In this document: positions 1 to 64,000 of the stretch, piece by piece
Position numbering within the stretch: the first letter of the stretch is position 1
Layout of the letters: each line of letters opens with the position of its first letter
DNA from: Rhea pennata
Lineage: Eukaryota > Chordata > Aves > Rheiformes > Rheidae
DNA: 64,000 nt
Reading direction: 5' to 3'
NCBI RefSeq assembly: GCF_028389875.1
Contig: NC_084673.1
Location: 18,947,501-19,011,500, forward strand
Position numbers and translations under genes: made by a program
The notes under the pieces: model-generated
What the model was told of the DNA's origin: nothing
The model's database searches: none
Seen by the model: the letters and a program-made list of their open reading frames with translations, nothing else

Positions 1-1539
1 GCATCTCCAAGGCTTTTGCTGTCTCTAAAAATAAGGATCCCTTTAAAGATAGACAGATTCAGTGTGTTCAGCATCATGTGGTTCTTTCTGTCAAGAGTTA
101 TGTATTTTGTATTTTTGGCAAATCGGAGTTTTCTCAAAGTTCAGATAGTCTCTTTTGAAGGTTTCTTTTGAAAAGGCTGAAGCCAATCTGCATGGCTACT
201 GTGATGGCTAAAAGCTTCGCATCCCTTCATTTTTTTCCCCCGAAGTAAGCTGTTTTTGTTCCTGCAAAGTTCTGTAGCAAAGGAGAACTAATTAAGATAA
301 AGATTTGCCTAACTTGTTGACTGTGTTTTTATTCTGCCCTGCCACATGCAAGTTCAGGCTTTATCTGTTGTTATGACCTTTTGTCACTGGAAACTAGTTG
401 TGGGGTAAGACAAATCTGGGTCTCAGAGCCCAGGTAATATGAAGTAACTGTAGTGCTGGGCTCCAAAGGCAGCGGAAGACTCAGCCCTGGGGCACCAATC
501 AGCACCAGGACCGGGAACCTCCAGCTCCTGGGGAAAGTGTAACAGCAGAGCTCGTCCCGCAGAAACGTGTATGGGAAACCAGAAATCCTCACAAACCTCC
601 TGCCCTGCATCTGTGCCAAGCAGAGCCATCCTCTCCCCTTCCCCAGGTAACCTTTGGTGTGCAAAAGGGACCTGAGATGTCAGTGACAGGCAGTTCCTCT
701 ATTGCAGAGTCCTCTTCCAGCCTAACAGTCTGAAGCTGGTTAACCCCTTGGGCACTGGCTGCTGCATGTTGCTTATTAGGAAAACCCGCTAGTTTGCCTC
801 CCAAGCATCCCTGCTAGAGCGCTACGGTTAATTAATGCTGACACAGTACAGAGTCTTGAACAATAACGAGCTGAGGGAGTTTTTATGTTTTACATTAACA
901 AAATTAAAAAAGTATGTCCAGAATTAATAAAGCAAAAGGGATTGCTATTCATTCTGCATGAAGTAACTATTTAATTTCTTAATAACTAACTCCACTCTGC
1001 CAGCCTGCAATACTTTACTCATGATATACTTCTAACAGCTGTGTTAGTGGAAAAAATTTCTGTGTAAAACAGCTGAGCTGCAGCCATCTCCATGGCACAG
1101 ATAGCATGCGTTTTTACTGTCTTCAAAGCCAGCTAAGTTCCTCTGCGTGCACCTCCAGTAGCTGATTAAGTCACATCAATCTCTAAAGTGTGGACACCCG
1201 CACAACAAAGCAACTGCTCCATCAGCACATATTATTCAGAGGAATGATGTCTGCCTCTGTGCACTTGCTGGAGAACTGCTCCGACGGTTTATGCTTTCTG
1301 TCATGCCAGAGATGGCAAACTTTTATGATGCAAGAAAACCCCAGAAAAAAAGCAACCAAGATGCTCATAGGACTATAACGCACTTTCATTAGAAATAATG
1401 AACATTTTTGCACATCCTCTCCATAAAGGCTGCAGCATTAGTGTGAGTTTATTCACCATATGGACTATGTCAGGCTTTGGCTTCATTTCAGAGCATCTGT
1501 AAGATGCTTCCTTAACCTCTCCTGTGTTTTTCTTCATAG
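1..1539. other. GAB3 intron (partial), no feature recognised
   Basis: AT-rich sequence that should be intronic because the exon at 1540 enters in mid-codon. I looked for the preceding GAB3 exon (proline-rich, DLKPQRKS-like) in the three + frames and did not find it. Short ORFs on both strands show no family signature. Confidence 0.6.
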
Positions 1540-1642
1540 CAATCGAATGAGCTTTATCTCACCAGAAAGAGACGGTATTAATTCAGCAAGAATATTTGCC
1601 AATTCAGTTTCCGGAGAAGAGGAAGAAAGTTACATTCATATG
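1540..1642 (+). CDS. GAB3: GAB3 exon with the YIHM (YxxM) motif
   Basis: Acceptor TTCTTCATAG, donor ATG|GTAATC. One base completes a split codon and 34 codons follow, running from NRMSFISPERDG to EEEESYIHM. It aligns with the human GAB3 segment containing FLSPERNGINSARFF and ESYIEM, recalled from memory. The YxxM core is the expected p85 SH2 binding site. Confidence 0.93.
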
Positions 1643-4151
1643 GTAATCTTCATTTTCACACAGCCATCCTTTGCTTTATTCTGCTCTGTCACACTGATGG
1701 AGAATGCAGAAGTTTGTTTTCTAAGAAAAAATGTTGAGGAGGTTTGTCCCTTGCCTTCTGTAAAAAAAAAAAAAAAATGATGGAATGGTTTTAAACCAAA
1801 GACACTGGGCCCAATTTACAGAGAGATAAGGGAAGCCCTTCTTCTGCTCTGCAGAACTCAGCTGTTCGCCCACGAATGTTGCTGAGCAGTTCCAAGAGAT
1901 CACAGGGATCAGCCATATTTACATGAGAACTCATTAAGGCAAAGGAAAATTAAATCTTTTCACTTTTTAAAAGTGTGCCTGCCTTGCAAAATCTCCTAGG
2001 AAATGACAGAAAGCCGTTAGTGCACTTCCTTAAGAAACACACCAAATATTGTGCAGAAACAGAACCCCCATTAAAGTCTCCTATTGCTTCTGCTTTGGCT
2101 GGTGGCACTAACCCCACTTCCCATCCCATGAAAGAAGAACATCTGGCTTTGTGGCTTCCTTTTCTTCATTCACTCTTTAGCCATGTCTTGCAGAAGACCA
2201 GATTCTCAGTTTCTTTTGAATTTCAGGTGGAAATGGATTTCAAAACCCTTGATCGCAGTCAGTGTGTACAAATCTGCCTCCATAGCCAAAGTCCAACAGC
2301 AGTGGCTGTACAAGTGTACAAGTGTATTGCAAAATGGACCACTGATCACAAACCATAGTTTCAAATTTTAACTCACACCTCTACTAGATTCCAAATCTGC
2401 TCACCAGGGCAGCTCCAGGTGTAACCACTCCTCCATTTGATTTTCTAGTCAATTAAAACCTTCTACATATTTGTGATTGTGTATGATTTTCCAGATATTA
2501 ATATTCACTTGATAGATATGAACAGAATCATCACTATTTCTTCAAATTCATAGAGCACTGATGGCTTAGTTGGCAACCACTGTAAATCTGAGCCTTCCAA
2601 GGGTTTGTTTTGGGAAGCTGGGCACAAATCCCTCCTGATTTTCTAAATCAGAATGAGAATCAGCCCAGTTTGCATGTTCTGCCATAAATACCAGGAGAAT
2701 AAGGCTTCCTGAATTTCTTTGTACAATCCCACAACCAATTAGTGTTATCCTGTGGTTAGTCAATAAATATACCCTTGGCACAGAAAACTGTGTGTGCTGA
2801 CTTTCCTCATTTGCCTTCTGCCAGATGAGTCTAGCACCTCAGAGTGTCATCTTTCCCTTCAGGATCATGGTTTAAGAGCATTGAAAGTTTCTCTTCTTTC
2901 CTGACAGGAACACAGACAGGCAACATCTCCGTACAGTGGTGCTTTTCCATGGACAAGGAAATCTAACCTTGATTACTTAGCGTTGGATTTTAATTCTGCT
3001 TCCCCATCCCCTGTACAGAAGGTATGAGTCATCTCTGAAAACCCCATAGCCTCCTGTCTTTTTGTTTGCTGGGAGGAAAACACAACAGAGATTCACACTC
3101 CTCTAGGTGCCCGAAGTACAATGAAGCTGATCATGTTTTCAGCTGATTGCATTCACAACAGGCTCAAGATTAACAATATAAAAGCATGATTAGAAGGGAT
3201 AACAAGGTGTCCTTAGCGTGACTCAGCGATGCCCTCAGCATGAGCTCAGCAGAGGGCATGGGACTGCCCTGGGGTGTGCAGTGGTAAGGGCTTGTGGGCA
3301 AGCTTGTTGGTGCTTGCAGGATCTTGGCATGCTCTTTCATTTTTGTTGAGTCTTCACAAACCCTTTCCTTTTAGTTTCCCCTCTCCAAATCTATCTGCAG
3401 TAGCAAGTTTATAGCCTATGATAAATTCTCAGGGTAAAACTGTACCATCTCTTGTACCATGGCAAAATGTGCATCTTTATTCTTGCATCACCAAAAGCAT
3501 TTCAATTTCTTTAGCAACTCTGACAAAATACAATCCTTGTTCCAAAGAGTTTGCAGTCTACCTAGGCATTGGGCAGGTAACTAATGGAATACTCTGCAAA
3601 GCAGAGAACTACTGTCTGTTTGTGCTCATGGAAGTTTCGCATCATGCGTACCGTTTTCCCCATCAGTTAATATTCTTGGAGGCAAGAAACTCCTAGGCCT
3701 CCTTTAATTTAATTTAAAGCCTCCCTTTGGTTAAAATGCTGGTAGGTTGTCCCTACAGCAGGGACAGGAGAATGATTATCCGTATGGAAATAGCCAGAAC
3801 AGCATGTTTCCCTCTGACTGTGCTGGGCTGAGTGACAGGGTGACAGATGGATAATTATATCTAAAGCAGGCTGTAAAGCAATGCTCTTGTCAGCTGATGT
3901 CACTGTGAGCTTCAAGGTGAAGTGAAGCAATCAAAGAATAAGAGAAAGGGAAAACAGAAAATCAAGCCAAGTTTCACTAGCATCCCTTTCCATCTTGAAA
4001 TGAGTAAGTTGTTTTTTTCCGCTCTCTCCCACAGAAACCTTTTCTCTCTGAGGAGCAGAGAGTGGACTACGTCCAGGTAGATGAGCAGAAGACTCAAGCT
4101 TTACAGAACACTAAGCAGGAATGGACAGATGAGAGGCAATCTAAAGTTTAA
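1540..4151 (+). CDS. GAB3: GAB3 (GRB2-associated binding protein 3), 3' partial: last three coding exons
   Basis: This is the C-terminal end of a Gab-family docking adaptor, a cytoplasmic scaffold that is tyrosine-phosphorylated downstream of receptors and recruits PI3K p85 and SHP2. Exons are 1540-1642, 2908-3021 and 4035-4151, all with AG acceptors, GT donors and compatible phases (entry after the second codon base, then 0, then 0). They encode 110 complete residues ending in DERQSKV and TAA. Visible motifs are SPERDGINSARIFAN, a YxxM p85-type site (ESYIHM), and the paired SHP2-type tyrosines LDYLALDF and VDYVQVDEQKTQAL. The order and wording match the human GAB3 C terminus as I remember it, and differ from GAB1 and GAB2. 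The PH domain, GRB2-SH3-binding region and earlier exons lie to the left of the window; I found no earlier exon in 1-1539. Candidate poly(A) signals (AATAAA) are at 4630, 5345 and 6006. Confidence 0.95.
1643..4034. other. Two GAB3 introns
   Basis: These introns lie at 1643-2907 and 3022-4034. The first holds an A15-class homopolymer near 1771-1785 and a 127-codon open frame at 1975-2358 with no recognisable domain. Nothing else is supported. Confidence 0.8.
2908..3021 (+). CDS. GAB3: GAB3 exon with the LDYLALDF SHP2-binding motif
   Basis: Acceptor TTTCCTGACAG, donor AAG|GTATGA, exactly 38 codons in phase 0 at both ends. It begins EHRQATSP and ends DYLALDFNSASPSPVQK, the first half of the paired-tyrosine SHP2 activation motif of Gab proteins. 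Confidence 0.95.
4035..4151 (+). CDS. GAB3: GAB3 terminal coding exon and stop
   Basis: Acceptor CTCTCTCCCACAG, then 38 codons and TAA at 4149-4151. It contains EEQRVDYVQVDEQKTQAL and ends QEWTDERQSKV. The second SHP2-type tyrosine (VDYVQV) is intact and the sequence matches the end of GAB3 almost residue for residue. Confidence 0.96.
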   Translation, partial: KPFLSEEQRVDYVQVDEQKTQALQNTKQEWTDERQSKV

Positions 4152-4629
4152 AGGAAGAAGGTCTGGGATTTGGAGGATTTTCTTTTTGCACTGGAACCAC
4201 AATGTTAATGAAGCAGCTATCACAGTAGCATTCAGAGGCAGAGAGAGTTGTAAGATGTTTATGGTCTCTAGAGGAATTACATTTTTAATAGAAAACCTTT
4301 GATTTCAGCTGGAAATAGTATGTTGAATGCGTGAGTGGTTCGCTGATGATTAAAGTAATGCATTACTCTTTTTACTGCCCTTACCAGTAAGCTACATGGT
4401 ACCATTTTCTGGCATGATTCTGGGACAAGTCATACACTTAATATTAACAAATCCACTACATGTTGCATTAATCTAGTTAGTCCTGCCTTCTTCCTCTGTT
4501 GTGTAATTCCTTGTTGCTAAAGCTATTTTTTGATATTCCTTCAAATGCTGCAGGTGCTCAAAATGCTAATGGCACTGGGCATCTGACAGCTGTTGGTGAC
4601 TAATCAACTAAGGGCTAAAATACTGAAAC

Positions 4630-4635
4630 AATAAA
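4630..4635 (+). terminator. Candidate GAB3 poly(A) signal AATAAA
   Basis: First canonical AATAAA after the GAB3 stop codon, about 480 bases downstream. Later copies at 5345 and 6006 are equally plausible; choice of site cannot be settled from sequence. Confidence 0.35.
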
Positions 4636-7600
4636 AAGAACTTTTTAAATACGTAGTGCTTAAGTAAAGAGAATTTTGGAAAATAATTTTCGCCTGGATT
4701 AAAAAGGTCTGACTCTGAGCTGATGCTGTTAGAAACTCAAAATAGGACTATGCATCGCTGGAACTGGAAAGCCTCGTCTGTGACCCTCCAGATGATGGTC
4801 ATCATATTAAGCTGCTTCTCCTCATTGCGGCTTATACATGTTGCCTTTCCATCCAGTTACTACTGATATTTTCTTCCTATCTTGAGGGATGTCTTCAGCA
4901 CAGCCCTGCACAGACGCTCCTCTAGCAGGAGGCTGCAGACGCACAGCTCTTGCTTGGCCAAAAAGTAGAAAGGGAAGCTGTAAGCCTGTTTGCGCAAGTC
5001 TTGGGAGAACTGGCAAAGGATCAAGAATGCTTTCATCCGAACTGCAGAAAAAATGCAAGTGGAATTGCTGGTAGCAGTCGTCAGACCGATTGTTTGGTTA
5101 GACACACCCCGACGAGAGAGAGCGTTAGGAAGCGCCGCACGGTCCGAGAGGCCGGCAGGCCTGCCAAAATACAGCAGCAACAATACGCTTACGCAGCATG
5201 AGGACCTCTGGGCTCAGGAAGCTTATCTACCTTGGGACTTGTAAGGAGCACTATCTCAGGATCACATACGTGTATGGTTTATAACATATTTAACTTTAAA
5301 AGCCTGGCTGCAATCTTCATTTTAAGGTGGCACATGGCCTCTCGAATAAAGCAAGTATACAGCACCATCGTGTTACCCCACACTGGATTAGATCTTGGAG
5401 CCTTTCCTTGTGCAAGTAAGTCCCACTAGCCGTAAGAGGTCCGTTCCTGTTGGCAAGGATAGAGAACCAGGATCTTTACGAGGGCCAGTTCACTGGCCTC
5501 CTCTCATGTGCCTGTTGTTACTGCATTATACTACTGTAATTTAACATGCAAAAGATGTTGATTTACCAAACCGAGGTCATCGAAGTGTCATCACAGAAAT
5601 CGCTGACATTTCAAGCTTCCTAGTTACCATATTTCATGCCTGCATTCTGCATTCAGCTGTTGGGGCACTTTGGAAGGCTGAGGAGTGGAAGGCCCCTGCT
5701 ACAAACGGCAGCTTAGCGAATAGAAACACCATTTTTCTCCTACCTCAAGATAGCTGAAGTGCTTGCAAACCTTGCTTTCCTTAGAGCAAAAACAAAGCTG
5801 GTGACCTGCAACGATCAGTGTCTTAGCTTCTCCTGCAAGAACAGCGAGCTTCACCCGCACCTTTATTGACTCTGGGGCAGGCTGCACACCCGACTCTGCA
5901 GGCATGAAGCGTCCTGGACTGGAGCCGCTCAGGAAAATGGGAGTCATATTGCAGAAAGTAGACTTGCTGTTCCAGCCTTCTCTCTCCCCTCAAAAAAAGC
6001 TCTAAAATAAAAGCTGATGTTCAGAAAAGCTTTGAGAATTCAGACTTTTTGGCAGAAATCATACCTATTTGGTGTGAAATTGTTTGTTGAAATCCCAATT
6101 TTTTGCACTAAAACTGATTTAGGAGAGCTCTGACCAGCTTTGTCCTGGGTCAGGGGAGACGTTGTGGCAGGAGAAGGGAGGTCAGGGAGACATGCACCTC
6201 CTCAGAGGTGGCACAGAGGTAGAAGCACAACAGTTGTTACAAAAACACAGATGTTTTTGGTGCATGCTGCAGTACTGAAAGAGTTAAAAGATCAGCTAAG
6301 AAGTGTATTACAATATGGGGCCACCATACTCAAGAGCCCTGCAAAGCACAGAAAACCTCCACAAATTGCACTTTGCTTCTGCAGATCCCAATTGCAGAGT
6401 GATAGCATGGGAGCCACTGATTCAGATTGCAACAGCGTGCAAATTAGGTTGTGTTTTACTGGAGTGTTTCTTTTCAAGCTGTCAGAATATCCTCTGAAAT
6501 GGAAAAATACAACATTATTGAAGACAATTGATTCCCTGGCTATTCCAGTTTATTGTAAAAATATTTAAGCCTTCACAAACATGGCTACTGCATCATTCAG
6601 AAGTTTAGAAAATGAAGATCTCTTCTAGTGTGTTTTTTTTTTTTTATTTCCTAAATGGGCATGAACGTGGAGGCTGGAGCTGACTCTCCTTGGATCAAAA
6701 TAGACCCTCTTTAAATTTCTGTGCGTCTCCTTCCTGACGCTGGAGATAAGTTATCTTGATGAAAACAGCTTAGTTGCAACTAACTTGCACTTTTTAACCA
6801 AAAACTAAGCTTGTTTTTTTGTTCTGATTTTTCATATAGGGTCCCTTTTCACCTGCTGCTCTAGGGCCTACGACATGCATTCTTATGCAAGTGTAACACT
6901 TGAAACAGGAGAAATTAAAAAAAAAAATAAAAGTTAAAGCCCTGAGGCTTTTTGCTTATTCTTTTTTTTCCCTTTTAGTCTAGTTCCACAATGCTCCAAA
7001 CAGGCTAAAGAAGAGGAGGATGGTTGCGGATAGCAAAAAAGCCAGCTCTGCTGTGGTCACCCCACCATTAAAGATCTTGCCCCAGATGGAACTGCTGTGG
7101 TACGTAACCACCGTACCTGCGGGCTCTAAGGCGGCAGCTGCTGCATCCCAGCAGCAGCATCATTACAGCCTATTGGCAGGAGAGGAGACACGTTACAGAG
7201 CAAAACAGAGTCAGCATTTAATTAACTTTGCTCCTAAATACTGATGGTCAAAGAGGAGAGACAAACCGAAAGTGCCCCAAAACTGCGGCAGCTTTGGACA
7301 GTGTCTTTGCAAACACAGCCCGGGTGTGGAGCCAGCCGGGCACGCTCCACACGCAGCGGCGTCCCTTCACTCCGCAGCTACGATTTTGCTCTTTGTAAGT
7401 AGTTATTTAAGGACAGCAGAGCCGATGAGGAGGGAGGCCCTGGGCCTCTCTGCACATGGGGCGGCCAGTGGCCCCTCGGCACCCTGGGGCACGCGAGGCC
7501 GAGAGCAGCACCGAGCAAGCGGGTCTGGTGCGACTGGAAACATCACTCAGCGGAGTTTTCGGATGGAGCTGGGTCACACAAACATGCTAAAGTGTTTCAG

Positions 7601-8333
7601 TCCTCCTGGAAAAATTAGGAAAAATCCAAGCAGGAAGCTCTGCAGAGCAGCTGCGTTTCCCAAGCCATCGGGCCCAGCGGAGAAATTAGCCGAGCGTCAG
7701 CACCCAAGCGCTGGAGGGAGGAAGGTCAGTGCGATACGGATCACTTTTACCTAAACTGCCTGCCACCAGTAAGCACAAAAACTACCTGTGTCAAACACCT
7801 GCTTGGAATTAATCCTAAAGAACCATAAATAAATTAATCTGAACTTCTTCCCTGGATGGAGCAGGATTTAAGTACTTGCTTGGAGTTACAGGGATTCTTA
7901 ACTTCTGTACTCACTTAGGAGTTGTTACGGCCGTTTTCTGCAGCCTTTCAATGATCACTGATTTGAGCAAGGAGCAGCAGGATCCAGAACTCTCTTATTT
8001 TTTGGACTAAGCTGTATTTTTCATTTCTCTATAGTACCTTTATTTCAGAAGACAGCATTAAATACCTTACTGTCAGAAATGAACACTTTGCCTGAGAATG
8101 TCAACAGCCATTTAACTGCAGCTGGATGTTTTCAGCCGGCTCACTTCTGCCCAGGGTAGGGCCTGCTCCCTTCAGCGTTGCTAATTACGTACTAGATGTA
8201 GATTTTGGAGCTGCATTCATTTTAAATGATTCAGTGGTTCAGTGATTCAAAGACCATCAGATGCTGTGATGAGAATGAAGCACAGGGCAATGCCTTTCCG
8301 TTGTGCCCCTGTTCCACAAAAATTGCTCAGGTT

Positions 8334-8373
8334 AAAAAAAAAAAAAAAAAGAAAAAGAAAGAAAGAAAGAAAA
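8334..8373. repeat. Poly(A) with GAAA units
   Basis: A run of 17 A residues followed by G-interrupted A-rich units (GAAA). Simple-sequence repeat with no attached element recognised. Confidence 0.9.
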
Positions 8374-10399
8374 GCCACCAAAATAGCAGACTTTTGCCAT
8401 TTCAAAGCCAGAATATTTTTTGTTCAAATAAAAATAAACTTTTGTTTCTTGCAAGTGAAGCATTATACTTTTTTGTATTTGTAAATCTGTGGGGAAGCAT
8501 TAAACAGTCATCTCTGTTAAGGAGTAAGTCATTGATAGAGGGGAGTGACTCTCCCTTCCTGATGTTTCATTGTAATGTTTGTTGTATATATTTGCACATT
8601 AAACTGTGTATCTTTTTCTAATAAATTAATATAAAACATAGCTGTGATCTTTAATAATTTTAATAAGTCAAGATGCCCATAGGGAAACCTTTCTTCCACT
8701 TCCATTTTTCTTGTATTGCTTTTTCAGGTTTTTATCTATTAGACTGTGGCTAGTTCATATAAATTATTTGGATGCATGTTCTGCTTGCAAGCAAACTGTA
8801 CACCCCAGCACTTCAGAGAGTTCATCTGCAGGTGAGGTGAGGAAAGAGGAGGAGGAAGCTGGAGCTGCTGGGCGGCATTGCAGCCTGCCGGCCACGTCCT
8901 TCCCAGACCACAGGTAAGTCAGCAGCGCAGCGGGAGGACAGGGCCACGCTTTACTGACCAGAGACGACTGCGAACACGGGTTTGCTAAGCATATGCCTGG
9001 GGCTTGGATATAAAGATTGGTGGTTGTATAGTCAGATCCTTTAATCGCCTGGGGCTGAGGCCCCTAGCTGCTATTGGTGACGTTTCCACCTGCAGCAGTG
9101 GTGATACGGGATCCTTTTAACATGCATGTCTGCTGCGACAGCCCGGTGCAGCCCGCCGGTGCTAGCTGAGCAAAGCGGCTAGCTCCCGGCAAGCAGGTAC
9201 TTGGGAAACAGCTTATTTAATCCTTCAGGCAACCATCATCTTTAGAGCTTTGCAGTCCTGGCTAGGTGCCCGCAGTGCAGTGAGCAAAGGGACTGTGGTG
9301 CTTAGAGAGACCTCGAGGAAAGCTGGGCGGCACGTCTTGAGAGGCATGGATGCTCGAAACTTAGATAAACCTACTTCTGGGGGCTCGATACCACGCAAAA
9401 TTTTGGGATCAGCCTTGTAGGGAGGGCTGGTGTGATAAATCAAGCTCGGCTGCTGCCTCCGTCCCCCAGACACCCCTCGCCAGAGGAGACGGGTGCAGCC
9501 CTGGGTCCCTCCGCAGGCTAGCTGAATCATGCCCCGGTGCAAAACACAAGCCCCTTTGCTCCTGGCGCTGCCATACATCAGCCAAAAAAAGCAGTAATTC
9601 CACACCAGCCCTGGCACTTTTTCCCCTCTGTTAACCATTTTGCTTAGGAGTGCGATTGCTTTGGTGTTTTTTTAACTGGAAATGGTCGTATGAATCGAGC
9701 AGTATCCGAAGTGCTCAGCTCAGCGATCCCACCGAGAAGTCTCCCAGAGCTTCCCACACCCGTGCCTCGGGCTGATCTCCAGGTGCAGTTAGAGGAGCGG
9801 TGACTTGCCCAGGGCTAGCGGCATGAGCGGAAATGCCCAGGCCTGGAGTCTCAGCCCCGTCCTTCAGCCGCCGATCAACGCAGGCCGCGTGCCGCTCCGA
9901 TGATCCCAGTTTCCCCATCGCACAGCATCTGCGGCTGCTCCTGCAGTTGTTCAGGGCCGGAGGACGTTGCCCTACCTGTTACACGTATTTATAGGAGTGT
10001 GCCGGGTGTCGTAGCACCGCAGCTAGAATTTAACTTTAAAGGAAAGAAATCCGGCCGGGGCTTGGCCATCTCCCCCCGGGGAGCCGAGCGCCAGGACGGT
10101 TGTAACGCGGGAGAGATCACAGAACAGCCCGACCTCCAGCGCTGCCGTGCTGGCTTACTTTGGCATTTGGTTTGCCTTTAACCGCTGATTACGACACGTC
10201 TTTACGTTTGCACAGTCCTGACTTGCCCCCGTCCTGACAGCGAAGGAAACCTCAGCGCTTAGGAGAGCCTGAGAAGTCACTGCTCTGCTCGGGGGCTTCC
10301 CGGAGCTTTGTAACGCTTAAGGTGACCTGTGGGTGTTTTCTTGGCACACTGTCGTTGCAGTTTGGTTTGCCTTTCTGTTCAAAAATATTATTCAGTTCT

Positions 10400-11400
10400 T
10401 CATGCGCGAGCTCAGCCCCTTTGGCCGTGCCGTTAGCTAGAGACGCTGGCGCTGGCTGCGGTTGCGGTTGGTTTGGCGGGTTTTTTTCCTTTTCTGCTTC
10501 CTTCCCCGTGGGAGCAGAGAGCGCGATGGGCAAGGCCTGCTCTGCACTTTTTCCCAGAAGAGAAAACACACAGATCCCTAAAAAAACCGCGGCGGCCCTG
10601 CCGCCCGCCCCGCGAAGCACGCCGCTCCGCAAAACGCCCCCGCTCCCTCTGCGGAGGCGAGGCGGCTTTGCACAACCCAAATTAGGTGAAGTTCATAAAA
10701 TTAAAGCTAGGACCGCAGGAAAGGCAGAAGATCAAAGGAAGGCAGCGCTGGCGGGTGTCTGCCAGCACCGGAGGGGAGGCCGGGAGGAAAAGCATGGCTT
10801 TTGGCTGCGGGATGAAGTTTGGGGTGAGCTTTCGGAGCGACCCCTTGGCTTCGTATCGGCGCCGGGTCTGCGTGACGCGGGGCGCCCTCCGGCTCCCTCC
10901 GGCTCCAGACTATTTGTTTAAAAACACGGGCGGGTGCCCAAGCTGCGAGCGAAGCTTCCCGAAAGGGCGACGCTTCCCAGCAGAGGAGGCGTTTGGCTTC
11001 GGCGCCCGCCCGGCTCGCAAAGACGAGACCTCTCGCAGCGGGGAGGGCAGGTGGTTACAGCTCGAAAATAAGCAACGCCGCTTCTGAAGCTCTTCTAAAA
11101 ATAAAAAATGGAAGACTCATCATTTCTTTGGTCTGACTTCCTCTGCAGTTAGTCAGAAATCGCCCGGAAATGCCACCGAAGGAAATCCCTGGCGGCCCTC
11201 GTGGCGAGCACGCGGCGGGCGAGCGAAGGGCGGCGCGGCGGGCACGGCCGGTGAGCCGCGGCGGGACGCGCGCAGCCGCGGCGACCGGGAGCACCGCGCG
11301 GCGGGAGCGCCGCAGCCAGCGCTCGCCCGGCGTCCGGATGCCGCTCCGAGTGGGAAGCTGGAATAACTGCGGCGATCTCCGTAAGTTTTCTCCAGGTTTA
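10400..11400. promoter_or_regulatory. Orphan CpG-rich block (candidate promoter)
   Basis: This roughly 1 kb block is dense in CG dinucleotides and GC, densest at about 11.21-11.36 kb, in otherwise AT-rich intergenic DNA about 14.5 kb upstream of the clathrin-assembly gene start. It contains good 5' splice sites on the + strand, CCG|GTGAGC at 11251 and TCC|GTAAGT at 11381. It could be an alternative promoter or first exon of the downstream gene, a noncoding RNA promoter, or an enhancer. Long open frames here on both strands, for example 199 codons at 10322-10921, are what GC-rich DNA gives by chance and carry no family signature. Confidence 0.5.
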
Positions 11401-13315
11401 TACACACCACAAAAGCACCTTGTGTGATCCATTCGCCTCTTGGATTTTTTCTGCAGCCGTTCTGATCATCTCGAACGGCGTTTAATGCCCATTTAACAAC
11501 CTTATTTATATGGCAGAGCTGCCCCGCGGCCCTTCTAGCTGGTGACTGCGCTACTACTCCCTGCAGAGCTCCCCGCTGGGTTGGTTTGAAAAGCAGGTGC
11601 ACCTTTGCTGCCCCCAACCCCCCGCGTCAGGTTGGGGGAAAGGGAAATTTTCCTTTTACTTTATTCAGTATCATAGCCTATACACTTGTGCTCAAAAAAG
11701 GGAGGAAACAGTGAAAGTGCTGTTCTTTCCCTCAAAAGTGTGACATTAATCTATCTAACAAGCTCTTGCTGCTTCTGTTGACCCGGGTTGTTCATATCAA
11801 AAGTGTGAGGAGGAGGCAGAGTTGCTGGTCTGTGCTGGGAGAAGGTGAGAAAAAAAAGATGTGTGCTGGTGTAGAGAAAAGAAGAGAACAGCTGGATCTG
11901 TCTGGATGGTTTTATTCCCATAGATGAGACATTCTGCATGGAAATGGCATCTAGGAAAACTAGATTAATAATTCTGAAATTCATTTTTATAAGCTAATAC
12001 ATCTGTTCTCAGGTTTTTCTAGAAAAATATGATTTTATTCCCCAAAGTGTGTTTTTATTCCATTATTATAGAGCAGTGATCAAAGCATGTCAGACAATAA
12101 GTAAGACAGCAAAGTTCTTTAGCTCTTTGCACCAGCCTTAGGCTCTCTGGCTTGTGCTGCTCTGGACAAGGGAATTACTATATTTCGGGGTCACCTTCAA
12201 GGCCTCGGTAGCAGCCAAGACAGCAGGTCCCAGCCCACATCTACAAACCGCTGCAATACAAATAAGGAAAACGGTCCTTACAGGCAGCATCCTAGCCCTG
12301 GAAACGCTGTATCTTAGCAGCCTACAAGTTGGAACAGGGGCGGTTCGTAGTCGGTGTTATTTTTCATGCTGTGACTTTGCTCGCACCTCCCGGGGCGCCG
12401 GCAGGCTCGCGGCGCTCAGCAGGCTGCGCGAGTTACCCGAGGCCCTCGTGCTCTTCAGCAGACAGCAAGTTCCTGCTTTACCTGGAAGTCCCGTGCAAGC
12501 TCCTTTTGCTGCCTGACCCCCAGAGAAGACTGTCTCTGGCTGCTTGCATCTTCTCCCTCCAGCAGCACCCGGCTTGAAGAAACGCAACTTCCACCACTCA
12601 GAATTGTTTTGACCTGGAGACCTGAAAAGTGTGCGAACACTCAGCTGCTTCGCCAAAGCTCCCGTGTGGCCTCACAGCTGTCAACACAGAGGAAACGGGG
12701 CGGGGGGGAGGAAACTCTTTCTAATGGAAGAATGTCCTCAAGGTTAGCAAATTGCTTACCAAAAAGCAGAATGTAGATCTTCTGGTGTCGTGAGATTCCC
12801 ACAAAAATTCAGGAAATATCACAAAATAAAAGCAACGGGGAGAGCTAGTGCCAAGATCAGTCATGCCTCTGCTTCATAGGTGAGCTGCAAATCCATGCCT
12901 CGGGGGTTGTCAAGCCAAAGAAGAGGAACCACAGCAGCTGTCTCCTCACTGATCTTCCATTGCTACTTGTGAAACTTTTCTGGAGGAAGTGGTGGATTTT
13001 TAGCTATCATCTGACATCATTTTTCAAGGAACTCTCCGAACAGATCGTTATGCCTCGCTGATGAAGAAATGCATGCATTTTTTTAAAAAAAGTAAACAAA
13101 ATGCTATTGCTACAGATCATATTTTGTCAAGGGATGATAGTAAAAGTTGATAAAATTCAACAATATTCCTCTTTCTTTTCTTCCCTGTTTTCTGAAGTAT
13201 CAAAGGCAGAGGAAACTTTGGCAGCAGTAAATCTTAAAGGCTAGATCAAAACACAGGAGGCAAATACAGGACTTAAGCCCTCACATAAAAGTGATTAATC
13301 TGGGTTTCTTTTCTG

Positions 13316-13347
<32 letters not shown>
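13316..13347. repeat. A32 homopolymer
   Basis: Uninterrupted run of 32 A residues. It might be a retroposon tail, but no element body is recognisable beside it. Confidence 0.9.
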
Positions 13348-13348
<1 letters not shown>

Positions 13349-13725
13349 AGCAGCTCATCAGTAATGAGATCAGACCAGTGCTGTTCTGGCTGATGCAAAA
13401 CTGACCTAGGAAATTGCTGCCCCAGTTGCCCACACTTAACCCCTTGCCGTAACCTCTCCTGCATAGCTACACCCTGAGCCAATCCCAACAGAACAATCTA
13501 GTCTGACTCCTGGATTTGCTAAAATAATCCAGAATTGTTGTTGTGTGTTATTTTTCTTTACCACCTGCTTAGATATGTAGGAGAGAGTCAACAAGTGGCT
13601 GAGGGTGGCCAGCAAGAGCAGGCCTGCTGCCAACTTCCATCGCCCACTTGCTTATTTTTCACTTAACCAACCTGGAAAATATTTCCATCCCTGAAGGGCT
13701 GCCCATGAAATAGTATGCCTTGGGG

Positions 13726-13730
13726 AAAAA

Positions 13731-13789
<59 letters not shown>
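13726..13789. repeat. Poly(A) followed by (AT)n microsatellite
   Basis: About 14 A residues run straight into roughly 25 AT dinucleotides. It is probably highly polymorphic and prone to assembly or length errors. Confidence 0.95.
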
Positions 13790-13790
<1 letters not shown>

Positions 13791-16700
13791 CTAGAGCTCC
13801 TTTTTCAGCATCAGCTTTGCTGCCCGAAGCCTGTTCCTATTGTGTCCAGGGCAGAGTACGTTACCCAAAACTGGGAAGCTGTGCACGTACCAGTGCTTCT
13901 GTGTGTTGACGGAATAAACAAGCCAGAAAAAGGAAGAGAAAATGATTGTTTTCCCTGTCAGCTCTTCTAGCACAATGCTGACTTGCAGCAATACCAAGGC
14001 AGAAGTTGAGATGTGGACACCATCGGTGATCCCACCTGGCTCTGAAGGTGATGCTGCCAAAACCCAATGTGTGGAGTGACTTCTGTTACAGCATCTTATG
14101 GCAGGAACAAAAACTAGCTCTCTATTTCAGTATTATTTATTTTATTGCTACTAGAAATCTTGCATGTGATCCCTGAATGTTTGGGTTTCATGCTCCTTTA
14201 AAGTGAAGCTCAGAGTCCAACCTCTGCCTCCTGTTGTGTGAGCGCTGTCCAGCTGAAATCCCCAGCGCTGCGGGTGGGAGCTCCCGTGCTCCCTGCCTGC
14301 CTTTCCGGGACACCCACGTTACTGCTTTAGCTCGCTCTTTCACAGGCCAGTGTGCGTTTTGGTTACAGAAACAGGAAGCTAGGCCACTATGATTATTTTG
14401 TTCCTGGTCAGTAGATGATAGTGAAGGACTTCAACCATATATGCTTAGATGTTGCCTATGGGATTTGTTCCTGTAGCAGTTGTTGGCTCTGGTTTAGCAG
14501 CAGTGGGTAGCAAAATCCTTGTTTTTTATCGCTGGCTGGTGCGCTGGGATAGGAACTGCAGTGCAGCCCCAGGCACTGTTCAGAATGAGCAATTAAAGTG
14601 CTGCAATTTGGACACATTGAGCAAGAGGCTGCCATCTGCATTTGAAGACTGCAGAACAGATCAGCCTTGGTGCAACCTCCTCACTCACAACGGGCCCCTT
14701 TGCCCAGGGAGATAATGCAGTGAGTTATATCTCTCTGTGCCCAGGCGCTGTGCAGCAAGAGCAGGGTGTCATCATTGCATCAGTTCCTCCTTGGGGAGCC
14801 GTTTTCCATCTGATCTACACAAGGTTAACGTGTCAACACCCAGAGGCTTTCAAGTGGATGGGCTGTGACCTGTGTCACTGTGACCCACCACATGCCACCA
14901 GTTTCTGAGCCTGTTGGTCGCCCTCATTTTGCCGACTGAGATATATTCTCCATAAATGAATTTTTATGGGATTCGTTTCTCCAGCCTGCACTTCCTCCTC
15001 TTCTTCTGGAGCTGTGGAGGTTCAGGAGCATCCCTGTGCAAGGCCTCCAAGCAACACAACCAGTTTCAAATGTGAGAGGTTTCTTAGTCCCTGTTCCTGC
15101 TATTCTTGCTACTTTTCCTTTCTAACCTCTAAAACAGGCAGATATATTTATACACTAATGCAGTTGTCTTCACCCTGTGGTGCATGGAGTCTTTGGACTA
15201 TCTAAGTGAAGAAAGTATTCCTTTTTGGTGGCCCAGGATAAGAGTATATCCCCTTTCTCCTGCTCCATACAGCTCAGGGGGCCTCTTGGTCCTGTTGTAT
15301 CCATCTTCTGGGCCAGTTTCCATCCTAACTCTCTCTACTGGGCACCTAAACTATGCTCGAGCATGAACATCTGCAAAGGAGGAGCCCATCTCTGCTCAGC
15401 CCCGGAAAGCGTCGGCTCTGCTCAGTCTCCCCGAGTGCCTCACTCTGAATGACCGCAACCAGCTTCTGCGTGATGAATGTGGAGCAGGAATTTACTTCAT
15501 CAAAACACAATAGTGTGCAATATGCATTGTAATTGCACATTAAAAGCACAGACTTGCCCTCAGTGAGTAAAACTGCTGTCAGAATTTCCAAATTAGGGAA
15601 GCGTTAGGGGCTGTCAGTATTCAGTGTTATTTGTCACTGTTTAATCATATAAACAGAAGAGGAACTCCTCTGCCGTGGAAAAACAGGAATTGTTATTGTG
15701 GCGTGATGTTTCAGGGGCAAGGACGGTGAGACGCACAGTAGTATGAGGTGATACTGTTCAATGGGCACAACGATACAGCTGGAGCAAACAGGAAATGCTT
15801 TTCAGCACCCAAAGGTGCTGCACACCTTGCAGGAATCTCTGCTCTGAAGTTTCTGTCTAGTAGAAAACAAACAATTAAAGGATGTGATAGAAGAAGATGG
15901 TAAGAGGCACTGATCCGTCACCTCTTAAAAAACATCTCGCAGAGAAGCAAACGGATCCTCTCTCCTGGGCGCTGGCCCTGAAGCCCTGCCCTTGTTGGCT
16001 AATGAAGCTGTTGTTGCTCACTTTGGATTTTCTCCAGCACAGTTAAGCACAGGACCTGGCTTCCTGACTGCAGATCCACCCCGTGCTTGTTATCAGCCCC
16101 GCCGCTTTACATGCCCGGAGGCACGTATCTCACACTGGCCAGGGACCTCGCTGCTTCTCTGGTGCGCAGCCTGTTCAAAATACCCTCCTGGCCTTGCACA
16201 GCCACGATGCAGGGTGCTGGGGCCTTCGTGGCACCTTCCTCATGTCCTCAGCGCTCCCCGCGCCTGGCTGAGCAGCAGCAGCTACAGCAAAGCAGCCTTC
16301 CCTCGGGGGCAAAAATCAGTATTTCTCCTCCTTGTCATTTATGAGCCAGTTTTGTTCCTTTCACATCCCTGGAAAGGCAATAGGGCCTGTAAGATCATAG
16401 TCTTTATCCATCCACTTCTCCAGTAGCTCTTAAACCCCTGGCCACTTTAAACTGAATGTGACTGAGGAACGAATGGCTGAATTAATTAAGTTTTTGCAAG
16501 TTCTGTGGGAACACATGATCAAGCAGAGAAGAAAGAGATTGCTAATGTCCCTGTTGAGAGAAAGGTAGCAGAACAAATTCAGTGCTGCAAAAAAAGTTTA
16601 AGGGGAGCCCAGGCCTTGTTAGACACCAGAAAACCCCCCTTTTAGGCAAAGCTTCTCTCTCATTTGGATTCTCTGGTGTTTAATAAAGTATGAACTCATG

Positions 16701-19700
16701 TGAAGTTCTTCTGGTGGTTAGGATATGCATAACGTGTGGCTTTTCTGATGTCTCATAAGTAATGGAGCCATGCTGCAAGCATAGGAGAATTCAGCTAAAA
16801 ACCCCATCAACCACAAGACATAAATACATAGAAATTTATGAGTTTATTTATTAGTTCTGTGGCTCATGGAGCTGCTTGCTAGCTCCAGGATTTTCCAAAA
16901 CTTTGGATGAAAGGAACAGAGAAATGTGCTGACCGTGGAAAACCAGTGCCCACCAGCCTAGAGGTCCGCAGAAACCTTGGCGGGAGGTGGTAGAAAACCA
17001 GCGGCCACCTCGGCAGAGGTCAGCCCTTTGGGTTAATTGTGTTGTATAAAAATACATCTCCTGGGCCATTTTGTAGCTGTAGTGTTTCAGTGGCATTGAC
17101 TCAGTTCTTGCTTCATCAGCAATGACATGTATTTACATTAAGAATTTGAGTTTTAAACACTCTTAGCTCTTTGCCAAGCAGAAATTCACCATTTACATCT
17201 ACTTTCTTTCTTCCTTTTTGGATCAGCTTTTCAAAGGTTTGTAAGCACCTAACAAAACAGTGAGATGCCTCGAGGGCATTTCAGAAGTGCCTTACCTCAT
17301 TCTTCCTTGTCTTTTTTGAAAGTCTAGATAAAAGATATGTGCTAGTTTGCCCTTATCTTCTAGTGACACACTCAAGGAATTTTATATGTTTTGAGAGGAA
17401 AGATTTTCCTTAATGGACTTATGCAGTTTTGTCCTTATTAATTCTTGTTCCGCTAAATGTCTCATAATTCTATGAGGGTTTTTTTTGTTTGTTTGTTTCC
17501 ATTGCGTTTTTTGGTACACAAATAAGGCTGACAAGACTGCAATTTCCATGACTACTTTAAGCTGATTTTAATACAGGCTTGGGTTTTTATTAGCAGTTTT
17601 ATATGAACGTTTGCAAAAGCTACCCTGTTTTTTTTTTCCTTCTTCTGTTGTCATGGTGGCAGCCCCCACAATCCAAGCAGGGCCCAAGCGTTAAATTAAT
17701 CTCCCGTAAAGCAGATACGCTGTTCTTCCTCAGGAGGTAAAAAAACATTTCAGATCTGCTTTGGCCCACTGCAACAAGATCATTTGTATAATTGTACTAG
17801 TCTGATGATTTTAGCTTTCTTGTTTCTCCGAAGTTATTAAGTTTGAAGTTAAAATGAGTAGTGTTAGAGAGTCAGAACAGCTGTCCTGGTCCTCACTGAG
17901 GGTCCTTCAGGCTTCAGCTCTTACCTTTGGTAATGCTGGCAGTGACTCTCAGTACCAAAACTGCTCACATGTGCACACAGATGTACACACACATACACCT
18001 ATGTGTATGTATGTATGAACAAGCAAGGTTCATCCCAGGAGAGTCCCAAAGACCAAAGGGAGCTGTGGACCCCCTACCATTAAACCAAGACCAATCTTCA
18101 AGCCTAAATTTAGGAACCTGAATCAGCATGAGATTCCTCAGTCAGCTGCCTGCTTTTCAGAATCAAATTCACAAGGTAACAAACCAAACTGGACCAGGTT
18201 AAAGTAATTCTACTACACTGTTTACACTATATTGTAGCATTTATTTTATCTTTTAAAAGACATTGAATTTAAAGGCAAGGAGAGAAGTCAAAGCAAGGTG
18301 ACTTTCAGGGATCTTTGTTAAATGCTCAGCAACAAAAATGACCAAATAGAAACTCTCTTAAAATGAGTCACTTCAGATACAGTACAGAAATTTTCTACAA
18401 TATGTCCTTATTCGCAGTAACACGCCTTCAGGGAATTAATCTAAGGGAAGGACTACTATATAATTGCTCAGCGCTGATGGTGCAGGGGCAGATTGACTTT
18501 CTGTCTACCAACACTTACGCAAGTGTGGCATAACTCTAGATTATTTTTGTTGCATTTCCTTTCATTTTTTTCTTTTCCTCTTTCTTTTGTCCCTTCTCTA
18601 TACGGAGTCAGCAATTTAAAAGTTCAAACTTCAACAGTGATTTCAAAGGCAGAAGTTGGAGCACTCTGTGAAACATAGCACCCGGCCCTAGGCACAGACT
18701 AATGCTGGTGCTACTTGCTGAGGTTGCTGTTTGTCAACACGAGCATTATGGAAGGAGGAAGCAGAGGAAGTGTGACTTATCTTCATGTGACAGCAGATGA
18801 GAAAATTAATGTGTGGCTTATACTAATCATCTGCCATGGAGCACAAATTCCATGTTCCTGGAGGACTCTGAAAAAGGGCTTAAAGGTACCACAGGTTGTG
18901 TCTGATTTTGTACTCCTGGTTGGTACCAAAACAAATCCAATCACAGTCTGGTGCCACTTTGCTGTCCCGGAAGAGCAAGCTTTATCCCAGCTCAACACAG
19001 GACCAGACTGGTAGGGCTGAAGAAGTTTATAGGAACCCCCATTGAATCTCTGGGCAGAGCTGAATCCCTTGGGGCCTACTGGACATTACTGGGGTGCAGA
19101 GCAGGCTACGGCAGTGGCATTACCTTTCTGTAAGAGCTCCCAACTCCTCTCAGCAGTGTTTCTTCACTCATAGAGACAGAATTTTCCGATGTCACACTTT
19201 TCACTGAAGGCAAGTTTTATCTTTCTGAGTGTTGACTTGATTTTTGGAAGCAGCTTTCTTTTGGACTTCACAGAAATACAATTATCTGAGACTTGGAAGC
19301 AGGAGTTTCTCATGGGTTTAACAGAAATATACTTCGCTGAGATTTTCTTCATGCCACTCCCAGACCCACAGCGTTTTGGTATTGGTGTGTCAAACATTTT
19401 CCTGCCATTCATCTACTTAGAACAAACCTGCGAGAATCTCTATCGCCTGTCATTGAGGAGTACAACATGCCAGTCAAAGCAAGGACAGAATATACAGAGC
19501 CAAAATCCAACTCTAGCTTCTCCCCCATCCTTTATTCCATGAACCACACCACACAGCTACCAGGATAAAATATAGTATCAAGATGCAGCTAAAGTTCATG
19601 AAATATTTTTACTGCCAACTTTTTTGTTGCTTACCTATTCCTTATGATGTCTAGTATTAGTTGTTTCAGAGGGAAAAAAAAATGGTCCATTTTTTAAGCA

Positions 19701-20177
19701 TCATAAGCTTTTTAAGCATAATAGACACATAAGGAGCTTTAGATATAATTTTTCAAAGAGTAAATTTCCTGTGACCAATTTCTCTCTTGCCATTTTCAGG
19801 CCAGATTTGTTTTTGCAAATCTGTATGTGTCGGGTAACTTTACTGGTGTCAATGAAATATTGAGGTAAGTGGATTTATTCCAGATTTATACAAATGTAAG
19901 CAGTCTCTATTAAAAAAGGATCTCTTATGATTTACTCCTCCAGTTAACTTTTCCATTCTCCTTCACCCATCTCTTTTATGATTCTTCTTTGTATGTCACC
20001 TCTGTTCTTCTGCAGAGAAAATGAGCTGTGAATTCCAGTCCTCAGCACTGATCTTCTTTTCAATCTTCACTTTTTTTCTTGTTCCATTATTTTCACATAT
20101 TTTTCTATTAAATTATTCTTTTAAGGAATTGCTTTTTCAGGCCTGTTTCTCCCTGCAATTCTCTCTGATCCCACACT

Positions 20178-20218
20178 AAAAAAAAAAAAAAAAAAAAAAA
20201 AAGAAAGAAAGAAAGAAA
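20178..20218. repeat. Poly(A) with GAAA tandem units
   Basis: About 25 A residues followed by four GAAA units. Low-complexity repeat. Confidence 0.9.
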
Positions 20219-23200
20219 CTCAAACATAAAAATGAGTCTGAGTTTTCAGCCATGCAATTTCCACTGACAGACTCGTGATCTGATCTTTTAGTATTTTGCA
20301 GTTATGCAAGATTTGGACGAATTTAGTCATACAGAGTCCCAGTTACGTAGCTAAAATTCTTATCCACATTTTACAATTCAGTCTTTGGAAGGAAATGAAG
20401 ATTCATCTTCTCTAGCCTATGAACAGCCCTTTAGGACCGTTCCAAGGTCAAAGGCAGAACGAAATGCTATGTTTTTTGCATTTCTTGAACCTTAAGTGAC
20501 TTCTCATGGTTTCACACAGGGCAAGCTGACAATTAGCTTTTGCATCCTCACTCCTCCTTCCTTCACAGCTGGTGGAATCACAGGAAAAACTTTAAAACAG
20601 ATTGCCTGACGATCATAGCCATAAATCGAAGCTGGACAACAGTATGATTTTTTTTTCCTTTCATGTCTCTGAACAGGTAAGAATTAGTCAACTAGGCAGC
20701 TAACAATCTTAAAATTCATTTATACAATTTTTTTAGACTCTTTAGAAAATAATCTTATTTCTATTTTCTGTTTGCCTTTGAGTCCATTAGCCAATTTCAG
20801 CAAAATCTAACAGGAGTAAAGATCACAAAGATAATCTGTTTCTGTGAATTGAATGGAATGTAGGGAGCCAGACAAAATGACTATCAGTGTCTTTACAGAA
20901 AGAAAGGCTGCAGCAGGAACTCACCTCTTATCAGGTATCAGCGTGTTCAGAGAGGAAATCAACCTTAAAACACCAGTCATAGTAACTAGGATACCAGGCT
21001 TTACTCATGCTGCTGCTCACAGGATTACATGTTTCCTTCCCTTGAGAGAAGTGGTAGCAAGAAGTTTTTCAGATATTTAACTGTCCAAGCTACAGAAGCT
21101 ACTGTGTGATAAGCAGCTTCTGCACCCTTATTGTTGCACTTCAGTGGAGATGCCTTATGTCCATTAGCAAAAGAAGCTAACTGCATCAGTTCAATTTTCT
21201 CAGACTTAAATTTGGAATAAACAAGTTTGATTTTAAGCAAGTTTTATTCTTTGGAAATCAGAATCACACTATTTACAAAAAGTATTTAGCAGTGATTTTC
21301 ATTTCACCTATGTCTACCAAACCAGCAGTCACTGTTAAGGCAGGTTTTGCAATATTTTGGATTCAATGATGTTGAACAGATGGTATTTATTGACAAACCT
21401 ACTTCTAAATTGTCTGCATTCTTGGGGCTGTAGGTGCTGCCAGACTGAAGCACATTCACTACTCACTACCAAAATATTCATTTTACTGGAAAACCATCTG
21501 TGTCATTCAGTTATGGCAAAATCCCAGAAATGTCCCATTCTCTCTGCCACTACCACCTCCCCAAGGCTATTTATATGCTAACAATGTCTGGAGTCTGTTT
21601 CCTGTCTCCTTTCTCCAAAAGCCCTAATCACTTGTCCTATAATAAACACTAGGCAGCATGATGAATGACCCAAGAAGTAAACTGAACATATCATTTCCAG
21701 TTTTTATCCATAAAAATATGAACATAAGTCCATAGGTGCAGGAAGAATGGATAAGAAAAAAGATTTGCAAGCTAAACTAAATTGTGAAAGATGTGCTGTT
21801 TCCACATGAGAGGAGTAAAAAGAGAGAGACAGAGAGGCAAGGTACATTATGAGAAAGTACCTGTTTGGTGTAAATGCAAGAACTGCCAGCTACTTCATGT
21901 GAAATCTGCTGTCATTCTCCTGGTAGAACCACACAAGCAATGAACTGGATTCAAGCTGGACAAGCTGGATTTTAGTCTCTACATGCTTGAATGACTCCTC
22001 CAGAAACACACAAAACCTCTGCTCACGTTATGGCACTGCAGGAGCGAGGTGAGAGAGAAATGAGAGAAATGTCAGCCCTAAAAAACATCGACCCTCCCTT
22101 GTCTCCTTGAGACTAATCACGCATGTCGGCATTAGGGAGCTGACAGAGAGGTAGGTAAGGTTTCATTCCAGCCCTCCTTTTAGTCCATGTGCCCACCTCT
22201 CAATTAAATTTCTGTGCAACAATTTGTGTAGCTAATTGTGCATCTGTCATGGTGTCACAGCACAACCCTCTGTAAATACGTCTCTAATCTGGGATGAAGA
22301 ATGTACCTTGTCACTCCACCTTAGTGGGTGGGAGCTTAATTCCTTGCCCTTGTTTGATTCTAAGGGTGTAGTGTTTCACCCAAACATTCTGTTACTAATC
22401 GGATAAGGTTTTGCATTATAGCAAAAATGCAGACTTGTACCTTAAGATGACTAGATGATGGACCAGATTAGCTTGATTTCCTCCTCTTTTTATACCTTGT
22501 GCACCAACAAGAATTCCTTTTTTGCCCACAGGTCCTGGGAACTGTAGCATGAAAGAGGTGTTTAGCGATAGAGCAGAACATCCCGAAGAAGTACAGGGCT
22601 GAATTGACGCTCTTCAATTTGTTTTTAGTTATTTTTTCTTTATGAAGCATTTCTGTGTTATAGTAAGTATGAAAAGTAGCAAGTATTTTTCTCACTAGAA
22701 ATCAATGCACTTGGAGGATAAGGTGTTCTGCAAGTAACTGGTTTACTGTATATATATTGTGTTGCATAGCAGAGTAACTTCAATGCCTAAAAGGCAGCAG
22801 TTTCTGACAGATGCTTCTCCTGATATGGGGGTATTTATAGACTCTTTCACAAGTGGTATTCTGACGTATATGCACTTTGAGTTATTATCTCTGGTCTTCC
22901 TTCTGTCAGGACAGCATGGACTTCTTGACCACACTATTTTCATAAAACATGTGGGAAGTTTTCAGGATACTTTTCAGTTTCTCTGTATAACTTGTTGGCT
23001 GGGATAAGAATTACACAAGTACTCAATAAGCAATCATTAAGGAAGAGCTATTACCTAGCTCTTCACATGCATCTCTGCTCCACAATAGCAGTGCTTTGGA
23101 AGCTGACTCCATTAACCTGAAACAAGGCACTTCTATAAAGCATGGCATTCTGATGACCTTAATGCCATTAAATATCTGCCTGTTTCATACTATCTAGCAT

Positions 23201-25609
23201 TTAAATTCTATAGACTGCATTCATTTTCTTGTGTTAGCCTGTGCACAAGTTCATGCTAAATGACATGATCTTCAGCCACCGACACTGAGTATGGCTTGAA
23301 TATGGAGCAAGCTACTGGCCTGACTACAGAGAGAAATGTGAACTTGTATTTGGGCCTGACTAGCCAATTCAGTAAAGACAGAGGCATTTATAGCCAATGG
23401 AAAACTCTCAACTCAGGCACTTACGTGAAACATAGGCTTTCTGAAACAGAATAAAATAAGAAAGTCCCGGCTGGGGGTGGGGAATAGCTGTTGTGCTTCA
23501 ACTCACAGGTTCACTTATTTTGAAAGAGCTTCCTTGTTTAGACAAGCCGTAAGAGATTTAGACATATTTATAATGCTTATTTAATCTTTCCATCTCTTCT
23601 TTTCTTACCATTCTGATGTTTCCTCAGGCTTTGAAGAATCAAGATTATTTTTTCCAGAAACAACAAGTCTTAAGGCAAAAATAAGGCAGCTAGAAATTGC
23701 CTGCTGCCAGCAGAGCTAAAGATGCCTAACTTTTTCTTGTAGAGGAAGTGTTCAGTATTTTAATAGCAGTGACCATGTTTTAATGTATTTAAGCCCTTAG
23801 GGTTATAGAAATCCTTCTTTCAGAATATTCTCCACCCCAGATCACAGGACTGCTAATATTTCCACTGCACTGTCATGCTTTCCATAGCATATGTTACTGT
23901 ATGCACATGTTCAGGGATAAATTTATACCTGTCTTTAAGATAAAAACAGATCCGAAGACACTTGCTGTGAATGTAACACCTGAATGAGACAGAATTGATG
24001 CAATCAATTGATATTGATGCAATCGGACTTTGTTTTATTGCAAAACCCACCTTTCCTCACTCTGCTAGATGACGAAAAAGGACAATTTCCCTTTTTGGCC
24101 TGGAAACTCAAACACACTTTCGTTGAAGTCAAAGAGCTCACTGGCTGTCAATGTAATAGGCGGAGGAGCAAGTTCTAAGTAAGAAGGTTTCTTCAAAACT
24201 ACTTTTTCTGTCTCTTCCTATCCTTGTAAGAGCTGCTATTTATGTAGATGAGAAGAAAAGAGAGCTTCCTGAGGAAAATTTTTAAAATCAAAACCAGCTG
24301 ACCCTTGTAAGTGAGCCAAATCCCACAACCTGGACTCCTGAATTTCTGCTCCAGAACAGTTCTGCTAGGCACAAGTCCCTGCTCATTTCTGTAGCTCTCT
24401 TTAAACCTCGGTCATATTTTTAGCCACCTAATGAGCTGGTACGAAAACAGCCAGCCTGGAAGGATCAAGGGGATTGCTAGTGAGTTACAGAGCCTATCAT
24501 TTCTAAACTGTTTGTTTAATTCTCCTCATAAGATACCATTAACATATGACTGGTCGCTGTTCGAAGCATATTGTTGGTAACAGTCCAGCTCTAATGGGCA
24601 GGTCTCCATATCACAGAAACCACTATCACACTTGGCAAAAGCTGCAACTGCTTTCTGGTTTGCTCTCAGGAAAATGGCAAATGAGTGAATATATGTGTAT
24701 AGTAAACTACCATTTCCTCCCTCCCTTCTTTGGTTAGATCCGTCACCCAGCTTCTGTCCTGCCTGGTTCTTTGTTGTAATTTTAAATAAACAAGACCATG
24801 TCCTCAAAACCAGGTCAATGTGGTTGTGGATAAACAGGTTTTCAGACTCCCCAATACAATCTGTGCCGATACAAAGAGGTTTCTCATGAAGCTTTTCAAC
24901 AACCTAACATAGGAGTAGGCATATAACAGAATTACAGGGAGGAACTTAAGAAGAAATTTAATTTCCTCATTTGAACATGCAGTGGATTCAACAAGGGAGG
25001 TTATACTTATTCTTTTAATAGAAATTGCTTCTGAAGATAAAACACAAAATCTGCAAGAGAAAAGCAGTTTTGATGGGACTCTTCTTCTTTCTCTGTAACT
25101 ACTAAGAGAGGCAGAAGGAACCTTTCTACAACATACAGTAGTACCATAATGTCCTTTTCTAGCTCTGCAGTCCCAGAGAAGCCAATGCTGCTACACAAGG
25201 CCAAGTAAGAGAGCTTGGATGCACCAAGAAAAGCACTAAAATGTCTATTAGATCTTGGGCCAAAGACCCAAGTGGTGTGTGGCTCGCCTCCGCGACCCAA
25301 CTTTCTAGGTCTTTGGGGGCTGTTTTTAACGTGGAGAACGTGGACGGGGGCCTTCAGAACCCAAGAGGCCCCGCAAAAAAAGCGCGTGGCGGCCTTACAA
25401 GGGCTCCTAGCTGCTTCAGCGGCAGTTGGCCGACGGGTTATTTAGGGCTCAGAACCGCCGTTACCGCTCCGCGCACAAGGTCGCGCCCGCCGCCGCCGTG
25501 AGGGAGCCAACGGCCGCGGCGCGCGCGGGGCGGGGCGGGGCGGGGCGGGGCGGCAGCGCGGTCACCTGACGCCGCCGCGGCGCCGCCGCCATTTTGTCTG
25601 AGAGTGGAA

Positions 25610-25615
25610 ATGTGA
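25610..25615 (+). promoter_or_regulatory. Minimal start-stop uORF (ATGTGA) in the 5' leader
   Basis: An ATG directly followed by TGA lies 319 bases before the main ATG, just downstream of the YY1-type motif. Position -3 is G and +4 is T, a moderate context. Start-stop elements can stall initiating ribosomes. It matters only if transcription starts upstream of 25610, which is likely but not shown. Confidence 0.5.
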
Positions 25616-25928
25616 AAGGAAAAGCCGGAGCGGCGGCGCCGGGGGACGGAGGCAGAGTGGGGCTGACCGCGCCGGCGGGAGCCGCTTCAGGGCCAGGGAG
25701 CGGCGCGGGGGGCGCCGGGGACGCGCCTCGCGGCGGCGGGGGCGAACGGAGCCGGGCTGAGGCGGCGCCCGCCCAGGGCTCCGCTGCTGCTGCCGCCGCC
25801 GCTGCCGCCCGGGGGAGCCCGGCCGGCGGGGCGCTGCGGGTTCCCTCCTCGGCGGGAGGCCGGCGGGGGCTGCGCGGAGCGGGGGGCGGCGCGGGCGGGC
25901 GGGCAGCGCGGCGCCGCGGCGGCGGAAG

Positions 25929-26058
25929 ATGTCGGGGCAGTCCATCACGGACCGCATCACGGCGGCGCAGCACAGTGTCACCGGCTCGGCCGTCGCCAAG
26001 GCCGTCTGCAAGGCCACGACCCACGAGGTGATGGGCCCCAAGAAGAAGCACCTGGACT
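25929..26058 (+). CDS. PICALM-like exon 1 (residues 1-43 plus 1 nt)
   Basis: ATG in context GGAAGATGT, donor GACT|GTGAGT. It encodes [20 protein letters not shown] through GPKKKHLD. K28 and the KKKH cluster at 38-41 are the known PIP2-contacting residues of CALM. The start was chosen because it reproduces the conserved family N terminus. Confidence 0.96.
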
Positions 26059-29000
26059 GTGAGTAGGGGCCGGGGCGGCGAGGTGCGGCCTGCGCAGCCG
26101 TGTGAGCGCCTCTTCGCGGGAAGCGCTCCTTGGCGGAGCGCGCCACATAGCCTAGTGCGCGTTAATCCTGCACCTGGGGCAAAGGTGGATTAAGCGCTGT
26201 GGTTTTATTGTTGTGAGCGACCGGTTTCGGTTTTGAGCGCTCTGCTGTCTGTGCGGCGGGTCCAGCCGTACTTGACATTTCCCGAAATGTCACGGCTTTC
26301 TGTCTTACACCTTCTATAAAACGTTTGAGGTGAAGGAAGGGGAGAAATAGAGCAACACGTCTCCAAAATGGGAGTAGGTTGCTGCCAGTATACTTAAACT
26401 CCTTTCTGTATGTGAAAAAATATAAATGGGCTACTCGCAAAGTTACCCGGTGTCAGTACTGTTGCTTTGTGTCAGTTTTTAATAACTGACTAATAGCTGA
26501 AGTTACTGTTGGTATCGTTCGACTGCTCAGAAGTGCATTGAATCCCTCGAAACTTCCGTGTTGTGAGATACACCCTATCACTGTCCATTAAAAGTAAAGG
26601 TAATGTGTGTGTGTGTGTGTGTGTGTGTTGGTTAGGGTGAGGAAGGAAGTACAACATGAAACTGTATGTTGGCTTCTTCAAAGTCAAGGGAGCTGGCTGG
26701 TGGCTGTGCAGCACTCTTTCAAGTTGATGGTGCCTGAGAGTCTGCTGTTTTAATTTCTCGGAATAGGCATGCTGGGTTAAGTTGGCTGAGGACAGTTTGG
26801 CGCACTGATGCTAATACAGACATCTTGTATGAGAGCCTTTGAGATGAATCAAAAAGTTAAAAATTAAAAACAAGCAAATACATATTTCATTTACTGTTGA
26901 TCTGAATGACTGGAAGCCAGCTACAGTAGTAAATACTGCAGCTACTGTATTGATATTAAAAGCCTTAGGACTGGGTAACTTATCCTTGATTGTTCTTTCA
27001 CCTTTAAGATACTGCTTTTGTTGCACCGTTAGTTATTTTCTGTCTGTGGCAGAACAACTTAATGAGGTAAGCCTTAAGTCCAGAAATGGTAAAATAACAG
27101 GAAGCCAGAATGTGGTGATAGCTTGCTCAATAGCTTAGAAGTTTCTGAAGCTTTCAAGTAGTGTACTCTTTGAAAAATGCTCTTAAAATAGTCTCACCTA
27201 ATATAACCTTACAAAAGAAGAAAATGGAAGAAAATGGAAAAATTCTCAGTGTAATTTGAGAGTAACATAAATGGAGATTGAATTGTGACTATCAAATTCT
27301 GTTGGATATCTCTTGGTACAAACCTCTGTTTAGACTTTAGACCTGCCAGTGTCCTGAAGGACCTCCTGTACTGAATGAGTTCTGTGTTTTTGTATAATTC
27401 ACTCTCTCTGACTTTTGTCCAAGACAAATAAAAAGCATGTTATTGTAATTACTTATCTGAAATGGAGCAACATTTTGATGAGGTGAGAGAAAAGAGGGTG
27501 TGAAATGTGTACTATAAATAGCTCTAGGCTTAAAAAGATTCTAGTGAACACTAGAAAATGTTCATCGCGCATATCCAGACTTCTTAAAATATCTGCTGAA
27601 ATAGCTAGATTGAAGTCTTTGGCACTTACTAATTTTTATTTGTACACCTGCACGCAAAACTTGCTTGTATTAAATGCGAGCAGGTATGATACTAGTTTAA
27701 ACAGTGTAATCTCTAAAAACAATAACACAGTATATTTTCAGAGATACAGTGAAAATGCTTTCTAAGTTAAGTTAAATTAAAGAATAACTTGGATCTACTC
27801 CTTCAACTTGCTCCTTGGTCCCCACATGTGTGTATCATTAAAAATACTGCACTGTCTGGTATTACTTGTAATTGCTTCTCAACAAAAAACTTGACCAAGA
27901 ACATGTTTTTGAGAGTTGCTGCAGTTGCATTCAGTCAGTGCACTCAATCCAGATGAGTTTTGAAAATCCCATCTGCCATATTTTCTTAGCTTTAAGGAAA
28001 GCTTCAAATCACAGTGTGAGTATTAATGGGGAAGACACCACATGTGCACTGTGGAAACCGGTATTCCAGAGTCCAGAAATTTGCCTGGCTACTAACTTCT
28101 TGGTAATATAGTAACACTTTCCTAAAGAGCAAATAACACCTGCCCCCCCCCCCCCAAAAAAAAGAAATTAAGGAATGTGAATGCTTTTTATCAAGTAGTT
28201 CAGTGTCCTAAATAAATTAACAAATCTATTTCTGTAATATTTTGTAATATTCTGGGATAAAATAAAATGTTATACAGCTGTGATTCTCTTTTCCTTAGTG
28301 GACCACTTGAAGTTCTTCTCTTAATTCCTTTCTGCCTCTTAATTTTAGGTTGCAGTAGAATGAGGCTAGATGCTTCTTTTGGTGATTGATATATATCATA
28401 TATATATTCTTGGTTAACTGCTGAAAAGCTATAATAAAAATGAACAAATTAAAGCTGTGGCAAAGCTGGTAATTATCAGACTAGACTTATGTAGACCAAA
28501 ATTTATTAAAACTTTTTTTTCTGAACTTCTATATGAACACAGTAATAAAGAAGAGCAAGCAACTCCTGTTTAATTTGTGTACAGCCCAGTTAAGAAGTGA
28601 ATGGGAGGGAAAGTAGCTAACATTGCTCATTAAAACCTAAAACTACTATGCTGCATATATAGGCTTTGGAAATCCTGGCAAAAGTGGTAATTTGGGTACT
28701 GTAAAGTTGTGTTATGTAACAAAATCAGGCTTCATTCTCTGTGTGGGTGAAAGATCAGGTCTCTGCCAAATCATTGTGGATTTAAATTTTTGCCAGTAAT
28801 ATCAATTTGACTGTCATATTTTTGGTATGTTCTTGTATGTCTGCCCCTTTGTACTCTTGGCAGCTAGAGCTCATGACTGTTAGTGCATTCAGATGCAGTG
28901 TGGTTTTTAGAGATAGGCAAGTTGGGAAACAGCATAAACAAATGCCCTTAGACTCATCTAGGGGCAATAAGGAAGTTCTCTTTAATTTGAAGCTCTTCAT

Positions 29001-32000
29001 TAAACAGTAAAGCTTTTCAGTACAGTAATTGAGGAAATATGACTTGAATCAAGAAAAAAATAGAGCTAATGTTGTTGGAATCTATAAGTGTTCTTTTATT
29101 TAGCAATTACTTAAAGCTTTTGAAAAAGCTTTATGAGCCATCTTGTATCCTTGATTAGCAGGGAGAATAGGATAGCTGAATTACCTTGCTTCTAGTAAAT
29201 ATAGCTCTGTAAGATGGTACAGATTTAGCTCATAAATGACTTAAGATTTCTGTCAAATCTGCTATGTAAGAGCATGTGGACATAATGTTTGTATCAGTCA
29301 GGTACTATCTCTTAATTAACCCTCCAACAAGAATCACTACATTCCTGAGACTGCATTGAGAAAACTTGTGTGTATGATTCTTCTCTTTAACTTCAGTGTG
29401 CAGTACAACTTTCAAGTAAGAAAATGTCATTTTCTACAGGCTGCTGGGATTAAGGTAATTACTGTTAGAATTCTTGCATCTACCTGTCTTCACAGCAGTT
29501 TCAGTTCTGTGACAAAATGGAAGAAATACAGGAGTATTAAACAATTATGGTTCTTTTAACTGATGCCTTTGCAGTTCTCTTAAAAAGATGTATTCTTGAA
29601 CGAAGAAAGCAATAACTCCTGATATTTAAAAGTTGAAAAGTGTATCAATTTTGTCAGTGATTGGTTGAGAACTTTCCAAAGAACAGGGTGGTTTTTTATT
29701 TTGTTCTTTTTTATCTGGATTTATGCATGCTTTTCTCTGGAGAGCTGTCTGGCTTCATAGCTGATGTGCCAGTGTTTCAGAGGAGCTGTGGAAGAGAAGT
29801 TCTGAGTACTCTTTTAGGCAGCAATATTTCCACAGTTCTGCCAGGCTGCTTGAGTTCCTCTGCAGTACTCCTCTGACTTAAAGCTTTGTGATCTTGCTGC
29901 GTAGTGTTAACAAGTTTCCGAATTCCATTCTAGAAATAGCAGTGCAGTTTCACTTGCAGTTGAAATAATTCCTCTAGGTAGTTGGCAAAGTGCTTTGAGT
30001 TGTGAAGTGTTTACAGAAGTACTCTGATAAGAAAACCAACATCACTTGCCCTATGCATTTCATTCCATTCTTTGCTGCCAATATCTTTTTCAAGCTAATC
30101 CATACTATAGCTGTTCAGCTGTCAGTCTCTCAGGTGTGTATGTGTTCAGTTATACTTCAAGATACATGGTGGTAATAGTTGTTTCCTCTTCTGCTTCCAG
30201 CTTTTACAAATCCGTACTACTGTTTCTTTGTAGATAGTCCTGTTGCAGATTTTAAATAAGCATATTAGCGAGATGATAGGTGTATTTTTTGCATATCTTG
30301 AATACTATAATTCCAGTATGATGCTGGCTTTAAATAGAACTATTACTATTAAAAATTCTATTCAAGTAGCCTTATTAGAGTCTCTCTAGATTTTTTACAA
30401 TACGCTTTTATGAAGGACAAGTTAGCCTATAAAATGCACTGAGTTTTTTTTCCTTTTTAAGTAGTAGTATTTCAGGGACATTTCTTTTCCCTGAGCAGAT
30501 GTGCCTCTATGGGCTAACCATGATTTTTGTTACTGCATTCAGGGAGGATCTGGAACCACAGATCTCAGTGGTACTAAGTGATAAGTGCACTCTATGCAAG
30601 TTGACTTCAGAGGGGAGCCAGTATGTGTCTTGATTAGCTGAACTATGTGGAACTTGCACCTCACTGAGGTCCTCTAACCCGAAGCAGAGCTTGAATTGGG
30701 CTCTGAGCAGAAATACCATCTTTTTCATACTTGCTATAATAGCCAGACCCCAACTTTACACAAGAAAGAAGTTTGTGCTGGAAAACCTTGCTAGCACTGT
30801 TACAGAACTACTGGAATTGTACTCTTCAGTCAGATGGAACCACATTTCGGTGGTAAGGATAATGTATGAACTTCTCCAAGGCACCAGTTCTGTCAGCCTC
30901 CACTTTGTCACTGTCACATGGCAGAAGGCATCTTCTGAGTACCACATGAGGGAGCAGTTAGCAGTTTTGAAGACTGACATCTGAATGACTTTTTTGTAGT
31001 ATAAACCAGTAGGGGGGCAATATGAGCCAAAATTGTGTGTGTTTTTGTTTGCTTTACTTTTAATTGAGGTAGGACTTAGAGGTGATTAGTTACAACATTT
31101 CATATAGTTGCTAACAATAGAGTTTCTATCACAAATGATCATGGCTGGACAACACTAAGAACACATTTCGGTGTCAGGTATGTCAGACATCTCCTAGGTG
31201 TTCAGCATCCTTTTAGCATTTACTGGAACCTCTATTGGCAAACCTTAGCTGAGGGAGCATGAGAAGACTGAACTCTCTCCATAAGATGTTTTAGCAAAAT
31301 ATGAATTAAATTAGTTTGGCTACTGTTTTGCTCTCTCAAAGCAGAAGGTTGGTTGTTTTTAATCTGAATCTTCCTTCCAATTTCATTTACTATTTTAAAA
31401 AAAGCACTCTTAAAGTTGAATATCTTCTTGACTTGCCCAGTGGTCGTGTGGAAGAAAAGGATATTGTATGTGCAAAAACACTACATTCAATAGGCTATCT
31501 GTGTGGTGGTCTTTGGCCTCAACAGACCAATGTAATTTCTAAGAGTAGTAATGTTATAGGTACCGCTCAGTGTAGTGTTTTTCTTTGGGGGGGGGTAAGT
31601 TGAGAACTCCTTTATGACTTGTAACAATTCTGTAACATTTCTTTACTGGTTTGAGTCTTCAGTTAAATGGAAAATATTGAGCTAATTCTGACAGTAATGT
31701 CTTTATAATACTTGTTTATAAATTGACTGGATTTAGGGAAACGCCTGAACACGAGGGGAAATTTTTCCACTGTGAGAGTGACGGAGCCCTGGAACAGGTT
31801 GCTCAGAGAGGTTGTGGAGTCTCCTTCTCTGGAGAGATTCAAGGCCCGCCTGGACACAACCCTGTCTAACATGCTCTAGGTGACCCTGCTGAGCAGGGGG
31901 GTTGGACTAGATGATCTCCAGGGGTCCCTTCCAACCTTACTGATTCTATGTTTTGTGCAGCAGAATAGATACAAATGTTAAGTGTGGTATTTCTATAAGG

Positions 32001-35000
32001 CATTCTGTCCTGAACTGTCAATATATAATCTTTATGTTTAAATTGCTTATGATAATGTGGTCTTTTTTTTCTGCTCATGCCTAATGAGGTAAATAGCTCA
32101 TTAGGTAGCTGAATTGGTCGTTTTGGTGATGCTGACATCTCGGTATCCAGTTGTCACTCGTATTCCTAGGCAGATATCCTTCTTCAAGTACTTACACAAA
32201 AAAATCCCCCCACATAAGCGGTGGTGCTGCTCTGCAGCCAACAGGCTGCTCAGAAAATTGACTTAAATATCAGATCGCAAAGGAAGCTTTTCAAAGTAGG
32301 TGTTTGTTTTGCAACTATTACCCAGTCACAAAGGTGTACTTTGATCATATCTGAGCCATATTTAGTTCAAAGAGAGAATAAATGCCTAGTCGTAGGGCAT
32401 GTCTCGAGGGGTTTAGAACAGTTCTGGATTTACTTTTTTGCTCTCTTCTCAGCAAGTGACTTAGCTACTGTTCTCAGGCAGGTTTTGTTCCCACGTATCT
32501 GCTGGAGCCTCACCTAGGTTTATGCCAATAAATATTGAGGTAGAGGCTTGAAGGCCTATCTGTGGCCTCACAAGCTAATATTTTATTATTGAGTTATAAT
32601 TGGTCTTTACACAGAGTTTTTATGCAGAAGCTAAAGACCTCCTATGGTCCATAACAAAACACTTAGATTCATGATTATGTCAGTTTAGCTAAGTGGAAAG
32701 CAGTGTGGACTCAAATTCTGTCTCTTAAGTCTCATAGAAAAGAGGCTTAGCAGAGGTTTGCAGTATCTCACTTTAGTGCATGTATGTCAGTACTCAGGCT
32801 TAGATCCTGATTGTAGGATACTTGCTACCTGTTGATCTTATGTGATACAAGTGTCTCAGCTTTTCCTCTCTTCTCTGCTTTTCAGTTTTGGTTAGATTGA
32901 GTGGCTTCAGGAAGCTGGACAGCGAGATTATCTATATTGGCTTTCAGACTGTAATTTGGGGCTAGAGTTTCTGCTGGAGTAGTTTATTTACTGATGATGT
33001 ATTGGGACTCTGTAAAATTGTTGGAATGCTTTTGAAGTTCATGCTCTATCAGTAAAATGCACAGAATTTAAGCACAGAATGTAAAATAATTTCAGTTCTT
33101 TGTTGAAGGAATAATTGAGCTAACACTTCTGGTATGAATCCTTCATGTGCAAACACAAAATAACATGATTATCCTCTTTGAGTATATCTCTCATTGTAAT
33201 GCTTTGACCTTTTTCTTTAATTTAGATCTGATACAGTGCACAAATGAAATGAATGTGAATGTTCCACAGTTGGCAGACACACTTTTTGAGAGAACTGCAA
33301 ACAGTAGCTGGGTTGTAGTGTTCAAAGCTCTAATTACAACACACCACCTCATGATGTATGGAAATGAGGTAAGGCATAGCTTTGTTAAGGTGTCTCTGAC
33401 AATGTTTTAAGAAATTCTTAGTCAATCTATGAAATGTGTACCTCAGGTTTTTTAATGTGTCATTTTCCCCCTCCCCTGCCATTGCCTGTAAAGTACTTCA
33501 CCAGAGAAGAAATAATGCTTGATTATTTCAATACTGAAATATTTCAGTGTTTGTAATTTGACTGCAGGTATCAGGATTGGGTTATGAGGGTGTGCTAGAC
33601 TGGCCTTTCCGGAATGAAGATGTGAAAAACTTCTGATGAGCTTTACTTCATTGGTCTAGTGCTCGTCAGTGAAAGCACAGCAAATGTCTTGTTAGCACTC
33701 CATAACTGTGCAGGCAACCTATTTAACAGATAAGAATATTTATTGGAAGGAGAAGGAATAGGATGACTGGAATATTTGGTCTTGAAAATCCTTGTCCATT
33801 AGGCTAAGTTGTCATATGTTTCTGCCATTAGCATTCACCTGAAACTGTTTTCCAGTGTATTTAGTTTGTTTAAACTATTTCAGCAGTGGTTATGGTCAGT
33901 GTGGTTTTAGAAATGTAATCACATGGTACTAGAAATGTAGTCTCCTTTTCACAGTCTTATATTTAAAAACTAAATTTTCTCCTCTTCAAGTAGCAGTTTA
34001 GTTCTTAACTTGTATGTATCTGTTCTCTTAACTTTTGAGTACTTATGGTAGGTACTGATAATATTGGAATGAACTCTCAGTGGTACTGCTTCACACCCTT
34101 AAACTGCTCTGAAAAGTTAGTGTTGCTTCCCTTCTCCAAATTTCTAGTAACTTAATGAAATGGTCCATAAAACATAGTGTGTTCCACATTACGCTTCTGT
34201 TATTTACATGCTTATGTTGTAGTTAGGAAAGACAGTAGGCTGAAATTAGAGGGTAGCTCAGAAGTGAAATTCAGTGCTCAGAATAACAATAAGGCTAAAC
34301 TGAATACTGTAAAACAGTATGTCTATTTTGATGTCTCTTCTTCAAAGATAGTTCATATCTCTCCACTGGAGTTTGAAAGAAACAAAAGCCAACCGAACCG
34401 TAGAAAAAGAATTTGGAGCTTAGAGTATCCATTCGCCCTTGTGGCATTTTTTCATTGAAAAAAGATTTGGATTTTGCCTGTGCCAAGAATGCACCTCAAT
34501 TTTGAATGGATGCATTTGAAACTTAAACTTATTTGTGTCTGCTGGACTCCTATAGTGTTCCAGCTATTTCTGTGATTTCACGTGGAAAGATGGAACCTAA
34601 GTGTACTGCTCACTTGTGAAATATGAAAGTATTTTATTCTTTAGCAGAAAAAAAAATTATCAATTGAACTTCTATTTTAAGTGCAAGTTATAGAGCAGAG
34701 GTCGGAATGATGTCTGAGCAATTGCTGCCTTGCAGTTTCTTGTTCAGCATGACCATCTTTCTTGAGTTTTGGATGAAGGAGGTCAAACCTCTTCATGTCT
34801 CTGCTTTGTGTAATGCAAATCCTGTTTAGTGGTAAGCCCATGATTGCAACAGCAACCCTTGATAGTTCCCTTGAGTGTCAATTGCAGTAGTAAACAATTC
34901 CCTTTAACTGATCAAAATCATTGCTGCTTGGTAAATTGTTCTTCTCTTGACCTCTCTGTTCAAGTTCTACCTTGTGATTGGTAACAAATCTGAAAACATT

Positions 35001-38000
35001 GATGATCAGGATCTTTTCTTTTTTTTTTTTTTTTTTTTTTAGGTGAGTTATTTGACAGTCCATGATGAAGTACTGAAATAAACTTCTGTAAATTCATAAC
35101 ATGTTTCATCAAAAAATTTCATGTAAACTCTTGAAGTAGATGTAGCAAATGTTCTGCACATCACTATGTAAACAAAAAGTGGTATTCAGAAAGGCCAATC
35201 TCTTTATGCGTCCCCCCACATAATGGTAGAACACTCCTTCAGAGTGTGTTTCAAAATGGTAGCCTAGTTAACATTTTGAACTGGCATTTGGAGGATAATA
35301 GTTAGCCTAGGTCCTGCTAGAATATGATTCAGAATACTAGCTGAATTTCAGATCTGTATATATACCTCCTGAATATCACTGTTCTGTTCAGATCATTTTG
35401 CAACTGTTTCTGTTCTTCTGTGTCTCTTTGAATGCAGTAATAAGATGTACAAAGACCAGATAAAATGCTTTATGAAAAAACAAATATGCAATGCCAGAAC
35501 TATTGGCAGTAAAGCTGTTAATTGTAGACTTGTCAGAACTCTCTCTTACTATAGGCTGAAAATCTATGTGAAATTACCTATGTGATGAGGTAGAACCTGA
35601 TACGTTGGGAAATTATCTGGGAAGAGGGACTTTAGGGAAGGTGAAAGTACTGCTTATGATTAAATCATGCTTGTGAGAAGAGAATTTTTTCTGTCACTGT
35701 GCGAAGCCCTCATTGCAGCTTCCAAAGAGCAGACCTAGTACTGGGGCTGGCTGGACAAGCATGAGTTCTGTGCAACGTACTATAATCCAAACCTGACAGA
35801 CACTTGAAATTCCACCATGAAAACTGAAGTAATAATAGGACCTTCCCTGCTATAGCAGCAGAGGGACTGGGATCAAAGATGTAACAAGCCCCATGTGCTG
35901 TACTGATCATAATGCTATTTTATGGACTAAAATATATATGTAAAGGTGGATGAAAAGGATAGAAATTGACATCATGGGAGATGATGTGTATGGAAGAGTG
36001 ACAGACTTTGAAAACTACTGTGCTATCTGGATTTGTGGTCTCTTACTCTTGCCATGTCTGAGCCAGCTATTGTTTGTCAAAACTTAAATGTTGTTTAACC
36101 AGCTTAGTGCATTGTAATCCTAGACTGATGACACCAACTTTAGTGCTTTTATTCATCACAGTTCTAGAAGCATTATAGTTACTAATTACTCTTTAAACTT
36201 TGTAACTAAACTTGTCACTATCTTCTGCAGCAGCCACGCTTTGAGAGCTGGGATAAATTTGGTGGTATTTTTGTTCTTTTTCTAGCTTGTCTCTTCTAAA
36301 CTACAAGGTTAACCTAAGCAGCTTTCTCTAGGATTACTAGTATTTCGTTCATGGGCAGTGAAGTCATCGTATTTAAACTAGATTTGTATTTTTGCTAAAT
36401 ACTCAGTTCTGCATTTTAACTCATTACATTACAGTTTGTTTTTTGTCTTGTAACCAATTTCTATTAACGGTGGTTACTAGAAACAGTTACATGTAGTTTT
36501 CCGTACTGTGCTTAAATGTTCTAACTCTCAAAAGAACAAAAATGATACTCAACTTTTTCTTCATTAACAGCGCTTTATCCAGTATCTTGCGTCCCGAAAC
36601 ACGTTGTTCAATCTTAATAACTACCTGGACAAAAGTGCCATGCAGGGTAAGTATCTTTTACTGAAGGAAACAACTCTACTGATTTTTGCTCGGTGTTTAG
36701 TACCTGGGTCACTGCATGCTAAGAGACAAATGACTTTACATATAAAAGAGTATTATGGTTTCTATTGCATGAGGCACCAGAGATGTTAATAAATGCAAGA
36801 AATGAGGAGAGTGAGACACTGAGTTACCTAGCTGAGTGGTGGAAGTTTGCCTGTAATACATGTATTGTGCACTTACAGGGCTATAAATTTAAAAAGTGAA
36901 CTCCTAAGCTGCCTAGAATAAACCTGATGAATATTGGCACACTGATCTATTTTACCACTGCATTTTAGTGTTTCGGGAGTGAATATAAACTGTTGAGGTG
37001 CAAGGAATGGTAACTGAATGTGCTGTGTAGATAATGAGAACTCATTCACATCTCTGAGAGGGCTTCTGATTACTTGTCAGTGGTGGAAAGTAGGTTTATG
37101 TGTTTTTTGAGGTATTGAGGATAAGTTAGTGAAGTCTACCACTTTATCAGGAATGTATTTCCAGTGCAATTTCTAGAACACATAATAAGAGCTGTTTGGT
37201 AATTACCTAATATGCTATAAGGCAGTTTCTCTTACAACTGTCATGAATACTTTCTTAGTTTTAGCAAGTTGGGAAGCATATGGCTGTTAACACCATCTCA
37301 AAGTGAAAACAGTGAAGCTCAAGATTCTGGAATGTGCCTGTGAGCATTGTGCCTGAGCAATCTTTTTACGCAGATTGATATGAAATGGACAAATAAGAGA
37401 ATAGTATTAGAGAAAAGATTTGAAAATGTATATCTTCAAAATGTCTTAACTTACAAATGCTTAATTTTTAGGCTATGATATGTCTACCTTCATTAGACGA
37501 TATAGCAGATACTTGAATGAAAAAGCACTTTCATATAGACTTGTAGCAGTTGACTTCACCAAAATGAAAAGAGGGTAAGACTATTACTGCTTTTTTTCAT
37601 CAAGGTTTTCGAGTGGGGAGAAAATACCAGTTGCCCTTAAGCTTGTCATGCACTGGTATTGATTCTGACCCTGCAGATAGTGTAACATTGCTGAAACAAT
37701 ATGTTGAAGTTTTCTGGTAAAAAGTAAACCTGTGTTTCCTACTCTGTAGGATAGATGGAGTGATGAGAACCATGAATGCTGAAAAGCTTCTGAAAACCCT
37801 TCCGATCATACAGAATCAGCTTGATGCACTCCTTGATTTTGATGTAAGTGCATGAAGCTCATTTTTAGGCAATACGCTTATTTTGAAGTGAGATCTTTGT
37901 TATTTAATAATAATTTACTTTCTCATTGCTTTCTTACACAGGCAAATCCAAATGAACTAACAAATGGTGTCATTAATGCTGCCTTTATGCTCCTTTTTAA

Positions 38001-41000
38001 AGATTCCATTAGACTATTTGCAGCATACAATGAGGGGGTTATTAATCTCTTAGGTATGTATGAATCTTTTTAGTTTTTGAGCTTTTGTTGAAGCTGTTGA
38101 GAGAAGTAGAAAATGTAGACAGTTTGACGGTAATTTCCTTATATGTTGTCTCAGATTCGTTACCATTAAATTAAGCCCTTATTAGTCTCAGTGACAACAA
38201 GCATAGCTTAAGCATACCTCCTATAGTTAATCAAAAAAAAAAAAATGATGTGAACCAGTCTGAACTAGAAACTGAGACAAGAGAGAGACTGAGAATAAAA
38301 CAGAAGCACTATGAATTTACAGTGGATAACCTTTGGCAACTGAACTGTAAAAGTATTAGTGAGGTACCTGGTTTGGTTTCCTTAAACTATAATGTTCGCT
38401 GTGCAATTATAGACAGGAACGTTACTTGTTTTTTATATGTTTAATATAGTCACAACATGATTGGCTTCTGATTTCCCATACTTTCTTTATATCATTATTA
38501 ATTTATTTTTAGCCAATTCCTGAATCTAAATGAGCACAGTACATGATATATCGAGTCTGGGTTCCCCTCTTCCCATCCCCCCCAACCCCAGTAAGCTCTT
38601 ATCAAAGATTTATAATGAGGACTATTCAAGCAAATTTCTGAATTAAAATGTCTTCTGATCAGTTTATTTTCCTGTCTATTAATTTTGACTTGGTGAAATA
38701 CCAACAAGTATATAGAGCAAAACCATAAAAAGTGCTAAAAGGAATGGTATCTGCATCTTTCAGGTCAGTTCAGTTTGTGTACCACTTAGTTGTTGTTCTG
38801 ATGTCTTTTGGATATTGTCCAAAGCATAATGATACGGGTCTAAAAATGTAAATACATAGCAGGAATATTTTCCAACAATAATTTCCCTCATTGCCAGCTA
38901 ATAAGCTGAGTTCCTTTAAAAAAAAAAAAAAAAAAAAACTCATACCTAATTAAACAGTTGAAGTGATTAAGCGATTCATATCCTTGCTTAATAAAGCTTT
39001 GCATAGTATTCTAGTATACTGAAATAAGAAAAGTAATATTTTTCTTTTGACTGATTTTATTACAAAAGATGTCAGATATTCATATCCATTTTGGAATTCA
39101 TCGCTTTAATGAGTTGTTTCTGTCTCTTCTGTCCCTGAAGCTTGTCTCAAATTAGCATTTATAATTCTGTGCCAGCTTTTTGTCAGGGAGGGTGTTAACT
39201 TACAAGAGTTTATTTGCATCCTCAGAAAAATATTTTGATATGAAGAAGAACCAGTGCAAAGAAGGCCTGGATATTTACAAAAAATTTCTAGCCAGAATGA
39301 CCAAATTGTCAGAATTCCTCAAAGTAGCAGAGGTAAATAAATCAACATCTATGCGGCGGGTATCATTTAGGCATCTGTTCTGGTACAGTGATACATATTC
39401 ATAATCATGTAACTTCACAAACATTACTCCGTTTACTTAACTTTACTATACAAAATAAGCATTTTAGAGGCTAGATGTTTTAAAGATTGTTTATGCTCAT
39501 TATTGTAAAGGGAGATTCTAAGGCATCCTTTTCATTTGTCAGACAGAATAAACATTTTTGTGTAAAGTGCTATAAATTTGAGTGGTCCAAAATGAATGGA
39601 CTGGATGTTAGTATTTTTACAGTACTCTTTTACTGTAGTTGCTCAAAGGGGAGGACTTCCAGTAAGCAATGTAGATATTTCGAATGCTTTCAATAAGTTT
39701 TTCTGCATGAAAAAAATAAGGTTAGCTGAAAGTTTTTGTTTTGAGATGCAATGCAATGTAATGTACTTTAGATTTCTAAGGCATGTTCTTAGCTAAATTC
39801 ATACCGATTCAGAAAGTTATAAATATCCCTTTTTAATATCTTAGTCTCTATGTAACATTCAGACCTCACAGTTTTTATTTTCATTGCCACTGCATGTAGT
39901 AATGTAATTTTTTCCCCCTCCCCTTTTTTGTAAACTCAGCAAGTTGGAATTGATCAGGGTGACATTCCAGATCTTACTCAGGTCAGTGTACATTTCATAC
40001 TGATTTAACCCAATTTGTCCTTTGTGTTCTTAAAGGTTTGTGTGCATCATAATCAACATTCATCTTGAAGATGTATTCTCTCCCATATATTTATATATGG
40101 GAAATGCATCTGCTCACCTTTTCATGGATCAAATGTACTCAATGCTTAAATATTTTGCAGCTGTTAATAAAGTTTTTGATTGTTTAAAGCAATAGCACTC
40201 AAAAAAGCTTATGTAAGAACTTCTGCTTTTTTGTCACATGGGATTCATTATGGCTTATAAGTACATAAGCATCTTGCATTGTCTTGAGGAAAACCTTTCA
40301 TTTCACTGTAGCACCATGTCTTCCACTAAATATATATAAAGGTTACTATTTGCTTGTTCAATCAAGAATCTGCTTCTCCCCTACCCCCATACTTGTTTTT
40401 TTATCGGTACTCTGGCTTCAACAGCGCTCAGCAATGAGGAGAGTGCTTAGGAATAGTTTGTATACTGGAAAATTTAGTCTAAAAGATGGAATGCAGGGGA
40501 GTATCCTCTAGTGAGGATAAATAGAGGAGCAAATGAGAAGTGAGAGATGATTTGACTTGATCAACAGAAAACACTGGTAGTCCAATTAAGTGTACAAAGC
40601 TGTTCTTTTCAAGTTTTTTCTGTCATAATTTCTAACTTAGCGTCATCCCAAAATGACTGTTGGTACTTGACATCCTTTCAGTAGTGTGGAATAAACTGGT
40701 GGATAGAATAAGTGACGATCTGTCAGGAGAGAGGAGTGCCGTAGAGCTGTAGTGTACTCAGGCTGTTGAAGTGGGCTCTTTGTGAAACAGTCAGTCTAAT
40801 ATATAACTTTTCATGAACTATAATGTCTAATCTCATGCTGTCTAAATTTCACAGATTAACCATGTCAATATATATCTTTTGGGAAGATATGCCTAAATTT
40901 AATTCAGTGTGTTTTTATATGAAGTCGAATCTGAACCTCTCCTCATTGTTCATTGTTTTCTATGATACAGTTAGCATCTCAAATTAGTATTTTGTAAAAC

Positions 41001-44000
41001 AAAAAAAGTCTCTAATAATTACACTAGCAATTAATTTAATGTGAATCCTGTTCAAGTACTTCCAGGCCTTTGCAGTAGGAAAGAAATATGACTATAACCA
41101 ACAGGGTGAGGACAAATGATGAGTAAATGTAGTAGCATAATGTTTTCTATTACTGTTTGAATAGCTGTTAGCATCTTACTATCTCAGTTGTCTTCTAATC
41201 AGCACTGTCTGTTCAGCTGATGTCTGTATTATGCTAATGAAATTATACTTAAGTCTGAGACAGTATTTCTTCACAGATGGTGTTGGCTTGAACGCAGGGT
41301 TTGTGTGCTCTTATTTGCCCAGTTAACTAGGTGATTATAAGATTCTTCAAAGCATGGGGTTTTTCTTGATTTTTCTAAGACTAGGCGACTTAACTTTAAG
41401 TTTCAGATACAAAAGCAACAGGACAATTTTTTTTTCCTCATTTAACTTGCTTTTCTTACATCTTACATTTCTTCTAGCAGTTCAGCTATTTTTTCTAAGT
41501 GCCGTTAGACATGCAAGGCAAGTCTGAACTCTAGCCTTTGGTCTTTTGTGTACTTTGGCAGTTCAGTGCCACTGTTAGTCAAGTAATCCGTGACACCTCA
41601 GAGTTGAATAATTGTAAATCAGTTTAGTGCCATCCCAAAACTACTTTCTATAAAATTCTGTAATACTGGGCATTCAAAACAACTGTAGTTTTCGTTGTGC
41701 TTCTGGTCCTGGTATAAGTTCTGACAGGATCATGGACAATAAACCGCAACAGCAGTCCTTTGTTCATGTTCTGGTCTACTATATTATGTGTATATATTTT
41801 TTAAAAAAAAAAATACTTAATTGCTTGGGTGTTTGTTGTTTGTGGATATGCATATTTCAGAGTTTCTTTAAGTTGTTCCTGAGAACAATGAAGTTGTATG
41901 TTTAGAAGCTTGTTTTATATATACATACACACACACATAGAGCAACTGCTGTATAACGCTTTTTTCTTTCCCGATTCTGACAATCGGGATCAATTCATGC
42001 TTTACTTTTTCACTGCCAGGGGCTTGTTTTTTGTACTTGAAGTGTTCTTGAATTCTCACCAGTAGCTTAGGTTGCTGACTGAGTTAAATGTTGCTGTTCT
42101 CCCCAGTTTAATCATTCTTACTGTCTTACTTCTGTTTTGTTTTCATCTGATGTAGTCCTCAGTCAGTTTGCAAAAACGTAATGAAAATCTTACTATTTTA
42201 TCTGGCTGTAAAAGGCTTAACAAGGCTAACTATTTGTAGTAATAGTGCCACTGTTGCTGATTCTCATCAAGGAGATAACACGGTCCTTTCTAGGTGCCCT
42301 GGTTCACAACGACATTGTTTGTTTTTCTGCTTGTTACTGTATTTCATCAGTGCAGCAGGATCACTTTCTCCTGTATGAGTGTTAATTGGTCAGATATTTT
42401 CTTTAGGTGACTTTTTTTGAAATAATAAAACAGACTTTTTCAAGTCCTAGTAGCTACATTAACTAGGCAGCTTCTCTGGTGTAAAACCACTAACCTGTGT
42501 TCACTCAGAAAATTTCAGCTCTAATGTTTTGTTGTGCATCTGTTGCAATAGGAGCTCAGATAAGAGAGTGTACATTTCAAACTACGTTTCAACTGGATAA
42601 TGCAGTTACAGAGAACCTATTGATCTGTTTTGGGTTTTTTTTTTTTCCTTCTTAAGCAATCTGGAATATAGAACATGCTTTTCCATACAGATAGGTTTTA
42701 GTGTTATCTTGAAAGGAAATACGGACCAGAAAAAACTTTCCAGAGTTGGAGTATAGACCCCTGCTACTGGGATTATCTGTCTGTTTGTATTATGTAATGT
42801 CTACTGCAAACTTGCCTTTCTGTTGAAAGGTAATTATTTCTTTTTCGTCCCTGATTTCTTTCTGAAAAGGCATTTCAAAATGCTACTCCTTTACAGAATA
42901 GCTATCTAGCTTGTAGGCTGAATTTATTCATGTCCAGTTGTGGTAACAGCACTCTTCTAGCTTACGTAGCTCTATTTGTGGAAAGAAGTATCAACTCGGA
43001 CCTTTAAGCCAAGCAGTTTTATAGGATTATTCTAATTGCCTTTCTTTGCATCTCTTGTAGCTTGAATCTGGCTTCATTGAATGCTGGAAGCCAGAAAAAT
43101 GTATTTAGTGTTCTAGATAGGGACTTGCCAAAGCCTTGTCTGATTATTAATTTTCCTCTTTCCAGAACATACATAGTCCATTTCTTAGATAGAAGGGCTG
43201 GCAAGGGCACATTTGTTTGTTTGCTTTCTTTTGAACAGGGCATGTCATTTATGCTACCTATTGAAAGTTGGCAAGTGGTAACAGAGATTTAATGTCTCTG
43301 AAACCCTGCCAGTTGATGAGGACTGAGCTGGCAAGTAGATTAAAATTTAGGAGATCTATTCCCTTCATCTGCATCTGCTGTAGGCTTTAATTCACTCATC
43401 TTATGGGGCAGGGACTGTGTAGTTGAAAGACATGAGTAATGTGGCTGAAACAGTAAGGCAGTGAACTCTTCTAGAAGTTCCAGCCTAATCATTTTGCCTT
43501 TTGGGGGGTTTATTTCTCTACGGGTGACCTGGAGAAATGTTACTAGCTACTAACATGTAATCAAGATTAATTCAAATTTATTCTGAGCTGTTTTCTCTGG
43601 TAGGGAGGAAATATTTCAATAGGTAGATATAAGTGTGTGGCAGAAAGGAAGCATGTTGTGAGTGGTGTGGTGGATTTTTTGCTCGTTTAGTTTTTTAGGA
43701 ACTAAAGCAGTTATATGTTAGGATATAGCTCAGTTGGTTAGAATGTGGTGCTAATAATGCCAAGGTCACAGGTTCAATCCCTGTATGGGCCACTTGCTTG
43801 AGGGTTGGACTAGATAATCTTCAGAGGTCCCTTACAACCTTACTGATTCTATGATTCTGGTGCTATTTAGTCTTTCTATTTTAAACTTGCTCTTTGTTTA
43901 CACATCAGTAATTAGTATTAGTCTGAGGTGTTGAATAATATCATGGCTGTACTCTCAAAAGACTTCATAAGCTCCTGCACACTGATCATCTGACATTCAT

Positions 44001-47000
44001 TTAGATGTCTCAAGTTCCAGCTGAAGTGTTGAGCAAGACATTTAAATGCTAGACTTCGTGCTAGAATTAAGTGGAGTGAAGCCTTTTTCCTTTAATCTTT
44101 TTCATTGTTTATAAGATAACTTAATGTTAGGAGCTTCTCATGGGTAACACTTTCTTGACCAAAAAAACCTAAGTTGATTTGAAATGATATTGCTACTTTC
44201 TATTATGTTTTATGGTACAAAAGGCTTTGGTGTAACTGAGTTTATTGTGTAATCATGTATTGAATAGCTACTCGATCTGTAGAACTGTTGAGACAAAACT
44301 TTGGTCAAATTTTTATTCCACTGTTATCAAAGCTGGCATACTGCTGTGGTCATAAATGTTTCCAGTGCAAGCCTTTGTGAAGATGTGATTGAAAGAAAAA
44401 AGTGATTGTTGGCTTTTTATTGTTATGGGAGGGGGGTGGGGACAACAAGGCAAAGGCGTCCTGTGGGTACTCTTGCAAATTTAAGGGAATTAATCACTTG
44501 GTTACTGTTTTTTATCTTAGCATAGCAAACACTGTTTCCTTCCATCCCCCTACCTCAATTCAATTTACATGCATAGAAGCAGACCTAGTCTGAGAGGATC
44601 TTTATTTCATGTCTGTGTGATACCACTACTTCTAGTAGACCACAGCTCTGTAGCTAGAGCTTGGGTGTACAGGATGAGGAGAAGGAGGAAAAAAAATAAG
44701 TACACAATTATTGTGGGATTTTATTTGGTTTCTTTAAATTGGTGGATGGGAAACTAATCTGTGTGCTAAACAGTGATAATATTTTTGTCTAGAAGCAGTC
44801 TTTTATGAGTACTTTAACTTTAGGCGCCCAGCAGCTTGCTTGAAGCATTGGAACAGCATTTGGCTTCTCTGGAAGGAAAGAAAACAAAAGAAGTCTCTGC
44901 TGCCAGCCGGTGAGCACCAAATGAATGACAGTGATGTATTTACTTAAGTCTTGTCGTCTTACTAAGCAGCTTCTGTATTTGACCATTTGAGGTTCTCCTT
45001 TTGGATTTCGTTCACTTAAAAGTGTATCTTTGTACAAGAATATATGATACGTATATTGAGGAGTTGTCTGATAACGTAATCGCACTTGTTGAGTAGATAT
45101 CTGTTGTGTATCTGTCTCTGTCAGATGTCTTATTGTGCTGTTATAAACCATTGAGCTGAGGCCTATGTATTATTCTTTTCACCTTTTACCAATTTCTTTC
45201 TTGTAAGACTTTTGAGATTTATGTTTTGAGGTTGGGGATTTTTGTTTATTACTAAACCCCAGACAGGCTGCTGTTTACCTCTTCTTGTCAGTTATATACC
45301 TCTCAAGCCATGAATTTGTCTTAACCTGTTATAAAAATTTCAAAACTGCTTCTCCCTAAAACTGCCAAGTTAGCTTGATGATTTGTGCTGACAAGTATTG
45401 CAGTATTCTTTCTGTTAAGATCGGTATCCATATGTATGAGCAGCACCTCTGACTTGGAGGTACTGTGTCTGACTTAAGAGATCTCTTGTGGCATACACGC
45501 TCCCCCTCAGAAATGTGGGTATATACTGACAGGCATATCAGTGTAACGTACATTTGTGAATTGCTGTCCAGCATGACAGACTTTTGAAAAGCATCTGAGA
45601 ACTTACTTTCCACAGTATTCTGCTAAACTGGTACGTAGGGAAGAACTTCTGTGCTTTGCTTCCGATTGTCCGTATAATGCGTACATACAAGCTTTCCATG
45701 CCTCCGCTACTTGAAAGAATAAAGTTCTAGTCTATATGACATTTAAAGTAAAAACAAAATAGTTACATTCTGCACTTTCCAGTATCTACTCACTGAAACT
45801 TGAGGCATTGTTCGTTCACCACACTGCCTTATTATTGATTTATCTACTTTTCTGTACGAAAGAGTAAAGTAAGAACAGATATGAAAAAGATAAGGCACTT
45901 GATGCTTAAGTAAGTAGTGATGTGCTGAGAGGTTTTCCTTAATTTAACTTTTTAAAAAAATATCTCTACTTCTAGAGCTAGTGCCCTGTCCAGCGCTGTT
46001 TCAACGCTTGCCAGCACAGGAATGTCATTTAGCAGGATGGATGAGAAAGAGAAGCAGCAGGCATTAGAGGAGGAGCAAGCTAGACTGCAGGCACTTAAGG
46101 TACTGTATCTTTGAAAAGATTATATTCCAAAATTTTTCACTAGATACAAGTTAAGACCAGAGTTGGTTTAAGCTAATATGTGTGAGGGGATATTAACACT
46201 GAGAGGCAAAGACTTTACTCTGTAGGTGTGTTGGTTGCCAATGTATGGTGACCCTTCTACCCAGGAGTATGATTTGAATAGCTGGCACCTGAAGTGGGTC
46301 ATTTATACTCTTTTCATGATTGAATTCTGTATCTCAATGATTTGTGAAACGGACATACAAGAGTTCTAGGTCTTGTCACCACAGCTGACCATACAATGTT
46401 GCTATTATAGGACTGTTTATTGCTAGATGAGAATTTTTTTTTCCCTTGTGAGGCGTGGAATGATGATTTAGCATGATTCTTCAGCCATGTTGCTTGTAAT
46501 GAGAACACAAGCTGTTTTTCTGTCTATACTTAACTGTTCTCATGTATGATTTTACAGCTTAGCTTGCAAAACCATTTCAGATCTTGAATATTTAGGTATA
46601 ATCTATGGATTTTAAGTCCATACACATCTGAAAGAAAACCCAGTGTGTTCTCTTGTCTTGGTTCCTTAATGCTCTCTTTCCTTTGTTCACTCATTGCTAC
46701 TTGTTGAGTTGTTTTCCTAGCAAGGTTCTTCTCCTAAGGCCTCAGTCCTGGACCTTCTAATTTTTACTTATTTATCACTTCCTGAGGAAGTGCACAGTAC
46801 AATCTAGAACAGAACAAGATACTTTCTCTTACTGAAAGCTGAATCAGGACTGAAGAGTTGATAAATTAATGCAATTAAATTTCAAACTATTTGTCTTACC
46901 TTTCAGGAACAGCGATTAAGAGAGATTTCTGTGGTATCAAATTCCATTTCTACATCAGCATCTCCAAGCACTTTATCAGGAAAAAGTGTGAATACCACTG

Positions 47001-49435
47001 CAGCTGTTGACCTTTTTGCAGTACCAGCACCCACAACAAATAGGTGAGAGAGCATTCGCTTTCTGAAGCAAGCATAAATGACGCTGGCCAGGTAACTCTG
47101 CAGTCAAGTGCAAAGCACAAATCCTAGTTATGGGATATACTCTTCACAAATAACCTTTTGCTGATGATTTCCTGGTTATTCACATGAGTTTTGGTAGTGT
47201 TCCACAATAAGAAGTGCTTAATTACCTGGTCTTGTTGTATACCAGTATTCTTGACTGGCTCATAGTCAAAAGAAAAAAGTGAGGTTGGTACGAGTCTGTG
47301 TATAGCATGAGACTGTAATGCCTTTTATGTATCTTCACCTTCCCCCTCCTCTGTTCCTCCTCAGCATGCCCAACCTTTCTAGTGATCTTTTTGATCTTCA
47401 GCCTGCATTTGTTCCAACTGTACAGAGTACTCCAGCTATAGCAACATCAGCAAGCAATGCATGGGGAGGTAAGCAGATACTATTGATTTTACTGTCTAAA
47501 TAATGGGTGTAATTAAAATACAGGAGTATTATCTCATGATAAAGCACAGGTTTGTGCTTAACTGAATCTATAGCTTAAACCTTAATTCCTCTGCACCCAA
47601 ATACCTCTATCCTCGATAGAGTATAAAACGAGTCATCTGAAAGCTCTGGCAAACTCTTCCAGAGATTTTATGTATTTTTAAAAATGCGTTATAGTAATGA
47701 CAATGTGCAGTGGATGGAATGAAGGAGGTACTCAACAAAAGGGAGGGGAAGACTAATTGTATCCAGTAATGAAAGTCCAAATATGCTGAGAAATAGGAAT
47801 GAAGCAGATGTAACTGAGAAGATGCTGTACTAGTATTTCCTTTCAATAAGAAATGTAATGCATTCTTCATTAAAAAGGTATTCATAACTTCAGGATGCCT
47901 ATTGCAAAGCTGCTGTTCCTGTTTTTTATACCTTCGCCAATTCCTTCAAAAAACAATCATGATAAGCATAAAAAAAATACACGTCAAACTGAAATAAGGC
48001 AAAGGTAACGCTGTTACAAGTGTTAGTGTAGTTAGTATAGGTGGATCCAGTATGCTTAAGTGCTATTTAAAAGGCATATTCCTGAAGCCTAAAAAATAGT
48101 CCTTGACTATTCTTTTTGTTGATAAGCATTCTGTTCTTCTCCCCTTCCTACCTAATGGCTGTATTAAAATTCTATTTTCCCTAAACAGAAAACTGTTAGA
48201 CATTTTTCATCTGAAACTAAGAATCTGTATCTTAACAGGGCTAGTCAGTAGATGAAAAATCTACTACTTCTAGAATTCTTATGTACAGTCATTTCAGTCT
48301 ATTTTTCTTCTCTGCTATTTGTATTGTGTGTTTTCTTTTCTTTACTTCTACTGCGTCTGAAAGGTCCTTTCTCGTCCTCAAACGGTTGTGTTGGTTCTCC
48401 ACCTCATCTGGACATCTTTGACATGAAGCCAGTTGAAGAAGCTGTAAAATCTACCACCCCTTTCATCAGTTCTACCTTTTCCTCCAAACAAACAGTGGAA
48501 CTGTTCAGTGGTAAAAACAAAAACAAAAAAAAAAAAACCTAATTTCTTTCCAACTGGAGATAATACTACTAATCAACTGTGTTGTATAGTCTTTTTGTGG
48601 TTTGAGCCAATCTTCAATTTTTGTTAGCAAGTGGAAATAGTATAATAATTCCTGAAGTATTAACAAAACCATTTTTTTGCTAAAGTTTTATTTCTAGAGT
48701 TGAAAGAATCCATTATCTTGTTCAGCTTGTCCAAGCTAGGCATCCTAAGACTTGTTTCTCAGCTAGAGTTTTTGCTGATTTCTGTTAAACTGGAACTTTT
48801 TGCAGTGACAGGCAATGCAGGAGTTAACTAGAGTTAACTAATACTTTTCAAATTGGCTGAAAAAAAAATTTCTTTATTCCTAAAAAATTTTTATAGTTGC
48901 AGACTCTTTTGGATTTTTCTCTTCCTTTTCTCTCTTAATCTGATCTTATTTTCTTCCCTTTTTTCATGAAGATGATTTTAGTGGTCATAAACCTGCATAT
49001 ACCTCTGTGTATCATCCTCTGACTGTTGATGGTAATTTGATTTTTAATATTCTAGTTTCACTGTAGTGAGTGGTATCTATTCAGTGGGTGTACCTGATTT
49101 ATTCTGAATTTCTTGTTTAGGGTTTCCTCTTCATTCAGCTCCTCCAAGTACCACCTCTTCAGCAATTAATGCAGACTTTGATGCTGTTTTTGGAGGAAAA
49201 TCTACTGCACAAGAGTACAGGACTACTAGTGGTAAAAAAAATACCTTAAAATGACTTGCCTCCTGCAGGCTACTTTTGCCTGAAGTTTAACATAACTGCC
49301 ATTACAATGCAGAAATTAGTAACTTAGCCCATTTGCAAGCTGAATAACATAGGACTGATAAGATAATAGACAATCAGTTCAATTGTAGTTGTTTGGTTTA
49401 AAATTTGCTCTGAGTAATCTTACACTGTGTAATAA

Positions 49436-49470
<35 letters not shown>

Positions 49471-50011
49471 GGGGGGGAATAAACCTCAAATGTGGCCCAT
49501 CGGATTTTTGTTAATGGGTAAGATTGTGTTTTACTTCTAGTGCTTATGACTTCAGTGTTTTCTCTTGATAATGTGATAATAAGTTCCCCAGAGTTTGTTG
49601 AGAGGCATTGTACTTACACTTAAGTAAGCAAAGTGTAACTTTGCATGTTTTTTGTTTGCATTTTATTTGTATGCTTTACATAAAGAATAATTTAGTTATC
49701 ACTCTGCTGGTTGATACTATTTTGCATCAAAGTTCTTGTGAATGTATAACAAAGGAATTCTTGTGTACATTGAAGATATTAGTATTACTGTGAAACCATG
49801 GCTATATTTCTTATAAGAAATTATACTTTTTTCCCCTGAGTTTTAGGAGGGATTTAGCTTAATTTAAAAATACTACCAGTTACTGTTGAAGTAAAATTGG
49901 ACAGTGCACTAGAATATAATATTCCAGAAAGAATGAGAGGTTCAACTATGCTTGTACCTAAGCCTTAAACACTTCTGGCATGTTGATCTTCCACATATAA
50001 ATATTCCCTCC

Positions 50012-50042
<31 letters not shown>

Positions 50043-53000
50043 AAAAAAAAAAAGCCCTACTGATAGTGTTGTATAAGGAAGATGCCTCCGTGACTTCTGG
50101 ATTTCTTTCAATAAATGCATTTTAACTGTTTTGGTAACAGTTATTTTCTTTATGTTCTTGCTTTTATGTCTTGGTTTAGCTTTTACTCTTCTAGATGATG
50201 TATTGCAACCCACAGTACCACCACAAAGTCAAAGAACTGCTGTAGCCAGTCAGCAAAGTGGAAAAATTCTGGCAAATGATCTTGATTCTTCACTTGCTAA
50301 TCTTGTGGGGAGTAAGTATGAAACTTTAAAAGTATGTTTTCCTATTTGCTACTCAAAACAAGATTTTCCACTCCCCCCCCCCCCAACCTAAATATATTCA
50401 GTGATTTTTATATGAGAATTTGTTTCTTCCCCCTTCTCCCCCCTCCCAGATCTTGGCTTTGGAGGAACTCCATCCAAAAAGTAAGTGATATATGTATTTA
50501 ATACTCATGTATGACTGGTAAGACTGATAATCTGTGGTACATTTTGCTGGCACTGACATAGCAAGATTCTCAGCTCTGGAAAGTAATCTGCTATCAAGAA
50601 CGGTGTTAAGACAATGAGTTAATATGGGCCGTTGTTATAACACAGGCAAACATAGTAAGTGACATAGTATGCTTTTGTCTTGCAGTTGCAGTATTATTTA
50701 AATATTTCTGTGAGCAGCCATAAAAATGTCTTTTATAAAAACTCTTAAGTCGTTGTACTGTATAGTGCAGTGAGTGATAGCGAGTTTTCTTTTAATAAAA
50801 AACAGAGCCCTAGAACTCAATGCTCGCTAGAGTGCAGATACAAGCAGTTACTGAAGTTAAATCTTGAGTATTTCTACCACCTGTAGATTTCAGCTGCCTA
50901 CATCTGTTACAAAGCGTGTTTTTTTTTCCTGTTTTTTCAGTATATTGTTGTTACTATTTACCTGCTGGTCCTAATTTGAAATCTAATATTATGGTTTCGT
51001 TCTAGATCAGATATGCAGTGGACCCAGCCTACAGAGAAAAAACTTACTGGTGGAACAAACTGGCAAGCAAAAACAAGCACATCAACTACATGGAACCCTA
51101 CTCCCTTACCCACTATTCCACATATGGTAACTTCTGTGCCATTTAAATCATACTTCTTACTAGCAAATGCCTTTTTCCCTTCATGAATTAATTTAGTAGG
51201 AATAGCAAAGGTTGCATTGGACAAGATTGAGGAAAAACTTGCCTGTAAGACCACTTCACGAACTGAATGAGATGGAGATATTAGTATACTTTATTTCCTC
51301 TCACAGGAAAGGAAGTAGCCTTTCACTTGTGACAGTTCTAAACTCCTGAGTTTTCTTTCCCTGATTGTTTTAATTGAAAAAAAACCTGACCATCCTTCCC
51401 CTTCCAATGCAAAGATGCACCTTTAAGAATCTTAAGAACCTGTTTCAAGGCCAAATAAATACTGTTCCTTTTGGATTTTGTTCCCTCTTCTATTCAGTAC
51501 CTGAAAAGCTACTGCATCTTAACTCCTTCAAGGCACCTTAATTAATAATTCAGGTAGCACTTTAGAATTTCTGATTGTGCTTAAGAGCATCTTCATCACA
51601 CTTTTGAACAGTTATAGTGTAAATGATAAAATTAATTAATTTGCAGAATGTTGGTTTTCTGGAGCAGTATTTGTAGGCAACTGAGTCTTGTGCTATGTTT
51701 TTAAGAGTTTTTTTTTCCAGTATTTTCTATTCTGATATTTCTACAAATACCAGTCACTTCTACTTCCCTCCAAGGCAGCTGTATTTCAGAATGTTTACTT
51801 CAGCTTTATGTACGACTATAGTAATTGCAGTATTTGCTGTGAGTTTTGGACTGCTGTCTGACTTTATTGCCACTGCAAGTAGTTTTGTCCTAGATCTTTT
51901 TTCTTTTAGCTTATATGGGTATGCTCAGTCAAAATTCACAAAACTAAATAGACTATTAAATCCAGATTTGAACTTGAAACAGAAATAAAAAGATTCAGAT
52001 TAGAGAATATCTTACTTGCATAGTACTTGTATGATTTCAGGTTATAATTTGTCCATGAGATTTTTGAGACCATAAAAATCTTTCTGTCCCCTCTTGGTGT
52101 TTAGAACATGTTATGTTAGAGTGCTGATGTGTTCTGGTCTTCGGAAGATCGGATTTAGGGCACCGTAACACATATTAGCTACTGTATGTTTGGATTGTGT
52201 GGTGGGTTTTTTCTTTCATGCATTCTTATGCCTTCTGGTTTAAGCTTATGTTTTGAGTGCTTTATGCCATATATCAGCTCACTTACCCGCCAGAAAGTCT
52301 AACAATTACTGGCCAAAGAACTGCCTTAGCTATGAGCTATCTTTTGAAATTGATGCCCCAGCTGCTGGAATGGCCTAAGTGTCCTGACTTGGTCTGTGGC
52401 ATTCAGGGACTGTAGTAATCCTCAGCCTCACATATAATCTTTCATAGTGAAGTATTCTAACTAGCACTTCAGGTTTTTCTAAATATAATTAATGAGCACT
52501 ACTTAATTGCATGGCAATATGAAGTGTATGCATCATTGTGGCTAAAAACATAACTTGATGTAAGTTAACCCATAACCTCGGTTAAAGTGTTTTTTGTTTC
52601 TTGTTCTTTGTATTGTGATATATTGCAGGCATCAGAATTAAGTTTAGTGTGTTAGCAATATTTTGGCTGACTGAACATTCATTGCTATTTGTTTTTTGGG
52701 CTGACTGGTCACTGGCTTCCTTGTTTTTCTATACATTTATTGCACATAATAGGAGGAAGGAGGACTGTTGCATGCCTTCCAAAAAGCTTCTCACCCAAAT
52801 GTTTATGCAAGCAATACACTCAAAATGTGTGCAAATTTAGTAAAAGTTCTATTTTTGCTGTAAATCTCATCAGGGAGCCTACCAAAGTTACCAGGTTCAA
52901 TTGCTGATGTTACTGTCCATGTACCTTTTTTCCTCTGCTTGAATTTTTCTAATCAGTGGCTTTAGCATAGTTGTAGGTAGTTTTGGTACTGGATTTTAGT

Positions 53001-54406
53001 CCATCTTTTGGTTAGAATTTCAGTTTGACCTCTTAAATAACTTTCTGTGCTTACTCCTTTTGCCCTGCCAGAATGGAGTACATTATCCTGGATATGTAAG
53101 TCAATTTCTTGTAAATTGAGTGTTTAAAAAAAAATACTTTGTACTGTTTCGTGCGAGTTACTAGTATGCATGAGCTTATCTGAGACCTCAAAATTTTTTT
53201 GATTGAAGGTACCTGCTCCTATTGCATACCCAGTGACCACACCTCAAGTGCCTCTATATGGAATGGTAAGGAACTTGCCTGTTTCATACTCTTTAATTTT
53301 TTCTTTTTTTTTTTTTTTTTTTTTTTGCGCACTTCAGTGGATGTCATGACAAGCATTATTGTTTGATTTGTCCTGCAGCTTGTGTATTGTTTCATGAGGT
53401 TGATACTGTGTGAAATTGGATAGCTTTTTCACTTCGTTCATTGGAAGACATTATTCTAAACTTTATACAGCAAGTTTTCTAAACAGCCGTGACTTAACTA
53501 ACTGTGTGTGTATCCATGTTTTTGTTTTTACTGTGCTTATAATGGGGAAAAAACTTAGCTTCTAGAATCAAGTGGATTTGTCTGTACTACTTGTCTGTCA
53601 TCTGTTTCCCTTTTTCTTGTAGGTACCTCCTCAGATTGGAGCTGCTCCTTTGATGGCACCCCAGTCAATGATGTATACACAACCTGGTTTAAGGTCAACA
53701 AACCCTTTTGCACCTGTTTCTGGAACTCAGGTGAAATGTTCTCTTCAATCTTGGACTCATTGAAACTTCAGTCTTAGTAAAGAAACCAAATATCTTGTCT
53801 TGTGATTGGCTATTAACATCTATTTCTGCCTCTGAGAAAGTGAGGGGTTCCTCAGTCAGGGGCAGCAGGCTTTTGCAGGTGAGAAGGAATATACAGATGA
53901 AAGCATGCAGCCATAGGAAGTGAGGAAGAAAGTACAAATGGAGAGCAACGGATCAGAAAAATAATGGCTAGCTTCTCACTGTGACGGTGTTAAGAAAAAG
54001 GGAGTGGAGGATGTCATAGGAAGTCTTAAGTTCCAGATTCATTATCTGGATACTTGGTTCAATCATACTGACTATGGCAGTAGTGAAAGGTTTCTGGAGG
54101 ATGGGGTTGAGCTATGAAGTAAAGAAAGATATGGACAGGAGACTGTTCAAGTGAAAGGAGTTGTGTGCCTCTGTCACCCAGATACGTCTAGATACGTTGT
54201 TGTTAATGTTCTTTGAGATACTGGGGGGAGGGAAGTTCCACTTTGTTTCGAGGTGGTTTTTTCTTTTAAATGATGAAACACATAGTCCCAACTTACAGAT
54301 AACAAGGCACTTGTGTAGATACATACCTCTGAAACACTGAGAAAACATGTTATGAAAGTGGCATTAACAATATGTAATCTCTACTTTACAGATACAGTTT
54401 ATGTAA
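25929..54406 (+). CDS. PICALM-like clathrin assembly protein (CALM/AP180 family paralogue), complete, 22 coding exons, 687 aa
   Basis: An endocytic adaptor that binds PtdIns(4,5)P2, clathrin, AP-2 and R-SNAREs at coated pits (family knowledge). Exons: 25929-26058, 33226-33368, 36571-36646, 37472-37574, 37750-37843, 37942-38053, 39226-39332, 39940-39981, 44824-44909, 45976-46099, 46907-47043, 47365-47468, 48364-48510, 48972-49031, 49121-49231, 50180-50311, 50450-50480, 51006-51126, 53072-53095, 53209-53265, 53623-53730, 54392-54406. They sum to 2064 nt and every junction keeps frame. The ANTH domain spans about residues 19-290, with lipid-binding K28 and K38-K39-K40-H41. The disordered tail has DLFDLQ (392-397), DIF (436-438), DFDAVF (507-512) and NPF (674-676), and ends IQFM. 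It starts [16 protein letters not shown], as in PICALM. Many ANTH substitutions, a divergent tail and a GAB3-VBP1 location argue for a paralogue rather than canonical PICALM. Human PICALM is 652 aa, from memory. Confidence 0.95.
26604..26628. repeat. (GT)n microsatellite
   Basis: About 12 GT dinucleotides, half a kilobase into intron 1 of the PICALM-like gene. Confidence 0.95.
28143..28163. repeat. C13 followed by A8
   Basis: Homopolymer pair in intron 1. The same C-run-then-A-run structure recurs on a larger scale at 50010-50053. Confidence 0.9.
31733..31950 (+). mobile_element. CR1 non-LTR retrotransposon, 3' end fragment
   Basis: The sequence carries the typical avian CR1 3' end: GGAACAGGTTGCTCAGAGAG, TGTGGAGTCTCCTTCTCTGG, CGCCTGGACACAACCCTGTC, GGTTGGACTAGATGATCTCC and finally the ATTCTATG terminus. 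CR1 copies are usually 5'-truncated and lack poly(A), as here. It lies in sense orientation in intron 1 of the PICALM-like gene. The left border is approximate. It is decayed and noncoding. Confidence 0.92.
33226..33368 (+). CDS. PICALM-like exon 2 (ANTH)
   Basis: Acceptor CTTTAATTTAG, donor GAG|GTAAGG. The split codon T|AT gives Tyr44, then [14 protein letters not shown] through HHLMMYGNE. Differences from human PICALM (from memory) include NVP for NIP, RTAN for RTTN and KAL for KSL. Confidence 0.96.
35019..35040. repeat. T22 homopolymer
   Basis: Run of T residues ending in AGGTGAG, so it superficially resembles a polypyrimidine tract plus AG in intron 2. No coding exon follows. Confidence 0.9.
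36571..36646 (+). CDS. PICALM-like exon 3 (ANTH)
   Basis: Acceptor CATTAACAG, donor CAGG|GTAAGT. It encodes [15 protein letters not shown] then [10 protein letters not shown]. Human PICALM has SNFLDKSGLQ here, so this short exon alone shows several substitutions. Confidence 0.96.
37472..37574 (+). CDS. PICALM-like exon 4 (ANTH)
   Basis: Acceptor AATTTTTAG, donor GG|GTAAGA. It encodes [18 protein letters not shown] then [15 protein letters not shown]. Human PICALM has VSYRQVAFDFTKVKR at this position, from memory. Confidence 0.95.
37750..37843 (+). CDS. PICALM-like exon 5 (ANTH)
   Basis: Acceptor CTACTCTGTAG, donor GAT|GTAAGT. It encodes [18 protein letters not shown] through LDALLDFD, 31 codons after completing a Gly codon. 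Confidence 0.95.
37942..38053 (+). CDS. PICALM-like exon 6 (ANTH)
   Basis: Acceptor TTTCTTACACAG, donor TTAG|GTATGT. It encodes [20 protein letters not shown] through EGVINLL, among the most conserved stretches of the CALM/AP180 family. Confidence 0.96.
38918..38938. repeat. A21 homopolymer
   Basis: Run of A residues in intron 6 with no recognisable attached element. Confidence 0.9.
39226..39332 (+). CDS. PICALM-like exon 7 (ANTH)
   Basis: Acceptor TTGCATCCTCAG, donor GAG|GTAAAT. It encodes (E)[19 protein letters not shown] through SEFLKVAE. This helical region carries R-SNARE (VAMP) contacts in CALM. Confidence 0.96.
39940..39981 (+). CDS. PICALM-like exon 8 (14 codons)
   Basis: Acceptor GTAAACTCAG after a C/T-rich tract, donor CAG|GTCAGT. 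It encodes [14 protein letters not shown], phase 0 at both ends. IPDLTQ is the wording I recall from SNAP91, where human PICALM has IPDLSQ. Confidence 0.96.
43721..43858 (+). mobile_element. SINE: tRNA-Ile-derived head fused to a CR1-like 3' tail (TguSINE1-like)
   Basis: The head (43721-43792) reads as a tRNA-Ile relative. It has an A box TAGCTCAGTTGG (43726-43737), anticodon loop CTAATAA (AAT) and a perfect B box GGTTCAATCC (43771-43780). The tail (about 43793-43858) reads GGTTGGACTAGATAATCTTC, then GGTCCCTTACAACCTTACTG and ATTCTATGATTCTGG, the same 3' end as the CR1 at 31.7 kb. The 5' acceptor arm does not pair well with the 3' arm, so it is a retroposon and not a working tRNA gene. tRNA-Ile/CR1 chimeric SINEs are described in passerine birds (TguSINE1; from memory). 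It sits in sense orientation in intron 8 of the PICALM-like gene. Confidence 0.88.
44824..44909 (+). CDS. PICALM-like exon 9 (end of ANTH)
   Basis: Acceptor ACTTTAACTTTAG, donor CCG|GTGAGC read as CG|GTGAGC. It encodes [20 protein letters not shown] then TKEVSAAS, the junction between the ANTH domain and the flexible tail. Confidence 0.95.
45976..46099 (+). CDS. PICALM-like exon 10
   Basis: Acceptor TCTCTACTTCTAG, donor AAG|GTACTG (weak after +3). It encodes (R)[18 protein letters not shown] through the charged [11 protein letters not shown] segment, likely helical. Confidence 0.94.
46907..47043 (+). CDS. PICALM-like exon 11
   Basis: Acceptor TTACCTTTCAG, donor AG|GTGAGA. It begins [10 protein letters not shown] and ends [12 protein letters not shown], Ser/Thr-rich, with a DLF motif at residues 374-376. 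Human PICALM has EQRLKELAKK at the start. Confidence 0.94.
47365..47468 (+). CDS. PICALM-like exon 12
   Basis: Acceptor TTCCTCCTCAG, donor GGAG|GTAAGC. It encodes (S)[15 protein letters not shown] through SNAWG. DLFDLQ (392-397) resembles the DLL-type clathrin/AP-2 binding motif DLLDLQ of PICALM. Confidence 0.94.
48364..48510 (+). CDS. PICALM-like exon 13
   Basis: Acceptor CGTCTGAAAG (weak pyrimidine tract next to the AG), donor AGTG|GTAAAA (weak, inside an A-rich stretch). It encodes [19 protein letters not shown] through KQTVELFS. Phase 1 at both ends and 147 nt long, so it can be skipped in frame. Confidence 0.92.
48972..49031 (+). CDS. PICALM-like exon 14 (20 codons, likely alternative)
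   Basis: Acceptor TTTTTTCATGAAG, donor GATG|GTAATT. It encodes (D)[19 protein letters not shown]. It occupies the place of the alternatively spliced DVHLSISSDV exon of human PICALM, but the sequence is unrelated. Phase 1-1 and 60 nt, so optional inclusion keeps frame. Confidence 0.85.
49121..49231 (+). CDS. PICALM-like exon 15
   Basis: Acceptor TTTCTTGTTTAG, donor AGTG|GTAAAA (weak). It encodes [19 protein letters not shown] then [28 protein letters not shown] corresponds to DFESVFGNKST of human PICALM. Confidence 0.93.
49436..49477. repeat. (CT)n tract followed by T and G runs
   Basis: About 14 CT units, then T8 and G7, in intron 15. On the transcript this is a CU-rich tract of the kind bound by PTB. 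Confidence 0.92.
50010..50053. repeat. C23 directly followed by A21
   Basis: Two long abutting homopolymers in intron 15, about 125 bases before exon 16. The complementary strand is T21G23, able in principle to form G-quadruplex structures. Length may be unreliable in an assembly. Confidence 0.93.
50180..50311 (+). CDS. PICALM-like exon 16
   Basis: Acceptor TCTTGGTTTAG, donor GGGA|GTAAGT. It encodes (A)[18 protein letters not shown] through [12 protein letters not shown]. The [10 protein letters not shown] core is conserved in PICALM and SNAP91. Confidence 0.94.
50373..50384. repeat. C12 run in intron 16
   Basis: C tract between exons 16 and 17, followed by a second C/T-rich stretch (about 50429-50447) serving as the exon 17 polypyrimidine tract. 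Confidence 0.9.
50450..50480 (+). CDS. PICALM-like exon 17 (31-nt microexon)
   Basis: Acceptor after a C/T-rich tract (CCCCCTCCCAG), donor AA|GTAAGT. It completes Asn and encodes LGFGGTPSK, matching the NLGIGNGTTK position in PICALM. Confidence 0.93.
51006..51126 (+). CDS. PICALM-like exon 18
   Basis: Acceptor GGTTTCGTTCTAG, donor ATG|GTAACT. It encodes (K)[18 protein letters not shown] through [17 protein letters not shown] is a family hallmark (EKKLTGGSNWQ in PICALM). Confidence 0.95.
53072..53095 (+). CDS. PICALM-like exon 19 (24-nt cassette microexon)
   Basis: Acceptor TTGCCCTGCCAG, donor TAT|GTAAGT. It encodes NGVHYPGY, matching the optional eight-residue NGMHFPQY insert that I recall from some human PICALM isoforms. 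Phase 0-0, so skipping keeps frame. Confidence 0.9.
53209..53265 (+). CDS. PICALM-like exon 20
   Basis: Acceptor TTTTTTTGATTGAAG, donor ATG|GTAAGG. It encodes [19 protein letters not shown], aligning with APPVMAYPATTPTG of PICALM. Confidence 0.93.
53304..53326. repeat. T23 homopolymer
   Basis: T run in intron 20, 39 bases after the exon 20 donor. Confidence 0.9.
53623..53730 (+). CDS. PICALM-like exon 21 with NPF motif
   Basis: Acceptor TTTTTCTTGTAG, donor CAG|GTGAAA. It encodes [20 protein letters not shown] then [19 protein letters not shown] at 674-676 is the EH-domain binding type and is shared with PICALM (PPNPFGPVSG). Confidence 0.95.
54392..54406 (+). CDS. PICALM-like exon 22, terminal codons IQFM and stop
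   Basis: Acceptor TCTCTACTTTACAG, then ATA CAG TTT ATG TAA. IQFM is the exact PICALM C terminus; SNAP91 ends differently. This supports assignment to the PICALM side of the family. Confidence 0.94.
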   Translation: MQFM

Positions 54407-54996
54407 AGCCGCCAAAGCAGCAAGATGTGCAAACAACCAAATACTGGTAAAAAGAAAAGACTGAATTTCATTCTTCCCATGATGTATTCTTGAACAGGGC
54501 AACTGTTTCTCCCCTGTATAATGTAATACTAATTTGAATTGCAATGCTTTAGAGATTCTTGTTTATAACAGTCATTGTGGTATGAAATCATGTTTGTTCA
54601 CTGGTTTTTAGACTTCAGTAGGAAACTAATCTTTGAGGTCAACTCAGCTTTGAAGATGAGAATCCAACTTGCACCTTCTGAGAAGAGGGTTATATGATTG
54701 CTTTGCAATCTTATTCATCAGTGGATTGCCTGAAGGAAGTTAACTGAGAATGTCATAAATCCTATTTATTTTCTCCATAAATTCTGTGGCTGTTTTTACC
54801 AAGACACAACTCAAATGAAGTTGAGCAATAAAACTTTCATATGCTCTAATAAATACTCTGATAGAGTAATGCTTGCATTATCATAAGGCCAATATTGAAT
54901 GAAATCAGACAGCTTTTTCACATTAGCATAGCTTATAATAATTCATAAACTCTATAATGTGAGTTTTAAATGCTGTGAATCAACAAGAAATATATG

Positions 54997-55002
<6 letters not shown>

Positions 55003-55031
<29 letters not shown>
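55003..55031. repeat. (TA)n microsatellite
   Basis: About 14 TA units within the presumed 3' UTR of the PICALM-like gene. Confidence 0.93.
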
Positions 55032-58000
55032 ATGAAAATAATAAATTGCTCCGTTGGCATAATGTCAGTGTTACATGGCTAGTTGAAAGGGCCAGGTTCT
55101 GACATTGGCTAAAGCTCTTGCCTCAGAGTAGGGAAAGAAGTATGTAGTTTTTGTTACAGCGAAAGTGTATACCCCAACAGCAGCAAATTGGAGCAATTAG
55201 AAAATCTTGTTGCTAACTGCAAAAGAGGTAAGAGATATAACTTTCTTTTTTTTTTAAAGTTCAGTTCATCAGTTCAATAAAAGCAAATCTTGCAGTAGTG
55301 TTGACACTTCAAAACTGGTAACTATATTAAAATAGTCCCAGCCATAGAGAACAGCTTGTGCTTCTTTTCTGAAACAAGAACCTACTTGTAAACCATACAG
55401 AAGTAATTATTTTAAATGTGTAAATATGTGCAAACTTTTAAATAACGTTTTCTTTAATGCTGCAGTAATTTTTCTTCCTTCTGTAGTATTTTTAAGATCT
55501 TAATGCTGTAAGAAGAAGTCCAGACTTGTTTTGAGAGGAGAATCTTGTGAATCAACTGGTCTGTGAGGCATGCTATCGCTGACGGGTTAGATACACAGGC
55601 TTTTGATGTGTCTTTTGTATTTAACAATCTTCTTCCAAAATTTAGGTTGGCTATGAAAATGCCTTAACTTGTATCTTTAAATGCCCAATAAAATGTGATA
55701 GCACTTAAATGAAGTTAGAAACAACCCTTTCTCCAGAAGTTTGGCAGAACACAATGAAGAGCTCTCCTGTAATGTGGCTTCTACCGATGATTAATATTAA
55801 AGTTGGGTTTTTCAAAAAGAAAGAGTTTCTACTGTTATGGACCTCCAGATTAATATGGCTTTTATCTCTTGGACACTATATTTGCAAAAGTATCTCTGAA
55901 TCTCACCATAAATGTAAGTAGGCCTTGAAAATCTTGTCAAATTGTCCTGTAGAGAACTTCCAAAATACAGTAGAAGCAAGCCTCTCATTTTCAAAATGTT
56001 TAATTTTTTTTCCATAGAGTACAGAAGTAGTATTTCTTAATGCTGCAGAAATACTTTTGTCAAGCAAAACAGTTAAACCCAACCCCTGGAACTGATAACC
56101 GCTAACCTTTGGGGAAATTTAACCTTGCAGAAATTTTAAACTCCTGAGACTCTGAATGTGTGCTGATGAAGAATTGGACTGATATACAGCAATTTAACAT
56201 TTAAACTTAAGTTATAAAGGGCTCCAAGCTTTAATCCACCTTTCCTGGGTTGAGCAATTGTACCATTTTAAGCTAATGAATTTTCTGATGCCTGTAGCTG
56301 CCCTCATTGTGGTAAGGGAATAGATCCCATTCGGAATGGGTCATTGGTCCGGGATGGGGTGGAGGGTGTTGTTTGTATAAGAAATAGTTAATTCCATTCC
56401 TCTATTCTGCATTGAGGAGCCTTGAATTCAAATTAGACCAGTACATACAGTAGTAAGTATCCGAGCATCAATGTCATAGCCGAGATCGTTATGACCAGGC
56501 AGTGTCTGGCACGGTGAACTATCAGGTTTTTTTTTCCATACTGGATTGTATATGCCATGATCAGTTATTTTTAATAAAATATGCAAACAGGTACCTGGCA
56601 AGCATTATATATTCATTATAACTTTTTTGCAGTGCATTGTAAAGATCTGGAATGTACTTCACTCAGAAATGGATTTAGACCTGAGTACTGTTTGCACTAG
56701 TAAAACTTCCAATTTGCTCTGGATTCTTTTAAATAGTTCTTTAGCATGCTTTCTTGTAGCAAAGCTGTCTGATACCAATTTACTTTAGTATTTAAAAAAA
56801 GGAGAAACAGCCACAAAGTATGTCCTAATGACTCTATAAATTATCTTATCCTTAGTCTCATTCAGAATGTTTGACACGTTAAAACACAGCTCTTACAGAT
56901 TTATCCTTGTGAAGCGAAGGTTGCGTAGCACACTTCTGTCCTCGTGGGAGCGTGCAGAACTGCTTTTTCTCCACCTCTTCCTTGTGGACCTGTTGGAATG
57001 CGCAAAATGGACAAGTACTATGTTTTAAACCACAACATAGTTCATATGCTTAGAAGTAAATGCAAGGACTTAGGATGATGTCAAGGCTCTTACGGCTCAG
57101 AATTTGTTCTCCAAAAAAACGCATTGTAGACAAAGGTGGTTCTGGAGGGTAACTGTAATAACTCGCAACAGTTGCAAATAACTGTGATAAGTGAAAGGGG
57201 GAAGCGCTGTGTGTACCCGTGACTTTGTTCACGACCTGCTTCGGTCGGGATCCTGCTCTGAACGCTCCAGAAAGCCGGTAACCAAGATGGGAGCATGGAG
57301 GAGGACTTGCAGAATGCTGTGCGCTTTGCACTATTGAACTCTAGGGGGTCGTTCAAGCCTAACGCAGGGATTTAACGCTGCTGCGGGGGGCTGTCTCTGG
57401 GATATGCAACAAGATCAGCCTTTGGGGGAATTTGGGAAGGATGATGGTGTTAGGCCTACTGGACTTGAAAGTGTACTTCTTGAATAACTAGGGTTTTCTA
57501 ATGTTCTTTAGATATAGTTTGACTTTGCCTCCAAGAAGTTATTGAATTTACCTTTTTTAATTTCAGATAAATTATGTACTAGAGAAATCTCAGTTCTGTG
57601 CACATAGTGGTGGAATACTTGTAGGTAAAAATAACAAATGGACTTTTGTAAAACATTGAGTAACTTCTGACTACAAGATTGAATACAGGGTGTATCCACA
57701 TCTGGGTTTTTCGATGTGTGGCAGGGAGGGTGGGGTTATAATTAGAATAGTATGCACTGTGGATCAGTGCTTAATTTGTACATAAAAGGGAAAAATTTTG
57801 TTTTGAGTAGTTTGTATTGTAAGGACAACATAGAAAGGCACTGTGTATCAATCGTTTATTTCCATTTTAAAGATTATATTTTTGAGCAATGGAAACTACA
57901 TCTTACCATTTATACATTTACTGGTAGCTAGGAATATAGAAAAACTATGTTGCTATTACTCTGAAGATGTATTTGATCTGTCATTAAGTATATTACTGCA

Positions 58001-58600
58001 TCATTACTTTATGCAGATTCTCTTGAGCATTTATTTAAAGAGATTGTAGTAACTGGTACAGTTACTACACAAATTGTAACATCAGATCTTTCAGTATATC
58101 TGAAATGTGTATAGCCTTGTGATTAGGTTTAATCCTTTACTGAATGTTTGGCTGGAATCTCGTCTTGGAACAATTACAAAAATAGGTGCTGGAACTGATT
58201 TCCCCCACCCCAACCCACACATTATTTATTTAATAGTTCTTGTTTTGTATGTTACATTTTCTCCTCAGAACAGGTTTGTGCCTTTATTGGATATTTATTT
58301 AAAAGGGGCTACTAAAACTTAAGTTGTTCAAGCTGTTTTACAGGTTTATTCTTGTGTGGCTGTTCCTTTACATGAGCTCCTTCATTTTATAAGAATATAG
58401 AATGCATGAAAAATCTAGCCACAAACTGAAAAAATTTGAGTGTTTACATCCTATGGAGGAGGGGAAAAAAAAAGGCCTAAGCACAAGACTGGTTGTGTTG
58501 ACATTTTAACTTCACAATTTGTTAATATACAAACTGTTTTTTTTTTTTTTTTTAAGGCTGTTGCTCATACTCAGTCAATTGATGAAAGAGGTTTTGAAAA

Positions 58601-58610
58601 AATAAATAAA
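58601..58610 (+). terminator. Candidate distal poly(A) signal (overlapping AATAAATAAA)
   Basis: Two overlapping AATAAA hexamers followed by a GT-rich element about 20 bases on. Base composition changes from AT-rich to GC-richer just after it, which fits the end of a transcript before the VBP1 promoter. Confidence 0.45.
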
Positions 58611-59359
58611 CTTTGGCACATGCAGGGCGTGTGTGGTCGTTCTTCCATGTCTTCTCAGAAAACTTGCTGTAGTACTGATCACAGCAGCTGCGTTGGGTGC
58701 TCGTGTGCTGTTTCTTACCGTACTGCATGCAAGTGCAGAAGAGTGTCGTGCCTTGCTGAAGCTGTCACGGCGGCTGGCCTTGATCAGTTGGTGAACTATT
58801 TCAGCTTCTGTTTAAGAAGCAGCAGCGTGTTTTTCCCTGTGCAGGGCAGTTGGAGAGACGGGCTCAGTTTGGGAGTGGCGAGGTTGCCTCAGTAGGTGTG
58901 AGCTCCAAGGGAAAGCGCTTCCCCCGCAGCCAGGTGGCAAACTGGCTTCAGGCGGCGGAGGGGAGATACTTGGCTTTCTCCTAACCTTGTACTCGGTCAC
59001 AAATCACAGGCGCAGCGTGTAAGCGGCCTCAACTAAGTGTGTGTCTGTGGCTTGGCGGTGTTTTAGTGCGTTAGCGTGGCTGCAGCTTGCCTGAAGGCAA
59101 AATCATTGCTTAACCCGTGTTCCAGCTGAGCTCCTGGGGCCTGGCAGAGGTGTGCTAGTGCGACCTCTGTCCTGCAGGTGCTGGCTTCTACAGTGAAAGC
59201 TTTGAGAATCGGTGCTTGTAGTAGCTGCATTTGTGATTCCCGTAGGGGTAGAGACTTGCTTTCAGTTAGGAGCTTGAAACGTTTAACAGCGCATTCTTGC
59301 TGTGTCACTGCCAGCCGCTGCTGTTCCAGCGAAAGCTCTGTGTCGCTGATAAAGCACTA

Positions 59360-60250
59360 AGCTGCCGCGCTGCTGAGTTCACGGACTCGACGCGCGACCC
59401 TTCGGCTCGCGGGAGGCTTCGTGCCTGCTGCGCCGCTGGCAGCTGCTGCGCGAGCCGGCGCCGCTCGGAGCGCTGCGGAGCGGCGGGAGGGAGCGGTGCG
59501 GCGGCGGCAGCGCTGCGCGCGGGCGGGGTGAGCTGCTGCTCGCGCTGCCCCCGCGACGCAGGCGGCCGAGAGGCCCCGCCCCCTCCCGCAGCCCTCCAAT
59601 AGCGGCGGCCGCCGCCTCTCCTCTGCCGCCCGCTCAGCCCTGCCCACGCGCCTCGCCGCCGGCCCATCGCTCAACGCCGAACAGCCAATAGCCGCGCGGA
59701 GGAGGCGGGCCTGGCGCCGACGTGATGACGCGCGGCCGCGGCGTCCCGGCGAGGGCCGCGCACGCAGCGTCGGTTCCCCAAGATGGCGGCGACCAGCGGC
59801 AGCGAGGCGGGGTGCGGCGAGGCGGCGGCGGCGGGCGGCAAGCGCGGCCCCCTCGGCATCCCCGAGGCCGTCTTCGTGGTGAGCGCCGCGCCGGGGCGGG
59901 GCGGGCGCTGCGGCGGGCGGGCGGGCCCGGCCCCGGCGGGCGGCACCGCGGCGCGGCCTGGCCTGGCGCGGCCGCTGTGGCGGCCGGTGCGTTTGAAGCG
60001 GCGCGGGGCGGCGGCCGGGAGGGGCCCGGGGCCGCTGCTCCCGCGCAGTCTGATCAGACCGCGCAGTCTCGCAGCGAGCTCGAGGCCCCGTTTTACACGC
60101 TGCCGTCCTGCCTCGCTGGCTGCGTCCTTCGAGGCGTGTTGCGGCTGAGCGCCGTGCTGCGCGGGTGAAATCGCGGTTCCTCGTGGCCGCCTCCCCGCGC
60201 GGAGAGCGGCGCCGCTTCCGCCGCCTCACTTAGCGCCAGACCTGGTGCTC
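59360..60250 (+). promoter_or_regulatory. VBP1 CpG-island promoter
   Basis: CpG-dense block flanking VBP1 exon 1. It contains two CCAAT boxes, CTCCAATAGCGGC (about 59595) and AGCCAATAGCCGC (about 59684), a CRE/ATF-like GTGATGACGCG (about 59720) and the YY1-type CAAGATGGCGGC (59779-59790), in which the ATG is the VBP1 start codon. No TATA box is evident. Long antisense ORFs here, for example 290 codons at 59357-60229, are products of GC-rich composition. Confidence 0.85.
59783..59878 (+). CDS. VBP1: VBP1 (prefoldin subunit 3) exon 1, 5' partial gene
   Basis: ATG in context CCAAGATGG, 32 codons, donor GTG|GTGAGC. The peptide begins MAATSGSEAGCG and ends GPLGIPEAVFV. LGIPEAVFV is the hallmark preceding EDVDSF in human VBP1 (from memory), and the variable Gly/Ala-rich N terminus is expected. 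VBP1 is an alpha-type subunit of the hexameric prefoldin chaperone that delivers nascent actin and tubulin to the CCT chaperonin. The coiled-coil exons are not in the remaining 4.1 kb and should lie to the right. It shares strand with the PICALM-like gene, whose stop codon is 5.4 kb upstream. Confidence 0.92.
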
Positions 60251-63200
60251 CTCACGCTCGTCCCGCAGCGTACCTGCGGGTGCGCGGGCAGGAGCACGCT
60301 GCAGAAGTGACCGCGGTGTCCAGCGAGGCTCCCCGATTTCTTCAAAACTAACGGTCGTGTTTATCCAGCTTATAAGCTGAATTAAGCAGCACGTAATAAT
60401 CTTACTGACTGTTGAAAAAGAAAAAGCAGAATTATGTCAATTCCTGCACTGACGTAACATCAGAATTATGTTTTGGTCAGTCTCTGCTACAAGCAAGCTC
60501 TTTGCATGCAGTCTTGATTGCTGCTGTACGTAGTTTTACCAGGAAGCAGGGATCGTCTTTTGGGTGTCTGGAGGTGTTTTCTTCTTGCAGCACAAATGCT
60601 GCATTAAATCGCTGAAGGTTAACTTTCCCCTTGATGCGCACGGGCTGGTTTAAAGCAGAAGGGTTTAGGCGCGTGCATGGGCACACCCCGTGTGCATCGA
60701 AGGACCTGGCTCCTCTTGGTTTCATGTTACGCTGTCTGATGCCTACCCTGAACGTTGTGTTTGTCTTGCTCCTTTACTCCTGAGTTTTCTTAGGTTTTGA
60801 AAATCCATTTTTGCAAGATCTTTCTTGACCTCTTTACCTGAACTGTCTGGACTGATCAGGTTTGGCACCTCTTACAGAGAGCAAGCTGGTGTGTGACTTA
60901 CATTGCGTTGTTACTCAGCAAGCACCGGCCATGGTCATGAGCAAATGGGTACATTACGCGTGTTTTCAATGCTTCCAAATGTTTGTATTCTTTAAGATTC
61001 TTCAGCAAGCATTAGATACTTGAAGGACGAGGTTTGGGAAATCTTACTGAGAGGTAAAGCCGTTACTGCCAGCGTCTAACTTATCGCTCCGTTACGGAGA
61101 GTAGTGTAGCGCTGCCCGAGAGGAAAGGCTGCCTGCAGCCTCAGCTGCCCTGGGCCCCTTGGTGGAGCAGCGCTGGTGGCTTGTGCCCGCTCTGCAGCGG
61201 AGGTGCTGGCCCTGGCAGGGAGCAGGAGATAAAAACGTAAGGGGCCTCCGCAAACACTCGGAGGGCGTTTGTCAGACCCAGCCCCTTCCTGCTGGAGCTG
61301 CTGGTGGCACCATGTTTGATTCCAGGTTGTTCCTTTTGACACTTCTGTCTGAAGTTTCTCGCAGGCGGTGCCACGCCACCCGGAAGAGTCCTGGGGGTAG
61401 GAGCTTAGCTCTCTGCTTCTGTTTTAATTCTTCATAACCTTATGTCTGGATTTAAAACTTGTGAGAGCTTCTTAATTATTATTCTTGATTTGAGTGATGT
61501 TCTAATCAAATAGATCTGCAGAAGAGATCCTTTGTGCTGGTTTTAGAGTACCTGGTAACAGTAAGCTGATTTTAGGTGTTGTAGATATTAAAATAGACTT
61601 TTTATTCAAAATAAGTATGTGCTAAGAAATTTTCAAGGATACTCTGCACTAGAAAGTAGAGATAGTATTAAAAAAAACACTTTGAAACACTAATACGTTA
61701 TTTCTTTAGAAATTTTTTTTTTAGAAATCCAAAACACTTAAGAAAATTATATGTCACTGTGCTGATTAGGAATTACTGATTACTACTTTGGTTCCCACTA
61801 CCATGTGCTATGTGGGTGTTCTTACTCTGAGTTTTGTTTTCTTGAACTATCTTGATTCAGCAGATGCTCTTCAAAGAGTTTATGACGATGCCTTGTCGTA
61901 GGCTTTGGTAAAGCTAAAGCTGTCCTGTGTATTCTTGTCTCCCTCTGGATTTCAAGTGACGTTAAACACTGACAAAGCGTTTCACTGGATTTTAAAGAAC
62001 AGACCTTCAGCTCTATTTTCCTTTGAGCTGTGGTCCAGATGTTTCCAAAGAAAATGCCTTGCTTATCCTGCTTTCCGTAGCATGCACGGGACTTGGAGGA
62101 CAGGAGGTGCGAGCTGAAAAGGTGTTCCTGTGTCGTGTGCCCTGCGCGTGCCCGTAGGTGACGACAGCTCTCTGCAGAAGCACTGTGTGTGCCTGCGGCT
62201 CCTTGTCTGGGCCGTCACCCCAAAGGTGAACATAGGGCTGCGTGGGTACATGCTGTCGTACTGTATTTCACAGCTTTTAGAGAGATTTTATGTGACTTTG
62301 CTTGACGTTTGTAAAGTCTGAGTTATGTCTGAGTATCCAAAAATGGTGTTTTGCCAGTGAGTTTTATTTGTAAGAAGATAAAGAGGCGTTTTGGCAGGTC
62401 CTAGCGGTACTCATAAGGTATTTTTGCAGCTGAGATGCTCTGTGACATACTGTGAAGCAGAGATGGCCAGACAAGATGTGGCAGTAGCAGCGGTAGCCAG
62501 CTGTGTTACAAATCTGTTGTGCTCTAGCTCAGAGCAGTGGCTGTATCTCAGCCGTGCCAGAAGTCCGGTACGCAGGGCTTGGCGGTTGCAGCTGGGAAAC
62601 CTGAGTGATAAACCGAAGCCTTCCTTGGCTGGGTGTTAGGAGAGGATCACCAGGATACAGAGGACCTGGAGCCACTTCTGTCCCCTGAAGGGGTTTGAAC
62701 CTTTTATTTTTATTTTTTTTTTTTTTTTGGCAAGATCCATCTACTCACATCTTCATTTGAGGGGACTCGCACTCCCTTTTTGGGTGCATCTTGCACAGAC
62801 AAGCTCTACCTCGTGCAGAGATGGGATGCCGGGCTGGGTGTGGAGTGAGTAATTGTCCACCAGGTTACCTACTGCTTTTGCTTTCTGTCTTAGGTGATTT
62901 ATATAAGCAGAATAGCTCCACAGGAGATTTCATTTCACCACACGCTGCAACGTTGCTTTTGCAGTACTTGCCTGAATCTAACCTTCAGTTTTTCAGTTAA
63001 CGCTTCACTACAGGCTCCATCAGGAGGCAAAAATGTTTCTTGTTTTGTTCTTGGTGAGGTAGCTTGAGGCTTTCCTTAAGCAATTAGTCTGAAATAAAAA
63101 CTCATGAGCTCTCTCTCGCTGTCATACTGCCTAGACCATGATGCCTGCTGATGTCTGTTATGGCGTTCATATATCTATTTCAGGTTTGGCTTATAGATAA

Positions 63201-64000
63201 AGATGGGTGACTTCCTACCAGATTGGATCACTGCATAGTAAGTTTTTCTTAGCCAAGGAAGATTATGGGTCAAATTATGAGGGAAAACAACTATAAGTTT
63301 AAATGTATTTACTTATTTTACTAACGTATTACAGTCTTTTTCCTTATGCAAAACTACTGGAATGGAAATACGTAGGCATAAAGCGATGAACTGAAAAGGC
63401 CTGTGATTGACTTTTATCAGATTTTACAGAACTGTGGTATCTAAATTCAAAGCACTTCTTTAGTCTTAATTCTCCAGAGTTCAGAGATTTCAACAAGCAA
63501 GAGAGTTTGTCTGGACAACCAACGAAAGAATTACTGCAGCAGACTCGGGCAGTGATCTTGAGTTCTGACAGAGTAAATGCTGTCAAGGCCAGAGACTTGT
63601 GACTGATCCCTAGCCAGACAGGTCTAACTAGATGGAGAGTGTCGACCCCAGGCAGATGAACTGTTTTGTGCAAATCTGAAGTCAGCTTTCTCGCCTGGTC
63701 AGGCCCGTGCTCTTTGACTACAATTCCAGTTGATGGTAGGACTGACTCGAACTGTTCTTAAGATTTTTGATTGCTTTCTGCTGACTGTAGAAGGAATATA
63801 TTTACTAGCATACAGCTAGCCTGGGGAGATGCCACCTTCCTCCTCACCTTTACCTCTCTTTATCTCTGCCATAGCTTATGCTTGATCAGGGCATGGTTTT
63901 TTGTTTTTTGGGTTTTTTGTTGTTTTGGTTTTTTTTGTTTGTTTTTCCATTAGTCTATCCTAAATAGCTCATAATCTGATTAACAAAAAAAAGCATTATC
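59879..64000. other. VBP1 intron 1 (partial)
   Basis: I searched for exon 2 (EDVDSF...-type reading after an AG) and did not see it. The stretch holds T-rich homopolymers at about 62712-62728 and 63897-63946 and several short ORFs without signatures. No transposon was recognised. Confidence 0.75.

Follow-up and report, generated by a model that had tools for sequence, protein, structure and literature searches.

An intact third CALM/AP180 family gene between GAB3 and VBP1 in Rhea pennata, probably a genome-duplication sister of PICALM

The window analysed in this study is a stretch of 64,000 nucleotides of the Rhea pennata genome (C11:18947501-19011500), and it contains a complete PICALM-type gene on the plus strand, at 25929-54406, with GAB3 and VBP1 as its neighbours (Table 1). 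The exons were located by tblastn with a human PICALM sequence and were refined by splice sites. The model obtained has 21 exons joined in a single frame of 667 codons plus stop, with no internal stop and with GT-AG borders at all 20 introns; a stop-free run of 667 codons has a chance of ~2e-17 under an independent-base model of the same composition. The first exon lies in a CpG island, the putative promoter, with a CpG observed/expected ratio of 1.03-1.17 against 0.41 for the window. Hence the strand, coordinates and frame of the intact gene described in the original prediction have been recovered, and so have the EKKLTGG and IQFM sequences, the quoted ANTH differences from human PICALM, which are present in the translation, and the two flanking genes. 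Further VBP1 exons follow on C11 just past the window. A second CpG-rich stretch (observed/expected 0.8-1.31), in which no gene was recognised, occupies 9900-11400 in the ~22 kb gap from GAB3 to the PICALM-type gene, and intron 8 contains a weak tRNA-like Rfam match at 43726-43784 (29.1 bits, gathering score 29), perhaps a repeat, at which ARAGORN calls no tRNA.

The 22 exons and 687 codons proposed earlier do not correspond to our model, but the figure is reproduced on adding a possible 60-nt cassette exon at 48972-49031, which has been singled out solely for this reason. A strict scan for further cassette exons gave no candidate. A permissive scan of the introns gave at least 11 phase-compatible segments in introns 1, 2, 8, 11, 13 and 20 (best five per intron), and among those listed this segment ranks third (splice score 7.7), behind 35043-35069 (10.5) and 43604-43657 (8.2). 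No clear homologue of it was found by tblastn in the C1 PICALM and C3 SNAP91 stretches.

Table 1. Genes, exons and associated features of the window (positions from the first letter of the window).
Feature	Position	Strand	Basis or remark
GAB3 3' coding exons, neighbour	1541..4148	+	tblastn with human GAB3; genome-wide search
CpG island over first exon, putative promoter	25300..26200	.	GC 0.69-0.83
Exon 1, start codon (25929), curvature helix	25929..26058	+	splice-refined model
Exon 2, ANTH	33226..33368	+
Exon 3, ANTH	36571..36646	+
Exon 4, ANTH	37472..37574	+
Exon 5, ANTH	37750..37843	+
Exon 6, ANTH	37942..38053	+
Exon 7, ANTH; F223, D224, M244	39226..39332	+
Exon 8	39940..39981	+
Exon 9, end of ANTH	44824..44909	+
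Exon 10	45976..46099	+
Exon 11, DLF motif	46907..47043	+
Exon 12, DLFDL motif	47365..47468	+
Exon 13, GPF for PICALM DPF; DIF for PICALM NPF	48364..48510	+
Possible extra 60-nt cassette exon, giving 22 exons and 687 codons	48972..49031	+	phase-compatible, splice score 7.7
Exon 14, FDAVF	49121..49231	+
Exon 15	50180..50311	+
Exon 16, end of export-signal-like LANLVGNLGF	50450..50480	+
Exon 17, EKKLTGG	51006..51126	+
Exon 18, 24-nt cassette NGVHYPGY (PICALM counterpart on C1, NGMHFPQY)	53072..53095	+
Exon 19	53209..53265	+
Exon 20, NPF	53623..53730	+
Exon 21, IQFM and stop (54406)	54392..54406	+
VBP1 exon 1, neighbour, own CpG island	59783..59878	+

The encoded protein matches the Pfam ANTH model with 261.6 bits (cut-off 21.5), and the related ENTH model passes as well (64.6 against a cut-off of 24). 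Its best solved relatives are rat and human CALM, followed by Drosophila LAP, and the match with rat CALM (1hf8) has an E-value of 2e-173. The PIP2-contact residues K28, K38 and K40 are identical, and H41, which we take to be part of the CALM PIP2 patch, is also kept. The N-terminal helix (residues 1-18) is identical to that of PICALM at 17 of 18 positions with L6I as the sole change, and the PICALM-like N terminus and lipid residues stated in the original prediction are thus borne out. Residues L219 and M244 of the R-SNARE site are retained together with the ubiquitin contacts F223, D224 and L274, while D276 is replaced by E, likewise in SNAP91. These lysine, SNARE-site and ubiquitin-contact residues have been named for CALM (PMC8648300), and residues 1-18 have been described as its membrane-curvature helix (PMC4406947).

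The tail has diverged much further, as had been claimed, with only 173 of the 368 gap-free aligned sites (47%) identical to bird PICALM. It carries two DLF motifs, DIF, FDAVF and an NPF near the end, which are motifs of the clathrin/AP2 type. In comparison to PICALM, DPF is replaced by GPF, the first NPF by DIF, DLL by DLF and FESVF by FDAVF, and neither DPF nor DLL was found after residue 280. The sequence LANLVGNLGF stands in place of LANLVGNLGI, which is the CALM export signal according to a review (PMC4194041). The same review states that CALM, despite its two NPF motifs, has not been observed to bind eps15 or eps15R, so having one NPF fewer may be of little consequence. A 24-nt cassette exon of the form NGxHxPxY is common to PICALM (C1 near 209912415, minus strand) and the window gene (53072-53095), which suggests that this alternative-splicing option predates the duplication.

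The genome of 1.27 Gb in 180 contigs was searched for other members of the family. The ANTH profile gave 13 matches on C1, C3, C11, C15, C17 and C20; those on C17 and C20 presumably belong to HIP1-type genes, and the single weak match on C15 (C15:16970531-16970845, 27.9 bits, in a 240-aa open frame) is perhaps an epsin-type ENTH gene. In the search with the window protein, 39 of the 40 matches were on C11, C1 and C3, and the remaining one, on C17 with an E-value of 1.7, is not credible; this search scores the best candidates and a very diverged fourth copy could escape it. Pattern searches of bacterial and archaeal contigs (14 matches) and of viral contigs (2 matches), made to allow for host contamination, gave no relatives.

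The canonical PICALM was found on C1 (coding span C1:209901018-209970296, minus strand), and its ANTH domain differs from that of rat CALM at only one of 289 sites. Head to head with it, 49 kb away, a sequence starting at C1:210019586 matches EED exon 1 over 44 aligned columns (E 2e-8), so the suggested check for a PICALM beside EED in the same genome gave a positive result; of the EED exons, the C1 stretch examined reaches exon 1. The borders of the C1 PICALM exons were placed by reference to the exons of the window gene and of human PICALM, and the exon 2 acceptor was chosen for frame and homology, another AG having scored slightly higher. A possible alternative last exon of this gene (C1 209902122-209902033, minus strand), placed before the IQFM exon, ends in DPFAELSLQDFL, which resembles the C terminus of SNAP91 (DPLADLNIKDFL). 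A motif search of window positions 53001-60000 (plus strand) found no such SNAP91-like last exon. SNAP91 is present on C3 of the same genome. With canonical PICALM on C1 and SNAP91 on C3, the window gene is therefore a third member of the CALM/AP180 family; it is neither beside EED nor the sole PICALM of the genome, as a one-to-one PICALM orthologue would be.

Comparison with the C1 gene has shown that the exon lengths are equal in 15 of 21 exons and equal modulo 3 in all 21. Along with these, the third gene shares with PICALM/CALM (C1, rat and human) the residues of the helix (except for L6I), those for PIP2 and SNAREs, the NGxHxP cassette and the EKKLTGG and IQFM ends, whereas it differs in chromosome, in coding span (28 kb against 69 kb) and in D276, DPF, the first NPF and DLL. 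In the ANTH part the third protein is identical to bird PICALM at 258 of 289 sites (31 differences) and has 32 differences from rat CALM. It shares 233 sites with bird SNAP91/AP180, including the states A23, D182 and T268, and differs at 56; SNAP91 also has a long alanine/threonine-rich tail ending in DLNIKDFL, and the PICALM-type exon 10 gave no match in it (C3) at E 0.05 or better. Drosophila LAP (PDB 1hx8), used as outgroup, is identical at 198 of the 289 aligned sites, with 91 differences and an insertion in the ANTH domain. With LAP as reference, the sites split two against two group the third gene with PICALM at 8 positions and with SNAP91 at 4, and PICALM with SNAP91 at 1.

The FastTree phylogeny of six sequences joined the third gene to PICALM with support of 0.947, and bird and rat PICALM to the exclusion of the third gene with 0.972. 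Alternative placements were compared by likelihood with 1000 RELL resamplings and no bootstrap. Nesting the third gene in bird PICALM cost 12.0 log units (KH p 0.033, RELL 0.013, SH p 0.107), joining it to SNAP91 was 6.6 units worse (KH p 0.112, SH p 0.264), and placing it outside both was 7.8 units worse (KH p 0.063, SH p 0.199), so that with these six sequences the SH test rejects none of the three. A position inside the bird PICALM clade, which had been named as the result that would show a relocated PICALM, is consequently disfavoured by the KH test but not rejected by the SH test. At sites 23, 182 and 268, the third protein keeps the state of SNAP91 and LAP, and bird and rat PICALM have another state in common. 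A placement on the PICALM side and a duplication before the bird-mammal split are favoured by these sequence comparisons; six sequences prove neither.

The chromosomal surroundings were examined with four families (TENM, GAB, AMOT and RAB39), and all four have paired members on C11 and C1, the families having been chosen for human members on X and 11q and not as a random sample. Locus names such as TENM1 and GAB2 on C1, C4, C11 and C14 are presumed ones, given by location rather than by trees. Teneurins lie at C11:17.82-17.89 Mb and C1:211.79-211.93 Mb, with others on C4 and C14; GAB3 lies beside the third gene, a second GAB at C1:212.35-212.40 Mb and a third on C4; angiomotins lie at C11:20.31 Mb and C1:204.63 Mb, with a third on C9; and RAB39 genes lie at C11:19.02-19.03 Mb and C1:199.04-199.05 Mb (78-98% identity), four more matches of the RAB39 search at 33-44% identity being taken as other Rabs. 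In the order TENM, GAB, AMOT and RAB39, the distances are 1.1, 0.02, 1.3 and 0.02 Mb from the third gene on C11 and 1.8, 2.4, 5.3 and 10.8 Mb from PICALM on C1. Two of the three families having more than two members have one on C4; no CALM-type gene was found on C4 or C14 among the best candidates scored in the genome search with the window protein.

Linkage of these families to both loci favours an ohnologue over an isolated old duplicate, and the ohnologue or old duplicate claimed in the original prediction is thus supported by the second PICALM on C1 together with the four-family linkage. We consider it probable that the third gene is an intact CALM/AP180 member which arose as the sister of PICALM through block duplication in the two rounds of vertebrate genome duplication (2R), its product being most likely a CALM-like adaptor. 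The date of the duplication is best explained as 2R. The main rival is an old single-gene or segmental duplicate of PICALM outside 2R (e.g. one dating from early jawed vertebrates or early tetrapods) which landed beside GAB3, and this we regard as unlikely. It would agree with the position of SNAP91 on C3, outside the linkage group, and with the synonymous divergence. Between the third gene and PICALM the pS is 0.65 (fourfold differences 48/94), and it is exceeded by 13 of the 16 usable presumed-2R paralogue comparisons (3 GAB, 12 TENM and 1 AMOT, two of three AMOT comparisons being left out for wrong frame) and undercut by 3; the comparison values, 0.73 for GAB3-GAB2 and 0.63 and 0.77 for TENM1-TENM4, come from short exons and are rough, as some paralogue exons include a few codons of intron sequence. 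The two SNAP91 pairs gave larger values (0.75 and 0.81). Such a duplicate is, however, hard to reconcile with a C11/C1 pairing repeated in every family tested around both genes, and teneurins are described as products of a 2R quadruplication (PMC6428715).

That the window gene is the genome's own PICALM, moved here and evolving fast, or else a young copy confined to birds, is suggested by its PICALM-type exon structure and tail and by the SH value of the nested tree, but the PICALM adjoining EED exon 1, the likelihood deficit and KH value of that tree and the SNAP91/LAP states at the three sites given above argue against it. Further, of 36 sites differing between bird and human PICALM, the third protein has the bird state at 9, the human state at 5 and neither at 22, and we hold this origin to be extremely improbable. 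A decaying or unexpressed relic might account for the low identity of the tail, yet the 667-codon open frame, the intact introns and the CpG-island start speak against decay, as does a pN of 0.062 in comparison to PICALM, which gives a pN/pS of ~0.1 in the ANTH part; a relic is hence very improbable.

On the 2R reading, the product of the third gene most likely functions as an ANTH clathrin adaptor, as judged from its conserved residues, and its binding and expression are predicted. The putative amphipathic helix at the N terminus, together with the K28/K38/K40/H41 patch, would attach it to curved PIP2-rich membrane, the ANTH groove with L219 and M244 would take in small R-SNAREs, and the unstructured tail may recruit clathrin, AP2 and EH-domain proteins via DLF, DLFDL, DIF, FDAVF and NPF. 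In this manner SNARE sorting would be coupled to clathrin and AP2 with partner strengths altered in comparison to CALM. With DPF and one NPF lost and less than half of the tail identical, the strength of its partner binding or the tissues that use it are probably not those of PICALM.

PICALM ranks as a major adaptor in endocytosis and is also a risk gene for Alzheimer disease. The third gene is an additional member of the already known CALM/AP180 family, and public databases likely list it under a LOC-type name. According to a review (PMC6912373), mammals possess two genes of the family, and LAP of Drosophila is an invertebrate member in single copy; we infer the absence of the third gene from mammals, and its loss there, from this literature. 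Picalma, Picalmb, Picalm and Picalm-like have been named in an eel transcriptome (PMC8834532), and a 'clathrin assembly protein-like (picalm)' gene is discussed in a salmon mapping study (PMC6377724), so fish carry extra picalm copies; teleost picalma, picalmb and picalm-like resemble the present case, by their names, as CALM genes beyond two. In a turkey table RAB39B, VBP1 and GAB3 are consecutive, followed by SMARCA1 and TENM1, and the available part of that paper names nothing between VBP1 and GAB3 (PMC8470100). No description of the third gene was found in a literature search that covered mostly titles and abstract openings and few subscription papers.

This study has highlighted a conserved third family member which offers a natural experiment on the indispensable parts of CALM, with the ANTH domain hardly changed and the tail motifs rebuilt. 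When PICALM is knocked out in birds, this second gene of the CALM type may buffer the outcome, and the locus should be used to assign the 'picalm-like' genes of other vertebrates to ohnologues. We lean towards a wider reading in which PICALM has had a partner in the X paralogon, a third adaptor of the CALM type, from the start of the jawed vertebrates; birds would have kept it under strong constraint with altered AP2/EH motifs, and mammals would have lost it. If this is true, the gene would represent a form of CALM specialised for cargo or tissue which has been left out of mammal-based textbooks.
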